Of a stretch of 64,000 nt of DNA, positions 1-64,000 are shown piece after piece. Source of the DNA: Niabella beijingensis (GTDB lineage Bacteria; Bacteroidota; Bacteroidia; Chitinophagales; Chitinophagaceae); contig NZ_JAIQDI010000001.1 in the NCBI RefSeq assembly GCF_020034665.1, positions 62,001 through 126,000 of the forward strand, written 5' to 3'. How positions within the stretch are numbered: the first letter of the stretch is position 1; each line of letters starts with the position of its first letter. A program made the position numbers and the translations under genes. A model generated the notes under the pieces. The model searched no databases, had not been told where the DNA came from, and worked only from the letters and a program-made list of their open reading frames with translations.

Positions 1-1689
1 CTGTGTAGCACGGTAAGCCAGTTGTGGCTTGATCTTCAGACCAGCCAGCGGCTCGTAGGTAATACCGGCAATGCCCTGGAATGAGGTGTTCAGCTGTTTG
101 TTAAAACCACCATTTTCCAGCCAGGCCATCGGGGAACCGTCTGAGATATACCCGTAATTCCCGTTCGCATCCTTATACGGTACGATGGGCGATATGCGGT
201 TGATCTGGCGGAAAAGCTGTGAGAAATCCCTTGTATACGGATTGGTAGGCTCCTGCAACGGCGCATAGGTATACGAAAGATTGGCATTAAAGCTGAGGCG
301 CTGACTGATCTTCGAGGTCAGGTTCAAACGGCTGGTATAGCGTTGTGCATTGGTGTTTTCCACGATACCGTTCTGATCAAAATAGCCCAATGAGAACATG
401 TACTGGGTATTATCACCACCGCCGGCTATTGACAGATAATGATTCTGCTGGATCCCGTTGCCCTGGTAGAAAAGATCCAGCCAGTCGGTATTGGGATAGT
501 TGTAGGGATCAGAACCGTCTTTGAATTTCTGTATCTGCTCATCCGTATAGGCAGCAGCCTGGCCCTGATTCCGCAAGCCCTGGTTGTATAAACTTGCCGC
601 CTGCCAGGAGGGCAGGAAATCCGGCAGCCGGACCGCCTTTTGCTTTCCCACATAGCCGTTGTAGGTGATGGCGGACTGTCCTTTTTTGCCTTTTTTGGTG
701 GTAATTAAAACAACACCATTTGCAGCAGTAGAACCATAAATGGCCGAAGCTGCGGCGTCTTTTAATACCGAGATGGTTTCAATATCATTCGGGTTTACGG
801 CATTCATGGAGGAAATGGCCCCGTCCACTACCACCAGCGGACTCGAGTTGTTCAATGTACCAATACCCCGTACCCGTATGGTACCAACATCTTTACCCGG
901 CTGCCCGTTATTCTGGATCACTACTACGCCCGGCATCACACCCTGCAATGCATTGGTGGTATTGGTAATGGGACGGTTCTCGATCTGTTTGGAGGTTACC
1001 TGTGCCACGGCACCGGTAAGGTTTACTTTCTTCTGTGTTCCATATCCCACTACAACCACTTCATCAATCTGTTTGGTCTCCGTTACCAATGTTGCAGTCA
1101 CAGATGCAGCTGCGCCCACCGTTATTTCTGTACTGGTATACCCAATGGCTGATATCTCCAGTATTTCCCCTTCTTTCACATCAATGGTAAATTTTCCCTG
1201 AGCATCTGTTACAGTTCCCCTGTTGGTACCTTTTATTTTAACAGAAGCCCCGGCCACCGGTGCACCGGCATCGCTCTGCACGGTACCCGTAACCGGCTTC
1301 AGCAGTACAGCTCCGGCAGCAGCCCCATCCGACAGCGAAAGAATGACCCTGCTGTTGTTGAGTACCTCCCATTTGATAGCGGTACCGTTCAGCAGCCGGG
1401 AAAGGGTCTGACTGATATTGGCATTCACGATATTGATCGAGAACTTCTGCGCAACCGGCAGGTCGGCGGCGCTGTAAAAGAAACGGTACCGGGTCTGATC
1501 TTCTATTTTTTTAAAGATTTCCTGGATACTTACATTGTCTGCCTTCAGGTTTATTTTTTCCTGTGCATAATTGACAGCCGATACCTGTAAAGCAGTGAAA
1601 AGCAAAAAGATCGATAGTTTCATAATCAGGATCATTTTCCGCAGGGGAAAACGTTCCCCTTTTGGAAAAAGACGTTTACTTTTTTCCAT
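1..1689 (-). CDS. SusC/RagA-type TonB-dependent receptor with STN domain (3' part outside window)
   Basis: Outer-membrane TonB-dependent transporter that would import a glycan or other nutrient together with a SusD partner. Only the N-terminal 563 residues are in the window; the reading frame is open to base 1. The ATG at 1689-1687 is followed by a basic stretch and a hydrophobic segment ending in SAVNYAQ, a signal peptide. Next come an STN (secretin/TonB N-terminus) domain (about 45-115), a carboxypeptidase-regulatory-like beta domain (about 130-205), a TonB-box-like IDEVVVVGYGTQKK stretch and the plug domain with the LKDAASAAIYGSTAANGV motif. The STN domain, which contacts FecR, and the adjacent FecR and ECF sigma genes show that this is a signalling transducer whose expression responds to its own ligand. 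Substrate cannot be read from the sequence. Confidence 0.93.
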   Translation of the reverse strand, partial: MEKSKRLFPKGERFPLRKMILIMKLSIFLLFTALQVSAVNYAQEKINLKADNVSIQEIFKKIEDQTRYRFFYSAADLPVAQKFSINIVNANISQTLSRLLNGTAIKWEVLNNSRVILSLSDGAAAGAVLLKPVTGTVQSDAGAPVAGASVKIKGTNRGTVTDAQGKFTIDVKEGEILEISAIGYTSTEITVGAAASVTATLVTETKQIDEVVVVGYGTQKKVNLTGAVAQVTSKQIENRPITNTTNALQGVMPGVVVIQNNGQPGKDVGTIRVRGIGTLNNSSPLVVVDGAISSMNAVNPNDIETISVLKDAAASAIYGSTAANGVVLITTKKGKKGQSAITYNGYVGKQKAVRLPDFLPSWQAASLYNQGLRNQGQAAAYTDEQIQKFKDGSDPYNYPNTDWLDLFYQGNGIQQNHYLSIAGGGDNTQYMFSLGYFDQNGIVENTNAQRYTSRLNLTSKISQRLSFNANLSYTYAPLQEPTNPYTRDFSQLFRQINRISPIVPYKDANGNYGYISDGSPMAWLENGGFNKQLNTSFQGIAGITYEPLAGLKIKPQLAYRATQ

Positions 1690-1820
1690 AAATTTGTATT
1701 GAGTTTTAGCCAATTAAGAATCGTGTTTAAAACTTTCAAGTGGAGGATGCAGCAACATTCTCCATTTTGTTTTTTATTGATACTGTCAGGTGGATCTGTT
1801 CATTGAAAACTATTTAATCG

Positions 1821-2864
1821 TTAGAAAATTATGATCTCCTTATCCTTTATTTCATATTGGAATGGTTTGATCATCTGTAATATTTTCAGGATATCTTCCG
1901 CATTGGTATCGTCAAAGACACCGGTATAGCGGTATCGCTCCACTTCCGGGTTCCGGAAAATAACCACGGCCCCGAACTGGTGTTTCAGATCCAGCGCGAT
2001 CTCCGGGAAAGATTTATCAGCAAAGGCCAGTTTGTTGTGCAGCCAGGAGGTTTCCAGCACTACGCTGTCCGCCACATTTATATTTGTCACACGTACCATT
2101 CTCGGATCCGAGCTTTTTCCCTCCGCCGGTTTATCGATGACGATTTTATCAGAAGGGCTCAGCCGGATCTTCCGCTCCTTGTTACTGGTTAATGCCAGCT
2201 CAATGCTGCCCTTCAGCAGTGAAGTTTCCATTTTTGATTCATCATCATAGTCCCGCACATTAAATACGGTACCCAGCACCTTGATATCGGCCTCGGAAGT
2301 ATGAACAACAAACGGCACATTCCGGTTATGCGCCACTTCAAAAAAAGCTTCACCGGTCAGATATACCTCCCGGGTCTGCCGACCGAAACCCGCACCATAG
2401 CTCAGGTTGCTGTTGGTATTAAGATGTACGACGGTCCCGTCCGGTAACACAAGCCGGGATTTTGACCCGTGCTCCGTTGCGGCGATTGTTTTTACCGGCG
2501 TAAGGCCTTCCTTCCTGCCTGCCAGCATCCACAACGCTACGCCTGCAACCAGTACCAGCAAAGCCGCAACTGCCAGGCGAAGCATTTTTCTTATTCCGTA
2601 CCGCTTCACCGGTGCAGGAACAGCACCCGTTTCCGGCACTGAAGGTTTTGCCTGCATCATCTTCACGTAATGTGCCATGTATGCCGCTTCCGTTTCAGCA
2701 ACCGGCAATGCCGGTTCCGGCTTCAGTAACTGATCGTACAGAAGTCCGTATCCCGGATCGGTCTGAAGCAACAGCTCCAGTTCCTTTAATTCTGACACGC
2801 CGGCTTCGCCGGTCAGTTTCAGATACAGCAATTCATAAAATCGGTTCTCGTTGGGAGATTGCAT
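1821..2864 (-). CDS. FecR-family anti-sigma factor
   Basis: Inner-membrane anti-sigma factor that relays ligand occupancy of the STN-type SusC receptor to the ECF sigma factor. The protein (347 residues) has a cytoplasmic N-terminal part, a single membrane segment (about residues 94-114, LRLAVAALLVLVAGVALWML), a FecR beta domain (about 135-235, with TEHGSKSRLVLPDGTVVHLN and the VYLTGEAFFEVAH motif) and a C-terminal DUF4974 domain (about 275-347). It lies between the sigma gene (59 bp upstream) and the receptor (131 bp downstream), all on the minus strand, the classical Bacteroidota order sigma-FecR-SusC. Length and domain order are normal for the family. Confidence 0.95.
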   Translation of the reverse strand: MQSPNENRFYELLYLKLTGEAGVSELKELELLLQTDPGYGLLYDQLLKPEPALPVAETEAAYMAHYVKMMQAKPSVPETGAVPAPVKRYGIRKMLRLAVAALLVLVAGVALWMLAGRKEGLTPVKTIAATEHGSKSRLVLPDGTVVHLNTNSNLSYGAGFGRQTREVYLTGEAFFEVAHNRNVPFVVHTSEADIKVLGTVFNVRDYDDESKMETSLLKGSIELALTSNKERKIRLSPSDKIVIDKPAEGKSSDPRMVRVTNINVADSVVLETSWLHNKLAFADKSFPEIALDLKHQFGAVVIFRNPEVERYRYTGVFDDTNAEDILKILQMIKPFQYEIKDKEIIIF

Positions 2865-2923
2865 AATAACTCTTATACAAAGAGACGTTGAAAAGGAAGG
2901 CTGCCGTGAAAGGAAGAAGAAAA

Positions 2924-3535
2924 TTATTTTTGCTGCGCCAGATAAGCGTCCAGCGCCATACGTATTTTTCTGAGCGCCAACCGCATATGGGTTTCCGCTG
3001 TATTCTGCGAAATTTCCAGTATTTCTGTAACCTGCTTATAGCTAAACCCCTGCTCCTTTACCAGGCGGAAAACCAGCTGGCTTTGTTTGGGCAGCTTACG
3101 GACCGCCTGCTGAAAATGCTGATCCAGTTCATTGGTCATCAGCTGCTGTTCGGGGTGTGAGGGATCAGCCAGCTGTTCTTCATCTCCCGAAAGCGCCACA
3201 ACCGGTAAACTGCTGTTCCGTTTCCGCAGGTAATCGTATGCCCTATTACGGGCAGCCTTATACAGGTACAGGGTAAGGTTCTCAACATAGTTCAGCTCCC
3301 GTCCCATCGTCCATACTTTCAGCATTACTTCCGACACCACCTCCTCCGCATCATCCCTGTTGTTAAGGATCGCATCGGCAAATTTTAATAAAAGAGGATG
3401 AAAATGGAAAAACAGTTTTTTATAGGCGGCTTCATCCTGCAAATAGGCCACCCTGTTTTGCAAAAACAATATGTCATGACTGGTTCTCAATGTATAATTA
3501 TAGCGCCTTGCAACAATATGATATGGGACAGGCAT
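2924..3535 (-). CDS. ECF RNA polymerase sigma factor (RpoE-like, Bacteroidota FecI-type)
   Basis: Sigma-70 family extracytoplasmic-function sigma factor, 203 residues. Region 2 is visible around residues 50-80 (LLKFADAILNNRDDAEEVVSE, then LKVW) and region 4 around 140-195 (LPKQSQLVFRLVKEQGFSYK followed by the ILEISQNTAETHMRLALRKIR helix-turn-helix). It heads a sigma / FecR / SusC transcription unit on the minus strand and should direct transcription of the receptor operon when FecR is relieved. The first 20-25 residues are not well conserved in the family, so the true start may lie further in. Region 3 is absent, as expected for ECF factors. Confidence 0.95.
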   Translation of the reverse strand: MPVPYHIVARRYNYTLRTSHDILFLQNRVAYLQDEAAYKKLFFHFHPLLLKFADAILNNRDDAEEVVSEVMLKVWTMGRELNYVENLTLYLYKAARNRAYDYLRKRNSSLPVVALSGDEEQLADPSHPEQQLMTNELDQHFQQAVRKLPKQSQLVFRLVKEQGFSYKQVTEILEISQNTAETHMRLALRKIRMALDAYLAQQK

Positions 3536-3876
3536 CAGAAAAATTGTTCAAAAGCAAAGCAGATCGCCTGAACAAAAGCATTCACTTCATATTACTTCAG
3601 CAATAAAAGAAAGCATATTTTACCGACCGTCATCAAAACGCCTGCTAAAGTAATTAAAATATGATTAACACGCTGAACCTGATGCGATCCCTGCCCTCCG
3701 TCCTGTGCTGCTCCCGGGAAAAGCAGATCATAACTATCTGATAGTTACGGCAACTATTCTTTATTGTCCCGCTGTTCGGAAAACATTTTACCTAAGATCG
3801 GGACTACCTGGGAATTGCTGACAAAACAATGAGAATACCGGCAAATAAGTATACATTCATTCTGAAAAATAAGCTT

Positions 3877-4137
3877 ATGAGGCCCTTCCTTCTTTTGCTG
3901 CTGTTGTTTGCTGCATGCCCGGCCTGTCCCCGAATCAATCCATTCTTTCAGGCAGGTTCTGTGATCACCGCAACGGATATCTGCACGCTGATGCTTTATC
4001 AAAAACTTACCAACTGGAATACTTATTATATTGCAGGCCCCAATTATGTTTGTACCTGGTATTGCAGGAACAACCAGCTGACCATCCTCACAAGAAAAGC
4101 ATTTAATAAGATCTCTAAAGGAAAAAAAGAGCGGTAA
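3877..4137 (+). CDS. Small hypothetical secreted or lipoprotein-like peptide (uncertain)
   Basis: An 86-codon open frame. It starts MRPFLLLLLLFAACPAC, which resembles a short signal peptide with a degenerate lipobox; the rest has no recognised domain. A frame opening 48 bp further upstream adds 16 unlikely residues. There is an overlapping open frame on the other strand (3754-4185), and base composition gives no clear preference, so this may be chance. No promoter of the TAnnTTTG type was found just upstream. Confidence 0.28.
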   Translation: MRPFLLLLLLFAACPACPRINPFFQAGSVITATDICTLMLYQKLTNWNTYYIAGPNYVCTWYCRNNQLTILTRKAFNKISKGKKER

Positions 4138-4227
4138 AAGATACGGGCCGGTATCTGTCATTGTCCGGACCAGCGCGTAAATCATTCTGTGGCAGCCGGT
4201 ACGGTCTTCTCTTTAGCCGTGATTCCT

Positions 4228-4235
4228 TATTTTTG
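4228..4235 (+). promoter_or_regulatory. -7 element (TATTTTTG) of the receptor gene at 4240
   Basis: Exact match to the Bacteroidota -7 consensus TAnnTTTG, only 4 bp before the ATG. A clear -33 TTTG is not present at 19-21 bp upstream. If used, transcription would start at or next to the ATG, giving a leaderless mRNA. Confidence 0.4.
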
Positions 4236-4239
4236 ACGG

Positions 4240-6624
4240 ATGAGGAAGATTGTAGCCCTGTGGCTTTTTGTTTTTTTTTGTTCTGACCTTTGCGCCCAGT
4301 TATCTGTTAAAGGAACAGTAAGCGGAGACACCAACACACCCGTTGCCGCCGCCACCATCGAATTTTACAGCAGTGGCCGGCCTGTCCGGAACATTATTGC
4401 CGACGGATCAGGCGCATTCAATATTGATCAGTTAAAACCGGGAGAAAAATACCTGCTGCAGGTATCTGCGGTTGGTTACCGGGACCAGGCCCTGGCGCTG
4501 CAGTTGCTAAATGACACAGTACTTCATATCCGCCTGACGCCCAACAGCACGCTTTTAAAAGATGTGGTGATTACCGGAAAAGCCCGGCTGATCGAGGTAA
4601 AGCCCGACAAAACGGTTGTTAATCTTGCAGAGAACCCGGCGGTTGTCAGCAACAGTATTGCAGAGACCCTGGGTAAGATCCCCGGGCTGCAGATGAACGG
4701 CGACCGCGTATCGATACCCGGGAAAGGTGAAGTGCAGCTGATGCAGGACGGGCGCCTGTTACAGCTGTCTCAAAAAGACCTGCTCAATTATCTGAAATCC
4801 ATCCCCGCCGGCAATGTATCAAAAGTCGAGATCATCACCAGCCCCTCCGCTGCATATGATGCATCCGGAAATGCGGGGTTGATCAATATCATTACCAAAC
4901 GCAATAAACAACAGGGTTATAACGGCAGCATCCAGGCCGGCTACAAACAATACCAGCAATATCCCGGACTGGATGTTACCGGAAACGTCAATTACAATTC
5001 CGGTAAATGGAATCTTTATGCCAATGCCAATCTCTTCCGGATCCGCCACCGGTACGGTTTCCGGTGGGAAGAATATTATCCCGACCGCTCCTGGATCATG
5101 AGCGACACCGGCGACTACAAGCAGCACAACCTGGTACTCAATGCCGGCGCCGATTACCAGTTGTCGAAAAAATCACAGATCGGGTTCAGTGTTGGTTTTT
5201 CCAGGTATTTTGAGGGCGGTGCCGATTATGTGCGCAATCATTTTTACAACGGCGGGGGCCAAACCGATTCGGTATTGACCACCTATGCCACGTATGTACC
5301 GCTGGCCCGGTCACAATCCTACAATCTGTATTACAAAACAAAACTGGACACCACCGGCAAGACCCTTTCTGTAGACGGCAGTTTTCTTACCTTTTACCGC
5401 ACCGATGAATCCGATGTTACAGCCCGGACCTTTACACCGGAAGGCGAACCGGTTGAATCCTCCACCGCCCGCTTTTACAATAACACCCTGCAGAACATCA
5501 ATATCTATGCAGTAAAAACCGATATGGAGTTTCCTACAAGATTTGCAAAATTGCAATGGGGCGGTAAGGTCAATTTTATTGAAACCTATAACAACATGCG
5601 CTATTACCGGTTAACCGATGCCGATAAGATATATGATGGCCAGCTGAGCAATGAATACAAATACACCGAAAATACACAGGCACTTTATCTGAACGGAAGC
5701 CGGGAAGCGGGCAGCTGGACCTTTCAGGCTGGTCTCCGGGGAGAGCTGACCCAAACCAGCGGCTATTCCTATATCCGGCAGCAGGGTAATAAGAACAACT
5801 ATGTAAAATTATTCCCCAATGCCCTGGTCAATTTCAGAAAGGATGATCAGAACAGTTTTGCGCTCAGCTATAATAAACGCGTGCGCCGCCCCACGTTCTG
5901 GAACCTGAACCCTTATATTTCGCTGCTTACAGCGTACAGCTATTATGAGGGCAATCCCTTTCTGCAACCGGAATACAACAGCAATTTCCAGCTGCAACAC
6001 AACTATAAAAACAAACTGACCAGTTCCTTCTTTGTGGCGCTTACCAATAATGGATTCGACGACATTACTATTGCTCATGTAGATACCAACTTTGTGATGC
6101 GCACACCCAAAAACTTTGTCAATAGCTCCCGCTTTGGTATTTCAGAAACGTATAATTTTTCAGCGATCCCATGGTGGGAAAGCAATACCCTTTTTAATAT
6201 TTATTATACCAGTGGTCATTCAAAGCTGGATTATGTAGAAGGCCGGAAAGGCTGGGGTGCCTATTTTTCCAGCAGCAATAACTTTTACCTGAACAGCAGC
6301 AAAACCCTGTCAACAGCGGTTAATTTCTGGTACCAGTTCCGGGAGGTAACACTCGTGAACCAGTCGGACGCCTATTATAACCTGGATCTCGGTTTCAATG
6401 CAGTGCTGTGGCGCGACAAGCTTTCGCTGAATGCCAATCTGCAGGATGTTTTCGGCACCAGCGGGGCTTCCTATACCACCGTGGTAAACGGCATCCGGCA
6501 GAAATATGCCAACCTGCAGCTGAACCGCAACTTTTCACTGACCCTCATCTTTAAATTTGGAAAAAAAGACCTTCCTGCCACGGAACGGGTCAACAGCAAC
6601 CAGGAAGAACGGGAGCGGATATAA
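4240..6624 (+). CDS. Outer-membrane beta-barrel TonB-dependent receptor (OMP_b-brl_3 family)
   Basis: Outer-membrane protein of 794 residues. A signal peptide (MRKIVALWLFVFFCSDLCAQ) is followed by a carboxypeptidase-regulatory-like domain (about 22-105, LSVKGTVSGDTNTPVAAATI), a TonB receptor plug (about 115-220, with VITGKARLIEVKPDKTVVNL and the IITSPSAAYDASGNAGLINI end of plug motif) and a C-terminal barrel rich in alternating aromatic residues ending near LTLIFKFGKKD. This is the family related to FepA-like and PapC-like receptors in Bacteroidota that lacks a SusD partner; no SusD gene is adjacent. Substrate unknown; iron complexes or peptides are the usual guesses. The ATG directly precedes the signal peptide. 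Confidence 0.88.
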   Translation: MRKIVALWLFVFFCSDLCAQLSVKGTVSGDTNTPVAAATIEFYSSGRPVRNIIADGSGAFNIDQLKPGEKYLLQVSAVGYRDQALALQLLNDTVLHIRLTPNSTLLKDVVITGKARLIEVKPDKTVVNLAENPAVVSNSIAETLGKIPGLQMNGDRVSIPGKGEVQLMQDGRLLQLSQKDLLNYLKSIPAGNVSKVEIITSPSAAYDASGNAGLINIITKRNKQQGYNGSIQAGYKQYQQYPGLDVTGNVNYNSGKWNLYANANLFRIRHRYGFRWEEYYPDRSWIMSDTGDYKQHNLVLNAGADYQLSKKSQIGFSVGFSRYFEGGADYVRNHFYNGGGQTDSVLTTYATYVPLARSQSYNLYYKTKLDTTGKTLSVDGSFLTFYRTDESDVTARTFTPEGEPVESSTARFYNNTLQNINIYAVKTDMEFPTRFAKLQWGGKVNFIETYNNMRYYRLTDADKIYDGQLSNEYKYTENTQALYLNGSREAGSWTFQAGLRGELTQTSGYSYIRQQGNKNNYVKLFPNALVNFRKDDQNSFALSYNKRVRRPTFWNLNPYISLLTAYSYYEGNPFLQPEYNSNFQLQHNYKNKLTSSFFVALTNNGFDDITIAHVDTNFVMRTPKNFVNSSRFGISETYNFSAIPWWESNTLFNIYYTSGHSKLDYVEGRKGWGAYFSSSNNFYLNSSKTLSTAVNFWYQFREVTLVNQSDAYYNLDLGFNAVLWRDKLSLNANLQDVFGTSGASYTTVVNGIRQKYANLQLNRNFSLTLIFKFGKKDLPATERVNSNQEERERI

Positions 6625-6813
6625 GAAGTGGGCCCCAGATGCGCAGAAACACCGATTTTTCTGACTCGAACTCCAGGGAGTGGCAAAGCAGCTGCCCGGT
6701 ACCGGTCTGCAGTGCTTCAGTGGCAATAAAGCTACAAGCCGGAATGCCCCAAAAGCAAAAAACAAATCTTCGCGTACCTTCGTGCCTTGTCACCGTTGTG
6801 ACAACAGTTCAAT

Positions 6814-8016
6814 ATGCGACAAAAAATGAATCTGCAAGGTTTAAAAACAACAGGGCTTTTATGCCTGCTGCTGGGCTCTTTTCCGGCAATGGCACAAAAG
6901 GCAGCGAAGATCCATAATAAAGCCATCCTTATCGATGGACATAATGATGTTATTTCCTCATCCATATCTGAAGGAAGGGATATCTCCCGGCCGCAGCCCG
7001 ACCGGCACACGGATTTTATCCGCTGGAAAAAAGGCGGGCTGGATGTGCAGTTCTTTTCCGTTTTTACCGGGCCGGTTGCCCACAATCCCAAAGGGGTATA
7101 TGCGGATGCCAATGACCAGATCGACTCCCTGGAAGCACTGGTTAGCCGCCATCCGCAACAGATCCTGCTGGCCCGTACCTATAAAGAAATAAAAAGCGGG
7201 GTAAAACAAAAAAAACTCGTGGGCCTGATCGGTGTGGAAGGCGGGCATATGATCGAGGATGACCTCGGCAAACTCGAAGCCCTTCAGAAAAGAGGCATGC
7301 GCTATCTTACCCTTACCTGGAACAACAGCAATTCCTGGGCCACCAGCGCAATGGACGAAACGCTTCATGCGGATACCTTACATCACAAAGGGCTTACCGC
7401 GTTCGGAAGATCCGTTGTAAAAAAATTAAACGAACTCGGTGTTCTCGTAGACCTCTCCCATACCGGGGAGCAGACCTTTTATGACGCTATCGCCGTCAGC
7501 TCCAAACCCGTTATTTTATCGCACAGTTCCGTTTATAATCTTTGCCCTGTTTTCCGTAATGTAACCGACGACCAGATCAGGGCTGTAGCCAAAAACGGCG
7601 GGGTCATCTGCATTAATTTCTATTCGGGCTTTATCAGCAAAACATTTGAAGACAGGGCCGCCCTGCTATCGGATAATTTCAGAAAACAGTTTATTGATTC
7701 CGTTCTCGCCAATACGGGCGACTCCCTCCAGGCACGTAAACAATGGAGAAACTATTACAGGAAAGAAACCGATGCGGTGCGCCCCACCCTTTCAGATGTG
7801 GTGGATCATATCGACTACATCGTAAAACTGGTCGGCGATAACTATGTAGGCATCGGCTCCGACTTTGATGGGATCGGTTCCGTACCCGTGGGACTGGAAG
7901 ACGTAAGCTGCTATCCAAAAATAACGGAAGAACTGCTGAAACGCGGTTACAGCAAAAGATCCATCCGGAAAATACTTGGCGGTAATGTATTACGGGTGAT
8001 CCGCGCCAGCTTCTGA
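6814..8016 (+). CDS. Membrane dipeptidase (peptidase family M19), exported
   Basis: Zinc-dependent dipeptidase of the renal dipeptidase family, cleaving dipeptides (including D-amino acid-containing or beta-lactam-like ones in some members). Signal peptide to about residue 27 (LLCLLLGSFPAMAQ). Metal-ligand motifs are visible: LIDGHNDVI (HxD, about residue 41), GVEGGHMIEDD (bridging Glu), VDLSHTGEQT (His), VILSHSSVYNL (His) and the C-terminal GIGSDFDGIGSVPVGLEDVS (Asp), followed by the ILGGNVLRV end typical of M19. The 400-residue length is normal. A second in-frame ATG at 6826 is an equally good start. The next gene begins 27 bp downstream on the same strand and may be cotranscribed. Confidence 0.93.
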   Translation: MRQKMNLQGLKTTGLLCLLLGSFPAMAQKAAKIHNKAILIDGHNDVISSSISEGRDISRPQPDRHTDFIRWKKGGLDVQFFSVFTGPVAHNPKGVYADANDQIDSLEALVSRHPQQILLARTYKEIKSGVKQKKLVGLIGVEGGHMIEDDLGKLEALQKRGMRYLTLTWNNSNSWATSAMDETLHADTLHHKGLTAFGRSVVKKLNELGVLVDLSHTGEQTFYDAIAVSSKPVILSHSSVYNLCPVFRNVTDDQIRAVAKNGGVICINFYSGFISKTFEDRAALLSDNFRKQFIDSVLANTGDSLQARKQWRNYYRKETDAVRPTLSDVVDHIDYIVKLVGDNYVGIGSDFDGIGSVPVGLEDVSCYPKITEELLKRGYSKRSIRKILGGNVLRVIRASF

Positions 8017-8042
8017 CAAAAACCAACTCATAAAAAGCACAA

Positions 8043-8981
8043 GTGAAAAAAGAACTGTCAACCCTCCTGCTTATCCTGCTTTTTTCTGCTGCCCATGGTC
8101 AGAAAACCGTCGTGTACACCTGGTTAAACTACAGCGGAACGATCGGTACTTATCCGGTGGAACTGAAGATCCGGCAGACCAAAAGCGCTGATTCCCTGTG
8201 GGGGCAATACTACTACACCAGGAAAGGAAGCACCGCCCTGATCTATCTGGAAGGCCGGTCTGATGCGGCCGGAGCATCCCTCACCGAATCGGCCTACAAT
8301 CCGCAATTGCAGCAACATGAAACAACCGGCAGCTTTCAGCTGAATGCCATCGGCGGCGAAATGCTTACCGGCAGCTGGACCGGTACCAATGGGAATACCC
8401 TTCCCGTACAACTAAAACGCACCGAGAATGAATCGGCAAACGATTTTCAGAAATGGGATTTCCGGCTGCATCTTTACAAAGGCGAAGAAGAGAACGCTGG
8501 TGGTAACCGGCAGACCTATACAAAAGCGAATCAACTCATCATTTATGATCCGGAGAAAAAAAGTACCCGGGAGCTGGGCGGTTTTGACGAAGCCATGTAC
8601 GACGATTATGGAACGATCGAGCTGGAAGATCTGGATTTCGACGGCTATCCGGACCTGAAAATCCCCGTTTATTACCCGCAGGCAATAAAGAATGATGGTG
8701 CTTACCTGTATTTCATTTACCATCCGCAGACCCGGCAGTTTGTTTCTGATAAAGACCTGGATGAATTGGGATACCTGGACTTTAATTCAAAAACAAAAGA
8801 GATCCGGAAATCAGATGCCGATGGAAGGGGAAATGAAGGAGATGCTTTTTACCGTTGGGTGGGCAAAAAATTTTACCTCATCCGCGAGGTCCGCGTTTAT
8901 GAAGACAGTCAATATACTTTTTATACCGAGTACGCCATCCGGAACGGAAAATCGGTTAAAATAAAGACCTATCAAAAATAA
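8043..8981 (+). CDS. Exported hypothetical protein with XAC2610-like domain
   Basis: A 312-residue protein with a clear signal peptide (MKKELSTLLLILLFSAAHGQ). The N-terminal half (about 25-125) is a beta-rich domain (YSGTIGTYPVELKIR ... GEMLTGSWTGTNG). The C-terminal half contains LEDLDFDGYPDLKI, resembling the acidic DxNxDGxxD-type loop seen in XAC2610-related and FG-GAP-like proteins and possibly a Ca2+-binding turn. Initiation is at GTG (8043); there is no in-frame ATG before the signal peptide. It follows the dipeptidase gene by 27 bp, so the two may form an operon. Exact role unknown. Confidence 0.75.
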   Translation: MKKELSTLLLILLFSAAHGQKTVVYTWLNYSGTIGTYPVELKIRQTKSADSLWGQYYYTRKGSTALIYLEGRSDAAGASLTESAYNPQLQQHETTGSFQLNAIGGEMLTGSWTGTNGNTLPVQLKRTENESANDFQKWDFRLHLYKGEEENAGGNRQTYTKANQLIIYDPEKKSTRELGGFDEAMYDDYGTIELEDLDFDGYPDLKIPVYYPQAIKNDGAYLYFIYHPQTRQFVSDKDLDELGYLDFNSKTKEIRKSDADGRGNEGDAFYRWVGKKFYLIREVRVYEDSQYTFYTEYAIRNGKSVKIKTYQK

Positions 8982-9004
8982 CGGATCACAAAACCCCCTT
9001 TATT

Positions 9005-9037
9005 TTTGAAGGGGCACCGCCCGGGCACTTATCTTTG
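9005..9037 (+). promoter_or_regulatory. Bacteroidota-type promoter of the PNGase-F-like gene
   Basis: -33 TTTG at 9005-9008 and exact -7 TATCTTTG at 9030-9037, spacer 21 bp, with the ATG 20 bp beyond. The -33 box lies in the loop of a short inverted repeat (CCCCTT / AAGGGG) that could also act as a regulatory site. Confidence 0.6.
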
Positions 9038-9056
9038 TTTTCCTTAACAGGATACA

Positions 9057-10736
9057 ATGAAAATAAAAGCATCCCTATTCCTAGCTGCACTTTCGGTTCT
9101 TCAATTGGCTACAGGGGCCCAGGTAACTTTCACAGATAACCAGGTATATAAGATCACCTATACGTCCAGCTTCAATGGTAAAACGCCCGAAGGGCAGCAT
9201 AAGATCTGGGTGTTTGCGGGGCCGCATCAAACGCTTGTCACATCGGAAAAGGATTTCAGCGGTAACGGCTCCTATCCCTTTGAGCTGTCGCTTATCAACC
9301 GTCCGGGCAACCGCCAGGAGTTATTCGCCTTTTTAAATGAACAGGAAAGCATTTCCGCTTCGGATACAGCATTGCGCGGTCAGCAGTTTGAATTGCTTCC
9401 CGGCACAAAAGATATATTGGGATATCAATGTAAAAAAGCAAAAACCGTTGTCAATTCCAACACCATTGAACTGTGGTATACTGATCAGCTTCCCGTAAAG
9501 GGAGCTCCTACCGTCCTTGGTCAAAACCTGGGGCTGGTGCTGGAACAGGTCCGCAACGGGAATAATATAATAAAAGCGGAAAAGGTTGAAAAGCAGCGGC
9601 TGGTCCTTCCCGGTTTCCTGCGCCGCACCGCACCGTCTATGGACCTGCTCAGCTACCGGGATGCCATCTGGAAAAGCCGTTTCACCGCCATTCCCCTATT
9701 CCGGGACCAGGTCATCAATTTTTCGGATACCAGCAAAAGTACCGGTGAGGTACTGCGTTTTGCCAACGGCACCATCGTGGTAAAAAAGCTGCGCTTTCCG
9801 GAGATCGGAAAAGGCAGCAGCCTGTTCCTCGACCTTACAGAACAATCCAACGGGGATGCCTATGACCGCACCGGCACCGTGTTCCTGATACCGGTTGACA
9901 AAAAACAATCCTTTCTCGACGGGCTGAAGAACGGCGCTGCGACCCTTCCCGTTTACACCAACGGCAACGGGAAAAAATACCAGGGCGTGGTTGCCACTCC
10001 CGGTTATACCCCACCCATCGAGCTGATGCGTTTTTTTACACCCTTTGGCATCAAACAGTACAACCACATCCGGCTTAAAGACAAACAATGGGAAGAAGCC
10101 GTTCCCTACCGTCAGGATATAACCGACTTTGCAGCCGCACTCAGCAACCGGGAGGTCTGGATCGGCGTTTTTATTGGCAATTATGACAGGGGCGGACACC
10201 GGATCAATGCAACGATCACACTTCACCGGGGCGGACCGGACCAGCCGCAGCAACACATTATTCCTTTATTCAATACATTAAACATTATGGAAATGGCCGG
10301 GCAGGAATACGCCACTATGTTCGATAATGAAAAAGGACTGGTGGTGCACTTCCGGCTGGATACGCCGCTCCGGAATGCCCGCCTCCTGTATACCACTACC
10401 GGCCATGGCGGCTGGGGCAACGGCGATGAATTTGTGCCCAGGCAGAATACCATTCTTCTTAACAATAAGATCATCTTCAACATTATTCCCTGGAGACAGG
10501 ATTGTGGCACCTACCGCCTGTACAATCCCGCCTCCGGCAATTTTAACAATGGCCTGTCTTCTTCGGATCTCAGCCGCTCCAACTGGTGTCCGGGAACCGT
10601 TACCAATCCGTTCCGGATCGATCTCGGCAACCTTGAGGCAGGCGAGTATACCCTGCAGGTAAAGATACCACAGGGCCCGCCCGAAGGGTCCAGCTTCAGT
10701 GCCTGGAACGTTTCCGGCACACTGATCGCCGATTAA
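9057..10736 (+). CDS. GLPGLI-type domain fused to peptide-N-glycosidase F-like domains
   Basis: Predicted secreted amidase that releases N-glycans from asparagine, preceded by a GLPGLI-like module. Signal peptide to about residue 21 (LAALSVLQLATGAQ). Residues about 24-185 match the GLPGLI family pattern (VYKITYTSSF, LGYQCKKAKT, IELWYTDQLP, with the name motif degraded to GQNLGLVLE). Residues about 210-360 match PNGase F N-domain features with YDRTG (Asp270 aligns with the catalytic Asp60 of PNGase F), and about 385-559 the C-domain with GWGNGDEFVPRQNTI (Glu458 aligns with catalytic Glu206) and the hallmark SNWCPGTVTNPFRIDL. Both key acidic residues are kept, so activity is plausible. It is monocistronic with its own promoter; 119 bp separate it from the efflux operon. 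Confidence 0.88.
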   Translation: MKIKASLFLAALSVLQLATGAQVTFTDNQVYKITYTSSFNGKTPEGQHKIWVFAGPHQTLVTSEKDFSGNGSYPFELSLINRPGNRQELFAFLNEQESISASDTALRGQQFELLPGTKDILGYQCKKAKTVVNSNTIELWYTDQLPVKGAPTVLGQNLGLVLEQVRNGNNIIKAEKVEKQRLVLPGFLRRTAPSMDLLSYRDAIWKSRFTAIPLFRDQVINFSDTSKSTGEVLRFANGTIVVKKLRFPEIGKGSSLFLDLTEQSNGDAYDRTGTVFLIPVDKKQSFLDGLKNGAATLPVYTNGNGKKYQGVVATPGYTPPIELMRFFTPFGIKQYNHIRLKDKQWEEAVPYRQDITDFAAALSNREVWIGVFIGNYDRGGHRINATITLHRGGPDQPQQHIIPLFNTLNIMEMAGQEYATMFDNEKGLVVHFRLDTPLRNARLLYTTTGHGGWGNGDEFVPRQNTILLNNKIIFNIIPWRQDCGTYRLYNPASGNFNNGLSSSDLSRSNWCPGTVTNPFRIDLGNLEAGEYTLQVKIPQGPPEGSSFSAWNVSGTLIAD

Positions 10737-10855
10737 GAATACCCGGTGCTTTGTTGAACGCTGAAAAAACTGCAATTTTACGCAAGGTTTTTGCCATAAA
10801 GGAGTCTCATAGATCTTATACGGATTATTTAATTATATAACTAAAAACCATTCAT

Positions 10856-11899
10856 TTGAATAGGAATTTCAGCCCCTTGTTCTTTCTGCTGCTTGTAGTG
10901 AGTATGGTTGCTTGTGGTGAAAAGACAAAGGCGCCGCCCGCCGGTCAGAAAAGGAGCGCCGCTAAAGTAGACGGGTTCATTGTAAAAACAGAATCATTTG
11001 CAGAAAACATAGAAACACCGGGCACCATTGTCGCCAATGAGGTTACCGAGATCCACCCGGAGGTCTCCGGAAGAGTGGTTCAGCTTCATATCAGGGAAGG
11101 CCAGTGGGTGGCCAGGGGAACGGTATTGGCCAAAATCTACGACGGCGATCTTCAGGCCCAGCTGAAAAAACTGGAGACACAGCAGAAAATAGCAAAGGTC
11201 AATGAAGACCGGGCAAGGCAGCTGGTGGATATACAGGGTATCAGTAAACAGGATTATGATGCCAGCCTGCTCACCCTCCAGAACATCCAGGCGGACATCG
11301 CCCTGGTTCAGACAGAGATTTCCCGCACCGTTGTCCGCGCCCCGTTTGACGGAAAGATCGGCTTAAAAGCCATCAGCCCGGGAGCCTATGTAACGCCGCT
11401 CACTATTATTGCCACGATCAACCAGACCAGCACCATAAAAATTGATTTTGTCGTGCCCGAAAAATACACGGCGCAGATACATCCCGGCCAGGTGGTCGAT
11501 TTTACCGTTGAGGGAACCAATACCACTTATACCGCAAAGGTTACTGCCACCGAGTCGAATGTTGCAGTTACCAACAGAAGCCTCACTGTACGCGGCGTGG
11601 TAACCGGCACAACCCAGGGATTGATCCCCGGGGCTTTTGCCAAGGTGAAGATCGGCTTTGCACCAAAAAGCAATGCCCTCTTTATTCCCACCCAGTCCAT
11701 CCTGCCCACTGCCCGGGGCAAACAGGTGATCCTTGTTAACAATAGCAAGGCCATCTTTACCGATGTACAGACAGGAAGCAGGGACTCCGCAAGGGTGGAG
11801 ATCACCAACGGACTGAAAACGGGTGATACCATCCTGGTGACCGGGGTAATGGCCACCAAGCCCAACTCCCAGGTGAGCATCAATAAAATAATTAATTGA
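10856..11899 (+). CDS. RND efflux periplasmic adaptor (membrane fusion) lipoprotein
   Basis: Adaptor subunit linking the RND pump to the outer-membrane channel. N-terminus is a lipoprotein signal (FFLLLVVSMVAC, Cys near residue 20). A biotinyl-lipoyl-like domain (HPEVSGRVVQLHIREGQWV ... VVRAPFDGKIGLKAISPGAY) surrounds a coiled-coil hairpin (LQAQLKKLETQQKIAKVNED onward), followed by beta-barrel and membrane-proximal domains. Length of 347 is normal for the family. The start is TTG at 10856 since no ATG or GTG precedes the signal sequence in frame. It is the first gene of an adaptor-pump-channel operon, with 34 bp to the pump gene. Confidence 0.95.
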   Translation: MNRNFSPLFFLLLVVSMVACGEKTKAPPAGQKRSAAKVDGFIVKTESFAENIETPGTIVANEVTEIHPEVSGRVVQLHIREGQWVARGTVLAKIYDGDLQAQLKKLETQQKIAKVNEDRARQLVDIQGISKQDYDASLLTLQNIQADIALVQTEISRTVVRAPFDGKIGLKAISPGAYVTPLTIIATINQTSTIKIDFVVPEKYTAQIHPGQVVDFTVEGTNTTYTAKVTATESNVAVTNRSLTVRGVVTGTTQGLIPGAFAKVKIGFAPKSNALFIPTQSILPTARGKQVILVNNSKAIFTDVQTGSRDSARVEITNGLKTGDTILVTGVMATKPNSQVSINKIIN

Positions 11900-11933
11900 A
11901 AAAGGTGATTGAATATCATCGAATACTTTACGG

Positions 11934-14900
11934 ATGAATATTTCAGAGCTAAGTTTGAGACGGCCGGTGCTCGCCATCGTGATGAATGTGGTGATCATTG
12001 TGTTCGGGTTTATCGGGTTCAAGTTCCTGGGGGTACGGGATTACCCGGCCATCGATCCTCCCAACATCAGTGTGCGCACCACTTATCCCGGTGCCAATGC
12101 CGATATTATCGAAAGTCAGATCACCGAGCCGCTCGAGGATGCCATCAACGGCATTGCAGGCATCCGGAACATCACTTCCAGCAGCAGCAACGGGAGCTCC
12201 AATATCAATGTGGAATTTGAAGTAGGCGCCAACCTGGAAGCAGCAGCAAACGATGTACGTGATAAAGTATCTGCTGCGCAACGACAGCTCCCGCCCGACC
12301 TGGAAGAACCCTCTGCCGTTACCAAGGCCGATGCCAGCGCAGAACCGATCCTTTCCATGACGGTACAAAGCAGTACCAAAAACCCGCTGGAACTCACCGA
12401 ATATGCTACCAACAATCTTGTCGACCGGTTGCAGACCATTCCCGGTGTGAGCAGTATCGACACCTGGGGAGAGAAACGTTTTGCCATGCGGCTGTGGCTG
12501 GATCCCAATAAAATGGCGGCGTTCAACATTACCTCCACGGACATACAGACCGCGCTCCAGCGGGAGAACATCGAGCTTCCGTCCGGAAAGCTGACAGGCG
12601 AAAATACAGAGCTGACCATCCGCACATTCGGCCGGCTGGATACCGAAGAAGAGTTTGAGAACATCATCATCAAGAACGACGGAGGTGCTGACATACGGGT
12701 CAAAGATGTAGCACATGTGGTACTGGGTCCGGAGAATGAAGAGTCGGCACTGAAGGAAAGTGCCATCCCCATGATCGCCCTGGCCATCATCCCGCAACCC
12801 GGGGCTAACTATGTTTCCATCTCGGAAGAATTTTACAAAAGGCTGGAGACAATAAAAAAAGAAGTTCCTTCAGATATCAAACTGAACATTGCGCTGGATC
12901 AGACCGAATACATCAAGAAATCGATCACGGAAGTGGAGGAAACCCTTTTTATTGCGATCGGCCTCGTGGTGATCATTATCTATCTGTTCTTCAGGGACTG
13001 GATCCTGTCGGTGCGCCCCCTTATCGATATACCCGTGTCGTTGATCGGAGCTTTTTTTATCATGTATGTGATGGGCTATACCATCAACGTGCTCTCCCTG
13101 CTGGCCATCGTGCTGGCCACCGGTCTGGTGGTGGATGATGGTATCGTGGTCACGGAAAATATCTTCAAAAAACTGGAACAGGGCATGAGCAAGCGCAAGG
13201 CCGCCCTGGAAGGATCGAAGGAGATTTACTTTGCGGTAATTGCCACTTCGATCACCCTCGCTGTGGTATTTATGCCGATCATCTTTCTCCAGGGTTTTGT
13301 GGGCAGCCTGTTCCGCGAATTCGGGATCGTGGTGGCCGGTGCGGTGCTGATCTCAGCCTTCGTATCCCTTACACTGACCCCGGTGCTGAACGTATTCCTT
13401 TCCAAAAAAAATGTACACAAGCACTCCTGGTTTTATAACAAAACAGAACCGTTTTTCCGGGGAATGGAGCAATACTATGAGCGATCATTAAAAGCATTCA
13501 TGAAAGTGCGGTGGGTATCCTGGCTGATCGTTCTTGCCTGCTTTTGCATTATTGTGGTGATCGGCCGCAATATCCAATCCGAGCTTGCCCCTATGGAAGA
13601 CAAGAGCCAGTTCCGGCTGAACCTTACGGCACCGGAGGGGACTTCCTTTTATGCGATGGACAAATATGTAGACAAAGTATCTCAGTTCCTGATCGATTCC
13701 GTTCCGGAAAAAGAGATCGTTCTTTCCATCACCGGTTCGCGGATGAGCGGCAATGCCAACTCGGGTATGGTGCGCGTGCGGCTGGTACCTCCTCACGACC
13801 GGGGACGCTCGCAGAAAGAGATCGTGGATTATGTGAACCGCCATGTATCAAAATACACAGAAGCAAGGGCCTTCGCCATACAGGACCAGACCATACAGGT
13901 GAACCGCCGCGGCGGACAGGATGTGCAGTTCGTCATCCAGAACAACGACTTTGAAAAGCTCTCCGAGATGCTTCCCAAATTTCTCGATGAATGCAATAAA
14001 AGCGATATCCTGCAACAGGTGGATGCCGACCTGAAATTCAACAAACCGGAAATAAGGGTGCATGTCGACCGGCTGAAAGCGGCACAACTGGGGATCACGG
14101 TGGGTGATGTATCCCAGGCACTGCAGACTGCTTACAGTAACCAGCGCCTGGGCTATTTTACCCGGAGCGGGAAACAATACCAGGTAATGGCGCAGGTGGA
14201 CCGCATCGACCGGGATGACCCCAATGACCTGAAAAAAATATACGTCCGCAATAACCAGGGACAGCTGATCAGCCTGGACAATATTACCACCGCCGTGGAA
14301 TCGACAACGCCACCGACGATCTACCATTTCAATCGTTACAAATCCGCCACCATATCTGCCGGTCTTACCGAGGGCCACACCGTGGGCGACGGGGTAAAGG
14401 AAATGAACCGGATCGCCCAGAAAATGCTGGATGAATCTTTTACCACTTCCCTCAGCGGTTCTTCGCGCGACTTTGCAGAAAGCAGCTCCAATACCAGCTT
14501 TGCCTTCCTGCTGGCCCTGGGCCTGATCTTTCTGATCCTTGCAGCGCAATTCGAAAGTTTTGTTGATCCTTTCATTATCATGATCACTGTACCTTTGGCC
14601 ATGGCCGGGGCCCTTCTCTCCCTCTGGATCTTTGGCCATACACTGAATATTTTCTCCGAGATCGGGATGATCATGCTGATCGGACTGGTGACCAAGAACG
14701 GGATCCTGATCGTGGAGTTTGCCAATCAGAGTCGAAAGAAAAATATGAACAAGACCGACGCGGTGATATTTGCAGCGGGGCAGCGTTTACGGCCTATTTT
14801 AATGACCAGCATGACCATGGCGCTAGGTGCCCTGCCCATTGCCCTCTCGCTGGGGGCGGCGGCCACCAGCCGGATCCCGCTGGGAATCGTTATTGTAGGC

Positions 14901-15050
14901 GGGGTTATTTTTTCACTGATACTCACGTTGTATGTGATCCCCGCCATTTACAGCTATTTGTCGGCCAATAAAAAGAATAAAGAATTTGATGAAGAACTTC
15001 GCCTGGAAGAAGCCAGACAACCGTTACTCGATGAAGAAAAGACTTCCTAA
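11934..15050 (+). CDS. RND multidrug efflux pump, HAE-1 family inner-membrane transporter (AcrB/MexB-like)
   Basis: Proton-driven inner-membrane transporter, 1038 residues, twelve predicted membrane segments and two large periplasmic loops. N-terminal ELSLRRPVLAIVMNVVIIV is the first segment. The proton-relay Asp pair is present in LVVDDGIVVTENIF (about residue 400) and the TM10 lysine in GLVTKNGILIVEFANQ, as in functional HAE-1 pumps. Porter domain motifs such as YPGANADIIESQITEPLEDA are intact. It sits between the adaptor gene and the TolC-like gene and overlaps the latter by 20 bp, indicating translational coupling. Substrates cannot be inferred; HAE-1 pumps usually export hydrophobic drugs, detergents or toxic metabolites. 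Confidence 0.97.
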   Translation: MNISELSLRRPVLAIVMNVVIIVFGFIGFKFLGVRDYPAIDPPNISVRTTYPGANADIIESQITEPLEDAINGIAGIRNITSSSSNGSSNINVEFEVGANLEAAANDVRDKVSAAQRQLPPDLEEPSAVTKADASAEPILSMTVQSSTKNPLELTEYATNNLVDRLQTIPGVSSIDTWGEKRFAMRLWLDPNKMAAFNITSTDIQTALQRENIELPSGKLTGENTELTIRTFGRLDTEEEFENIIIKNDGGADIRVKDVAHVVLGPENEESALKESAIPMIALAIIPQPGANYVSISEEFYKRLETIKKEVPSDIKLNIALDQTEYIKKSITEVEETLFIAIGLVVIIIYLFFRDWILSVRPLIDIPVSLIGAFFIMYVMGYTINVLSLLAIVLATGLVVDDGIVVTENIFKKLEQGMSKRKAALEGSKEIYFAVIATSITLAVVFMPIIFLQGFVGSLFREFGIVVAGAVLISAFVSLTLTPVLNVFLSKKNVHKHSWFYNKTEPFFRGMEQYYERSLKAFMKVRWVSWLIVLACFCIIVVIGRNIQSELAPMEDKSQFRLNLTAPEGTSFYAMDKYVDKVSQFLIDSVPEKEIVLSITGSRMSGNANSGMVRVRLVPPHDRGRSQKEIVDYVNRHVSKYTEARAFAIQDQTIQVNRRGGQDVQFVIQNNDFEKLSEMLPKFLDECNKSDILQQVDADLKFNKPEIRVHVDRLKAAQLGITVGDVSQALQTAYSNQRLGYFTRSGKQYQVMAQVDRIDRDDPNDLKKIYVRNNQGQLISLDNITTAVESTTPPTIYHFNRYKSATISAGLTEGHTVGDGVKEMNRIAQKMLDESFTTSLSGSSRDFAESSSNTSFAFLLALGLIFLILAAQFESFVDPFIIMITVPLAMAGALLSLWIFGHTLNIFSEIGMIMLIGLVTKNGILIVEFANQSRKKNMNKTDAVIFAAGQRLRPILMTSMTMALGALPIALSLGAAATSRIPLGIVIVGGVIFSLILTLYVIPAIYSYLSANKKNKEFDEELRLEEARQPLLDEEKTS

Positions 15051-16362
15051 AATAATAGCAACCCTTTTTGCCTTCCCGGCATTTGCCATCAACGCCGGGG
15101 CACAGCGGCTTCTGACCCTGGAAGAAGCCATTGCTACTGCGTTGATGAATAACTACCAGATCCAGTTGTCGCGGAATGATTCCATGATCGCCGCTATCGA
15201 TTACAGTTACCGGAATATGGTATTCCTTCCCACATTAAACGGGAATGCCGGACTTACCAATACCAATAATAATCAAAAGCAGACCCTTGCAGACGGAACC
15301 GAACGCAAGTCGAACAATATCCGCAGCAACAATGTGCAGGCCAATGTAAGTCTGAACTGGGTACTGTTTGACGGGTTGAAGATGTTTGCTACGCGCGATA
15401 AGGCCACAGCATTGCTGGAAGCCGGTGAATACAGCGCCAGGGAACAGATCGTAAACACCATCGCCGCCGTGATCACCAATTATTATGCGATCGCAAGAGT
15501 AAAGCAACAGATCACCGCTACCGATGTACAGATCGGTCTGAACCAGGAACGGGCCAAACTGGCACAAAACAAGCTTGACATCGGCACCGGCGCAAAACCG
15601 GATGTACTTCAAAGCAAAGTGGACCTCAACAGCCAGAAATCGCTGCGGATGCAGCAGGAGGTACAGGTGGCACAGCTTAAAGAACAGCTGGCACAGGCGA
15701 TGAACAGCCAGATCAGCGGAGCTGCCTTCGACATACCGGATACGATCCCGCTGAATAACGACCTCGTGCTGGGAAATATCCTGGAAGATATCGAGCAAAG
15801 CAATCCCACCCTTCAGCTGGCAAAATCAAGGATCAGTATTGCACAATACACACTGAAAGAAAGCAGGGCCGGACTTTATCCCACGCTTTCCTTCAACTCC
15901 ATGTACAATTTTACACGGACGGAAAATAAAAAAGTGATCAACCCGTTCTCCACCCTGTTCAATCAAAGTCACGGGTACAATTACGGCCTTACCGCAAGCA
16001 TTCCCATATTCAACCAATCGATAGCAAGGCGGGATATTAAGCAAAGCCAGTGGGGACTGAAAATGGAGGAGCTGAATTACGACAACCAGCTGTCACTCCT
16101 TCATCTGAACGTTGTTAATTCCTACAAGAATTATGATCAGCAGAAACGTGCATTAAAACTGGAAGAGGAAAACATCGAGCTGGCAAAAGAAAATGTGGAC
16201 ATTGTGTTCCGGACCTACAAACTGGGAATGGCCACCCTGGTACAGCTGCGGGAAGCACAACTGAGCCTGGCGCAGGCTTACGACCGCCTTATTGAAGCGC
16301 GGTACAATACCAAGCTGTCCGAAACCGAGCTCATGCGTCTTAAAGGAGATATTATAAAATAG
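15031..16362 (+). CDS. TolC-family outer-membrane efflux channel
   Basis: Outer-membrane channel of the tripartite pump, about 443 residues. Signal peptide MKKRLPKIIATLFAFPAFAINAGA, then two OEP repeats, each with a long coiled-coil pair; LTLEEAIATALMNNYQIQLS marks the first repeat and IASNPTLQ-like SNPTLQLAKSRISIAQYTLK the second. I chose the ATG at 15031, inside the end of the pump gene, because it directly precedes the signal peptide; an ATG at 14986 would add 15 charged residues that do not fit one. No transcription terminator with a T-run was found after the stop codon. Confidence 0.94.
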   Translation: MKKRLPKIIATLFAFPAFAINAGAQRLLTLEEAIATALMNNYQIQLSRNDSMIAAIDYSYRNMVFLPTLNGNAGLTNTNNNQKQTLADGTERKSNNIRSNNVQANVSLNWVLFDGLKMFATRDKATALLEAGEYSAREQIVNTIAAVITNYYAIARVKQQITATDVQIGLNQERAKLAQNKLDIGTGAKPDVLQSKVDLNSQKSLRMQQEVQVAQLKEQLAQAMNSQISGAAFDIPDTIPLNNDLVLGNILEDIEQSNPTLQLAKSRISIAQYTLKESRAGLYPTLSFNSMYNFTRTENKKVINPFSTLFNQSHGYNYGLTASIPIFNQSIARRDIKQSQWGLKMEELNYDNQLSLLHLNVVNSYKNYDQQKRALKLEEENIELAKENVDIVFRTYKLGMATLVQLREAQLSLAQAYDRLIEARYNTKLSETELMRLKGDIIK

Positions 16363-16379
16363 GGAGCTGCGTTATACGC

Positions 16380-16421
16380 GTCAGCGATCAGCAGTCAGCT
16401 ATAAGCCATCAGCGGTCAGCC
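16380..16421. repeat. Short intergenic repeat of TCAGC units
   Basis: In the 145 bp between convergent genes, the motif TCAGC(g/a) recurs at irregular spacing (for example GTCAGCGATCAGCAGTCAGC and again ATCAGCGGTCAGC). Such low-complexity intergenic tracts resemble dispersed REP-like elements, but only this copy is visible here. Confidence 0.4.
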
Positions 16422-16507
16422 GCCGGATCTGTATTCGTTGGATCACCGGCAACTGACCGCCAAAAGCCAGATTCATCTCACCTCCCGCTTCTCACTTCAT
16501 CTTCCCC

Positions 16508-17668
16508 TCAAACCACAAAATCCCACCATTTCTGGTCCGATTGCGCAGAGGCCACTACGTTATCGATAAATGCCATCCCGCGTACCCCGTCATCCACGGA
16601 AGGGAAATCAAGACTTTCTTTTGAAGGTGTTTCATGATTCAGTTTTGCCTGCAGGGCCGTTGCAAAATTGCGGTAATGATTGGCAAACGCTTCCAGGTAT
16701 CCCTCCGGATGCCCTCCCGGTGTGCGGCAATTGTGTTTCGCATAATCACCGAGATAGCCGTTCCCTGCGCGGTATACCTGTGTCGGCGCATCCAGCCATT
16801 TCACCAGTAAGGTGTTGGGTTCCTGCTGATGCCATTCCAGTCCGCCGTTTTCTCCATAAATTTTAATCTCCAATGCATTTTCTTCACCGGCAGCCACCTG
16901 GCTGGCAATGAGCACCCCGGAAGCGCCCTGGTCAAATTTCAACAGTACGGCGCCGTCGTCATCCAGGTTACGTCCCTCCACGATCGTATTCAGATCCGCA
17001 CAAAGCTTAGAGATCTTCTGACCGGTGATATATTCCGCAAGGTTGGCTGCATGTGTGCCGATATCTCCCATACACCCACTCTTCCCGCTTTTTGTCGGGT
17101 CTGTCCGCCATGCTGCCTGCGCATTTCCTTCACGTTCAGACAAACGGCTTAACCAGCCCTGCGGGTATTCTACGTATACTTTTCTTATTTTACCAAAGGC
17201 CCCTTCCGCTACCATCTGCCGCGCCTGCTTTACCATCGGATAACCGGTATAGGTGTGCGTAAGACACAACATCAACCCGGTCTCCTTCACCTTTTGCTGC
17301 AATTGCTTTGCTTCATCCAGGCTGAACACCATCGGCTTTTCGATAACCACATTAAAGCCATGCTCCAGCGCCATCATTGCCGGGGCAAAGTGTACGAAGT
17401 TGGGCGTAACAATCGAAACAAAATGGATGCGCTTGTCTTCCGGCAGCTGGCTTTCCTTCTTGATCATTTCTTCGTAACTCAGGTAAGTACGGTCTTCGGG
17501 CAGAAAGAGCATCTCGCCGGAGGCGCGGGCTACATCCGGATGCACGCTGAGTGCACCGCAGCTCAGTTCGATCAGTCCGTCCATATTCAGCGCCAGGCGG
17601 TGTACGGCTCCGATAAAAGCGTCCTTACCACCGCCGATCATACCGACACGCAATTTTTCTCTTTTCAT
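16508..17668 (-). CDS. Gfo/Idh/MocA family NAD(P)-dependent oxidoreductase
   Basis: Cytoplasmic sugar or polyol dehydrogenase-type protein, 386 residues. Rossmann fold at the N-terminus (LRVGMIGGGKDAFIGAVHRL), the family signature EKP (VIEKPMVFSL, about residues 110-120), and a C-terminal GFO_IDH_MocA substrate domain with the GDIGTHAANLAEYITG segment, which contains the usual catalytic Asp/His pair. No signal peptide. It is transcribed alone on the minus strand, convergent with the efflux operon, so context does not define the substrate. Comparable proteins act on inositol, glucose or amino sugars. Confidence 0.93.
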   Translation of the reverse strand: MKREKLRVGMIGGGKDAFIGAVHRLALNMDGLIELSCGALSVHPDVARASGEMLFLPEDRTYLSYEEMIKKESQLPEDKRIHFVSIVTPNFVHFAPAMMALEHGFNVVIEKPMVFSLDEAKQLQQKVKETGLMLCLTHTYTGYPMVKQARQMVAEGAFGKIRKVYVEYPQGWLSRLSEREGNAQAAWRTDPTKSGKSGCMGDIGTHAANLAEYITGQKISKLCADLNTIVEGRNLDDDGAVLLKFDQGASGVLIASQVAAGEENALEIKIYGENGGLEWHQQEPNTLLVKWLDAPTQVYRAGNGYLGDYAKHNCRTPGGHPEGYLEAFANHYRNFATALQAKLNHETPSKESLDFPSVDDGVRGMAFIDNVVASAQSDQKWWDFVV

Positions 17669-17867
17669 ATAGTGATTTTTATTTAAAATGTATGGTTACG
17701 AATATACAGATTTCTGATCTAAAAGCAGGAGCGCGGAAGAAGTGCCCTGCTGCCGGTCGCAGGCTGCAGTAGCTGTGCTGTTACCGGGGTAGCGGACCAT
17801 AAAGATTTAAAGCATCGCTTTTCGTCTGTAATTTTTTTTGCCGATATTGCAGTTTAATTGATCTGAA

Positions 17868-18767
17868 ATGAACCCTAAATACCTGACTGCTTTTATCGTT
17901 GGTATTACTTTTTTTGCATGCCGGCAGCCGGAGCAGCGACCTTCCGGAAACAATCCGCCGGTTCTGAAAGATACCACTGTAAAAGAGCAGCCGGTACCCG
18001 AACCACCCCGGGTCACCTACCACTTTATTAAAAAAAAGGAATGGCAGTCTGCAAAGGACAGTTTTGAAGGTGCCCGCCACCTTGACATTTTAAACGCTGT
18101 CAACCGCACAGATTCCGTGCATCTCCTGCGGCTGGACAGTATCCTGGTACCCAGCGATTATTCGCTGCCCCTGAATGCCTACCTGCCTTTCCCTACAGAA
18201 GTACCGTTTCTCAAAGAGGTAAAAAAGATCATCGTGTTCTCATTGCCGGCACAGGTATTTGCTGCTTATGAGAACGGCAGCATGGTTTTGACCGGCCAGA
18301 CCAACACCGGGCGAAAAACAAAGCCCACTCCTCCCCGCCTGTATTTCACCAATTGGAAGGCACGTCAAACCACCAGTACCGTAGATGACGAATGGATCTT
18401 AAAATGGAATTTCAATGTACACAATACCTGGGGCATCGGTTTTCACCAATATGCGTTGCCGGGTTACCCTGCCTCACACAGTTGTATGCGGCTGCAGGAA
18501 CGTGATGCGCGGTTTTTATATGGCTGGGCCGACCAATGGCTGCTGAAAAACAATCAGCTGCTTGCAGCCGGCACACCTGTTGTGGTATTTGGACAATATC
18601 CCTTCGGACAACCCAAACCCTGGTACCGCCTGGTACAGGACCCCGCCGCACTTACTATTTCAGCCGACAGTTTAAAGAACCGTGTTGCACCCTGGTTGCC
18701 CGAAATACTGAAAAAACAACAGCAGCGGGATTCGCTGTTGCAAAGCACTGCAGTAGCCGCAAAATAA
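17868..18767 (+). CDS. L,D-transpeptidase (YkuD fold) lipoprotein
   Basis: Probable peptidoglycan-modifying enzyme forming 3-3 crosslinks or attaching proteins. The N-terminus (TAFIVGITFFACRQPEQ) is a lipoprotein signal with the lipidated Cys near residue 18. The YkuD domain spans about residues 118-245: it opens with VKKIIVFSLPAQVFAAYENG and has the catalytic motif GIGFHQYALPGYPASHSCMR, with Cys206 as the nucleophile and the upstream His. The usual HGC is SHSC here, which is common in this subgroup. 299 residues. It stands alone; about 230 bp downstream holds no recognised gene. Confidence 0.88.
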   Translation: MNPKYLTAFIVGITFFACRQPEQRPSGNNPPVLKDTTVKEQPVPEPPRVTYHFIKKKEWQSAKDSFEGARHLDILNAVNRTDSVHLLRLDSILVPSDYSLPLNAYLPFPTEVPFLKEVKKIIVFSLPAQVFAAYENGSMVLTGQTNTGRKTKPTPPRLYFTNWKARQTTSTVDDEWILKWNFNVHNTWGIGFHQYALPGYPASHSCMRLQERDARFLYGWADQWLLKNNQLLAAGTPVVVFGQYPFGQPKPWYRLVQDPAALTISADSLKNRVAPWLPEILKKQQQRDSLLQSTAVAAK

Positions 18768-18995
18768 TACAGTACCACCCCGGAGGGAATATCCGTTTAA
18801 ATAGTAGCTGTAAAAAAAGTTGAAAAAAAGCAGTTAGCCCGGGTCGCTTTTAAGCATTTTTAGAAATAGTCAATGTTTCTCGCGAGCGTATATTAAAGTT
18901 AGAGCTTAAAAAAATGTTAATTAAGCAAATTCGATAAACCCGCCATTTTCTTCGCCGAGTACTGGAGTTTTTTCGCCGAAATCAAAAACATGGTT

Positions 18996-20036
18996 TCAAA
19001 AAACAACTATTGCATCTCCACCCACCGGGTATCCCTGGCAGGTAAGTACCCGGCCTGCAGCCACCTCCTCTTCTGTCAGTACCTCATTGTAGGCCATCCA
19101 TATATTTCCCGAGGTACAGGTGGCTACACAACTCCCGCATTGCCCCGATTCGCAACTGTAAGGCAGTGTGATGCCGGCTTTCCTCGCTGAAGCGGTGATG
19201 GCGAGAGGATACTGCACTTCCAGTTCATACACGGTGCCTCCTACATGAAGCGTTACCAGGTGGGCATCCAGGTCCGGCGGTTTGGGTTTTACCAGGCGGG
19301 GCAACGGATAAAAATCCTCCTTGATGATCTGTCTGCCCGATACGCCATTACTTTTTAAAGAGATCCCCGCCATCAGCATATAGTCATAGGGGCCGCAAAC
19401 ATAGAACAGCGTCTGCTTCCGGAGGTCTTCCGGTAAATGGCTTTCCACAAAATGGGTCAGCACCCAATGACTCAGGCGCTTTTGCAATACTTCAGGATGA
19501 TTGCTGAACATAAAACGGATCAGCAACCGGTCGGCATAGGTCTCCCGGAGTACCTTTAGCTGCTCGTAAAAAATCGTATCCGTTTCCGAGCGGTTGCTGT
19601 ACAACAACACCACCTGCGCGGTAGTGGTCTTCAGCAGCGTTTTGATCAGCGAAAAGCAAGGCGTGATCCCGCTGCCAGCGGCCAGGAAACAGAAGCGTTT
19701 TCCTTTTATATCGCCCGGCAATACAAAGAACCCGCTGATACCGGAGGTTTCCAGCACATCTCCCACCCGGGCCCTGTAAATAAGATACCGGCTGAATTCC
19801 CCATTATCCAGTTTCTTTACCGTAAAAGAAAGTGCTTCACCGGCAGCAGGACTGGAAGATATGGAGAAGGAACGCCGCTGTTCACCCAGATGATTATAAA
19901 AAATAAGGGTAAGGAACTGACCGGACTGATACACAGCCTCCCATCCCCCCAGGGGCTCCACAACGAAAGTTTTGGCATCCGCCGTTTCAGGTATGATTTT
20001 TACGATCCTGAGCTTTTTGATCACTGCATTATTCAT
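18996..20036 (-). CDS. Ferredoxin-NADP reductase-like flavoprotein with C-terminal 2Fe-2S domain (PaaE-like)
   Basis: Electron-transfer protein with FAD domain (RRSFSISSSP, the RxYS-type FAD motif, about residue 52), NAD(P) domain (FCFLAAGSGITPCFSLIKTL; CGPYDYMLMAG) and a plant-type [2Fe-2S] ferredoxin domain at the C-terminus (PYSCESGQCGSCVATC and the late Cys in RVLTCQGYP). The order FAD-NAD-2Fe-2S is that of PaaE, HmpX-like and vanillate/ring oxygenase reductases. No paa genes are adjacent, so the partner oxygenase is unknown. It is divergent from the MarR-GNAT gene (127 bp between starts), which may regulate it. Confidence 0.92.
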   Translation of the reverse strand: MNNAVIKKLRIVKIIPETADAKTFVVEPLGGWEAVYQSGQFLTLIFYNHLGEQRRSFSISSSPAAGEALSFTVKKLDNGEFSRYLIYRARVGDVLETSGISGFFVLPGDIKGKRFCFLAAGSGITPCFSLIKTLLKTTTAQVVLLYSNRSETDTIFYEQLKVLRETYADRLLIRFMFSNHPEVLQKRLSHWVLTHFVESHLPEDLRKQTLFYVCGPYDYMLMAGISLKSNGVSGRQIIKEDFYPLPRLVKPKPPDLDAHLVTLHVGGTVYELEVQYPLAITASARKAGITLPYSCESGQCGSCVATCTSGNIWMAYNEVLTEEEVAAGRVLTCQGYPVGGDAIVVF

Positions 20037-20132
20037 CCCGCTAAATGTACTAAATATCTTCCTTCAGGAATGACTTTAAACCCCGCTGCGCAATTAAAAA
20101 AAACAATTGCCGGTCGGTATCAAAAAGAGTTT

Positions 20133-20154
20133 TATATTTGCATAACCAGTTATG
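20133..20154 (+). promoter_or_regulatory. Promoter -7 box with adjacent palindromic operator for the MarR-GNAT gene
   Basis: Exact -7 TATATTTG at 20133-20140 is followed immediately by the perfect inverted repeat CATAAC-CA-GTTATG at 20141-20154, extended to near-perfect by flanking bases. This lies at the transcription start, 9 bp before the ATG of a MarR-type regulator, the usual place for an autoregulatory operator. The -33 is weak (ATTG, 24 bp upstream). Confidence 0.6.
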
Positions 20155-20163
20155 TAATTAATT

Positions 20164-21129
20164 ATGGAAAAAGAATTTTACCGCCTTACAGGCAAAATGG
20201 CACTGGGCAGCCGGTTACGGGTACTGGCTGCTGTATTTACGGAAGATGCCGAAAAGATCTATGAGCAGAACCGGATCCCGCTGAAAGCAAAATGGTTCCC
20301 CGTTTTTTATATGCTTTCCAACAAAGAGGAAAAGACCATTACAGAGATCGCCCAGGAGATCGGCCATTCACAGCCTTCGGTCAGCAGGATCGTCCGCGAA
20401 ATGACCGCAAAGGGGCTGATCACGGAAAACAAAAAAGCCGGCGACAGGCGGCAAACCATTGTGGCATTATCTGCAAAAGGCAACAGCCTTATTCCGCAGG
20501 TGCTGGATCAGTGTACAGATGTGAATAGTGCGGTGGAAGTACTGGCCGGCGAAGCAGTACACGATCTGTGGGAGGCCATCGAGGAATGGGAATTTCTCCT
20601 GGAACAGAAATCCCTGTCGCGCCGCGTGCTGGAGCAAAAGAAGCTGCGGGAAAGCGGGCAGGTGCGTATCGTTGACTATGAGCCGAAATACAAAACCGTA
20701 TTCCGCAAACTGAACGAGGCATGGATATCACAACATTTCGAAATGGAAACAGCCGACGTCCGCGCACTGACGCACCCCGAAAAATACATCCTCGGTAAAG
20801 GGGGTACGATACTGGTAGCCCTTTATAATAATGAACCGGTAGGCGTATGTGCGCTTATAAAAATGTATGATCCCGACTATGATTATGAAATGGCGAAGAT
20901 GGCCGTTTCTCCCGCAGCACAGGGAAAGAACATCGGGAAGCTCCTGGCGGATGCCATCATTGGGAAGGCAAAGAAGGCCGGCGCATCCAAACTTTACCTC
21001 GAAAGCAACACCCGCCTAAAACCTGCCATCAGCCTCTATTACAAGCTGGGCTTTAAAAAGATCACCAACCGGCCCAGTCCTTATAAGCGGGCTAATATCC
21101 AGATGGAGCTGGATCTCAGATCGCTCTGA
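20164..21129 (+). CDS. MarR-type winged-helix regulator fused to GNAT N-acetyltransferase
   Basis: Two-domain protein of 321 residues. Residues about 1-145 are a MarR-like DNA-binding domain (winged helix with KTITEIAQEIGHSQPSVSRI and the wing KKAGDRRQTIVALSAKG). Residues about 160-321 are a GNAT acetyltransferase domain (VRIVDYEPKYKTVFRKLNEA; the acetyl-CoA loop MAVSPAAQGKNIGKLLADAI, a Q/RxxGxG/A-type loop; LYLESNTRLKPAISLYYKLG). This fusion occurs in several Bacteroidota and Actinomycetota; the substrate acetylated is not known. A palindrome just upstream suggests autoregulation. The neighbouring divergent reductase is a likely second target. Confidence 0.92.
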   Translation: MEKEFYRLTGKMALGSRLRVLAAVFTEDAEKIYEQNRIPLKAKWFPVFYMLSNKEEKTITEIAQEIGHSQPSVSRIVREMTAKGLITENKKAGDRRQTIVALSAKGNSLIPQVLDQCTDVNSAVEVLAGEAVHDLWEAIEEWEFLLEQKSLSRRVLEQKKLRESGQVRIVDYEPKYKTVFRKLNEAWISQHFEMETADVRALTHPEKYILGKGGTILVALYNNEPVGVCALIKMYDPDYDYEMAKMAVSPAAQGKNIGKLLADAIIGKAKKAGASKLYLESNTRLKPAISLYYKLGFKKITNRPSPYKRANIQMELDLRSL

Positions 21130-21209
21130 GAAGTACTGCCGGCGGGCAATGATAACCACTGTAATTACCGGCCGGAATCGAGTATATTTAACAGTTCAAT
21201 CATACAGGT

Positions 21210-21710
21210 ATGAAACCACTTTTCCTGCTCCTGCTTTATTTTGTACCGCCGGTGCTTTATGCCCAGCAGGACACCGCTTACAGGAACCGGGTTGAATTTC
21301 TGATTGATACAATCGAGAACAGCGGCGCGCTCACTAAACATGAAATAAAACGAGGGGGGATAGTATACGGCTGCTGGCTGTACAAAAACAGTTTATTCAA
21401 AATAAAAAAGCACTGGTCGGAAAAGACTGCTGAGAATAACGTTCTCGAAAACGATCTCCAGTATTATCTCGATAAAGGAAAATTGATAAAGGCTTTTGAG
21501 CGCGAGGTCTTGTTGGTAAATGGGAACCGCGATGACGTGAGTGTATGGAGCGCTACTACCTATTTTAAAAACGGGCAGCTGTATTATATCACTTCATTGG
21601 GCCATGGCAAAACGGAAGATGAGCAGTACGATATGGAAAAAGAAACCCTCAAAAATTTTCAGCAGTTGAAGGCAATCCTCCGGAAGCAATTAAAACAGCA
21701 GCAAAAGTAA
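21210..21710 (+). CDS. Exported hypothetical protein
   Basis: 166-residue protein with a signal peptide (MKPLFLLLLYFVPPVLYAQ). The mature part is charged and ends in a lysine/glutamine-rich tail (ILRKQLKQQQK). A TATATTTA sequence about 25 bp upstream resembles a -7 box with one mismatch. No family recognised. It is convergent with the sucrase/ferredoxin-like gene, with 19 bp between stops. Confidence 0.65.
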   Translation: MKPLFLLLLYFVPPVLYAQQDTAYRNRVEFLIDTIENSGALTKHEIKRGGIVYGCWLYKNSLFKIKKHWSEKTAENNVLENDLQYYLDKGKLIKAFEREVLLVNGNRDDVSVWSATTYFKNGQLYYITSLGHGKTEDEQYDMEKETLKNFQQLKAILRKQLKQQQK

Positions 21711-21729
21711 CCGCTCCGGTCCTGCTTCT

Positions 21730-22623
21730 TTACAGACGGGTAAACGTTTCCAGCAGGTATTTGGTAACATTGCCGGGTTTCTGGGCCTTACAGGTAAGGT
21801 AGTACGGATAAGGGATAACCTTCTTAAACAGGGAAAGCCGGTATTGCGTTTCGTTTACCGTAACGGTAAAGTTAAAATGTTCCCTCGCCTCTTCATGCGC
21901 GTCGATACGAAATCCGAAATCGATGGAAAAATCGCGCAGCTGCTCCCTGAGATAGCATTCAACCGACTGATGCAGGAACGAACGGGTGGAAAGCCCCCGG
22001 TAATTCTCGTAATGGATCCGCCGGAGCTCAGTTGCATCCAGGATGGCATCCACATCTTCCACCATCACACGTCCGTAGTAAATACCAAAGGGCATGCACA
22101 CCGCATTGGCGGCAAAGCGGTCGCCGCCCACATGGGTGCTTTCAAAAACGGTTACGGCCTTGTCGTGATTTTCGATGAACTTAAAGACCGGGAAACCGAA
22201 CTTGGAACAACACTTATCCTTTTTACCGTTGGTGCATACCACAAAAAACGGATCGGTCTCCCATATAGCGTCCGGGTTATTGATATAATATTCCAGCCGG
22301 ATGGCCGCCACGTCCGCGAGTGTTGAATGCAGGGTCAGGTACCGTTGCTGCAGGCAATCGACATAGATCAGCCGGCAACTCTTAAAATCCGTTTTGCGGT
22401 TACGGATCAGCAGCAGCTTGGCCTTTCTTTTCTTCGCCAGATCCTGAAGCCCTGCAATAAAATGCGGATCGAAATGGGCCTGATCGATTTTTTCCGGGAA
22501 CGGATCACTGTGCTCCAGCAGGATAAAGCCATTATAATTGGCAGCCGACCCGTGTATTTCTTCTTTAAAATAACGGGATGCAGCGCTGCAAAAAAAAACG
22601 TGCCGGGTGCCTGCCTTGTTCAA
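21730..22623 (-). CDS. Sucrase/ferredoxin-like protein (thioredoxin-like [2Fe-2S])
   Basis: 297 residues, matching the Suc_Fer-like family: a thioredoxin-like [2Fe-2S] fold. Cluster-binding motif near the middle (VVCTNGKKDKCCSKFGFPVF) and the second conserved block STHVGGDRFAANAVCMPFG, which supplies further cysteines. Function in the family is poorly defined, most likely electron transfer. The only usable start before the conserved region is TTG at 22623; ATT codons just upstream are less likely. It is separated by only 26 bp from the oxygenase gene, so the two are probably cotranscribed; an electron donor role for the Fe(II)/2-oxoglutarate-type oxygenase is my inference. Confidence 0.82.
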   Translation of the reverse strand: MNKAGTRHVFFCSAASRYFKEEIHGSAANYNGFILLEHSDPFPEKIDQAHFDPHFIAGLQDLAKKRKAKLLLIRNRKTDFKSCRLIYVDCLQQRYLTLHSTLADVAAIRLEYYINNPDAIWETDPFFVVCTNGKKDKCCSKFGFPVFKFIENHDKAVTVFESTHVGGDRFAANAVCMPFGIYYGRVMVEDVDAILDATELRRIHYENYRGLSTRSFLHQSVECYLREQLRDFSIDFGFRIDAHEEAREHFNFTVTVNETQYRLSLFKKVIPYPYYLTCKAQKPGNVTKYLLETFTRL

Positions 22624-22649
22624 TGAAATGATTTTAATTTTTAGTATGA

Positions 22650-23837
22650 TTAAACGGACCGGGCAAAAACCACACCTTCCCGGATCAGTTGCGTAACCGC
22701 TGCCTTTTTTACTTCCTCCGGCTGATCGCCCGGCAGGCCGGCTATGGTAAACGCCTCCGCATCAAATATATAATCTATTACCGGTTTTAAAGAACCGTTA
22801 AAGGAAATTGTTTTTCCAAAACATTTTACAAAACACTGACCATTCTCCTCCCCTCTTTCATAAAACACGTTCCGGTTCAGTTGCAGTACCGCATCATTTT
22901 GCAGTTCTTTCAGACCAAGCAGGCTGTCGAAATAATGATGCACCTGCTGTGGCTGCATTTTCTGATACTGGTTGTTCAGCTTTTCCAGGGCAGCAGCGGA
23001 ATGGAGCCCGCTCAGCGTTTCTTTTAACAGCGCTGTTTTTTCCCTGATCAACGCATCCAGATCATCCCGCCAGAAAGGAACCGCTTCCCGGAAACTTTTT
23101 TCGGCTTCCAGTTGTGTCAGCAGTTCAGCAAAATACCGTACCCATGTAAACGAGAGGATGCCGATGGTAATATGCGCCGAGATCCCGTCGTCGGCCACTG
23201 CATCATGCACGTAACCCCGCGGCACATATAAGAAATCACCGGGCCGCAGCTGCAAGGTTTGTTCCGGCTCCTTGTTGTATCCTTTGCTTACAAACCCCTG
23301 GCTCTTTGTGGGCAGTTCTTTTTCAAACCCATACAGGTGCCAGGTTTTGGTACCTGATATCTGAAGTACAAATACATCATGTGTATCCCAGTGCGGGTTG
23401 AACCCCTGCGACTTATCGGGAGTGATATAAAGGTTCGCCTGTACCGGAGAATTGAATTGCTGCGAAAGCGCCATACAACAGGCTGACAGCTGATCGAAAT
23501 AACGCTGCCCTGCCTGAACCACCAGTGTGGCACCACTATTAAACAGCGCAAACGCCTTTTCGGTATGAATAATCCCGTCCTTTTTGTGATGCCCGATCGG
23601 CACGCCTTTCAGGGTATATTCACCCGAAGGAAGCTCTTTCCCGTTTTTCACGATACGCAATGAAGGATAAAAAATATCCTGCCGGTCGAGAAAGGCCGAT
23701 ATTTCCGAAGCGGTCAATACCGGATCATAATAGGAAGGATCATTACGGGGAACATGCAGCAGTTTTTTTTCATGATAAGTATTGAAGAATGCTTCTACAG
23801 AACAGGGTGCTATGATTTTATCAAAAAAATCGGTCAT
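22650..23837 (-). CDS. JmjC/cupin-4 Fe(II)/2-oxoglutarate-dependent oxygenase
   Basis: 395-residue protein of the cupin-4 (JmjC-like, ribosomal-oxygenase-related) family, whose characterised members hydroxylate side chains in ribosomal proteins. The Fe(II) facial triad is visible: HxD in FNPHWDTHDVFVLQISG and the distal His in GDFLYVPRGYVHDAVAD, spaced as expected. A winged-helix-like C-terminal domain (about 300-395) is also typical. The gene lies between the Asp/Gly repeat peptide gene and the 2Fe-2S protein gene. I infer that its substrate may be that neighbouring peptide (for example beta-hydroxylation of Asp), not a ribosomal protein; the sequence does not decide. Confidence 0.87.
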   Translation of the reverse strand: MTDFFDKIIAPCSVEAFFNTYHEKKLLHVPRNDPSYYDPVLTASEISAFLDRQDIFYPSLRIVKNGKELPSGEYTLKGVPIGHHKKDGIIHTEKAFALFNSGATLVVQAGQRYFDQLSACCMALSQQFNSPVQANLYITPDKSQGFNPHWDTHDVFVLQISGTKTWHLYGFEKELPTKSQGFVSKGYNKEPEQTLQLRPGDFLYVPRGYVHDAVADDGISAHITIGILSFTWVRYFAELLTQLEAEKSFREAVPFWRDDLDALIREKTALLKETLSGLHSAAALEKLNNQYQKMQPQQVHHYFDSLLGLKELQNDAVLQLNRNVFYERGEENGQCFVKCFGKTISFNGSLKPVIDYIFDAEAFTIAGLPGDQPEEVKKAAVTQLIREGVVFARSV

Positions 23838-23869
23838 ATGTATTAAGTGGTTTTGAGATACAAGATAAC

Positions 23870-23902
23870 AAAAAAAGCCGCAGCATATGCCGCAGCTTTT
23901 TC
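23870..23902 (-). terminator. Rho-independent terminator/attenuator between peptide gene and oxygenase gene
   Basis: Read on the minus strand: AAAAAGCTGCGGCAT then ATGCTGCGGC and seven T. The two arms pair fully over 15 bp when two G-U wobbles are allowed. On the plus strand the same positions would be A-C mismatches, so the hairpin is specific for minus-strand transcripts. It lies 19 bp after the peptide stop codon and 33 bp before the oxygenase start, consistent with high peptide and lower enzyme expression. Confidence 0.75.
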
Positions 23903-23920
23903 AACTAATTACCTACTGAA

Positions 23921-24130
23921 TCAGGCATTGTCTGATCCGTCTGCATCACTGCCGTCGCCGTCAGCACCACCATCACCATCTGCACCGCCATCACCGTCAG
24001 TAGCATCCGATCCGTCGCCATCGCTGCCGTCGCCATCTGCACCATCACCATCCATTTCCGAATAGTGCTGGTCTTCCGAACGGGTCACCTGTAATTCATC
24101 CTCGTTTAATAAAAATTCGTTTAATTCCAT
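23921..24130 (-). CDS. Asp/Gly-repeat acidic small peptide, candidate RiPP precursor
   Basis: 69 residues from the ATG at 24130 (a TTG two codons upstream is possible). Residues 1-26 are an N-terminal region without repeats (MELNEFLLNEDELQVTRSED, then QHYSEM), rich in acidic and hydrophobic residues as in RiPP leaders. Residues 27-67 contain only Asp (16), Gly (15), Ala, Ser and Thr, with six DGDG units at 27, 32, 37, 45, 51 and 57. There is no signal peptide, no Cys and no TM segment. The gene is first in a three-gene minus-strand cluster with a terminator immediately after it. Ca2+-binding acidic repeat peptide is an alternative reading. Real coding is supported by in-frame repeat pattern and tight context, but no homologue could be checked. 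Confidence 0.72.
   Translation of the reverse strand: MELNEFLLNEDELQVTRSEDQHYSEMDGDGADGDGSDGDGSDATDGDGGADGDGGADGDGSDADGSDNA
23930..24052 (-). repeat. In-frame DGDG tandem repeat encoding the peptide's C-terminal region
   Basis: Imperfect repeats of 15-24 bp, each coding DGDG followed by a spacer of Ala, Ser, Gly, Asp or Thr residues. Third-base variation between units (GAC/GAT, GGC/GGT) shows selection on protein sequence rather than a recent DNA slippage event. Confidence 0.7.
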
Positions 24131-24370
24131 AATCAAAGTTTAAAAATTTTAGAAATCGTTTACTAAAGTAAGTTAGCTAATTTTCATCAGATTTCCAGCG
24201 CCCCTGTTAAATTTAATAGATCATTAATACCCGGGGCTCGGGTTCCTTTTCCATAGCATCCGTGCCAAAAAAGATTATTAAGATTATCACAAATTTGTAT
24301 CGGGACCCCTCCTCAAAAAGACACGGGAGGGTTTTCTTACTACCTTAACAGCTGCTTAAATCTTCGTTCC

Positions 24371-24676
24371 ATGAAAACGGATCCTCAAAAATCACCGCAT
24401 ATACTCAACGCAGCGTCCAACCTGACAGGCATTTGTTTTATCCTCATTACATCGCTTCGCATTTTCGGCAATAAGGGAGAACGTACGGTAATGGATGAAG
24501 TGGCGGCGGTTGCCATCCTGTTTTTCATGACCAGCTGTATCCTTTCTTTTCTTTCGATGCGGTCTTCCGGCCTGCGAAGCAACAAGCTTGAAACCTGTGC
24601 CGACTATCTGTTCCTTACAGGACTGGGATTGCTGTTCATCACCACTATCCTGTTTGTATTTAACATCATCCCGTAG
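24371..24676 (+). CDS. Small integral membrane protein, hypothetical
   Basis: 101 residues with three hydrophobic segments (about 15-33, 42-62 and 78-99), so probably an inner-membrane protein. No family recognised. It is divergent from the acidic peptide gene (240 bp between starts) and convergent with glnS. The 240 bp gap has a hairpin CCCTCC-loop-GGGAGG at 24307-24330 of uncertain role. Confidence 0.6.
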   Translation: MKTDPQKSPHILNAASNLTGICFILITSLRIFGNKGERTVMDEVAAVAILFFMTSCILSFLSMRSSGLRSNKLETCADYLFLTGLGLLFITTILFVFNIIP

Positions 24677-24729
24677 AAGATCCGGCTGTCAGTTCTGCCG
24701 GGAATACAGACGGGTAGCGGGCTGCCCTG

Positions 24730-26403
24730 TTATTTCCCGGTCTTTGCCCAGCTGTCCTTTAAGGTTACCGTGCGGTTAAAAATGAGTTGCTGACCTGTAC
24801 TGTCCGGATCGAGTGTGAAATACCCTTTACGCAGAAACTGGAAACGATCACCGGTTGCCGCTTCTTTTAAGGCAGGCTCTGCCAGGGCATTTTCCACCAC
24901 CTTCAGTGAATGCGGATTGATATAGTCTGTAAAAGCGCCTTCGGCGTTGCCGGGATCCTCCACGGTAAACAGCCGGTCGTATTCATTGATCCGGATGGGG
25001 AAACAATCCTTTGCATTCACCCAGTGAAGCGTGCCTTTTACGTTGATCCCGGAATTGTCTTCCCCGCTCTTGCTATTGGCAAAATAAGAACAGTTCAGCT
25101 GGGTGATATTACCGGCGGCATCCTTGATCACTTCATCACACTGGATGATATAAGCGCTTTTCAGGCGGACCTGCTTACCCGGTGCCAGGCGGAAATATTT
25201 TTTTGGTGCCTCTTCCATAAAATCGTCGCGCTCTATATACAGCTCGTTGCTGAAGGCGATCGGACGTGTTCCTGCTTCCGGGTCCTCAGGGTTATTTTCA
25301 GAATGCAGCAACTCTCCTTCATTTTCATAGTTGGTAATGACCACTTTCAGCGGATCAAATACCACCATCCGGCGGAGTGCTATCTTATTCAGATGTTCGC
25401 GCGCACAGAATTCCAGCACGGCCGCATCCACCATATTGTCCCGTTTTCCCACACCAATGCGCTCACAATAATCCCGGATGCTTTCCGGGGTGTACCCTCT
25501 TCTCCTCAGGCCCGCAATAGTGGGCATCCGCGGATCATCCCATCCCGAAACATATTTTTCATTCACCAGCTGCAAGAGCTTGCGTTTGCTGGTAAGGGTA
25601 TGGCTCAGGTTCCTGCGCGCAAATTCATATTGCCGGGAAGGATAGATCTCCAGCTTTTCGATCAGCCAGTCATATACTTCCCGGTGCGGTACAAATTCCA
25701 TGGTGCAAACAGAATGCGTGATATGCTCGATAGAATCACTCTGTCCGTGCGCAAAATCGTACATCGGATAAATAGCCCATTGATCGCCGGTACGGTGATG
25801 GCGGGCATGTTTGATCCGGTACAGAATAGGATCACGCATGATCATGTTGGAAGATCCCATATCTATTTTGGCGCGCAGCACTTTTTCACCGTCTTTAAAC
25901 CTGCCTTCGCGCATTTCTTCAAACAAACGAAGGTTTTCCTCAACGGTCCGCTCCGCATACCGGTTCCTGTGGCCGGGCTGTATGGGTGTTCCCTTTTGTT
26001 CTGCGATCTCCTCACTGGTGCTGTCATCTACATAGGCCAGCCCTTTTTTTATCAGATCGATCGCATAGGTATAAAGTTGTTCAAAATAATCGGATGCATA
26101 AAATTCATTGGCCCAATTGAATCCCAGCCATTGTATGTCCTTTTTTATCCCGTCCACATATTCCGTTTCCTCTGTTACCGGGTTGGTATCATCAAACCGG
26201 AGGTTGGTGGCACCTCCAAACCGCTGGGTAAGACCGAAATTCAGACAAATACTGCTGGCATGACCAATATGCAGGTAGCCATTCGGTTCCGGCGGGAACC
26301 GTGTCATAATACTTTTATATTTCCCTGCTGCCAGATCCGCTTCCACGATCTCTTCCAGGAAATTCAGCCCCTTTTTCTCTTCTGTTTTATTTGCTTCCGT
26401 CAT
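24730..26403 (-). CDS. glnS: Glutamine-tRNA ligase (GlnRS)
   Basis: Class I aminoacyl-tRNA synthetase charging tRNA-Gln, 557 residues. HIGH motif in RFPPEPNGYLHIGHASSICL (residues about 34-50), the KMSKS-type loop TSKRKLLQLV (about 265), the GlnRS-type anticodon-binding beta-barrels in the C-terminal half (LKVVITNYENEGELLHSEN onward) and a normal overall length. I chose the ATG at 26403; a TTG 12 bp upstream would add MKNF. It is monocistronic. A long open frame on the opposite strand is only a shadow of this gene. Confidence 0.98.
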   Translation of the reverse strand: MTEANKTEEKKGLNFLEEIVEADLAAGKYKSIMTRFPPEPNGYLHIGHASSICLNFGLTQRFGGATNLRFDDTNPVTEETEYVDGIKKDIQWLGFNWANEFYASDYFEQLYTYAIDLIKKGLAYVDDSTSEEIAEQKGTPIQPGHRNRYAERTVEENLRLFEEMREGRFKDGEKVLRAKIDMGSSNMIMRDPILYRIKHARHHRTGDQWAIYPMYDFAHGQSDSIEHITHSVCTMEFVPHREVYDWLIEKLEIYPSRQYEFARRNLSHTLTSKRKLLQLVNEKYVSGWDDPRMPTIAGLRRRGYTPESIRDYCERIGVGKRDNMVDAAVLEFCAREHLNKIALRRMVVFDPLKVVITNYENEGELLHSENNPEDPEAGTRPIAFSNELYIERDDFMEEAPKKYFRLAPGKQVRLKSAYIIQCDEVIKDAAGNITQLNCSYFANSKSGEDNSGINVKGTLHWVNAKDCFPIRINEYDRLFTVEDPGNAEGAFTDYINPHSLKVVENALAEPALKEAATGDRFQFLRKGYFTLDPDSTGQQLIFNRTVTLKDSWAKTGK

Positions 26404-26510
26404 AAAATTCTTCAATTCTGCCTGTAAAGGTACTTAATTGTCCGTAAACGAGTTACCTGTCCAAAATACAGACATTTTAAAATGAATGCACAAGTTATTC
26501 TACAATATAC

Positions 26511-26540
26511 AAAACTTTTTAAAATTTTTTTTTAAGTTTT
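26511..26540. promoter_or_regulatory. Inverted AT-rich sequence upstream of the ROK gene
   Basis: AAAACTT (26511-26517) and AAGTTTT (26534-26540) form an inverted pair separated by an A/T-only run, followed by a near -7 element TATATTCG (26554-26561, one mismatch to TAnnTTTG) and the TTG start. It could be a binding site for the ROK regulator, but A/T-rich sequence makes chance symmetry common. Confidence 0.35.
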
Positions 26541-26579
26541 TTAGGCTATTAATTATATTCGTAAGTATAAACGGTCCGA

Positions 26580-27809
26580 TTGCATAGGGTTGCCACATAT
26601 AGCAAGCTAAAGCGTAATATATTTGAAAAATTATATTATGAAAAGGAGCTAACCTGCAGTGACCTGAGTGCGCTGCTGGGTAAAAGCATTCCCCTGGTGG
26701 CAAGAACCCTTGCAGAATTAACGCAAGAGGGAATTGTGGTCCCTCGCGGGCATGCTGATTCTACAGGCGGCAGGAAAGCGCTGTTGTACCAGCTAAAATC
26801 CCAAACCGTTTATATCCTGTCTGTAGCAATGGATCAGCTGTACACCACCATTTCGGTGATGGATGCCGGCCGGAACGAGGTCGTTTATTCAAAACAGGTT
26901 GATCTGAAGCTGCTCGGCAACAACGAGGCCCTTGCTGCGCTTGTGGCGCTGATAACAGCCACACTTGAAGATTCCGGGATCCGGCACGATCAACTGCTGG
27001 GCATTGGATTGGGCATGCCGGGATTCATCAACATAAAAAAAGGTGTCAACCAGTCTTATGTTTTTACAAACAGTTCTTTAAGTCTGCGCGACTACCTGCA
27101 ACAGACGTTTAATATGCCGGTTTTTATCGACAATGATTCCAGCACTATTGCCCTTGGAGAAGCCGCTTTTGGAAGGGCCAAAGGGAAAACCGATGTAATG
27201 GTCATCAACATCAGCTGGGGTGTTGGCCTGGGAATGATCATGAATGGCAGGCCTTTCAGGGGACATGCCGGTTATGCCGGTGAACTGAGTCACATCCCCA
27301 TTGCCGACAACGACATTATTTGTGAGTGTGGTAAAAGAGGCTGTCTCGAAACGGAAGCTTCCTTACGGGTAGTAGCCCTTAAAGCACTGGAGCTGGCGGA
27401 CAAGGGGAAACTGGGCCATCTTAAACTCACTGATCGGTCGATAGAAGCAACCGCCTATGCGGTAATGGAGTTCGCAGCCCAGGGTGATCAGCTTTGCATC
27501 GAATTATTATCAGATATGGCCTATAAGATCGGAAAGGCCCTGGCCATCCTTGTTCATATCATTAACCCCGAGCTGGTATTGCTGAGCGGCCGGGCTTCCG
27601 CTGTCGGAAAGCTGTTAATGGCCCCCGTGCAGCAGGCCCTGAATACTTACAGTATTCCGCGGCTTATGGAGGGAGTGGAACTGGACTATTCAACGCTCCA
27701 GTACAACGCCTATTCGATGGGTGCAGCAGCGCTGGTGGTTAACAGTCTGTCTGCCGCCAATGCGGATGCCATCAAAGAGACAGATACAGCAGCCGCTGTT
27801 TCCGGATAA
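26580..27809 (+). CDS. ROK-family transcriptional regulator (NagC/XylR-like)
   Basis: 409 residues. N-terminal winged helix (about 5-75; LTCSDLSALLGKSIPLVARTLAELTQEGIV) and a C-terminal ROK sugar-kinase-like domain with the ATP-fold DNDSSTIALGEAAFG, the GVGLGMIMNGRPFRGHAGYAG segment and the zinc motif CECGKRGCLE (Cx(2)-type cysteines of ROK proteins). Such proteins repress sugar catabolic or glycan uptake genes and release DNA upon binding a sugar. The start is probably TTG at 26580 because the frame is closed by a stop at 26550 and has no ATG. The neighbouring SusC/SusD pair on the same strand is the obvious target. Confidence 0.9.
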   Translation: MHRVATYSKLKRNIFEKLYYEKELTCSDLSALLGKSIPLVARTLAELTQEGIVVPRGHADSTGGRKALLYQLKSQTVYILSVAMDQLYTTISVMDAGRNEVVYSKQVDLKLLGNNEALAALVALITATLEDSGIRHDQLLGIGLGMPGFINIKKGVNQSYVFTNSSLSLRDYLQQTFNMPVFIDNDSSTIALGEAAFGRAKGKTDVMVINISWGVGLGMIMNGRPFRGHAGYAGELSHIPIADNDIICECGKRGCLETEASLRVVALKALELADKGKLGHLKLTDRSIEATAYAVMEFAAQGDQLCIELLSDMAYKIGKALAILVHIINPELVLLSGRASAVGKLLMAPVQQALNTYSIPRLMEGVELDYSTLQYNAYSMGAAALVVNSLSAANADAIKETDTAAAVSG

Positions 27810-28294
27810 AGAAACCGCTATTATTCACGAAAAACAAAAACAAGCAGCACATGAAAATGAAACAACCCATTGCACTTTGCCTCCTGCCCGGCGTTTAAGG
27901 GCAGCAGGTGCTGTACAACAGCGTCAGCCGGCAACCCGCAACAGAAGCGGCTGCCGGGTTCAATATTCCTCCTTATACAAAAGCAAAAGGATCACCGATA
28001 CATGAGAACTATCCGATCCGTTGCATTTTGTTTTTTGCAGGGCTTTTTATCCCTGCCCAGGTAAATGATCAGTACACAAAAGAGTTGGATCCTGCTTCCG
28101 GGTATATCCGGAACACCTCCGTTTTTTTAACGCAGCACGGCCGCTGATGCGGCTGCAGGACATTGATTGCTCTTTTCTATCCCGTCTGTTCCATCAGGAA
28201 CGGAAACGGCCAGCCCATACATACATGGCAGCCAGCAGGATCATTTATCCCCTTACAGACACATTTTTATTACTCACTAAAGCAAAACTATCAA
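27810..28294 (+). other. Gap between ROK regulator and SusC gene, with possible remnant of a secreted protein gene
   Basis: 485 bp without an intact gene. Two short frames begin like signal peptides: MKMKQPIALCLLPGV (27851-27898) and MRTIRSVAFCFLQGF near 28002. The second runs into a stop, but a neighbouring frame continues as PAQVNDQYTKELDPASGYIR and ends at 28146. This is what a frameshifted, decayed N-terminal gene fragment would look like. No family could be assigned, so it may simply be an untranslated leader. Confidence 0.3.
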
Positions 28295-31200
28295 ATGAAA
28301 GCAAAACAATTCATTACAATTTGCCTGTTCCTGTTGGTCAGCAGTATTCTGCATGCCCAGGAAAAAACAGTAACCGGCCGTGTTACCGGCCCCGGCGGTG
28401 ATCCGCTCTCCGGTGTCACCGTCCTGATCAAAAAAACAAATACGGCAGTCGTCACGGATGAACAGGGGAGCTACGCTATTAAAGCCGCTCCCAATGCAGT
28501 ACTCGTTTTTTCTTTTATAGGCTATCTCACAAAAGAAGTGCCGGTAAAAAACGAAACCGATATCCCCGTGGTGCTCCAGGAATCCAATGTTGAGCTTACC
28601 GGCGTGGTGGTGACCGCCCTGGGTATCAAGCGGGCGGAACGGTCACTTACCTACTCTACCCAATCCATCAGCGGGTCAGACCTGGTAAAGGCCAAGGATG
28701 TAAACCCCATGAATAACCTCATCGGAAAAGTATCCGGCCTGCAGATCAACAGAAGTTCTTCCGGCATCGGGGGGTCGGTAAGCATTGTTTTAAGGGGGCT
28801 GAAATCCAACAGAAGTAATCAACCCCTGTATGTAATCGACGGGCTTCCTGTTGTAAATACCGCAGGCAGCGGCACTACAGGTCCCTTCGGCGGCAATACC
28901 GACCGGGGCGACATCCTCAGCTCGCTTAACCCGGATGATATTCAAAGTATCAATGTGCTGAAAGGGGCTTCCGCATCGGCATTGTATGGCAGCCAGGGAG
29001 CCAATGGCGCTATCATGATCACCACTAAAAAAGGCGCAGCAGGAACTACAAAAATTGATGTTTCAAGTACGGTCATGATCGATCAGGCCTTCTACCTCCC
29101 GAAGCTGCAATACGCCTACGGTCAGTCGGCCTCCGAAAAAGGGGATGCGGAAGACAGCTGGGGCAAACCAGGTTCCTATCAGGACCATGTTAAGGATTTT
29201 TTCAACCTGGGGGCCACATTTATCAACAGCATTGCGCTGAGCGGAGGCACCGAAAAATCGAGGAACTATTTTTCTTATGCCAATACCAGCAACAAAGGTG
29301 TGATGCCCACCAATACGTTTAAACAGCATTCACTGAGCTTCCGTAATTCGGCAAAGTTCTTCAATGACAAACTCACTTTCGACGGAAGTCTGATGTATGC
29401 CTTCCAGGACGTACACAACCGGCCTTCATCTGGTTTGTATTTCAACCCGCTCAGCGGGTTGTATATGTTTCCGCGGGGGCTCGATTTCAACCGATTCAAA
29501 AACGAATACCAATACCTTTCGCCCACCCGCAACCTGCTGTTGCAAAACTGGTTTAATATCAATGCAGATGCAGGTCTGGGCGGTACCCACCATTCGCAGA
29601 ACCCTTACTGGATCCTGAATAAGATTCCGACCGACCAGAGCCGGCACAGCCTGATCGGCGCTGCAAGTCTCAAATATGATCTGAATGACTGGCTCAGCAT
29701 CAGTACCAGGGGAACACTCAACCGGGTATGGAATAAATTTGAACGGAAAGTAGCTGCAGGTACACAGGGTGTCCTGTCCGGTCAGACCACCGGTGGTACT
29801 GCCGTCGATAACGGCCGCTATATCCGCGAGGAGATCGTTTCCACCAATAAATACGGCGATCTGCTGTTGATCGGTAACAGGGATCTGAGCGAAGATCTGA
29901 GTCTGAATTTTACAGTAGGTACAGCTATTTCTGACCTGAACAGCTATGGATGGAACCTGGACGCCCGGCAGCTGACTGTGGCCAACGGCTTCTCAATGGC
30001 CAATCTTTCCCGGAAAGATCCCATTAACGCACTTACAGAAGTATATCAACGCAGCCAGACACAATCGCTTTTTGCATCGGCCAATTTAGGATTTAAAAAA
30101 TACCTTTTCCTGGATCTTACCGGAAGGAATGACTGGTCATCCACACTGGCCAGCACGCCCAATGAAAAGCAGGGGTTCTTTTACTACTCTGCCGGTATCG
30201 CAGCAGTATTGTCAGATCTGCTACATTTGCAGAACAACTACAGCAAACTCCGGCTCTCTTATGCCCAGGTAGGAAATGGTGTAGGTGTTTTTGTATCGCA
30301 GATACCGGAGGCCACTATGGCCAGCGGCAATATCGTGGTAAACAATGCAGGCGTATATAATGACATACCGTTAAAACCCGAAGTAAGCAACAGCTGGGAA
30401 CTGGGATATGAAGGCCGGTTCATCGATAATCGCCTTACAGTAGACCTCGCATTATATAAGACCAATACAAAAAACCAGTTCTTTACCTTCCAGGGACCGC
30501 TGGGATTACTGAACACCACTGTTTATCTCAATGCCGGCGATGTGGAAAATAAGGGGATTGAGCTGGCGGTGAATTACAATGTGATCAAACAGGACCATTT
30601 CAACTGGAGCACCGGTGTAAATTATACGGCAAACAGGAACAAGGTACTGGAACTGCACCCGCGGCTTACCAACGCCTATCCTATCGGCAACTTTAATGTA
30701 CTCCGCGTAGGCGGATCCTTTGGCGATTTCTGGGGCAAGACCTTTTTGAGGGATGCCAGTGGCAAGATCGTTGCAGATAAGGACGGTACGCCACTCGGAT
30801 CAGTAGACGGTTATATCGGCTCCTCTAACCCGAAAGCCCTTGTAGGCTGGAACAACAGCTTTACATTAGGAAAGGTATCGCTGGACTTTACGATTGACGG
30901 TCGGTTTGGCGGCCAGGTGATCAGTATCACGCAAGGTTATCTGAATTCCTTTGGCGTTAGTAAAATCAGTGCCGATCAGCGGGAATCCGGTGTACCTGTA
31001 GACATGGTTACACAGGACGGCAAACCCGTCACCAATGTCCCGGCGCAAAAGTACTACCAGGGGATCGGAAACCGCGATGGCATTATTGAAGGAGAAGTGT
31101 ACGATGCCACCAATATCCGGCTCCGGCAGCTTTCAGTGGCCTATCACATCCCGGTAAAATCAACTTTTATTAAAAACGCGAGTATCAGCCTGGTAGGCCG

Positions 31201-31348
31201 CAACCTGTTCTTTTTTAAGAATAGTGCACCCTATGATCCGGAGTTAAGTACTACTACCGCTACAGGAACCGATGGAGGACAGGGACTCGACAGCTTCGGA
31301 CCTCCTACCACGCGTAGCTTTGGTCTTAATCTGAATCTGGGTTTCTAA
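28295..31348 (+). CDS. SusC/RagA-type TonB-dependent glycan receptor
   Basis: Outer-membrane importer of 1017 residues. The start at 28295 gives the signal peptide MKAKQFITICLFLLVSSILH; a frame open further upstream adds 44 residues that do not fit. Carboxypeptidase-regulatory-like domain (about 22-105), TonB-box/plug with VVVTALGIKRAERSL and the SusC signature NVLKGASASALYGSQGANGA, then a 22-strand barrel ending LNLNLGF. No STN domain, so no FecR partner is expected. SusD follows 50 bp downstream. The ROK regulator is the nearest regulator. Glycan target unknown. Confidence 0.95.
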   Translation: MKAKQFITICLFLLVSSILHAQEKTVTGRVTGPGGDPLSGVTVLIKKTNTAVVTDEQGSYAIKAAPNAVLVFSFIGYLTKEVPVKNETDIPVVLQESNVELTGVVVTALGIKRAERSLTYSTQSISGSDLVKAKDVNPMNNLIGKVSGLQINRSSSGIGGSVSIVLRGLKSNRSNQPLYVIDGLPVVNTAGSGTTGPFGGNTDRGDILSSLNPDDIQSINVLKGASASALYGSQGANGAIMITTKKGAAGTTKIDVSSTVMIDQAFYLPKLQYAYGQSASEKGDAEDSWGKPGSYQDHVKDFFNLGATFINSIALSGGTEKSRNYFSYANTSNKGVMPTNTFKQHSLSFRNSAKFFNDKLTFDGSLMYAFQDVHNRPSSGLYFNPLSGLYMFPRGLDFNRFKNEYQYLSPTRNLLLQNWFNINADAGLGGTHHSQNPYWILNKIPTDQSRHSLIGAASLKYDLNDWLSISTRGTLNRVWNKFERKVAAGTQGVLSGQTTGGTAVDNGRYIREEIVSTNKYGDLLLIGNRDLSEDLSLNFTVGTAISDLNSYGWNLDARQLTVANGFSMANLSRKDPINALTEVYQRSQTQSLFASANLGFKKYLFLDLTGRNDWSSTLASTPNEKQGFFYYSAGIAAVLSDLLHLQNNYSKLRLSYAQVGNGVGVFVSQIPEATMASGNIVVNNAGVYNDIPLKPEVSNSWELGYEGRFIDNRLTVDLALYKTNTKNQFFTFQGPLGLLNTTVYLNAGDVENKGIELAVNYNVIKQDHFNWSTGVNYTANRNKVLELHPRLTNAYPIGNFNVLRVGGSFGDFWGKTFLRDASGKIVADKDGTPLGSVDGYIGSSNPKALVGWNNSFTLGKVSLDFTIDGRFGGQVISITQGYLNSFGVSKISADQRESGVPVDMVTQDGKPVTNVPAQKYYQGIGNRDGIIEGEVYDATNIRLRQLSVAYHIPVKSTFIKNASISLVGRNLFFFKNSAPYDPELSTTTATGTDGGQGLDSFGPPTTRSFGLNLNLGF

Positions 31349-31398
31349 GAAGTAACAAGCACTCCATTCAAACAATCAAACAGAAAAAAAATTCAGAT

Positions 31399-33012
31399 AT
31401 GAAACAATCTAATTCATTTTTACGGGTACTTGTCCCCCTTGTGCTGCTGTTCATGTGCAGCTGTACCAAAGATTTCAAGGACTTAAATACAAATCCTATC
31501 GGCCTTACAAAAGAGCAGGAAGATGCGGATTACACGCTCATGTCGGCGCTCCTGCAGCAGGCGCAACGCTTTGTCATTCCTGAGGATGTCGGCACTTACC
31601 AGCTGTCCGAAAACCTGACCAGCGACTCCTATTCCGGGTACATGGGCGCCGAAGCACCTTTCCGGTCCAATGCCAATAACCTCACGTATAGCCTGGTGGA
31701 CGACTGGAATAAATCCATTTGGGTTTCACGCTATACCAATGTAATGAATCCCACCTATAAAGTGATCGCTGCCGCCCAACAAAACCCATCGCTTAAAGAC
31801 CTGGAAGCCCTGGCCAGGATCATACGGGTTTCGGCACTTTCGCGCGTAAGCGATAAAATAGGACCGGTTATTTACAGTCATTATAATTTGCCCAATGATG
31901 ATGGGACCATCAGTTACGACGCGCAAAAGGATGCTTATCGTCTGTTTTTTAAGGACCTCGACACCGCTATTTCCATTTTAAAGACCATGCCCGCCACGGT
32001 TTCCCCTCAGATGAAGAATGCGGACCTCGCCTATACTGCGGACAATTATACCAACTGGCTTAAATATGCCAATACGCTAAAGCTGAGGCTGGCATTACGT
32101 ATTGCGCTGATTGATGCTGGCATGGCAAAAACGCAGGGAGAATCGGCCCTGGATCCGGCAAACGGAGGGCTGCTTAGTGAAAACAGTCAGAACTGTTCGG
32201 TGTCTCTAAGCGTATCGCACCCGTTGAATGTAATTGTAAATGACTGGAGTGATACCCGGATGGGAGCACCGATGGAGTCCATCATGGGCGGATACAATGA
32301 TCCCCGGATGCCGAAATATTTCCAAACGGCCACCGATCCTAAAGTTACCGGTCAGTATAAGGGGATCAGAAGCGGTATCAACATCGATGAAAAGTCTCGG
32401 TATGATTCTTATTCAAAACTGGTATTTTTTCCCGTAAATAAAATGCAGCTGATGGTTGCCGCAGAGTCGTGGTTTTTAAGGGCAGAAGCTGCGTTGCGGG
32501 GCTGGGCAAATGCCGGTGATGCAAAAATCAATTATGAGAACGGTATCGACCGTTCATTTACCATGTATGGCCTGAATGCCAACGCGTATAAAAGCAATGC
32601 AACCAGCAAACCCAAGCCCTATATCGATCCGAAGGCACTCACGCCCGGAGAAAATGATATAAAAGCTGGTTCGCCTTACCTGAGCACCATTACCATTCAA
32701 TGGAATGCTGCGGATAATAACAACCGGAAGCTGGAGCGGATCATTACCCAGAAATGGATCGCCATTTTCCCCGACGGCGAAGAAGCCTGGGCGGAATACC
32801 GCAGGACCGGGTATCCGATACTGTTTCCGGTGATCGCCAATAAAAGCGCAGGGGTCATCCCAACCCTGCCCGGCATAAGAAGCATCCCCATACCACAGGT
32901 GGAATTTACCACCAACAAAAAAGCAGCGGAAGAAGCTGCAGCCACCATGAGCGGGCCCAGCAACGGGGCGACACGCCTCTGGTGGGATGTGGTGGATAAG
33001 TCTTTTAAATAG
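31399..33012 (+). CDS. SusD/RagB-type surface glycan-binding lipoprotein (SusD-like_2)
   Basis: 537-residue lipoprotein partner of the upstream SusC. Lipobox LFMCSC near residue 21, then the KDLNTNPIGLTKEQ start typical of SusD-like_2 proteins, TPR-like helices and the C-terminal region with TRLWWDVVD. Together with SusC it forms the bucket-lid complex in the outer membrane. The gene is followed by a bidirectional terminator and convergent DUF4185 gene, so this two-gene unit is separate from the D-arabinan-type locus on the other strand. Confidence 0.93.
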   Translation: MKQSNSFLRVLVPLVLLFMCSCTKDFKDLNTNPIGLTKEQEDADYTLMSALLQQAQRFVIPEDVGTYQLSENLTSDSYSGYMGAEAPFRSNANNLTYSLVDDWNKSIWVSRYTNVMNPTYKVIAAAQQNPSLKDLEALARIIRVSALSRVSDKIGPVIYSHYNLPNDDGTISYDAQKDAYRLFFKDLDTAISILKTMPATVSPQMKNADLAYTADNYTNWLKYANTLKLRLALRIALIDAGMAKTQGESALDPANGGLLSENSQNCSVSLSVSHPLNVIVNDWSDTRMGAPMESIMGGYNDPRMPKYFQTATDPKVTGQYKGIRSGINIDEKSRYDSYSKLVFFPVNKMQLMVAAESWFLRAEAALRGWANAGDAKINYENGIDRSFTMYGLNANAYKSNATSKPKPYIDPKALTPGENDIKAGSPYLSTITIQWNAADNNNRKLERIITQKWIAIFPDGEEAWAEYRRTGYPILFPVIANKSAGVIPTLPGIRSIPIPQVEFTTNKKAAEEAAATMSGPSNGATRLWWDVVDKSFK

Positions 33013-33023
33013 AGTGGCATCCC

Positions 33024-33061
33024 AAAAAAAAGGCTGTACCATATCCGGTACAGTCTTTTTT
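33024..33061. terminator. Bidirectional terminator between convergent SusD and DUF4185 genes
   Basis: Eight A residues, GGCTGTACC, loop ATATCC, GGTACAGTC, then a T run: a stem of nine pairs including one G-U, flanked by A and T tracts so it can work in both directions. Confidence 0.8.
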
Positions 33062-33082
33062 ATACCCGGTGCTCCGGTAATC

Positions 33083-34186
33083 TTATTTTCCGGCCCGCTT
33101 CAGATCCACCTTCATCAGAAATACATTGTAAGCTTTCCATTCCGACATCAGAAAATAAAGTTGTGTATCACTTTCAAAAGGATAAATAAACGATCCGTAT
33201 AAACCCGGATAGTCCGAAGAGCGGACCACTATTTCCGGGGCACTCCATATTCCCTGAGGTTCGGGAGCATCGCGTAGTACGATCGCCTTCCGGCCCGCAT
33301 CAAGATACAGCATGATCCACCGTTTCAGTTGTTGATTATAGCGTACCGACATTTCCCCTGCGGGCGCTTCCACAACGGGATCCGCCGCGGTTTCTCTTTC
33401 CTTGACCCAACCATTTTTGCTCCAGTATTCATACGCGTTCTTAAAAGCGATCGCCTCTTCCCTTACCCGTAAAAGATAGATGGCACCCTGCCGGCCGGCC
33501 GGTGTGCCGTACAGATAAACAAACCCGTCTTTTTTGGCCAGTGCCGCCTGGGCAAATTTGCTGTCTGCAGTAAAGCGCACGCCGCCGGAGCGCCACGTAT
33601 TTCCCCTGTCTTCAGAAAAAAAGAGCGCGGAATAATTGGTGCGCCATTTTCCCGGCACTTCCCAGCAGTGTATATTCATACAATGAACCACTTCCCTGTT
33701 CCCGGCATGGATGGCCGCAGTGGGTATCATGGTATGATCGCCTTTGCAATCCGGATCGTGGCGGCTCGGGATGATCTCCCGGGCATCTTTGCTTCCCGCA
33801 GCCGTACGCATACTGTCGAAGCGGATCCCGTTGGCAGGCTCCTTATCGGTTGAAAAAGCCAGCACATTGGAACGCCAGCTGCCGGCATTCCCCGGGCCAC
33901 CCGCTCCCGGTTTGAAATCACGGCCATAACTGTCTCCGAAAAAAAGTCCCACGGTACCATCGCCCATTTCCCAGGCAATGCCCAGATCGGTGCCGCCTAC
34001 ATTATAAAAATGATCTGTCCGGTTCGGATTGGGAACCGTATCCGTTGCACGGGCAGCACCGGTAACGCGGGCCACTTTTTTTACAGGACCCGGAATGACC
34101 ACTCCCTGCAGGGTACCTGACTGCCCGTATACTCCCGGGATGCCGCTCAGGACAAGCCCTAACAAAATACATTTCAATGATCGCAT
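33083..34186 (-). CDS. DUF4185 protein, predicted GH183-type endo-D-arabinanase
   Basis: Exported protein of 367 residues. I start at ATG 34186, giving signal peptide MRSLKCILLGLVLSGIPGVYGQ; a start 42 bp upstream would overlap the GH116 gene. The DUF4185 beta-propeller pattern is clear: YNVGGTDLGIAWEMGDGTVG, LFFGDSYGRD, SWRSNVLAFSTD, HTMIPTAA, then MYLDA and GLYGSFIYPF near the end. DUF4185 members were characterised as endo-D-arabinanases and named GH183, so hydrolysis of D-arabinofuranosyl chains is the best prediction. It is the last gene of an aquaporin / G3E GTPase / GH116 / DUF4185 minus-strand operon, 25 bp after GH116. Confidence 0.87.
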   Translation of the reverse strand: MRSLKCILLGLVLSGIPGVYGQSGTLQGVVIPGPVKKVARVTGAARATDTVPNPNRTDHFYNVGGTDLGIAWEMGDGTVGLFFGDSYGRDFKPGAGGPGNAGSWRSNVLAFSTDKEPANGIRFDSMRTAAGSKDAREIIPSRHDPDCKGDHTMIPTAAIHAGNREVVHCMNIHCWEVPGKWRTNYSALFFSEDRGNTWRSGGVRFTADSKFAQAALAKKDGFVYLYGTPAGRQGAIYLLRVREEAIAFKNAYEYWSKNGWVKERETAADPVVEAPAGEMSVRYNQQLKRWIMLYLDAGRKAIVLRDAPEPQGIWSAPEIVVRSSDYPGLYGSFIYPFESDTQLYFLMSEWKAYNVFLMKVDLKRAGK

Positions 34187-34211
34187 CACAAATAATTGTA
34201 CGGGTAATCTC

Positions 34212-36827
34212 CTAGCCGGTAATGGCAATATCTTTCACATCAATGCTGCCATATACCGCCCGTACGCTGGCTTTTTTATTTTTATAGGACACCGTTCCGA
34301 ACCCGGTAGCTGTGGAAATAAAACAGGTAAAATCACCGATCTTTGAATCCACATACAGCTTCTTATCCACGGCATCATACCGCAGGCCGGTAAGTCCCTG
34401 CAGCATACCATAGCTCGACATCGCCCTGGCATACCAGTGACCGCATTCGTATTCGTTGAACGGGTTCCGTACCCTCCCGTTGTACCGGTCGCGGCAGGCA
34501 CGTACAATATCCAGTCCTTCTTTTACCTTCCCCTTCAGCATCAGGTGCGCGGCAACCTGGTATTCGATCCCCGTCCACACTTCATTACTGTACACAAAGG
34601 GCAGCGACAGCTTCCCCCCTTTTGGCCAGGTGCATAATAACAACCCGCCTTCAGTACCGAGGGCATACGAAGGGCGTTGCGGGTTTACATGTCCTTTCAG
34701 ACTTTTCTTTAAATTATATTTATGAACGGCCAGCAGGTGACTGGTGACCTTTTGCTGATTAACAGGGTCCTCCAGTCCGCATACAGAAGCGATCCAGCTT
34801 CCCAGCACCCCATCGGAAAGACAGCCCCTGCCATACTGGTATTTGGGTCCTTCTTTTTTTAATATTTCAACCGCCTCTTTTGAATAATTCCCGCCAAAGG
34901 ACTGGGCTTCGGCCGGGTTTGCGGCTTTCAATCCCTCCCATTGGATCTTCTGGAAGAAGAATTCGCCGTTATACAGGGATGTTTCCAAAAATGCTTTCCC
35001 TTTTTCCAGGAGGGATTTATAGGATGAAACATCTTCCTTCAGATAATCCCCCATGGAAATGATCGATTGCAGTGCCCCCAGGTAAAATGTGGTACACATG
35101 GCATCCGGTCCCCAGAATTCAATATCATAGGTATTATGATGTGGCTCTTCCACCAGGCCCTTCTTTCCCGGATCCCAGGTTTCGATGCAATAATCCAGAC
35201 TGCGTTTTGCCAGCGGGTATATTTTCTTCAGCCAGGTATCATTACCACTGATCCGCCATTCCCGGTAAACCTTCATGATGCCACCCAGCTGACCATCAGC
35301 CGCTGCATGAAAATCATGTTTTACCGGGTTGATCGGCATATTGGCACGAAATGTCTGATGCCCCTGCGCACTCTGGTCTTCGCAAAACTCGGTATTGCGC
35401 AACCCGATCTCCAGCCGTGGGAACAAATGACAGATCGCCTGTGCATAGTTCCACACATGGGTACAGGTTCCGTGGCAGCAGCCCGATTCATCGCTGCAAC
35501 CCTCCCAGGCCCACATACGGCCGTCGTACTGACGCAATACGGTTGGTGATTTTAATATCGTAAGGTTTGCAGCAACGGCTTCGGTCACCTCCGCCGGAAG
35601 TGTGCTGCTGTAAAAGGCATCCTTAAACAATCCGGAATTTTTCCGCAACACTTCATATTGTTGTTTCCAGTAGCCCGCTACTTCCTGTACACTCTTAAAC
35701 TTGGAAGCATACCAGGGTTTATATTTTTCTCCTGTATATTTTTCAAAATTGTCCAGCCCCGACTCCACTGGTGTAATACAGCATTCCGCACTCTTGCAAT
35801 TCTCTTTTCCGTCCGGTCCTTTGTCCTGTATGCGCAGGTCGGATTCAGGAACATACCATGCCATCATTATCCGGATCGTTTTCTGTGCCCCCGGCGCCAG
35901 CTTGAAAGGAATGAATAAGGAAGCCCCCGGGGCATCCCACTCTACTGGTGGAACAGCTTTTGCAGCCCCTGATTCGATGGTATTCCATATCATCGTTACC
36001 GGATCAAACCAGCCACCCCTGAACCAGCAGTGATCGATGACCGGCTTTTGCTCTTCTGTTGTATAAATGGCGAAATCCGTTTTCGTAAACGGCTTATCCT
36101 TTCCTGCTTCCTGAGAAAGTATAAATCCGTTATCCAGCTGTTGTATACGGCCGCGTTCTCCCCTTGCTACAAAGTTCTTTGCGTTATAAGAAAAAACAGC
36201 ATCTATGGTTTTTGAAGATTTGTTTACAAACCGGTATTCCAGGGCACCTGCGGGTAAACCCGAATTGTCTTCATCGCCCGGTATAAAAGGGCTCCAGCCG
36301 GTAAGCTCTACTTTCAGCGGCAGTTCCGGGTCTTCCAGCTGAATGATCCCGAACGGAAATCTTGCCAGAAACGAAGCGCTCCCAAACCGGGGCAATCCAA
36401 AGCTGGTACCGCCGGCACCGTTTCCCGTACCCCGCTGACCAAATACTTTCCATTCGGGTACGGGCCCCTCCAGTACTTTTGCCATTGGCTGGGGCCCTTT
36501 TATACATACCGCTGCAAACATATTGGGCTCAAAGAAAACCTCCGGCCGGTTGTTGATCGACATATGCGATACCGCACCGGAGCCCTCCAGGCAAAACATG
36601 CCGGCTCCAAGTCCGCCGACAGGAAAAGCCACCCGGTTGAGATGGTCTCCTGTGTATATGCCGTTGTACGTTCTTGATGCACCGGGCTGGTCCTTCTCAC
36701 CGGATGACACCGGAACAACGGCATGTTCATCGGGAAGAGCGGCCCCCGCCACTCCTGAGGTCACAGCGGCCAATCCGCTTAATCCAACTTTCTTAAGAAA
36801 CGATCTTCTGCTTTTATAACTGCTCAT
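34212..36827 (-). CDS. GH116 glycosidase with Tat signal
   Basis: 871-residue glycoside hydrolase family 116 enzyme (GBA2-like). A Tat signal (SRRSFLKKVGLSGLAAV) directs export of the folded enzyme. N-terminal beta-sandwich domain (FPVGGLGAGMFCLEGSGAVS, SHMSINNRPE) and an (alpha/alpha)6 domain with CHGTCTHVWNYAQAICHLFP, the highly conserved HNTYDIEFWGPDAMCTTFYL segment that probably holds the general acid, and GCLSDGVLGSWIASVCGL. GH116 contains beta-glucosidases, beta-xylosidases and also an exo-beta-D-arabinofuranosidase; the neighbouring GH183 and GH172 enzymes make the last activity attractive here. It is third in the operon, 32 bp after the GTPase. Confidence 0.92.
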   Translation of the reverse strand: MSSYKSRRSFLKKVGLSGLAAVTSGVAGAALPDEHAVVPVSSGEKDQPGASRTYNGIYTGDHLNRVAFPVGGLGAGMFCLEGSGAVSHMSINNRPEVFFEPNMFAAVCIKGPQPMAKVLEGPVPEWKVFGQRGTGNGAGGTSFGLPRFGSASFLARFPFGIIQLEDPELPLKVELTGWSPFIPGDEDNSGLPAGALEYRFVNKSSKTIDAVFSYNAKNFVARGERGRIQQLDNGFILSQEAGKDKPFTKTDFAIYTTEEQKPVIDHCWFRGGWFDPVTMIWNTIESGAAKAVPPVEWDAPGASLFIPFKLAPGAQKTIRIMMAWYVPESDLRIQDKGPDGKENCKSAECCITPVESGLDNFEKYTGEKYKPWYASKFKSVQEVAGYWKQQYEVLRKNSGLFKDAFYSSTLPAEVTEAVAANLTILKSPTVLRQYDGRMWAWEGCSDESGCCHGTCTHVWNYAQAICHLFPRLEIGLRNTEFCEDQSAQGHQTFRANMPINPVKHDFHAAADGQLGGIMKVYREWRISGNDTWLKKIYPLAKRSLDYCIETWDPGKKGLVEEPHHNTYDIEFWGPDAMCTTFYLGALQSIISMGDYLKEDVSSYKSLLEKGKAFLETSLYNGEFFFQKIQWEGLKAANPAEAQSFGGNYSKEAVEILKKEGPKYQYGRGCLSDGVLGSWIASVCGLEDPVNQQKVTSHLLAVHKYNLKKSLKGHVNPQRPSYALGTEGGLLLCTWPKGGKLSLPFVYSNEVWTGIEYQVAAHLMLKGKVKEGLDIVRACRDRYNGRVRNPFNEYECGHWYARAMSSYGMLQGLTGLRYDAVDKKLYVDSKIGDFTCFISTATGFGTVSYKNKKASVRAVYGSIDVKDIAITG

Positions 36828-36859
36828 TAAATTTCTTTTACATGAAATAATCGGTTTAT

Positions 36860-37963
36860 TCAGGCTACTATATAGCTGTATTTATGTTCGGGCCGGGGAT
36901 AACCCGGGCTTAATGCTTCGCATTGACGGATCTCATAAAACATATCATCGCTTACCGTTTGGGCCAATGCTTCAAAAATCAGCAGCTTCAGTTTTTCCGG
37001 ATCCAGCTCCACCCGTGCATTGATGGTCATTTGCGCTATATTGCCATTTCCCGCAGCCCCGCGGAATTGCATTGTAGAACGCGGACCGGTCTGATTGCCG
37101 ATGATGTATTGCTCTTTCCCGGATTCCAGCATGATCTTAATATGCCCGACTGCGGCACCTTCGCCCAGCAGTCCATTCAATTGAGAAAAATAATTTTTCA
37201 AAAACCGGTCCCAATCAATCCCGGTACCCTGTAATAAAACAGCTGCATTAAGCCATCCTAAAATGGCCTCCCCTTCTGCATAAACCGCATAATCCACCTC
37301 AACGATCCTGCTCCCCGAAACAGCGCTTTCTAAAACATAATCCAGCCATTCTTCCACCCCTTCCCCGCTCTGTGTGCTGATGCCAAGTACCTTTTGATCC
37401 GGAAACATCAGTTTTACTTTTTCCGTTAAAACCAACAGCCGCTCCGGGGTTACCGTATCTGTTTTTGAAACAAGTATCAGATCGCTTTCTTCGAGCTGCT
37501 TGCGGTATATATAGGCAGCCGACGGGTGCATACCGGCATCACCTCCGTCGAGAATCTGTTCCAGTTTTTCCGGATCTGCCAGCACCGTAAAAGGCGCCAT
37601 CTCCACTTCCGCCTGCATCTGGTCCTTCAGCGGTTGCAAAATAGTTGCAGAAATATCCGTACAGCTGCCCACCGGTTCGGCAATAATCACATCAACGGTT
37701 TCCTGGTGATCCATCAGCTCATGAAGTACCTCCACAAATCCATTGTAATTGCAACAAAAACAGCTGCCACTGATTTCTCTGACAATGCTGCTGTCCTTCA
37801 ACAGCAACTGTGTATCCACCAATGCATCTGCCTGGTCGTTGGTGATCAGGCCCACCGTCTTACCACTCTTCGCAATATGCGCGGCTGCCACCTGTAACAG
37901 GGTCGTTTTACCGGCGCCCAGGAACCCGCCCGTAAAAATCAGTTTCGTTTTATTCAGTTTCAT
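36860..37963 (-). CDS. G3E-family GTPase (CobW/HypB/UreG-like)
   Basis: 367-residue SIMIBI GTPase with Walker A GGFLGAGKTTLLQVAA, the G3E metal motif SGSCFCCNYNG (CxCC), Walker B-like IIAEPVGSC, the guanine motif VSKTDTV and a C-terminal CobW-type domain (about 230-367). Such proteins insert or transfer metal ions (Zn, Co, Ni) into client proteins. It starts 14 bp inside the end of the aquaporin gene, so the two are translationally coupled, and is followed by GH116. A metal-trafficking GTPase in a glycan locus is unusual; a client among the neighbouring enzymes is conceivable but unproven. Confidence 0.9.
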   Translation of the reverse strand: MKLNKTKLIFTGGFLGAGKTTLLQVAAAHIAKSGKTVGLITNDQADALVDTQLLLKDSSIVREISGSCFCCNYNGFVEVLHELMDHQETVDVIIAEPVGSCTDISATILQPLKDQMQAEVEMAPFTVLADPEKLEQILDGGDAGMHPSAAYIYRKQLEESDLILVSKTDTVTPERLLVLTEKVKLMFPDQKVLGISTQSGEGVEEWLDYVLESAVSGSRIVEVDYAVYAEGEAILGWLNAAVLLQGTGIDWDRFLKNYFSQLNGLLGEGAAVGHIKIMLESGKEQYIIGNQTGPRSTMQFRGAAGNGNIAQMTINARVELDPEKLKLLIFEALAQTVSDDMFYEIRQCEALSPGYPRPEHKYSYIVA

Positions 37964-38750
37964 ATGTCACTTTTAACCGCGCCTGTAGTTGTTGTTTTAT
38001 ATAAAAATTATAAAGCACTGCCGCCAGTACTGATCCGCATAGCGGTGCCAGGATATATACCCAGAAAAAGCCACCGCGCTCATCCGGGAATGCCGCTGCG
38101 CCCCAGCCCGCAAACCAGGCCACCAGCCGCGGACCGAAATCCCGCGCGGGATTAAAGCCTGCCTGTGTAACAGGGGCAAACAAACAGATCAGGATGGCCA
38201 GCGCAATCCCGATATACAGTATGGCGTATCTGAGCCCGTTCTTTTTGCCGGAGCGCTCATACGTTACAATAAAAATAACGGCGGTCAGTAAAAAAGTGCC
38301 CAGTCCTTCTGCAACCATCGCCTGCCAGACCGGGTAGGGACGGTAAAACTCCCCGAACATGCGGGCCGTAGCGAGGGATTCCGGTGCGCCCCTCAGGAGC
38401 TGATGTGTGGTTTCGTATGTTTTTATAGAAGCACCCAGTATGCTATACAACAGAAAAGCCGCTGCTGCGGCACCCGTAAATTGGGCCAGGAAATACAGCG
38501 GCAGTTTTCGCCGGTGAAACTTTCCCGTAACGGCCATTGCGATACTTACTGCCGGATTGAAGTGCGCGGCACATACAGACCGGACCGTCCAGATCGCGAT
38601 CATTACCGCAGCCCCCCACACTACTGCAATGGCAACAATATTCGGGGGCCAGTTAAATAAAACGGACACCCCCACAGCACCACATCCCAGGAAAACAAGG
38701 ATAAAGGTACCGGCGGCCTCGCCAAGGAATTCATTAAATGAACCTTTCAT
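37950..38750 (-). CDS. MIP-family aquaporin / glycerol facilitator-like channel
   Basis: Inner-membrane channel of 266 residues with six transmembrane helices and both NPA half-helix motifs: HFNPAVSIAMAV and GFNPARDFGPRL. The Asp after the second NPAR is the mark of the aquaglyceroporin (GlpF) subgroup rather than strict water channels, so passage of glycerol or other small polyols is expected. No glycerol kinase is next to it. It is the first gene of the operon with the G3E GTPase, GH116 and DUF4185; a palindrome matching the proposed LacI operator lies 23 bp before its start. Uptake of a polyol or sugar released from the glycan (for example arabinitol) is a speculation. Confidence 0.93.
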   Translation of the reverse strand: MKGSFNEFLGEAAGTFILVFLGCGAVGVSVLFNWPPNIVAIAVVWGAAVMIAIWTVRSVCAAHFNPAVSIAMAVTGKFHRRKLPLYFLAQFTGAAAAAFLLYSILGASIKTYETTHQLLRGAPESLATARMFGEFYRPYPVWQAMVAEGLGTFLLTAVIFIVTYERSGKKNGLRYAILYIGIALAILICLFAPVTQAGFNPARDFGPRLVAWFAGWGAAAFPDERGGFFWVYILAPLCGSVLAAVLYNFYIKQQLQARLKVTYETE

Positions 38751-38772
38751 ACGACATGGTTTCTATGCTAAT

Positions 38773-38784
38773 TTAATCGATTAA
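38773..38784. promoter_or_regulatory. Proposed LacI operator upstream of the aquaporin operon
   Basis: TTAATCGATTAA is a perfect 12-bp palindrome around the central CG that is shared with sites at 44440, 53557, 53605, 60063 and 63456. It lies 23 bp upstream of the aquaporin ATG. No matching -7 box was found here. Confidence 0.55.
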
Positions 38785-38897
38785 GTTAAGAAGTGTGGTA
38801 CTTTTTAAGTTGTTTTTTCCCGTTCCTGAAGCTCCGGTCACAGTGAGCAGCAGCCTACCCTGCGGTCACGGGTATTTTTAATACAAAGTCTATCTGG

Positions 38898-39332
38898 TTA
38901 TTCATCAAAAGCGACCGTTTGACCGGGAGAATAAACCTCTCCGGAATAATTGGGATCTTTTCTTACCGTAGTGCCTTTTATTTTTACAGTGATGTGGTAT
39001 TTCCTCTTTGCATCCGGATCCTCCAGTGGTTTATCCGGTACCTCATAGGTAAATGTTGTCGGAGCATTGTCCAGGGTAGTGCTAAAGGGTGAAAAACTGG
39101 CCAGGCTCGGCTGGATCTCTTTTACCAGAATGAACACACTGACTGGTTGCTCAATGCTCTCCGGCAACGCCGGAATGTTCCAGGTCAGTTTCATCGTGGA
39201 ATCCGTCAGCTTTTGCAATGTCAGATTTTCTACAGGAGGCAGACTTATGCTTCCTTCTTTCCGGTCTGTAATTTCTCTTTTATTACAGGCCACCAGTAAA
39301 AAAAAGCAACCAGCAAAAATAAATGCTTTCAT
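38898..39332 (-). CDS. Small surface lipoprotein, fibronectin-like fold, of the SusC/SusD operon
   Basis: 144-residue lipoprotein: MKAFIFAGCFFLLVACNKRE with the lipidated Cys at about residue 17. A beta-sandwich domain follows (LPPVENLTLQKLTDSTMKLT ... FILVKEIQPS ... KYHITVKIKG), like fibronectin III or DUF4945-type modules seen after SusD in glycan loci. An upstream in-frame extension of 79 residues overlaps the SusD gene and is not real. It lies 11 bp after SusD, so it completes a SusC-SusD-lipoprotein unit. A glycan-binding or spacer role is inferred from position. Confidence 0.75.
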   Translation of the reverse strand: MKAFIFAGCFFLLVACNKREITDRKEGSISLPPVENLTLQKLTDSTMKLTWNIPALPESIEQPVSVFILVKEIQPSLASFSPFSTTLDNAPTTFTYEVPDKPLEDPDAKRKYHITVKIKGTTVRKDPNYSGEVYSPGQTVAFDE

Positions 39333-39343
39333 AATCGATCGTT

Positions 39344-41107
39344 TTAATATCCGGGATTTTGTTTGTAACCACCATGCGACCAGTTCATCTGGGGCTGCGG
39401 AATGGGCAGGTATTCGTCTCTTCCGGCAGTAAAATGCGCCTGACCGAACCAGTCGAAACGTCCCCGTTCTTTTGCAAAATGCGCATTCATCACCGGTTCC
39501 AGCTGGCCCCAGCGCATCAGGTCGAAAAAACGCCGTCCCTCGCAGGCCGTTTCCAGCCGGTTCTCCCACATCAGGGCATTCCAGGCGAAATCCTTATTCC
39601 AGGTACAGTTTACGCCAGGCTGATAAAGTGCCACATGGTATTTCATCCAGTAAGTACCATCCGGTTTTTTCAATCTGCTGGTGCTTTTGGCAGCACGCTC
39701 TCTTACCCGGTTGATTAACTGTAATGCACCCATCAAATTCCCTTGCTGGATCAGGATCTCCGCTTTCCACAACAACACTTCCGAATAGCGGATCACTTTC
39801 TCATTTAAACTATTGTAGGTATAGAACGGTTTGTACAGGCAATTACAATTAGGTTCCACCTGTTCTTTTTTTGAATTAAAAAATCCATACTGGAACGGAG
39901 ACCGGGAACCACCTTCTTCATACAGGATACTGTTATCGTACTTCCAGGGATATCCCGGAATGGAAGCCGTATGACTAAGCCGCGGATCAAAATCATGCGT
40001 CTTAAAATAGTTGATATAGGCTTCATTTTTCAGCTCTGTATTGTTATAGTTCACAAAATCGGGCAGTCCATTCCCATCGGTTTTAAATGCATTGATCAGC
40101 GTATGGGTCACCTTATGGAAGTCGCAGCAGGGGAACTTCCCGGCCCACCAGGGGGCATTCAGTTCATTGCCGATATTTGTCATTCCTCCTGTCCATTCGT
40201 GCACCCCGCTGTTAGAGATCGAATACTGCAACTCCCAGATCGATTCCTTTGTTGTATTATCATAATCCACGATATAATTTTCCGCAAAATCGGGTTGCAG
40301 GTCAAACAGCGCACCATCCTTAGCAGTGATCACATTGATATGCTCCAGGGCCCGGTTCAATGTGCCCTGGTTGATATTGACAACCTGGTGCCGGTCGTTC
40401 TGCTCGTAAGCCCTGAACAACAACGCTTTGGCGGCCAGCGCATGGGCAGCATATTTTGTAGGGCGCCCCACATCCTGCTGATTATCCGGTAAAACATTGG
40501 CAGCGTATTCCAGATCTTCTATAATCTTGTCCCAAAGCCCCAGATCATTCTTCATGGAATCCGGGCGGTTGGAAATGCCTTCCACCATCACAGCATCTTC
40601 CGGGGTCGTTTCATCGATCCAGGGAATGTATTTCCAGCGCAGTTTCATTCCCAGGTAGATCCATCCCCTCACAAATCGCATTTCTGCGATGCGCTGCGGT
40701 TTTGTCGGAAGCGCTGTTTCATCCAGTTGCTCCAGCCTGCGCAGCGCTATATTGGTCCTGCTGACTCCGCTATAGCCTCTGTACCAGGGTCCGTCATTGT
40801 TGCCTACATTCGGCGTCAACAGCGTAAAGATCTCCATCTCATGCCAGGGTACCTGGTCATTCAAACCGCCGCCACCTTTATAGGAATCGTCCGATCGTAC
40901 ATCCTGTATCCAGGGGTTGTGCGTATCGCCGTATCCCAGGGTTGGCATATAAGCATAGGCCGCAATCACGAACTTCTCGGCATCTGCTGGAGTTGTTATT
41001 TGGGATTCAGACAACACTCCCTTGGGATTTACATCCAGAAAGCCTTTGCAGGAAGCTCCCGTCAACATAATGACCGCAAGCGCATAATAAATTTTATATT
41101 GTTTCAT
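39344..41107 (-). CDS. SusD/RagB-type glycan-binding lipoprotein
   Basis: About 587 residues. The ATG at 41107 is followed by a lipoprotein signal (MKQYKIYYALAVIMLTGASC). SusD/RagB pattern: GFLDVNPKGVLSESQITTPA, MRFVRGWIYLGMKLRWKYIP, then VIRYSEVLLWKAEILIQQGN and ETACEGRRFFDLMRW typical of the C-terminal TPR region. It lies 14 bp after SusC on the minus strand, the usual order. It would bind released oligosaccharides at the cell surface. Confidence 0.95.
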   Translation of the reverse strand: MKQYKIYYALAVIMLTGASCKGFLDVNPKGVLSESQITTPADAEKFVIAAYAYMPTLGYGDTHNPWIQDVRSDDSYKGGGGLNDQVPWHEMEIFTLLTPNVGNNDGPWYRGYSGVSRTNIALRRLEQLDETALPTKPQRIAEMRFVRGWIYLGMKLRWKYIPWIDETTPEDAVMVEGISNRPDSMKNDLGLWDKIIEDLEYAANVLPDNQQDVGRPTKYAAHALAAKALLFRAYEQNDRHQVVNINQGTLNRALEHINVITAKDGALFDLQPDFAENYIVDYDNTTKESIWELQYSISNSGVHEWTGGMTNIGNELNAPWWAGKFPCCDFHKVTHTLINAFKTDGNGLPDFVNYNNTELKNEAYINYFKTHDFDPRLSHTASIPGYPWKYDNSILYEEGGSRSPFQYGFFNSKKEQVEPNCNCLYKPFYTYNSLNEKVIRYSEVLLWKAEILIQQGNLMGALQLINRVRERAAKSTSRLKKPDGTYWMKYHVALYQPGVNCTWNKDFAWNALMWENRLETACEGRRFFDLMRWGQLEPVMNAHFAKERGRFDWFGQAHFTAGRDEYLPIPQPQMNWSHGGYKQNPGY

Positions 41108-41121
41108 AATGAACATGCATT

Positions 41122-44100
41122 TTAAAAGGTTACATTAACTCCGAACCGTGCTGTGAATGGCATAAGATACCCGCCGTATGGTCTTCCTCCGGTTGGATTC
41201 GGCGAAATATTCGGGATTTCCGGATCCGGACCTGTGAATGCATTATCTCCCCAGGATTTTTTTATGGTGAACAGATTTTGCGCTGCCAGGTAGATCCGGA
41301 AACGGCTCATGCTCCATTTATTGATCAGCTGCTGGGGAAAACTATAGCCCAGCTCCAGTGTCCGCATTTTTACATAACTCCCGCTTTCTACAAAATAGGT
41401 GGAAAGCCGGCCTTCTCCGTTTGCATTACCGCGTGTCAATGCAGGAATGTCTGAATTTGGATTACCGGGCGACCAGGCATCCAGAACACGTGCCGTGTGG
41501 TTCCGGTCGTTCTGTACACCGATGTTCCACAGATCAGTCAGCTGTTTCCAGTCATTCACTACATCATTCCCAAATACACCCTGGATAAAAAAAGACAGAT
41601 CGAAATTTTTATACCTTGCGTCAAAGTTTAACCCCGCCATCAGGTCCGGGTCTGAAACCCCGATCCAGGTACGGTCGTAGATCTCATCGATCTTCCCGTC
41701 CCCGTTCAGGTCTTTGTAACGGATCCGGCCCAGTCCTTTACCGGGCTGCTCCGGAGAATTATCTACTTCCTCCTGCGTTTTAAAAATGCCATCTGCCACC
41801 AGACCATAAATCGAACCAATCGGCCTTCCCAGAATATTATCTGACAATCCATTACCGCCATATTGAAATACGACGTTCTGAGGCAATGATGTGATCTTGT
41901 TGCTATAGGCCGCTGCATTGGCGGTAATATTATAATAAAAATCTTTTTTTGTATCCTGCCATCCGATTGCCAGTTCAAATCCCTTGTTGGACATATCTGC
42001 CGCATTAATCGACCGGAAGCCCCCTTCACCCAGGGCGGCGATATAGGGAGGATCCGGAATCAACATATCGGAACTTTTCTTATTAAACCAGTCAAAGGAA
42101 CCGGTAAGCCTGTTATTTAAAAATCCAAAGTCTATACCGATATTTGTTTGGGTGGTTGTTTCCCATTTCAGATCAGGGTTACCGATCCGGTCTCTGCGAT
42201 AACCGGATGGGATAGCCCCGGATCCAAGCCCGCTGATATCATAAGAAGTTATATTTGCATCGGTCTTATATAAATTTACGAGCCTTCCTGCCGAAAGAGG
42301 TGCCTGGTTACCATTCTGGCCCCAGCCCGCTCTCAGTTTCAGGTCTGAAAAAATATTTTTTATTCCCGAGAAAAATGATTCACTGGTCAGGCGCCATCCT
42401 CCGGAGAAGGCCGGAAAGGTACCATAACGGTTATTCGGACCAAATACGGAAGAACCATCCCTTCGCAGGGTAGCCGATAATAAATATCTTGAATCATAAT
42501 CGTAGTTGATCTTTCCAAAATAAGAAAGGAGTGTGCGTTCATCACCGCTGCCCCCGGCTTCGATCCTGCTGCCGCTTGCCGCGTCTAAATACGCGTAATC
42601 CCTTGTCTGGAGTGCGATATCAGACCGGTAACCTCTTAAATCTTCCCTTATAAATCGGTAAGACTCGATACCGCCTAAAATATCTATTTTATTTTTTCCT
42701 AATACCAGATTATATAAAAGCGTGTTGGTCCAGGTTTGACCGAGTTGCTGCCAGTTTAATTGTTCGACCCCGCTGATGTCGTCAAACTTACCCCCGGCTT
42801 CCTCCCATGTGGGATCAATATAACGCTGGTACCACATGCCATAGTCCAATCCATATTGTGTTTTGAAGGACAGGTTCTTTAAAATTTTTAATTCGGCATA
42901 AACACTTCCCAGCACTTTCAAAAAATTAGGAACATTCTCTTTACCGACTGTCAGTTCCCTGACAGGATTGTTAAAGTCATCCATACCCAGTTTCATGGCC
43001 ACCCCGCCCCACATCCCGTCATTGGCATACACAGGTATATTAGGGGGCATCACCAGGAATGCATAATTGGCATTGGCGTCCTTCATCCTCAGCTGGGTAA
43101 TCGTTAAATTTTCACCAATTGTCAGGCGACCTTTTATTAATTCATATTCATTATTAAACCGCGCAGACAACCTCCTCAGAAAGGAAGTGATCTGAGTTCC
43201 CTCATTATTGTAATAGTTTAAAGAAAACAAACTTGTTAACCGCTCTCCGCCTCCCGTAATGGTCAGCTGATGATTTTGCTGAATGCCGGTGCGGGTGCCT
43301 TCCTTATACCAGTTGGTGTTGGCAGAGGGCATGGTCTTTGTTTCATTCAGCCATTCAGGCTGTATAACTTTATTAAGCACAGGAACACCATGGGCATCGT
43401 AACTCCAATCATAATTATAAAACCGAACAGCGGTAGCAGGATCATTGCCGTCATTGACCGTTGCCTGCCAGAGAGCCCGCCCATACCCTTCCGCATCCAG
43501 CATCTTCGGCACGCGGGTCATTTTTGAAAACCCCACATAGCTTTCATAACTGACAGTCGGTGTTCCTTTTTTTCCTTTCCGGGTAGTGATAAGAATCACC
43601 CCTCCTGCCGCACGCGAGCCATAGATCGATGCGGAAGACGCATCTTTGAGGATCTGCATTGATTCGATATCAGCGGGGTTAATATCCCTTAAGGTGATAT
43701 TGACCGGCTGGCCGTCCAGGACGATCAGCGGCGGGGAGCCGTTGATGGAAGTGATCCCCCGGATGTTTACCGACACATTATCAGTAGGATTCCCGTCCGT
43801 CCTTATGTACACACCAGGCACCTTGCCTTGTATCGAACGCAGCACATCCGCGCTCGGATTCTTGGCAATAGCGGAACGCCCTACCACACTTACTGCACCC
43901 GTAAGATCTGCTTTTCGCTGGGTCATATAACCGGTATTGACCACCACCACTTCCAGCGACTCCGGATCCGTTGCCATTTTTATCGTTATTTCGGTATCGG
44001 TACCGATCGTATACTCCTGGGTTTCTTTGCCTACATAAGTAAAGATCAGCGTACCTGCGCTGTCCGGAACCGTGATCTGGAACCGGCCGTCTGCACCCGT

Positions 44101-44310
44101 TTGCGTTACCGCATTATGGCCTTTTACGGCCACACTGACGCCCGGTAATTTTTCACCCGAGTCGTCCGATACGCTTCCCTGCAGCTGCCGTTGTTGAGCC
44201 AGGGAAGGCAGGGCTGCAGCAATAATAAAAAACAGGAGAAATAGCTTACTTAATCGTTTCAGCAAGTGACGATAACTCACGGGGGCCGCCGTTGTTTTTT
44301 TGAACATCAT
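41122..44310 (-). CDS. SusC/RagA-type TonB-dependent glycan receptor
   Basis: 1062 residues. Signal peptide LFLLFFIIAAALPSLAQ, carboxypeptidase-regulatory-like domain (LQGSVSDDSGEKLPGVSVAV), TonB box/plug (LEVVVVNTGYMTQRKADLTG, LKDASSASIYGSRAAGGVIL) and a full beta-barrel ending FTARFGVNVTF. No STN domain. It is the first gene of SusC-SusD-lipoprotein. A textbook -33/-7 promoter overlapped by the proposed LacI operator lies about 130-175 bp upstream, so this unit is likely repressed by the LacI protein encoded at 60301. Confidence 0.96.
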   Translation of the reverse strand: MMFKKTTAAPVSYRHLLKRLSKLFLLFFIIAAALPSLAQQRQLQGSVSDDSGEKLPGVSVAVKGHNAVTQTGADGRFQITVPDSAGTLIFTYVGKETQEYTIGTDTEITIKMATDPESLEVVVVNTGYMTQRKADLTGAVSVVGRSAIAKNPSADVLRSIQGKVPGVYIRTDGNPTDNVSVNIRGITSINGSPPLIVLDGQPVNITLRDINPADIESMQILKDASSASIYGSRAAGGVILITTRKGKKGTPTVSYESYVGFSKMTRVPKMLDAEGYGRALWQATVNDGNDPATAVRFYNYDWSYDAHGVPVLNKVIQPEWLNETKTMPSANTNWYKEGTRTGIQQNHQLTITGGGERLTSLFSLNYYNNEGTQITSFLRRLSARFNNEYELIKGRLTIGENLTITQLRMKDANANYAFLVMPPNIPVYANDGMWGGVAMKLGMDDFNNPVRELTVGKENVPNFLKVLGSVYAELKILKNLSFKTQYGLDYGMWYQRYIDPTWEEAGGKFDDISGVEQLNWQQLGQTWTNTLLYNLVLGKNKIDILGGIESYRFIREDLRGYRSDIALQTRDYAYLDAASGSRIEAGGSGDERTLLSYFGKINYDYDSRYLLSATLRRDGSSVFGPNNRYGTFPAFSGGWRLTSESFFSGIKNIFSDLKLRAGWGQNGNQAPLSAGRLVNLYKTDANITSYDISGLGSGAIPSGYRRDRIGNPDLKWETTTQTNIGIDFGFLNNRLTGSFDWFNKKSSDMLIPDPPYIAALGEGGFRSINAADMSNKGFELAIGWQDTKKDFYYNITANAAAYSNKITSLPQNVVFQYGGNGLSDNILGRPIGSIYGLVADGIFKTQEEVDNSPEQPGKGLGRIRYKDLNGDGKIDEIYDRTWIGVSDPDLMAGLNFDARYKNFDLSFFIQGVFGNDVVNDWKQLTDLWNIGVQNDRNHTARVLDAWSPGNPNSDIPALTRGNANGEGRLSTYFVESGSYVKMRTLELGYSFPQQLINKWSMSRFRIYLAAQNLFTIKKSWGDNAFTGPDPEIPNISPNPTGGRPYGGYLMPFTARFGVNVTF

Positions 44311-44439
44311 AAGACAAGACTTTACGTGTATATATTAATAAATACCGATTGTCCCTACCGGACCTCTCTGCCTGGTGTTGAGCGTGCACCGGACGTTTCT
44401 GCCTTTTCGTTAACTAGTGGCTCAAAAAGCCAATTTATA

Positions 44440-44486
44440 GCTTAATCGTTTAAACAAATGTATTGTTTTTTTTCTTTCTTCACAAA
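44440..44486 (-). promoter_or_regulatory. Promoter with overlapping LacI-type operator upstream of SusC (44310)
   Basis: On the minus strand: -33 TTTG (44486-44483), 20-bp spacer, -7 TACATTTG (44462-44455). The palindrome GCTTAATCGTTTAAAC (44440-44455) starts at the last base of the -7 box, so a bound repressor would cover the start point. Confidence 0.75.
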
Positions 44487-44518
44487 TCTTTTTTTTGTTT
44501 CAGAAACTACGCTGTCAA

Positions 44519-46204
44519 CTATTTCCGGCTCAGCACTTTTTCCAATGCATCCCGGATCCACTGCTCGCTTTTGGGAAAATCTTCATAGGTACGCAACGGC
44601 GCCAGCAAGGGGTCATCCGGACTTATACCCGCTGTTTGCAGGATGGCATAGTCCTGAAGGGATTCGGCAAAGACTTCCCAGCGGATGGAATCAAAGGGGC
44701 CATCCGGGCCGGGATACACGGCAAACGGATCTCCGGAAGCAATACCGGGATAAGCATAGGCCGACCCTTCCGTAAAAGGATCCCCTGCTTCTTCCTTGTC
44801 CAGCTTGTACCAGAAATTATATCCCCAGTGCAAAAAACCCTGCGCCTTTAAATGATAGAACAGCCAGCCGCTCATCCGTAATTTGGGCAGGGGTGTATCA
44901 TACAACCGGTTCAGCCATTTGTTGCGGGGGCCCGTGCAGAAATAGACCCAATGTGGGATATTCTCCTTGCGGTAAGCCTCATCCGAACTGATAATGGGCA
45001 CGGGAATATCCGTAAGATGCTCGCGGCCATACCGCACATCACTCAGCGCATCCATTACCTTCATCCAGGGCGCCAGCCGGTGCAGCACGGCTCTCGCTTT
45101 TTTATAGTTGTCAACATGCTCCGACCAGGGTTCGTCCGACAGATGAAAATAGGAATCTTCCAGCAGCCGTTCTTTCACCAGAAAGGCGTGCAGCTGCGGC
45201 AGGTACTGTTCCAGGAAACCGATATATACCGGTGACATGGCCGGCAGGTTCTCATCCCAGAGCAACTTATGCTGACCGTTTTCTTCCTTGTAAATATGCA
45301 TGGCATCCTGTACGCCCCAATAGAGCCAGAGATGCGCCCACTCAAATTTCCGGTAACCCAGTTCCCGGCACATATCCACGAACCGCTTGATCCGCGACCA
45401 GTCAAACTCATATTTTCCGGGGTATGGTTCCTTTACGATCAGCATCTGGCAGGGTTCTTTAAAGATGGCGCGCAGTTCAAAAAAGTTCTGGATAAAGGCC
45501 ACATCATTTCCATGTTCGATCAGATTTTTCATACAGGCCCGGGTCAGCTGCCACCAGCGCTCGTCAAACATTTTTGTTTTGTATTGCAAGGCGATGGCCT
45601 CACCCCGCCACCAGTGGGTCACATAAAAATCTTTCCGTGGCTGCAGCACCAGCCGGCTTGCATTTACGGCCACCTCCAGCACCCGGTTCTTTTCTTCCTT
45701 ACCTTCTTTCCATTTCAAACGCACCCGGTAGCGGTGCAGCCCGGGTTCCAGTGCTGCGGGGATCGTAAGCGTGATCCAGAACGACCGGCTCTCATAAGGA
45801 TTTGCCGCTGCCTCGCTGACCGGATATAGCGGATCCGGCAACCAGCCCGGCAGATAGCCTTTGCCATCGAGTTCCTGCGGCTCCACATCTGTATTAAAAT
45901 GGGGCATGGGCACAAGCCCCACATAACGCACCTGCGGATTCAACGCAGCGGCATCCTCCACACTGCAGGAAATATGTGTCTGATCCTTCATATTGCTGCG
46001 GTAAGCTACCTGGAAGGATATCCGGCTGTTGCGTGCTGCCTGCAGCTCCAGCGCGGCAGCCGGCGGGGCCGGCGACTGCGGGAATATCCGGTTCAGCGAA
46101 CTGGCTAGCCATACCTGCATACTGCTATCGGTTTCTGCGGCTTTTACATGCGTTACACAAAAGAGAATAACAAAAACGGGAAGTAGTCTTTTTTTGAATT
46201 TCAT
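44519..46204 (-). CDS. DUF4091 glycoside-hydrolase-like protein (GH123-related)
   Basis: Exported protein of 561 residues with a signal peptide (MKFKKRLLPVFVILFCVTHV). N-terminal beta-sandwich (about 30-180, ending VLEVAVNASRLVLQPRKD), a TIM-barrel-like centre and a C-terminal DUF4091 domain (about 480-550, DPFAVYPGPDGPFDSIRWEV). The adjacent Asp-Glu pair in SYFHLSDEPWSEH resembles the GH123 catalytic pair that acts on N-acetylgalactosaminides. Activity is unknown. It is the last gene of the operon SusC-SusD-DUF1735-GH43-DUF4091, 41 bp after GH43. Confidence 0.82.
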   Translation of the reverse strand: MKFKKRLLPVFVILFCVTHVKAAETDSSMQVWLASSLNRIFPQSPAPPAAALELQAARNSRISFQVAYRSNMKDQTHISCSVEDAAALNPQVRYVGLVPMPHFNTDVEPQELDGKGYLPGWLPDPLYPVSEAAANPYESRSFWITLTIPAALEPGLHRYRVRLKWKEGKEEKNRVLEVAVNASRLVLQPRKDFYVTHWWRGEAIALQYKTKMFDERWWQLTRACMKNLIEHGNDVAFIQNFFELRAIFKEPCQMLIVKEPYPGKYEFDWSRIKRFVDMCRELGYRKFEWAHLWLYWGVQDAMHIYKEENGQHKLLWDENLPAMSPVYIGFLEQYLPQLHAFLVKERLLEDSYFHLSDEPWSEHVDNYKKARAVLHRLAPWMKVMDALSDVRYGREHLTDIPVPIISSDEAYRKENIPHWVYFCTGPRNKWLNRLYDTPLPKLRMSGWLFYHLKAQGFLHWGYNFWYKLDKEEAGDPFTEGSAYAYPGIASGDPFAVYPGPDGPFDSIRWEVFAESLQDYAILQTAGISPDDPLLAPLRTYEDFPKSEQWIRDALEKVLSRK

Positions 46205-46245
46205 ACTGCAACTTTTATTAGAGGGTTATTTTTATACGTTCGGAT

Positions 46246-47247
46246 TCAGCGCTCCTGCTCCAGATAATACAGACTGCCGACATCCATCACCAGTTTATCT
46301 GCGCCACCGGAAGGATCGGCCACAAACGATGCCTTCACCACTGCTGTGCGGCGGGGCTGCACACTTGTAGCCGAATTATGCGTATGGAACACATAATTCA
46401 TAGAACCATCCGGATCAAAAAACACATCGCCGTGCCCGCTGCCCGGCTTGCCGGTGTTCGTCATACTCAATACCGGATTTTCTGCTGCCTTGGTCCAGGG
46501 CCCGAGTGGGTGGCTGGCCGTGGCATAGCCAACCGCGTATTGCTGATTTTCGAAATGATTGGCCGAATAGATCAGATAATAGATGCCTTTATGCCGGAGC
46601 ACTGTAGGCCCTTCCACCACCCGCGCCTGTATTATTTCCCAGGGCGCCGTAGCAGTAATACAAAGCGTCCGGCTTTTTTTATCAATGGCTGTAAAGTCAT
46701 CATTAATAGAAGCCACATAAATCTTATTACCGTTGGTAATATCTACATGATAAAGGTACTTTTTACCATCTTCATCAAAGAAAACATACGGATCAATATT
46801 CTTCTGATCAAAAGCGATGGCTTCTTTTGCATAAAAGGGCCCTTCGGGCGAAGGAGCAGTACCAATGGCGATCTGTTCGTTCGCTACATAGGCCATATAA
46901 AATTTATTTCCTGCCTTCCAGACCTGCGGAGCCCAGAATCCCCTGGTACCAAAGGATCCCGGCGTACTTACGGCGCCCCCCCCGGAGGCGGCCGCCCCCA
47001 GCTTCCAGCGTTTCTTATCGGTAGTTACAAAAACCCGGATCCCTTTGTCGGGCACCACGCCATCTGTACCATACAGGTAGTATTTTCCCTGATCGGTAAA
47101 AATGGTCGGATCCGCCTGATAAAGGGGTTGAGTGGTTACAGAAGGTGGCGGCTTTTCTCCCTTTTCCGGTTCGGATTTACTGCAGGCGCTGCACAGGCCG
47201 GCAGCAACACCACAGAACAAAGCAAGCATTCGATGGCTCCGGATCAT
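46246..47247 (-). CDS. GH43-family glycosidase lipoprotein
   Basis: Predicted five-bladed beta-propeller glycosidase, 333 residues from the ATG at 47247; an upstream ATG at 47307 would give an over-long n-region. Lipoprotein signal ends in AAGLCSAC. The three GH43 acidic residues appear: ADPTIFTD (base Asp), NIDPYVFFDEDG (pKa-modulating Asp) and VVEGPTVLRHKG (acid Glu). GH43 includes arabinofuranosidases, xylosidases and galactofuranosidases; a galactofuranosidase or L-arabinofuranosidase role fits a mycobacterial-type arabinogalactan, but this is inference. Fourth gene of the SusC operon. Confidence 0.88.
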   Translation of the reverse strand: MIRSHRMLALFCGVAAGLCSACSKSEPEKGEKPPPSVTTQPLYQADPTIFTDQGKYYLYGTDGVVPDKGIRVFVTTDKKRWKLGAAASGGGAVSTPGSFGTRGFWAPQVWKAGNKFYMAYVANEQIAIGTAPSPEGPFYAKEAIAFDQKNIDPYVFFDEDGKKYLYHVDITNGNKIYVASINDDFTAIDKKSRTLCITATAPWEIIQARVVEGPTVLRHKGIYYLIYSANHFENQQYAVGYATASHPLGPWTKAAENPVLSMTNTGKPGSGHGDVFFDPDGSMNYVFHTHNSATSVQPRRTAVVKASFVADPSGGADKLVMDVGSLYYLEQER

Positions 47248-47334
47248 GCGCCGGTGCCCCTTCCCCTTATTTATTATTTCGATAAAACCGTTGTCTGCTT
47301 TTTGCATATACTCTTTCTTTTAATGATCCCGTTC

Positions 47335-48558
47335 TTATTCGATGTACCGGGCCGGATCAAATTTATACCGGTACAGATCCCCGTTGGCATCCAGTGCCAG
47401 GATGTCTTTATCAATAACGGTCAACCGCTCATACATATTCCACCCTGTGCCCACCAGTATCCGGTCCCCGGGAACAGCTTCCTCCGACATTTTATACAGC
47501 CACAGGTTACCGTCAAAACCCAGGGCCAGCAGATAACCCTGCCAGGCCATTACCTGCCGGTAGTTACCAAAGTCGGCCCCCACCGTGGTCTTGGGTGCAT
47601 CTACCCGGGAAAGCAACGGCTGCCGCAGAAGATTACCGGAGCTTTTCTCTACCAGCAGGAAATAATTTTTAAATGGTATAATGGTGGCATACTTATCCCA
47701 GAAATCACCCAGCCACCACTCTTCCCAGACCGGGCTGGCCTGGTGCATGGTCAGATCGGGTTCCCATTTAAAATAGAACAACCCTGCCCAGTAAGGATAA
47801 TTACGCACCACAATATCGGTTTCATTGATATAGTACCAGGATTCACTGGCATTCCAGTCGACACCGATCACTTTCGGAACCGGATCAAAACTGCCGTCCG
47901 CTTTCGGTGAATAAAGATTCAGGTCATTGTTCTTATGCCGGGCAACCAGTGTGTTCTGCCGTCCCCTTGCCAGTATGATGCGGTCTTTGTTCGCCCAGTC
48001 GAGCACCGGCCCCAGCGACAATACCTTCTGACGGGGTTCAATTGCTGCCACGTAAGAACGGGTAAAGATGTAATAAGTGGTACCATTGATATTGCTGATG
48101 GGCTGTCCACCTGCTGCTGTAACACCCAGGGGTAACATATACGAACGAAAGGGCTCCACATCACTGGTTCTAATATGCAGCGATAAGGTGGCTGTCGACC
48201 GTTGTCCCCTGGGGATCACGGCATGCTGCTCAAACTGGTAACTGCCGCCCGGCAGAGGGGCATAGTCCGTATTGTACCGCTCGTTAAAACTGTCTACCAG
48301 CGCCGGCTTCACCTCAAACTGGATCGCCAGATCGCTCGCTGCCGGTGAAATGCCGCCCAGGTATGCATTGTAAGAAAAGGCATAGGTGGTATCTGCAAGC
48401 GGCAGGCCGGTGGTATAGGGATTGTTTACAACCGCACGCGGCATATAAACATTCGCATATTGTCCTGGATCCGGCACGTCAACGTTTACGGGAGGTTCTT
48501 TGCTGCAGGAAAATAAGGCCAGCGCCAGGATGATATAGCTGTATATATTTTTTTTCAT
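47335..48558 (-). CDS. DUF1735-type surface glycan-binding lipoprotein
   Basis: 407 residues from ATG 48558 with lipoprotein signal MKKNIYSYIILALALFSC. N-terminal DUF1735 domain (about 35-160; YANVYMPRA, FNERYNTDYAPLPGGSYQFE, VIPRGQRSTATLSLHIRTSD) followed by a propeller-like C-terminal domain with repeating aromatic blades (WYYINETDIVVRNYPYW). DUF1735 proteins usually follow SusD and bind glycan on the cell surface, as SusE-like proteins. It lies 29 bp after SusD. Confidence 0.87.
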   Translation of the reverse strand: MKKNIYSYIILALALFSCSKEPPVNVDVPDPGQYANVYMPRAVVNNPYTTGLPLADTTYAFSYNAYLGGISPAASDLAIQFEVKPALVDSFNERYNTDYAPLPGGSYQFEQHAVIPRGQRSTATLSLHIRTSDVEPFRSYMLPLGVTAAGGQPISNINGTTYYIFTRSYVAAIEPRQKVLSLGPVLDWANKDRIILARGRQNTLVARHKNNDLNLYSPKADGSFDPVPKVIGVDWNASESWYYINETDIVVRNYPYWAGLFYFKWEPDLTMHQASPVWEEWWLGDFWDKYATIIPFKNYFLLVEKSSGNLLRQPLLSRVDAPKTTVGADFGNYRQVMAWQGYLLALGFDGNLWLYKMSEEAVPGDRILVGTGWNMYERLTVIDKDILALDANGDLYRYKFDPARYIE

Positions 48559-48587
48559 TGATGTATTTTTTAAAAATGAACACCTGT

Positions 48588-50378
48588 CTACCAACTCTGG
48601 TTCTGCACCAGGTTCGGATTCTTATTGATTTCTGCCTGCTGGATCGGCCACAGATAATGCTTGGGCGCCACGAAGACCCTTTTTTCGATAACGGTCCTTT
48701 TATAAAAAGCGTCGTCCTGCAAACCTGTTCCCGCAGCTATGTTCATACCGTGGATTTCTTTATTATCCAGGTTCTGTGCGATCTTCCAGCGGTGTGTGTC
48801 AAAATACCGGTGTGCTTCAAAAGCCATTTCGATCCTTCTTTCATGGCGTATCTTTTCCCGCATCCCATCCCTGGATAATCCAGCAGGCAATCCCGGCAGG
48901 CCGGCACGGTTGCGGATGGCATCCACATATTTATATACATCGGCAACCGGACCTTCTGCTTCATTCAGTGCTTCCGCATAATTCAGGTACTGTTCCCCCA
49001 ACCGGTAATAAATAAATGTATTTAATGAAAACCGGTTCTGGATGATATCCGAGTTCGGATCCACACATTTTTTTTGCAGATAGCCCGAGATGCAGTAATC
49101 CGACCCGGCAGAGCCTTTGCCATCTTTTCCTGAATTCCAGAGTTCGATTTTCCGTCCCTTCCATTCGGCCCCGCTGAAATTGATGCTGGCATAAAAACGG
49201 GGTTCCCTGTTGGTGTACATCTTCCTTATACCCGGCCTCCATCTTGATGAGTCCTTGGTATCTGTAGCATACCCGGTTTCAACATATCCGGATGAGGTAT
49301 TAATAACCGGTGATCCATCAGTGTTGTAACCGATGATCGGAGCCATTCCATTGTCCATTTCATAGGCGTCCACCAGTTCCTGCAAGGGGCAGAAGATGGA
49401 AAAACCGCCATAGCCCAGGGGATTGGAACACCGCTCAAAGTGACTGTTAAAGCCCAGTAACCGGGCATACAACACTTCTTCGTTGTTCCGCACAAGAAAC
49501 AGTTGCTGATAATTTTTAACCGGGTCGTTATCAGAAGAACGGTATAAGCGATAGCCCGCGGCCTCACATTCATCAATACACTGTTTTGCAGCGTTGGCTG
49601 CTGCCCGCCAGCGTTGCGCGTCATAGCCGGGAAATAATTTCAGCCCGTCCCTGTTCGCCACATTCGCATAATCGGGGTTGCCGTTCCACAGCGGGCTGGC
49701 CATATAAAGCAATGCCTGTGCCTTAAGCGCGAGCGCCGTGGCCCGCGTAACCCGGCCGATCTTATCCAGTGAAACTTTCATGGGCAGGTCTGCCGCTGCC
49801 CGGTCGCAATCAGCAGCAATAAAACCGATCACGGAATCGATCGGGCTCCGGTGTATCTGGTAAAAATCATCATCCAGTTTATAGGTATGATCAGCGATCG
49901 GAATGGGGCCATGGATCCGGGCCAGGAAAAAATGATACATCGCACGCAGCAGTATCGCCTCGGCTTTCCAGGTCTTCTTTTCGGTAGCATCCATTGGTAC
50001 CCGATCCACATTATCGATAAAGATATTCGTCTTGCGGATGCCTTCATACATATAGCCCCAGATGTCCGGCCAGAAATAGTCCGCACTCCAGGCGCCGGAA
50101 TTTAATAAATGGCTGTAGGCCCGGGTGTACGTGATTTCCATTTCATCACAGGCCCCGGTGAACGGGTTCCGTGTGGGATCATCTGCAGCATTGGCCATCG
50201 TGGGAATATTGCTGTAGGCCCCTGCCAGCCACCGCTCTGCATAAGACCTTCTTGTAAAAACCGAATCAAGAGTAATATCTTCTTCCGGCGATTTATCAAG
50301 AAAATTTTTCTTACAACCAAAGTTGCCGGCGAGGAGCATCGTTGTAAAAAAAGAAAGTATGATTATTTTAATTTTCAT
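48588..50378 (-). CDS. SusD/RagB-type glycan-binding lipoprotein
   Basis: 596 residues, lipoprotein signal ending LLAGNFGC, then FLDKSPEEDITLDSVFTRRS and the SusD RAMYHFFLARIHGPIPI helix. C-terminal GLPAGLSRDGMREKIRHERR and EMAFEAHRYFDTHRWK are typical of RagB/SusD. It is 11 bp downstream of its SusC partner. Sequence differs clearly from the SusD at 39344, so the two pairs probably bind different oligosaccharides of the same polymer. Confidence 0.95.
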   Translation of the reverse strand: MKIKIIILSFFTTMLLAGNFGCKKNFLDKSPEEDITLDSVFTRRSYAERWLAGAYSNIPTMANAADDPTRNPFTGACDEMEITYTRAYSHLLNSGAWSADYFWPDIWGYMYEGIRKTNIFIDNVDRVPMDATEKKTWKAEAILLRAMYHFFLARIHGPIPIADHTYKLDDDFYQIHRSPIDSVIGFIAADCDRAAADLPMKVSLDKIGRVTRATALALKAQALLYMASPLWNGNPDYANVANRDGLKLFPGYDAQRWRAAANAAKQCIDECEAAGYRLYRSSDNDPVKNYQQLFLVRNNEEVLYARLLGFNSHFERCSNPLGYGGFSIFCPLQELVDAYEMDNGMAPIIGYNTDGSPVINTSSGYVETGYATDTKDSSRWRPGIRKMYTNREPRFYASINFSGAEWKGRKIELWNSGKDGKGSAGSDYCISGYLQKKCVDPNSDIIQNRFSLNTFIYYRLGEQYLNYAEALNEAEGPVADVYKYVDAIRNRAGLPGLPAGLSRDGMREKIRHERRIEMAFEAHRYFDTHRWKIAQNLDNKEIHGMNIAAGTGLQDDAFYKRTVIEKRVFVAPKHYLWPIQQAEINKNPNLVQNQSW

Positions 50379-50389
50379 AGCTGTAAAAT

Positions 50390-53300
50390 TTAGAATGTAA
50401 GTTGCAGCCCCAAATTGACGCTTCTTTGCAAAGGATAAGTGGGGGTACCATAATTCGCTTCAGGGTCAGCCACTTTGATATGATCCCATGTGAACAGGTT
50501 CATACCATTTACAAAAGCGCGGATCCCGCTAAGGCCGTACCTTTCAATTGCGCGGATCTTAAAGCTATACGCCACCTCTGCACTTTTCAGCCGTACATAT
50601 GCCGCATTTTTCAGGTACAGGGTATTGGTCCGGTTGTTATTGATGTTATTCTCCCAGGATGCAGCAGGATATCTGGCATTGGAATTATCGGCACCCGGTA
50701 TCCAGCGGTTGTCATAATATTCGCGCATCAGGTTATAGGTACCTACCCCGAAATGAAAGGGATACATGGAGGCTTCATCCAGGAAAGTGCTTGCCATGGC
50801 AACCCCCTGGAAAAACAGGCTCAGTTCAAATCCCTTGTATCCCACCGTTCCTCCCACTCCATATACCAGTTGCGGCGTGCGGGGATAACCAATGGGTACA
50901 CGGTCAAAATCATCAATGACCCCATCCCCGTTCGTATCCTGGTATTTGATATCCCCCGGTCTTACCTGCTCCATATATTTTTGCAGGGGACTGTTATCAA
51001 TATCTGCCTGATCTTTAAAGAACCCGATAGCCACCAGCCCCATCGGCTGGTCGATCGGCAATCCTACATAAGACTGGTAAGAATACCTTGCCGGCGGATC
51101 ATCGTTCTTTTCAACAAAACTCCGGGCGTATGTGATCGTTCCCCGCAGGTTATAAAAAAAGCTGCTTTGGTAATTCTTCTTCCATTCCACCACACCGTCG
51201 ATACCATAATTCTTCGCTTCACCCAGGTTGCCGTAAGGAATGGTCCACGGAAAAAAGCCGGTAACCCTTGGGATCACATTCCGTTGTATCAATATGCCCT
51301 TACGGTATTCCCGGAACCCGTCCAGCTGCAGGGTCAGTTGACCATTGAGCAGTTCCAGGTCGATACCTAAATTTGATTTGGTGGCCACCTCCCAGGTAAC
51401 ATCTGCAAGTCCGATGTCGGATTCCTCGATGCCCGGCAGCCAGGCCTGGTTTTCCCCGAACCAGGTAGACTGGGCAGTGGTGGTATTGATCCGGGTGATG
51501 TATAAGAACCGCCGCACATCATCACGTACTTTATCATTCCCTACTTTACCATAGGAACCTCTCAGCTTCAAACTGCTGATGAAGCCGGAGTTCCAGAATT
51601 TTTCATTGCTGACCACCCAGCCGGCAGACACCGAAGGAAAGAAGCCAAACCGCTTTCCGGGCGGGAACTGCTCTGAACCATTGTATCCCGCATTAAACTC
51701 CAGCAGGTACCGGGTATCATATGCATAGGTCAGCCTTGTGGCAAGGCCCTGCCGGCGGCGGGGCAGGTTGTTGACAGAAGAATTGGCGACCAGCCATACT
51801 TCTTCTCTCCTGTTGCCCAGTAATAAGCCGGTAACGGTATGCGCACCAAAACTCCGGTTGTAGTTCAGGGACAACTCCTGGTAAAAGTTCCGGTTGGCCG
51901 CATTATTGGTTCCAAAACCCATGGGTTGTTCCTCGCGGATGGTTTTATAGATACCTGCCCCATCGGCATCATAACCGGTGAGTTCTTTTATACCAAAGGT
52001 CTTCCGGCGGTCGACAAAATTATGGTATAAATGATCGTATGAAAATAACGCGCGCAGATTCAGTCCTTTTGTAACCAGGGATGACAGGTCCCATTTTGCC
52101 ACCACAGTACCCTGTACGGTATTCCGTTCCTGTGTACTGTATCCCGATCTTGTCAGCAACGCCCAGGGATTATTCTGCAGATAGGAGGTACTGCGTCCGG
52201 CAACAGAACCATCCGGGTTTGTAACAGGATAATTAATAGGCGAAGTTATTTTTATGGCAGAAAAAATGTCGGGAGCGCCGGTACCCGGATAGTTCCCTTT
52301 CTGAAAGATGCCGCCGATACCCATTTGGATATTGATGGATTTCGAAACATTTATATCCACATTCGATTTAAAATCATAGCGTTTCATCTGCGCATTGGTG
52401 GGGTACGGATTGGAAGGATCTTCCTTATAGATACCGTTCAGGATACTATAGCCCAGGTTCACATAATATTTTGCAACATCACCGCCGCCCGTTATGCCCA
52501 GGTTGTTGATGGTTTGTGTGGTTTTCTTTTTCAGGGCCACATCGGTCCAGTTTACATCAGGATACAGGTACGGATCAGATCCGTCTTTGAATTTCTGCAG
52601 CTGGTCCTCCGTATAGGCCGGCGCCCTTCCCGAACGTACTGACGCCTCGTTGATCAGTGATGCATACTCCCATCCGTTGATATAATCAGGCAGCCGGAGT
52701 GCGGTCAGCACAGCATTCTCCGTCCGGAACACCACTTTGGGTTTTCCCTGGACGCCTCTCTTGGTCGTGATCAGGATCACCCCGTTGGCGCCCTGCACGC
52801 CATAAACGGCGGTAGCGGATGCATCCTTTAGCATCGTAATGCTCTCCACCTCCTGAACATTCACCAGGTTGATATCCCGTTCCACTCCATCTACCAGGAT
52901 CAACGGGTTCCGGTTGTTCCAGGTACCGAAGCCCCGGATAAAGATCTGGGCACCATCGTAACCCGGCTCCCCCGAACTTTGGCGGGTAATGATCCCCGGC
53001 ATACTTCCGGCCAGCGCATTGGAAAGGGATGGTGTGGCAATGCGTTGCACGTTGGATACGGACACACTGGAAACCGCTCCTGTTACGGTCACTTTTTTTT
53101 GGGTTCCGTACCCCACTACCACCACTTCGTTCATCTTTTGCTCTTCCAGGTCCGGCTGCATTTTTATAGCAATGGACCGTTGTATACCCGGCAGCAACTC
53201 TTGTGTGACATAGCCCTGGTAGGTAATGACCAGCGAATCACCCGGCCGCACTTCCAGCATAAACGCCCCAGCCACATCGGTGATCGTTCCGCGGCTGGTA

Positions 53301-53554
53301 TGGGGCACCGAAACCGAAGCACCCGGCAGCGGATTGTCTTTTTCATTAACTACGGTTCCTCTAAGTACCCAGGACTCAGGAGGAACAGTATCCTGCCAGA
53401 GCGGGATACCGGCCGTTACTGCCGTCTTACGCTCCCCGGCAGCATACAAAGCAGCAGCCATTAGCTGGAATAGGCCCCATAACAGCAGGTACCGGACAAA
53501 TATTCCGGGCCGTCTGGACAGGCATCCAAAAAAATCAGACTTCATAAGCATCAT
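50390..53554 (-). CDS. SusC/RagA-type TonB-dependent glycan receptor
   Basis: 1054 residues. Hydrophobic N-terminal signal (LLLWGLFQLMAAALYAAG), carboxypeptidase-regulatory-like domain (LRGTVVNEKDNPLPGASVSV), TonB box and plug (NEVVVVGYGTQKKVTVTGAV; LKDASATAVYGVQGANGVIL) and barrel ending SVNLGLQLTF. First gene of SusC-SusD-DUF1735-GH43-DUF4091. Two copies of the proposed LacI operator lie within 70 bp upstream of its ATG, one directly next to it. The ATG at 53545 is an alternative start. Confidence 0.96.
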   Translation of the reverse strand: MMLMKSDFFGCLSRRPGIFVRYLLLWGLFQLMAAALYAAGERKTAVTAGIPLWQDTVPPESWVLRGTVVNEKDNPLPGASVSVPHTSRGTITDVAGAFMLEVRPGDSLVITYQGYVTQELLPGIQRSIAIKMQPDLEEQKMNEVVVVGYGTQKKVTVTGAVSSVSVSNVQRIATPSLSNALAGSMPGIITRQSSGEPGYDGAQIFIRGFGTWNNRNPLILVDGVERDINLVNVQEVESITMLKDASATAVYGVQGANGVILITTKRGVQGKPKVVFRTENAVLTALRLPDYINGWEYASLINEASVRSGRAPAYTEDQLQKFKDGSDPYLYPDVNWTDVALKKKTTQTINNLGITGGGDVAKYYVNLGYSILNGIYKEDPSNPYPTNAQMKRYDFKSNVDINVSKSINIQMGIGGIFQKGNYPGTGAPDIFSAIKITSPINYPVTNPDGSVAGRSTSYLQNNPWALLTRSGYSTQERNTVQGTVVAKWDLSSLVTKGLNLRALFSYDHLYHNFVDRRKTFGIKELTGYDADGAGIYKTIREEQPMGFGTNNAANRNFYQELSLNYNRSFGAHTVTGLLLGNRREEVWLVANSSVNNLPRRRQGLATRLTYAYDTRYLLEFNAGYNGSEQFPPGKRFGFFPSVSAGWVVSNEKFWNSGFISSLKLRGSYGKVGNDKVRDDVRRFLYITRINTTTAQSTWFGENQAWLPGIEESDIGLADVTWEVATKSNLGIDLELLNGQLTLQLDGFREYRKGILIQRNVIPRVTGFFPWTIPYGNLGEAKNYGIDGVVEWKKNYQSSFFYNLRGTITYARSFVEKNDDPPARYSYQSYVGLPIDQPMGLVAIGFFKDQADIDNSPLQKYMEQVRPGDIKYQDTNGDGVIDDFDRVPIGYPRTPQLVYGVGGTVGYKGFELSLFFQGVAMASTFLDEASMYPFHFGVGTYNLMREYYDNRWIPGADNSNARYPAASWENNINNNRTNTLYLKNAAYVRLKSAEVAYSFKIRAIERYGLSGIRAFVNGMNLFTWDHIKVADPEANYGTPTYPLQRSVNLGLQLTF

Positions 53555-53556
53555 TT

Positions 53557-53568
53557 TTAATCGTTAAC
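53557..53568. promoter_or_regulatory. Proposed LacI operator, proximal copy before SusC (53554)
   Basis: TTAATCGTTAAC, matching 10 of 12 positions of TTAATCGTTTAA-type sites, located 2 bp before the ATG. Its centre is 50 bp from the distal copy, close to five helical turns, which would allow cooperative binding. Confidence 0.5.
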
Positions 53569-53604
53569 AGAATTCTCATACGAATACGAGCATGTTTTAT
53601 TTTA

Positions 53605-53620
53605 GTTTAATCGTTTAAGC
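53605..53620. promoter_or_regulatory. Proposed LacI operator, distal copy before SusC (53554)
   Basis: GTTTAATCGTTTAAGC, same central CG and arms as the sites at 44440, 60063 and 63456. On the minus strand it follows a weak -7-like TCCGGTTG in the same relative position as in the other promoters. Confidence 0.6.
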
Positions 53621-54101
53621 AACCGGACCAAAAAAACCGCCACATTTCATGCGTGTGCATGGCAAACACCGCAGCTGTTACACTTTATATGCTTTCTTTT
53701 GGGGCAATGCCCTTTTATGGCTGTTTTCAACTTCCCTGTCAGGCAATCACACAGCAGCTCCAACAAACGTTATCATTCCAAAAGGGCTGGTGCCCTTGTT
53801 TCATTATTGTTTCCCGGTATATTTCATCTGGTTTTTTCATGCCGGTTGATCCCGGCTTTTCTTTTCCAACAACAGCCTGCCCGCCTACAACAAATCACCA
53901 CTGCACCTGTATTCAGGAACAATTCTGCAGTATCATCCGATCGGTAAAGACCTTTAAAACATCCTTACTTTTCCAACACAAGGCAGCCACTCCTGTATCC
54001 CGGTCCTATCCGGTCCATAATAGTGACCGCTCCTGTTTTTGTCGATTCTACCCGCCTGCGGCCAGACGTCCTTTTTACCCTTTTTCAGCCGTTCTGCCCG
54101 G
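53621..54101. other. Intergenic gap between SusC and FucP-type permease genes
   Basis: About 480 bp. Upstream sequence of the SusC operon and downstream sequence of the permease gene. No gene, terminator or repeat recognised; open frames on the plus strand here have no domain or start signal. Confidence 0.5.
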
Positions 54102-55394
54102 TCAGGCTTTTACCTTATATCCGTTCACTGCATAATAAAGAATGAACAGGAACAAGGGAATGGGAACAAAGAAACCGGTAGCCATCCCATAGGTATCCGC
54201 AATGAGTCCCATCAACGGCGGAAATACGGCACCGCCCGCCACAGCCATCACCAGGAAGGAAGCTCCCTGTTTCGTTTTAACACCGAGTCCTTTAATAGCC
54301 AATGCGAATATCGTGGGGAACATGATCGACATAAAAAAGAATACGCCATAAAGCGCTATCAGCGAAGCCCATCCCATCTCAGAGGCCACTACCGGCAGCA
54401 ACACACAAACCGCGAGCGCATAAAGTGCCAGCATTCGTGTGGGTTTGAAGTACTTCATCAACGCACTGCCGGAGATACGCCCGATCATAAACAACAGGAA
54501 CCCGAGCGATAAAAAATATGGACCATACTTTACATCAAAACGGGGATGCATATCATGGTCGGTAACAAAATTGATCAGGTAGCTGAACACACCGGTCTGC
54601 GCCGCCACATAGCAGGCCTGAGCGATAAACCCCAGCACAAAATGCCGGTTCTCCCACAGGGGTTTCCTGGAAATATATCTTGGATCTGCCGGATCGGACA
54701 CTTCCATATCCGCTCCGGGAGTTGCAGAAATACCATGTCCGCCATGCGCGGCGTTTTCATCCTCCTCCGTAATTTCGGGCAGCTTCAGCCGCATAAAAAT
54801 AAAGGCCACAATCAATACTGCCAGTCCAATAATCGCAAAAGGCAGCACGATCGACATCATCTTCTCCCCTTCCACATGACTTTGATTGCCGTAAACATAT
54901 AAGGCGATGAGCGGGCCCACTACCCAGGCAAGTCCGTTGAAGGATTGCGAGAAATTGATCCGTCGTTCAGCGGTCTCGGGGGGACCCAGTTTGGTGGTAT
55001 AGGGATTCGCCGCTGTTTCGAGCGTGGTTAAACCTGCACCGATCACCAGGAGGCAGATCAGGAATAATATAAACGATTGCAAAGGGGCGGTTGCCGCAGC
55101 AAGCAGCGCTCCTGCTGCAAAAAGAATCAATCCAAAGATCACCCCTTTCTTATACCCGTATTTTTTCATGAACAAACCAGCGGGTATCGCCATGCCGAAA
55201 TAGGCACCATACAGCGAGAACTGGATAAAACTGGACTGCCATTTTTTCAAATGCAGCATTTCCTGGAAGTTCTTATCCAGTGTATCCAGCATACCATGTG
55301 CCACGCCCCAAAGAAAAAATAATGCGCTGATCGCCGCAAACGGCGCAACATAATTAACTCCGTCCCTGATAAAAAGTGATTTCTTTTTGCTCAT
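54102..55394 (-). CDS. FucP-type sugar:H+ symporter (MFS)
   Basis: Inner-membrane major facilitator of 430 residues, 12 predicted helices, start at ATG 55394 (MSKKKSLFIRDGVNYV); a frame opening 99 bp upstream adds an implausible extension. Family features: FFLWGVAHGMLDTLDKNFQE, KKYGYKKGVIFGLILFAAGA, GAGLTTLETAANPYTTKLGP and NFSQSFNGLAWVVGPLIA, all typical of the FHS/FucP group. FucP of E. coli carries L-fucose and also D-arabinose. Following FucI, it would import the monosaccharide that FucI isomerises; the context favours D-arabinose. Last gene of GH172-mutarotase-FucI-FucP unit; 291 bp separate it from fucI, so it may have extra control. Confidence 0.9.
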   Translation of the reverse strand: MSKKKSLFIRDGVNYVAPFAAISALFFLWGVAHGMLDTLDKNFQEMLHLKKWQSSFIQFSLYGAYFGMAIPAGLFMKKYGYKKGVIFGLILFAAGALLAAATAPLQSFILFLICLLVIGAGLTTLETAANPYTTKLGPPETAERRINFSQSFNGLAWVVGPLIALYVYGNQSHVEGEKMMSIVLPFAIIGLAVLIVAFIFMRLKLPEITEEDENAAHGGHGISATPGADMEVSDPADPRYISRKPLWENRHFVLGFIAQACYVAAQTGVFSYLINFVTDHDMHPRFDVKYGPYFLSLGFLLFMIGRISGSALMKYFKPTRMLALYALAVCVLLPVVASEMGWASLIALYGVFFFMSIMFPTIFALAIKGLGVKTKQGASFLVMAVAGGAVFPPLMGLIADTYGMATGFFVPIPLFLFILYYAVNGYKVKA

Positions 55395-55685
55395 ATTAAA
55401 TAGGTAGATTGAATGAAACTTTTTTTTTATACCGTGACGAACTTTTATCAAAAAACGGAACAGCAGGTGTACCGGACGCAGCAACCGGAACAATAAACGG
55501 TATAGCGCAGTTGAAGCCGACTGGCACCGGCAGCAAGAAAGTTATTCCATTTTTCATTGACATTCCCGATCGTTCTTTTAAAAGTTTATCAGCCGGTAAA
55601 ATACATATTTTTTGCAGAAACCCTACTTCAGGAACAATATCGGATACAAAAAGGTGAATATTGTTTACTCCCCCAAGCCACACTT

Positions 55686-57473
55686 CTACCGGTACAGCGG
55701 GCCGTACACCGCGCAGGCCCTGTAATCAGATCCTTCAGGATCCATTCCGTAGGCGCCCCATGCGGAAGGACGGAAGATCTTCTCTTCCGCAACATTGTGC
55801 ATAGCCACCGGTATGCGCAACATGGACGCTAAGGTGATCAGCTGATCGCCGATATGCCCGTAACTGATGGCACCGTGGTTGGCCCCCCAGTTGGCCATTA
55901 CTGCATAAACATCCTTAAAAGGGCCGCTGCCCGTAAGGTTGGGCACAAACCAGGTGGTTGGCCAGATCCGGTCGGTACGTTCATTCAAAATATCATGCAC
56001 CTGTGTAGGCAGGTCGATCGTATACCCTTCTGCGATCTGCAATACCGGCCCCTGCCCTTTTATCAAATTCAGCCGGCACATGGTTACCGGCATATCTCCT
56101 TTTGTAAGAAAGGTAGAGGAATAACCGCCACCCCGCATATAATCGCGGTTGGAGGGGCTCCAGGTAGTAGCTGCCAGACAAGCGGCTGCTTCCTTTTCGC
56201 TGATCTCCCAGTAAGGTTTCATGACAGGTTTGCCATTCCTGCTTTGCCGTCCTGTTCCATCCAGTGTGGCGGAGCCGGAATTGATCAGATGGATAAACCC
56301 GTTTTCCGCTCTTCCTTCGGGCTTCCATCCGGATACCCGCTCGGTAGCCTGCGGACTCCAGTAAGTACGCACATCCGCAAAGATCTGCGCCGTATTGGTA
56401 AGCAGGTAATTGAACAGCATCGATACCCCGTTGTAGCAATCGTTTTCGGTAGCCACCATATAGGGATTGCGGATGCCGTTCCAGTCGAATGAGGAATTGA
56501 GCAACGCTTCCGAAAAATCGCCATCGGGCAGGAAGTCGGTCCACTGCCGCTGTCCCTGGAAACCGGAGACCAGCGCCTGATGTCCCTGGGCTTCTTCTGC
56601 AAATCCCATGGTTTTCAGCCGGGGATTACCGATCATCAGGTCACGGATGATCATGGTCATCTTTACCACAAACTCCCAGTCCTTATCTTTTTCCCTGCGG
56701 CTCTTTATCTTTTCCTTACGATTGTAGTCCTTCCCTTCCCTGCAGTTCTTCTTCACCCAGCTGATCGCTTTTTTAAACTCTGCAGCATCAAAGATATTCA
56801 GCTGGATCCGTCTCAGGATCTCAGAAGAATCCACGTACTCGTTGCGCATCCCCAGGTATTCCTGGAAGAACTGCGGATCCACGATCGAGCCGGCGATCCC
56901 CATCGAAACAGATCCGATTGCCAGATAGGACTGGCCCTTCATCAGCGCCACTACCAGTCCGGCCTTTGCGAACTGCAATAATTTTTCCTGTACATCACCA
57001 GGTATGGAAGTATCTCCCATATCCTGCACATCCTGCCCGTAAATCCCGAAGCAGGGCAGTCCTTTCTGATTATGCGCCGCCAGTGTTGCTGCCAGGTATA
57101 CCGCACCGGGCCGCTCTGTACCGTTGAAGCCCCAGATCGCTTTGGGAATGTCCGGGTTCATATCCATTGTTTCCGAGCCATAACACCAGCAAGGTGTTAC
57201 CGACAGCGAAAGCCCTACATTAGCAGCTGCAAATTTTGTTGCGCAATCCGCAGCTTCCTTTACCCCACCGATACAGGTATCAGCGATGATACACTCCACG
57301 GGCGTACCGTCCGGATATTTCAGTTGCTTCGAATAGAATGCAGCCACCGCTTTTGCCATTCCCATCGTGGTTGCTTCCAGCGATTCCCTGATCCCTCCCA
57401 GCCGGCCGTCAATGATCGGACGGATACCGATGCGGGGGTACTGATTCTTTTTTGATTTATCTTTTACTCGCAT
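55686..57473 (-). CDS. fucI: L-fucose / D-arabinose isomerase (FucI family)
   Basis: Cytoplasmic Mn-dependent ketol isomerase, 595 residues, close to the E. coli length of 591. Conserved motifs: [20 protein letters not shown] at the N-terminus, [40 protein letters not shown] followed by the metal-binding acidic region, and the C-terminal [21 protein letters not shown]-fucose and D-arabinose share configuration at C2-C4, and FucI is the D-arabinose isomerase of E. coli. In this locus no fucosidase, fuculokinase or fuculose aldolase is seen, but D-arabinan-type glycosidases are, so conversion of D-arabinose to D-ribulose is the better prediction. Confidence 0.93.
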
Positions 57474-57520
57474 AGTTTATTTTTAAAAACATTCTTTCTG
57501 CACTGCAGCTGATTACTGTA

Positions 57521-58783
57521 TTATTTAAAAGCTTTCGCGATCTCATCCACAGAAACGCCCAGCACCTTCTGAGCGATGCTGTTCAACCCTTCTTTCGCTC
57601 CGGTAAAATGATACACATTATGGCGATGCGTAAGGGCCGTGCCCGGTTTCAGAAATGCCGCAGGAGATACACTCTCGATCTCATAGAACGGCCCCATTTG
57701 TTTGCCATCGGCCAGGGGGCCGTCATTATAAGCATTCATCGCATCCCCGCTGAACGGAGGGCGGTCGGTACGCCATTCCTGGTTGAGGTATTTGCCGGCC
57801 GGGTCGATATCGTACCTTACAATGGTCAGCACATTACCAATGGCATCATAACTGCCCGCTACATTTTTTACACGGCCCGGCGGAATGCCCAGTTTGCCCC
57901 TGGACTTACCATCTGCTTTAAAAAACAGCAGCCCGTTGGAAAAATGGATGCGGCCTTTGGGGATCTCCCCGAAATAATCCGTAGTGGCCACTTTTCCGGA
58001 AGCGCCGTCGTTATACGGGATCACAATCGTACAGCCTTCAGAAGGCGTGAACATATCCAGGTTCCACATACAGGGAGCACCGGTCTTTTCATCCCATGCC
58101 TGCGTGCCGCTATTGGTAATGCTGTTCACCGTCTGGAACGCAACGGATTTAATTCCTTCTGCCGGGGCCACGCCCAGGTCTGAAGCGATGGCCTCCTTAC
58201 CGATCAGGGTTACCTGGCGGGCAGCTTTTATCTGCAGCTGTGTACCTGCATAATTCAGAAGATTCATTTCTTTACTCATGGATACAGAAGAAGCATCGGA
58301 AGCATCCAGCTTCCAGGGTTCTGTATCGATGGATGCAGGCGTCTTCCAGTTCTCAAACTCCATCTTCGCTCCCGGCCTGAAGTACAGCGAGAACAAACCA
58401 CCCTCCGGCCCCAGCCATAGCCGGTCTTCTCCGCCATAGGCGTTCATGTGCGCATCTTCCGGTCCTTCAAATGCCTTGTAGTTCACCCATCCAAAGCTTT
58501 TACCTGCCGGTCCGTCGGCAGAAGAGGTAAATACTTTTGCCTGGTACCGGGGCGAAACAATGACCTGACTGGCTCCGTCGGCACTTTTAAGCACGATCAG
58601 CCCGCTGTCCTTCTGCTGAAGAAAATGCACATCATATCCAAAACTTCCGGGCGCATGATCAGTCATAGTATCAGTTGTTTGTGCCGAATCCGATGAGGCA
58701 GCCGGTGTTTTTGTGCCTCCGTTACAGGAGCACAACAATACGCCGGCGGCCAGCACCGGGAATAGCTGATTTTTCAGTTTCAT
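57521..58783 (-). CDS. Exported lipoprotein with mutarotase-like (DUF6786-type) fold
   Basis: 420 residues with lipoprotein signal MKLKNQLFPVLAAGVLLCSC. The body looks like a galactose-mutarotase-type beta-sandwich: GGEDRLWLGPEGGLFSLYFR, NSGTQAWDEKTGAPCMWNLD, MFTPSEGCTIVIPYN, and YEIESVSPAAFLKPGTALTHRHNVYHF. I place it as DUF6786-like with moderate confidence. A role in interconverting anomers of the released sugar in the periplasm is inferred. It lies between GH172 (78 bp) and fucI (47 bp) in one minus-strand unit. Confidence 0.75.
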   Translation of the reverse strand: MKLKNQLFPVLAAGVLLCSCNGGTKTPAASSDSAQTTDTMTDHAPGSFGYDVHFLQQKDSGLIVLKSADGASQVIVSPRYQAKVFTSSADGPAGKSFGWVNYKAFEGPEDAHMNAYGGEDRLWLGPEGGLFSLYFRPGAKMEFENWKTPASIDTEPWKLDASDASSVSMSKEMNLLNYAGTQLQIKAARQVTLIGKEAIASDLGVAPAEGIKSVAFQTVNSITNSGTQAWDEKTGAPCMWNLDMFTPSEGCTIVIPYNDGASGKVATTDYFGEIPKGRIHFSNGLLFFKADGKSRGKLGIPPGRVKNVAGSYDAIGNVLTIVRYDIDPAGKYLNQEWRTDRPPFSGDAMNAYNDGPLADGKQMGPFYEIESVSPAAFLKPGTALTHRHNVYHFTGAKEGLNSIAQKVLGVSVDEIAKAFK

Positions 58784-58861
58784 TTTTATAATTTTTTACA
58801 AAGAACGCCTTAATAAAAACAGACAGGCTATCGCTGCATTTCCCGCTGCTACCGGAAAGCA

Positions 58862-60025
58862 TCAGTTCACTTCCAGTATATCCATTTCGGGAAGTTTGGG
58901 AAATTTTTTATGCGGTTCGGTCTGGTACCAGTAGGCCACGGTTATTATATCAGAATGCTGTGGAAGGTACCTTCCGCCCGACTTCCAGCCCAGATCCTGG
59001 ATGGTCACTTTAAGATCCTTGTCGAAGCGGATCGGGTCCATGATGTGCCAGCGGTACATTCCAAACCGCATCTGCGATCCGTACATCCCGTCCGGTCGCA
59101 ATACCTGATGCAGTCCTGCGTAAGCAGTGGAGAACTCCTGGTACTGCCGGGTACGTTTGTTCTCAAAATTATAGGAGCCGCAGAAATAATCTTCGGTACC
59201 GGTACCCACAATGGTGGCATAATCATCATCCCCATCCATAAAGAATTTGATCTCGCCTTCACCCCACCAGCCATTATTGGTAACACCTACACCCATATAG
59301 GTACCCACATACTGCCCCTTTCCTTTTACACCATCGAGGATGGTATGCAGTGATCCCATATTGGGTTTGCTGCGGCGGTACTGCGCATGAAAATAACCCT
59401 CATCCGGTCCAACATCCGTCAGGGTATAATCCACCTGATAATACAGGCGCATGGGTTGCGAATCGAGATTCTGCATCGTGATCTTACAGTTTTTCCGGAA
59501 CGGCATTTTCCAGTAGCTGTTAAACGCGCTTCCGGGGTTAACCGTCATTGCCAGCGAATTCAGTGGAGAAAATTCATTCCATCCGATACCAAAGAACGGG
59601 CCCACCGGGCTCTCTACCGAAGGATCGGCTTCCCCGTCATAATAGATCCGGAAAATGGAAAAATTAAAATTCCCTGTCGGGGTCATCCAGATATGCTGAA
59701 CGGCACCCGGACCGGCTATATCTGCCATGGTAAAGGTTTCGCCGGGCTCTATGATTATAAAAGGATTTACTTTCCAGCCTTTACCCAGATCCCGGGCTTC
59801 ATTGGCGGCGTTGGCCACATTGCGTTTTCCTTTATCCCGCACCGGGTCGGCCATTCCCCCCTTCGCTTTTTCCCCTGTGAAATTCTCGGGACTGATGGAG
59901 CGGGTTTTAGCATCGGAAAGACGCGATAGATTTCCAAGGCTCATATCGAGCCCGTTGAATTTCTCCTGTGCGAAGCCCGAATAAAAGGCGATTGACAGTA
60001 ACAACAGGAATCCAATTTTTTTCAT
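58862..60025 (-). CDS. DUF2961 (GH172) glycosidase
   Basis: Exported 387-residue enzyme (start ATG 60025; signal MKKIGFLLLLSIAFYSGFAQ). DUF2961 pattern: VNPFIIIEPGETFTMADIAG, GPGAVQHIWMTPTG, then GWWGEGEIKFFMDGDDDY and the hallmark GTGTEDYFCGSYNF. The two Glu residues in those motifs match the catalytic pair reported for GH172. GH172 members cleave alpha-D-arabinofuranosides and alpha-D-fructofuranosides. It is the first gene of GH172-mutarotase-like-FucI-FucP and has a promoter overlapped by the proposed LacI operator, so exo-alpha-D-arabinofuranosidase is the favoured role. Confidence 0.9.
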   Translation of the reverse strand: MKKIGFLLLLSIAFYSGFAQEKFNGLDMSLGNLSRLSDAKTRSISPENFTGEKAKGGMADPVRDKGKRNVANAANEARDLGKGWKVNPFIIIEPGETFTMADIAGPGAVQHIWMTPTGNFNFSIFRIYYDGEADPSVESPVGPFFGIGWNEFSPLNSLAMTVNPGSAFNSYWKMPFRKNCKITMQNLDSQPMRLYYQVDYTLTDVGPDEGYFHAQYRRSKPNMGSLHTILDGVKGKGQYVGTYMGVGVTNNGWWGEGEIKFFMDGDDDYATIVGTGTEDYFCGSYNFENKRTRQYQEFSTAYAGLHQVLRPDGMYGSQMRFGMYRWHIMDPIRFDKDLKVTIQDLGWKSGGRYLPQHSDIITVAYWYQTEPHKKFPKLPEMDILEVN

Positions 60026-60062
60026 ACAGACTTTTTTAAACAATGAACAATCGTGACAGTAA

Positions 60063-60109
60063 GCTTATACGTTTAAGCAAAAATAAAGTGTTTGTTTTTA
60101 TTTACCAAT
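60063..60109 (-). promoter_or_regulatory. Promoter with overlapping LacI-type operator upstream of GH172 (60025)
   Basis: Minus strand: -33 ATTG (60109-60106, one mismatch), 20-bp spacer, exact -7 TATTTTTG (60085-60078). The palindrome GCTTATACGTTTAAGC (60063-60078), 14 of 16 positions symmetric, begins at the last base of the -7 box. Confidence 0.75.
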
Positions 60110-60300
60110 TTATTCTTCGAAAAAGTTTTTCCCTGTTGAAAAGCCGTCAAATCCGGGTCCAGACCGGGTTTCAGCCAGGCCGATCCGCGGAAGTTTTTTT
60201 CTGCTGATTACTGCGGAGCATTACGATAAACACGCTGCATGGCCAACCCGCGCTTATCGCGGGAAAGCCTTCCCCGATCGCTGCAGATCGTTAACTGCAT

Positions 60301-61362
60301 TTACCTGCGATCAACACCGTCCCTGGATTTCCGGCGGTTGCTGCTCTCTCCTTTTATAATGATGGATGGCACTGTTATCTTAGCAGGTTTTTTGCTCCGC
60401 GCATCGATCGACTGCATCAGCGACTGAACCGCATTTTCGCTGATGGCCTGAAGATTCTGCTTTATATAGGTTATAGAAGAGTAAAAGAAATCGAATACAT
60501 CACTTTCATCAAAACTGATCACGCCAAGATCCTGCGGTACCCGGATCCCTTTTGCATGGATCACCTTAAGCGACTGCACCGAGATGCTGTTGGTAGCAAA
60601 TACCAGCGAATCCACCACCCGGTTCCTAGGGTCCAGCAGGCGTTCCAGCGCACCGGTCACATGTTCCTTGTAATTTCCATAAGGCACTTTTGCAAACCAC
60701 CGGGAATTGAACCGGATGCCGTTGTCCTTTAGCGCATCCTTATAGCCCGCCACCCGGTCGATCATATGGGTCAGTGTGGTATCGTAGGCGATAATGCCTG
60801 GTTTTTTATATCCATTCCTGATCAGCAGTTTCACTGCATTGTACATCGCATCGTGGTTGTCGGTAACCACCACATTGGTTTCGATCTCATGAAACCCGCG
60901 GTCCATCAGTACAAACGGAATACCTTTATTACGGAGCTCTTCGATCTGCGATTGTGAGCCGGCTACCGGGGTAATGATGAGGCCGTCTACCTGGCGGTTG
61001 AGAAAGGTGCTGATAAGGTTCTGCGATTTTTCCAGCTGTTCATCGCTGCTGCCGAACAAAACCGTATATCCCCGCTGTTGTGCCTCCAGCTCTATGATCC
61101 GTGCCAGCATGGCAAAGAAGGGATTCGAGATATCAGCAACGATCAAACCGATGGTATGTGTTTTCCCGAATTTCAGCCCCCGGGCAATCAGGTTGGGCTG
61201 GTAGTTCAGATCAGCAGCTACTTTCCGTATTTTCTTCGCGGCGGCTTCTCCTACCCGGGCCTCTTTTTCCTTTCCGTTCAGCACATAAGAAACCAGGGCA
61301 GTGGACACTCCTACTTTCTGGGCAATATCTTTAAGTGATACTCTTTTCTTTATCATCCGCAT
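60301..61362 (-). CDS. LacI-family transcriptional regulator
   Basis: 353 residues: N-terminal lambda-type helix-turn-helix and hinge (VSLKDIAQKVGVSTALVSYV, then NYQPNLIARGLKFGKTHTIG) and a periplasmic-binding-protein-like sugar domain (LIVADISNPFFAMLARIIEL, VVTDNHDAMYNAVKLLIRNG, GVISFDESDVFDFFYSSITY). Lies between two GH172 genes inside the large minus-strand locus. The palindromic sites with central CG before five neighbouring transcription units are the typical LacI operator type, so this is probably the repressor or activator of the whole locus; the ligand is likely the locus's sugar or a phosphate of it. No such site was seen before its own gene. Confidence 0.93.
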   Translation of the reverse strand: MRMIKKRVSLKDIAQKVGVSTALVSYVLNGKEKEARVGEAAAKKIRKVAADLNYQPNLIARGLKFGKTHTIGLIVADISNPFFAMLARIIELEAQQRGYTVLFGSSDEQLEKSQNLISTFLNRQVDGLIITPVAGSQSQIEELRNKGIPFVLMDRGFHEIETNVVVTDNHDAMYNAVKLLIRNGYKKPGIIAYDTTLTHMIDRVAGYKDALKDNGIRFNSRWFAKVPYGNYKEHVTGALERLLDPRNRVVDSLVFATNSISVQSLKVIHAKGIRVPQDLGVISFDESDVFDFFYSSITYIKQNLQAISENAVQSLMQSIDARSKKPAKITVPSIIIKGESSNRRKSRDGVDRR

Positions 61363-61486
61363 TCGTTTTTAGTCTTCATTCATTTTAGGGTTATCCTCCT
61401 TATCCGGTACATGCTGCTATAAAGGGGTGTCTGCAAAGTTTGGGCTTCTCCTCTAAAATAAACATTTTTCCATGTATTTTATTTTT

Positions 61487-61506
61487 ATTCCGGAATAATC
61501 CGGATT
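61487..61506. promoter_or_regulatory. Two adjacent perfect 10-bp palindromes
   Basis: ATTCCGGAAT (61487-61496) directly followed by AATCCGGATT (61497-61506), between the second GH172 gene and the LacI gene. Could be a tandem operator, or a weak hairpin after the GH172 stop. No poly-T follows on the minus strand, which argues against a terminator. Confidence 0.35.
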
Positions 61507-61519
61507 GCTTCCTGCCGCT

Positions 61520-63448
61520 TTAATGTGCCGGTTCTTTCACCAGCAGTACCCGGTCGAATTTAAGATCAGGGTGTGGCTCCCCGCTCCGGAAAAGAAGGTT
61601 TACCGGGATGCTGCCATCCGTTATGGTTACACGGCCCAGTTCCAGATCCCCGGGTGCCGCTGAAAGCAGCACCTGCTGCCAGTTCCGGCCCCCTGCTGCG
61701 CCGGAAAGACATACTTCCAGCTTTCCGGCAGTGGCTTCTACAGCATGCAGGAAGACCCGGTAGGTTCCCTTCGGGATCTCTGAAACATTTATATTCAGAC
61801 TCGCATTGGAACTCCCCTGCAATACGGCAACGCCTTCCTTTAGTTCCAGGTTGCCGTTATAGGTCAGCTGTTGCATCAGCCGGGTATAGAAGGTAACGGT
61901 GTCGGGGATAAATACAGTTGTAAGCGCATTAACCGGAACGGTAACGGGGGCAACCGGCCGTTCTGCATAATACAGCGCCACCGAAATATACTGAACCGCC
62001 CGGTTATTGTTTTCGGGACCATGCTCGATCGTATGACGGATCTCCTTATAAAACGGCATTTTGTCCGACAGGAAAAAACGGTACCCGCCGGTCCTTCCCA
62101 GGGGCAGGGTATAATCCAGGCAGCCGCTTAAAGGAGCGCCCAGGCGTTCTACCCAGCCACCGGGCTGGGCATACCAGCCCCCGTTAAAATAATCTTCAGA
62201 ACCCGTTCCATGCGCCGTCATCACGCCATCGATCTCGGTACGGTCATCCCCTTCAAAAAATTCGGTGAAATGGGTTGCATCTGTAGCCTGTCCCTGCAGC
62301 AAGGTGCCTATATAATGGCCCTTCCCCCGGCCTTCCAAAAAAACATAGGGACTTCCCTGCTGAGGTTGTTCATTTTTCCAGAAGGCATAGAAGCGTCCTT
62401 CTTTCACCACATCTCTTTTTTGACGGGTATAAAAAACCTTTGCAGTAAGTGCAACGGGTACAGCCGCTGCGCCTTCTCGGTACACCAGCTCGATTGTTGC
62501 ACGCTGGTCAAAGGGCATGGGCAGATAGCTGTAAGCCTTTACCGGCGTGGCTCCCAGGAACAGGCTTTCCATGGAACGCGCGCCATAGGCGAATCCAAAA
62601 AAATCCGCTACCGGCATATATACTGCAGGAAACGCTTCATTATCCCAGGTAATCTTCAGATCGATCTGTTTGTGCAGGCCGCTGAAAGCAGCTGCCGGCA
62701 TCAGTTCAATACCGACAATCCTTCCGCCCTGCCGCAGATCAGCCAATTTGGCCACTGCACCGGGTTTCAGCAGCAACTCATGGGAAACTGTTTCCGGATC
62801 TACAGGATACCACTGCTGTATATCGCGGTTTTCATTGCTCCAAAGTGCAGCCGTCCGGTTCAAAAGGGCTTCTTCATTTTTTGTAAACCGGTTCCGGAAC
62901 GTTTCCACGCGGTAGCGCTGATCATAGGTGCGGTACTGGATCTGGTGAAACAGGATCTTCGGTCCCCGGAAAACGATCTTGCATCCCTGTTTGTAAGGGA
63001 TGGGGACATAGCTGTAAAATCCGCCTACCTTATGATCCGCAAGCGGTTTCAGGAATGGGAATACGGTGTTATTGAACAGGTCCCTGAATTTTATGGACAA
63101 TGCCGGACTTATGCTTCCGTCAAAATAAAAATCCAGCGTGTCATCCGTTGGTGTTGGTGTCCAGATCCGTTCGATAACACCCTGCCCTTTCTCATCAAAA
63201 ATGACCAGCCCGCCGGCCTCTTTCCGGATGTAGGAATAGTTTCCCCCAAAACCATCATTATTGCCTCCCGTAGTGTCATAGGAAGAGATTTGTTTTACCA
63301 GTGTTCCCTCAGTAAATTGAGGCCAGGCACTAAGATTTGTAAGACGCTCCAGGGATGAAGTAAAGGAGACCGGTTGCTGGCCGTAGGATGATACACTCCA
63401 GAACAACAGTAAAACGGCAGCGAAAGATTTGGGAAGGATTGCTTTCAT
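61520..63448 (-). CDS. Second DUF2961 (GH172) glycosidase with C-terminal carbohydrate-binding-like region
   Basis: 642-residue exported protein with signal peptide (KSFAAVLLLFWSVSSYG). DUF2961 domain from about 30 to 440: SWKTPTPTDDTLDFYFDG-like VIERIWTPTPTDDTLDFYFD, LPLADHKVGGFYSYVPIPY-type segment and HGTGSEDYFNGGWY. The region before that motif reads HFTEFFEGDDRTEIDG rather than the GEGE...FFMDGD seen in the other GH172, so the nucleophile is less clear. The last 100 residues (NASLNINVSEIPKGTYRVFL) form a beta-sandwich. Own promoter with operator 9-55 bp upstream of the ATG. Likely another D-arabinofuranoside-acting enzyme with different linkage specificity. Confidence 0.87.
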   Translation of the reverse strand: MKAILPKSFAAVLLLFWSVSSYGQQPVSFTSSLERLTNLSAWPQFTEGTLVKQISSYDTTGGNNDGFGGNYSYIRKEAGGLVIFDEKGQGVIERIWTPTPTDDTLDFYFDGSISPALSIKFRDLFNNTVFPFLKPLADHKVGGFYSYVPIPYKQGCKIVFRGPKILFHQIQYRTYDQRYRVETFRNRFTKNEEALLNRTAALWSNENRDIQQWYPVDPETVSHELLLKPGAVAKLADLRQGGRIVGIELMPAAAFSGLHKQIDLKITWDNEAFPAVYMPVADFFGFAYGARSMESLFLGATPVKAYSYLPMPFDQRATIELVYREGAAAVPVALTAKVFYTRQKRDVVKEGRFYAFWKNEQPQQGSPYVFLEGRGKGHYIGTLLQGQATDATHFTEFFEGDDRTEIDGVMTAHGTGSEDYFNGGWYAQPGGWVERLGAPLSGCLDYTLPLGRTGGYRFFLSDKMPFYKEIRHTIEHGPENNNRAVQYISVALYYAERPVAPVTVPVNALTTVFIPDTVTFYTRLMQQLTYNGNLELKEGVAVLQGSSNASLNINVSEIPKGTYRVFLHAVEATAGKLEVCLSGAAGGRNWQQVLLSAAPGDLELGRVTITDGSIPVNLLFRSGEPHPDLKFDRVLLVKEPAH

Positions 63449-63455
63449 ACGCGCT

Positions 63456-63502
63456 ACTTAATCGTTAAAGCAAAGATAATAACCACCAACCAGACAACCA
63501 AA
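63456..63502 (-). promoter_or_regulatory. Promoter with overlapping LacI-type operator upstream of GH172 (63448)
   Basis: Minus strand: exact -33 TTTG (63502-63499), 20-bp spacer, exact -7 TATCTTTG (63478-63471). The operator-like ACTTAATCGTTAAAGC (63456-63471) starts at the last base of the -7 box and reaches close to the ATG at 63448. Confidence 0.72.
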
Positions 63503-63688
63503 CAATTCCCAATTTTGAGCGTTGCCTGTCGTATTCACTATTACATGATACCAGCTTTATTATAACAGTATCCCTTTCCTGGATAACAGAATAAACCCAG
63601 GTGATCGTACTGCGCCTGGGTTATTTTAATCTGTATGACTGCCCGGAACCCGGTTGCAGGAGCACCGGGTCTTTTTGCTGCGGTGCTC

Positions 63689-64000
63689 CTATTTAAGCAG
63701 CAATCGCCACTCACCTAATTGAAAGAGGTCATTGCCATTGTTTTCGGTTATTGCTAGGCGGTAAAACTTATAGGCGGTACTATTATTTATAGTATATATA
63801 TATGCCGTGGTGCGTTGACTAAAAAGCTGATTGGTCTGTGTATCCAATACCGTCCATTGTGTTCCGTTTTGAGAGGCCTCCAAACGCCACGACTTGGGAT
63901 CCCGGCCCGGCGCATCATCACCTGTAGACAATAAGTAGGCATTAACCACAGAGGGTGCAAAAAGCTCCTGTTGTATCCAAAAATCGGAAGCATATCCACC
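63689..64000 (-). CDS. C-terminal part of a protein with an F5/8 type C (discoidin-like) domain (5' part outside window)
   Basis: Open reading frame continuing beyond base 64000, ending at 63689. The last 104 codons read as a discoidin-like carbohydrate-binding module: SDFWIQQELFAPSVVNAYLL, PKSWRLEASQNGTQWTVLDT and YRLAITENNGNDLFQLGEWR match the conserved core of F5/8 type C domains. What lies N-terminal to it is unknown; such modules are often appended to glycosidases. It is on the same strand as the locus. Confidence 0.8.
   Translation of the reverse strand, partial: GGYASDFWIQQELFAPSVVNAYLLSTGDDAPGRDPKSWRLEASQNGTQWTVLDTQTNQLFSQRTTAYIYTINNSTAYKFYRLAITENNGNDLFQLGEWRLLLK

Follow-up and report, generated by a model that had tools for sequence, protein, structure and literature searches.

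Which glycan is served by a run of 18 minus-strand genes, at positions 33083–63448 of a 64,000-nt stretch (the window) of a Niabella-type genome, whose Pfam and NCBIfam profile matches make up a D-arabinan-type enzyme set? A sequence-only reading of the window had proposed the use of D-arabinan from mycobacterial arabinogalactan or LAM, and the families on which it relied, i.e., GH183, GH116, two GH172, GH43, two SusC/SusD sets, FucP, FucI, and LacI, were all recovered by profile matches at the place and on the strand where they had been put. The label DUF4091 had to be replaced, as the profile hit of this gene is to GH123_cat and, among solved proteins, a β-N-acetylgalactosaminidase of Niabella aurantiaca stands closest to it (E = 0). 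Our answer is that the locus is very probably a PUL for a D-arabinofuranan, under the presumed control of LacI.

Gene content and conservation

The genes are collected in Table 1. Those absent from the earlier list are DUF6786, the MIP channel, the CobW-type GTPase, DUF4945, and the protein with a BT_3987-like N-terminal domain; the last, judged by its place after SusD, is a probable surface glycan-binding protein, while the true start of DUF4945 is probably internal to the called ORF, which overlaps SusD1. GH183, GH172, and SusC/SusD, the combination that marks a D-arabinan PUL, occur together. Neither a galactofuranosidase nor a mannosidase was recognised in the locus, where GH43 is without subfamily placement. 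Just past the window edge, the genome has one more SusC/SusD pair, the third, whose operator has one mismatch, and the unit probably extends beyond the window.

Table 1. Genes of the locus and LacI-type operator sites, in window coordinates.
Feature	Position	Strand	Support or placement
GH183 (DUF4185), predicted endo-D-arabinanase	33083..34228	-	PF13810 3.2e-104, 348.9 bits
GH116, predicted exo-β-D-arabinofuranosidase	34212..36827	-	DUF608 4e-56, Glyco_hydr_116N 1e-39
CobW-type (COG0523-like) GTPase	36860..37963	-	PF02492 1.5e-24; six NCBIfam matches, all under cut-offs
MIP family (aquaporin/glycerol facilitator) channel	37950..38750	-	PF00230 2.3e-39; TIGR00861 161.2 bits, below 171.25 cut-off
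Operator ATTTAATCGATTAAGT	38771..38786	.	20 bp upstream of MIP start codon
DUF4945 protein	38898..39569	-	PF16303 1.6e-31, residues 95-220
SusD-like glycan-binding lipoprotein 1 (SusD1)	39344..41116	-	PF07980, PF14322
SusC-like TonB-dependent transporter 1 (SusC1)	41122..44310	-	PF07715, PF00593, PF13715
Possible second operator copy, 1 mismatch	44248..44263	.	within 5' end of SusC1
Operator GCTTAATCGTTTAAAC	44440..44455	.	129 bp upstream of SusC1
GH123-type β-N-acetylgalactosaminidase, NaNga orthologue, predicted	44519..46204	-	PF13320 9.7e-79
GH43, lipoprotein by eye	46246..47307	-	PF04616 1.1e-45; nearest solved chain 3kst 1.3e-72
BT_3987-like N-terminal-domain protein	47335..48594	-	PF08522 3.4e-17
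SusD-like 2 (SusD2)	48588..50378	-	PF07980 3.7e-57
SusC-like 2 (SusC2)	50390..53554	-	PF07715, PF13715
Operator GTTTAATCGTTTAAGC	53605..53620	.	50 bp upstream of SusC2
FucP-type sugar:H+ symporter, predicted D-arabinose permease	54102..55493	-	TIGR00885 4.4e-81
FucI, L-fucose/D-arabinose isomerase	55686..57473	-	three domains, 1.6e-48 to 2.3e-94
DUF6786, lipoprotein by eye, galactose-mutarotase-like fold	57521..58783	-	
GH172a, predicted exo-α-D-arabinofuranosidase, ExoMA1 type	58862..60043	-	DUF2961/GH172 1.8e-88; ExoMA1 8ic8
Operator GCTTATACGTTTAAGC	60063..60078	.	19 bp upstream of GH172a
LacI-family regulator	60301..61362	-	PF00356 and Peripla_BP domains
GH172b, long GH172, 642 aa	61520..63448	-	PF11175 2.2e-54; 4kq7 1.4e-24
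Operator ACTTAATCGTTAAAGC, 1 mismatch	63456..63471	.	7 bp upstream of GH172b

Gene order is kept in four other Niabella loci, one of them that of the type strain N. aurantiaca DSM 17617. GH43 is 69–81% identical in these four loci, and MIP is present in three of them. For c8, a protein of ~700 aa encoded in the sister loci, the genome studied here gave no match. More widely, tblastn (E-value cut-off 1e-15) was applied to 79 GH183 loci of Bacteroidota, drawn from the 80 best among 199 confirmed stretches, and found GH172a in 29, DUF6786 in 22, GH116 in 19, and FucI in 18, in context views that span at most ~21 kb, so that a gene absent from a view may lie outside it. Many of these GH183 loci, including most of those from Pedobacter, were without the rest of the set in this search. 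CobW, which adjoins GH116/GH183 in all four other Niabella loci (L011–L014), and MIP were considered as general members of D-arabinan loci and rejected, as tblastn found them in no other genus within the 79 loci than Niabella (4 and 3 loci).

Dedicated D-arabinanase genes were identified only in 2023, and the present locus adds to a type already published for Dysgonomonas gadei and Microbacterium. PUL42 of D. gadei, an organism grown on D-arabinan, has three GH172, two GH183, and an abundant FucI (Al-Jourani et al. 2023, PMC10115798), as well as a GH116 gene (named in PMC10509167); compared by the text of these papers rather than by sequence, the Niabella locus has instead one GH183 and two GH172, plus the GH123 β-GalNAcase, MIP, and CobW. 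The cluster of Microbacterium arabinogalactanolyticum (Shimokawa et al. 2023, PMC10509167) shares GH183, GH172 (ExoMA1), GH116 (ExoMA2), and an isomerase, but it relies on an ABC importer and a kinase, whereas here SusC/SusD, FucP, and LacI are found, and no kinase.

Specificity residues and the proposed fate of the sugar

The best solved match of GH183 is EndoMA1 of Microbacterium (8hhv, 6.9e-65), whose D33, D51, and E243 align with D81, D99, and E292, i.e., the catalytic Asp pair and the supporting Glu are kept. EndoMA1 residues W138, P141, R198, L292, and Y293 are likewise retained, and a signal peptide is seen by eye downstream of an internal Met. For GH116 the best match is ExoMA2 (8ic6, 9.8e-108; next chain 2.6e-10), with E431, H446, R483, and D557 corresponding to E442, H457, R494, and D568; the enzyme keeps the His/Arg pair that stands in place of the Asp/His of β-glucosidases. 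Its N terminus, RRSFLKK, resembles by eye what we take to be a Tat-type signal. GH172a matches ExoMA1 (8ic8) at 1.4e-110, against 2.4e-41, 6.3e-38, and 2.8e-32 for the next matches, the fourth-best (2.8e-32) being alphaFFase1 with 115.4 bits compared to 373.3 for ExoMA1, and its N292 corresponds to N253 of ExoMA1, the Asn that blocks the hydroxymethyl of fructose. In the GH172b cluster a Tyr occupies this position in 8/8 members, and for this reason GH172b is not classed as ExoMA1 type.

These residue-level matches to the M. arabinogalactanolyticum enzymes support the prediction of GH183, GH172a, and GH116 as D-arabinan-active types. The D-arabinan claim is thus strengthened for these three enzymes, and also by gene order and the published loci, but not for GH172b, which is without the diagnostic Asn. 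A placement among fructofuranosidases or β-glucosidases, set beforehand as the refuting outcome, did not occur, as judged from best matches and key residues rather than from a tree.

Downstream of the glycosidases, the best solved relative of FucI is 3a9r, a "D-arabinose isomerase" (1.9e-288), and the permease scores 273.2 bits with the NCBIfam fucP model, slightly under its cut-off of 280.4. FucI, for the proposed conversion of D-arabinose to D-ribulose, lies in the locus, but the kinase for the following step does not: there is no ribulokinase among the 18 genes, and the route from D-arabinose to D-ribulose-5-phosphate is incomplete there. The closest homologue of the PUL kinases in this genome is AraB, encoded outside the locus in an araA-araD-araB operon, which on sequence grounds is the candidate D-ribulose kinase. 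A complete D-arabinose route within the locus is not kept by every known D-arabinan PUL.

DUF6786, the sole copy found in the genome, has a galactose-mutarotase-like fold by fold comparison and is 8–15% identical to GalM and hexose-6-phosphate mutarotase. As to counterparts of the catalytic His and Glu of GalM, an alignment of 43 sequences has no invariant His; E370, H386, and H392 are nearly invariant. Among 14 DUF6786 loci from unselected genomes (stretches of 15–16.5 kb; a fifteenth, fragmentary match, L127, was excluded from the count), a GH172a-type gene occurs in 6, a FucP-type gene in 7, and FucI in 2, and GH183 in none, hence a strict bond between DUF6786 and GH183 was rejected. DUF6786 does recur alongside GH172, FucP, and FucI, and it is a candidate for the step that links the glycosidases to the permease.

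From the computed families, key residues, gene order, operators, and folds we infer the following activities and order of steps. The SusC/SusD pairs, with the surface-binding protein, would import polysaccharide fragments; GH183 would cleave α-D-arabinan chains internally, GH172a together with GH172b would remove terminal α-D-Araf, and GH116 terminal β-D-Araf, while GH43 and the β-GalNAcase would take off substituents or side chains. The D-arabinofuranose released would be converted into a form acceptable to the permease, probably with the help of the mutarotase-like DUF6786. FucP would then import it, FucI would convert it to D-ribulose, and the unlinked kinase, most likely AraB, would phosphorylate the product.

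The names of FucI and FucP could suggest instead a system for L-fucose, from fucans or fucosylated glycans. Profile matches bear out the earlier observation that no fucosidase, sugar kinase, or aldolase is present among the 18 genes, fuculokinase and fuculose-phosphate aldolase included. As an argument against fucose this is weakened by the 12 GH29-family matches elsewhere in the genome, in which only one FucI was found, and FucI may therefore act on L-fucose too. However, the key residues of GH183, GH172a, and GH116 match those of D-Araf enzymes, and the isomerase abundant in D. gadei on D-arabinan is FucI; we regard a fucose locus as very improbable. It is harder still to credit a fructan or difructose-anhydride system around GH172 α-D-fructofuranosidases. 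It could appeal to alphaFFase1, the founding member of GH172, which acts on α-D-Fruf, and to the best NCBIfam score of LacI, obtained with a fructose-responsive regulator model although below the cut-off. Against it, GH172a has the Fruf-blocking Asn and finds alphaFFase1 only in fourth place, no GH32 occurs among the 18 genes, and GH183 and FucI would have no role. Both readings were rejected on residues and gene content.

A palindromic operator across the locus

The transcription units of the locus are marked by the palindromic operator RYTTAWWCGWWTAARY. At the operators upstream of SusC1, GH172a, and GH172b, respectively, TACATTTG, TATTTTTG, and TATCTTTG terminate on the first base of the operator, and we take TANNTTTG to be the consensus of the promoter box. 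A first count found it without overlap to the operator at 3/34 sites; in a second look, made after the overlap had been noticed in the first output, its last base coincided with the first base of the operator at 11/34 sites, against ~0.0003 expected per position; many among all 34 are mutually orthologous.

The 6.59-Mb genome has five exact copies, of which four are in the locus. If a single mismatch is tolerated, the genome yields 24 matches to the operator and 27 to its reversed control, hence no excess, and a lone one-mismatch site is therefore weak evidence. In the 79 loci (1.51 Mb) there are 12 exact copies, compared to 1 in total across ten simulated sets, and all 12 are upstream of a gene or at most 61 bases from a called start. 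The operator precedes MIP also in L011, L012, and L013. The 44 loci set aside as controls (852,059 bases) contain 11 sites that are exact or differ by one mismatch, but this control is not clean: three of these sites precede GH123, five are in L023, L025, and L029, and three are in L129 and L130, own-genome stretches fetched for their near-matching sites. Looking for CG-centred palindromes was not enough to recover the operator, which came from a mismatch search seeded with one of its sites.

The LacI-family regulator, 87–90% identical in L103–L106, is presumed to bind these sites. It would repress the units through RYTTAWWCGWWTAARY sites that overlap or adjoin their promoters, and a sugar signal would release it. 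Beyond the earlier family list, the operators also appear to tie the NaNga-type GH123 and DUF6786 to the D-arabinan set.

The natural substrate

By sequence, the former "DUF4091" gene is a predicted β-N-acetylgalactosaminidase of the NaNga type (1064.6 and 1062.4 bits, E = 0, with N. aurantiaca 8p4l and 8q8h), orthologous to NaNga of N. aurantiaca and 78–80% identical to the copies of three Niabella genomes. Here it lies inside the locus, downstream of GH43 in the SusC2-SusD2 operon with a gap of 41 bp, whereas NaNga of N. aurantiaca does not adjoin the D-arabinan locus; in three other Niabella genomes the gene is unlinked to that locus, and the fourth has no close GH123 copy. The unlinked genes have a one-mismatch operator 28–31 bp upstream of their start, and thus, by the present analysis, NaNga of N. 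aurantiaca and the units of the locus have the operator in common. According to PMC11087588, which cites the work on NaNga (Moreno Prieto et al. 2023, FEBS J), arabinogalactan had once been suggested as a substrate, and what the enzyme acts on in nature is reported as not yet identified.

The scattered position of GH123 could mean that two unrelated units are neighbours here, one for D-arabinan (GH183/GH116/GH172/FucI) and one for GalNAc (SusC2/SusD2/GH43/GH123). We consider this improbable, since SusC2, SusD2, and GH43 stay within the locus in 4/4 other Niabella genomes, and the operator is upstream of SusC2 as well as of GH172a in 4/4 of their loci. For a single D-arabinofuranan PUL, mycobacterial arabinogalactan or LAM is the likely target, with others possible. 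Against it speak the absence of a recognised galactofuranosidase or mannosidase and the β-GalNAcase, which misfits the galactosamine of mycobacterial arabinogalactan, known as α-linked. A less favoured but sizeable possibility is a different D-Araf glycan, such as a wall polysaccharide or O-antigen that carries GalNAc and comes from other bacteria; it overlaps the PUL reading as a sub-case, with the same enzymes and mechanism and another natural substrate. The place of the NaNga-type gene in the SusC2-SusD2 operon and the near-copy of the operator at unlinked NaNga genes speak for it, as does the occurrence of α-D-Araf in Pseudomonas pilins and Stenotrophomonas O-antigens. On the other side, GH183 enzymes, including those of D. 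gadei, are active on arabinogalactan in published tests, GH123 could act on a minor side chain, and there may be a further modified decoration on corynebacterial arabinogalactan.

Niabella, Pedobacter, and Muricauda belong to the Chitinophagales, Sphingobacteriales, and Flavobacteriales. Somewhat more tentatively still, a LacI-run D-Araf regulon may extend across these three orders, with the Niabella target being a D-arabinan that bears β-GalNAc, NaNga its side-chain enzyme, and DUF6786 a D-arabinose mutarotase. Growth and induction are directly testable with N. aurantiaca DSM 17617, whose locus keeps this gene order. D-Arabinan is a polymer known above all from mycobacteria and related bacteria, and β-GalNAc on it, if true, would be a decoration for which we found no report. 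The operator offers a sequence tag for seeking unlinked members of the system, and it gives the β-GalNAcase NaNga a biological setting.

Enzymes of the locus and their predicted specificity

The reading of this segment as a D-arabinan locus is well supported. The window represents bases 62001–126000 of the first contig of a 6.59 Mb host genome in three contigs, and the locus comprises 18 genes, all on the minus strand and mostly tightly spaced. Among named proteins, the nearest relatives are those of Niabella species. Every enzyme and protein family named by the sequence-only reading was borne out by Pfam, but the label DUF4091 has to be replaced for the gene that carried it, which matches GH123_cat and, with E = 0, the solved β-N-acetylgalactosaminidase of N. 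aurantiaca (NaNga). The locus also includes genes absent from that reading, i.e., those for DUF6786, a MIP channel, a CobW-type GTPase, DUF4945, and a BT_3987-like protein.

Coordinates of the features discussed
Feature	Sequence	Position	Strand
D-arabinan locus	window	33083–63448	minus
NaNga-type GH123 gene	window	44519–46204	minus
GH172a (ExoMA1-type)	window	58862–60043	minus
GH172b (long GH172)	window	61520–63448	minus
Peptide-N-glycosidase F protein	window	9057–10736	
SusC/SusD-like pair abutting the locus	window	28163–33012	plus
Stretch with third and fourth SusC/SusD pairs (L112)	own genome, contig C1	123000–142000	
Span holding 7 of 24 near-exact operator sites	own genome, contig C1	100771–133540	
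Unlinked GH43 with ricin-type lectin domain	L128 (own genome, contig C2)	9337–10806	
c8 example	L013 (N. aurantiaca)	2928–5021	

The solved Microbacterium D-arabinan enzymes EndoMA1 (GH183), ExoMA1 (GH172), and ExoMA2 (GH116) served as references. The GH183 protein matches EndoMA1 at 6.9e-65 and retains all eight residues compared (D33, D51, E243, W138, P141, R198, L292, and Y293), whose roles are taken from PMC10509167. GH172a scores 373 bits against ExoMA1, 145 against 8ah3 (D. gadei DG02479), 134 against 4kq7, and 115 against αFFase1, the GH172 founder acting on α-D-Fruf, and it retains the Asn that blocks fructose in ExoMA1, according to the same source. For the GH116 protein, ExoMA2 gives 9.8e-108 and the chain ranked second only 2.6e-10. 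The residues E442, H457, R494, and D568 of the protein align with E431, H446, R483, and D557 of ExoMA2; the chain numbering of the latter is that of the paper plus 4, an offset that places all four residues on the correct letter. The β-glucosidase has Asp and His where ExoMA2 has His and Arg (PMC10509167). On these best matches and retained residues, endo-α-, exo-α-, and exo-β-D-arabinofuranosidase activities are predicted. The longer GH172b has Tyr at the position of the ExoMA1 Asn and may be the counterpart of a D. gadei GH172 described in PMC10115798 as having 1.5 domains and weak activity.

Related loci and the probable route of the released sugar

A search with an alignment of 18 GH183 proteins found 199 stretches among named genomes, and the best 80 of these, corresponding to 79 distinct loci, were retained. 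Relatives of the window proteins were sought in these by tblastn (cut-off 1e-15), and one gene can count for both GH172 proteins: GH172a was found in 29 loci, GH172b in 28, DUF6786 in 22, GH116 in 19, FucI in 18, LacI in 16, FucP in 13, GH43 in 7, CobW in 4, MIP and DUF4945 in 3 each, and the BT_3987-like protein in 2. Most Pedobacter loci in this set have GH183 without the accompanying genes. Gene order is conserved in the four loci from other Niabella genomes, namely those of N. pedocola, N. aurantiaca, N. drilacis, and a MAG. On one side LacI, GH172a, DUF6786, FucI, FucP, SusC2, SusD2, the BT_3987-like protein, and GH43 follow each other as they do here, and on the other side are CobW, GH116, and GH183. 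Of these four loci, three show GH172b, three show MIP, and two show SusC1. A second GH183 is present in N. aurantiaca and N. drilacis.

All four of these loci (L011–L014) also have an extra gene, c8 (∼700 aa), for which a search of the host genome found no copy. This cluster occurs in 10 further loci, i.e., in 14 of the 79 (best 80 of 199); the single example scanned has no Pfam-A match, some relatives carry precomputed GH88 or GH127 matches, and a model with mean pLDDT 82.7 has a helical barrel that partially matches a polysaccharide lyase, sugar epimerases, and GH76. Another cluster, c10 (∼355 aa, with an apparent signal sequence), is a neighbour of GH172 or of GH183 in 12 of the 79 loci (L029, L035, L036, L046, L065, and seven others), and the single example scanned gave neither a Pfam nor an NCBIfam match.

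Regarding catabolism, the host genome has one FucI match, and this enzyme may also serve fucose because the genome has 12 GH29-family matches. FGGY kinases of a single cluster are found in 10 of the 79 loci (best 80 of 199), one example exceeding the cut-off of ribulokinase models. The host genome has eight FGGY-family matches. Its closest relative of the ten locus kinases, with 46–54% identity to them, is a neighbour of araA and of a class II aldolase gene that is read as araD.

Six GH183 loci of ruminant-gut Bacteroidales/Bacteroidia (L065, L067, L068, L069, L076, and L085), three of them nearly identical, show no FucI in views of at most ∼21 kb, and the gene may lie elsewhere. Instead, a PfkB kinase resembling ribokinase is found together with a SIS isomerase of ∼200 aa that is of the arabinose-5-phosphate isomerase type, both with NCBIfam scores under the cut-offs. 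This combination suggests a kinase-first route, in which D-arabinose would be converted to D-arabinose 5-phosphate and then to D-ribulose 5-phosphate; our literature search found no locus of this type.

A shared operator and the NaNga-type enzyme

A query with the site upstream of GH172a, a 16-bp LacI-type palindrome, allowing at most 3 mismatches, gave six matches in the window, five of them within the locus (mean 0.68 and maximum 3 in 100 shuffles). Five locus sites lie 7 to 129 bp upstream of SusC1, SusC2, GH172a, GH172b, and MIP, the last found by separate searches outside this query. The loci of 14 relatives (258,725 bases) hold 29 sites within 2 mismatches of RYTTAATCGWTTAARY versus 1.4 in mononucleotide shuffles, 28 of which precede a recognised locus gene and one of which is inside FucP; no site at this threshold was found in L014, one of the other Niabella loci, or in the compared stretch L120. 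Exact sites number 12 across the 79 GH183 loci (best 80 of 199; 1.51 Mb), and ten order-1 Markov simulations gave 1 between them. Outside Niabella these precede GH183 in two Pedobacter loci (L023 and L025) and, at two sites, GH172a in Muricauda (L029), and a Sphingobacteriales MAG (L042) has one where GH172a starts. In a Niabella MAG (L036) one precedes an unclassified gene heading a LacI-GH172 cluster.

The whole genome contains five exact RYTTAWWCGWWTAARY sites, four of them in the D-arabinan locus; the fifth lies 8 bp before the unlinked GH43 gene. With one mismatch allowed, 24 sites compare with 27 for the reversed control, so lone near-matches carry little meaning; seven of the 24, including the four exact ones of the locus, fall within the single span listed in the table. 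The motif TANNTTTG, which we take to be the consensus of the Bacteroidota −7 box, ends on the first base of the operator in 11 of 34 sites and not in the other 23, and is counted without overlap in 3 of 34. The 11 cases would fit steric repression at the promoter by an operator-bound repressor.

Just beyond the window end, a third SusC/SusD pair is accompanied by two DUF-type proteins that probably bind glycans. A one-mismatch operator lies 272 bp upstream of the SusC gene of this pair, and a fourth pair follows. The SusC/SusD-like pair that abuts the locus from the opposite side follows a ROK-family gene and has no operator site shortly upstream. Elsewhere, the peptide-N-glycosidase F protein has a PNGase F-II N-terminal domain.

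The NaNga-type gene of N. beijingensis is inside the SusC2 operon. The four other genomes of the genus, except that of N. drilacis, have a copy 79–80% identical that lies apart from the D-arabinan locus; one of these three copies is more than 200 kb away on the contig of the locus, and the remaining two are on different contigs. The only relative in N. drilacis is 28% identical. The neighbours of NaNga in N. aurantiaca include three GH172-family genes, a GH43-type gene, and an esterase. All three unlinked genes have a one-mismatch operator 28–31 bp before the start codon, although such sites are elsewhere no commoner than chance, and two are identical in letters and apparently close kin, leaving at most two independent cases. 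The natural substrate of NaNga is reported as unidentified in PMC11087588, according to which arabinogalactan had been suggested. Given these operators and the position in the SusC2 operon, NaNga is likely to belong to the D-arabinan system.

Within the open-licence literature, we found no publication on a Niabella D-arabinan locus (GH183, GH172, DUF6786; arabinogalactan/mycobacteria). Further literature includes PMC8605356, PMC8939339, PMC5964476, PMC9671496, and PMC6946681. Comparable D-arabinan loci are already in print, namely D. gadei PUL42 (PMC10115798) and the Microbacterium cluster (PMC10509167), and the new points are the regulon, the β-N-acetylgalactosaminidase, and a mutarotase-like component.
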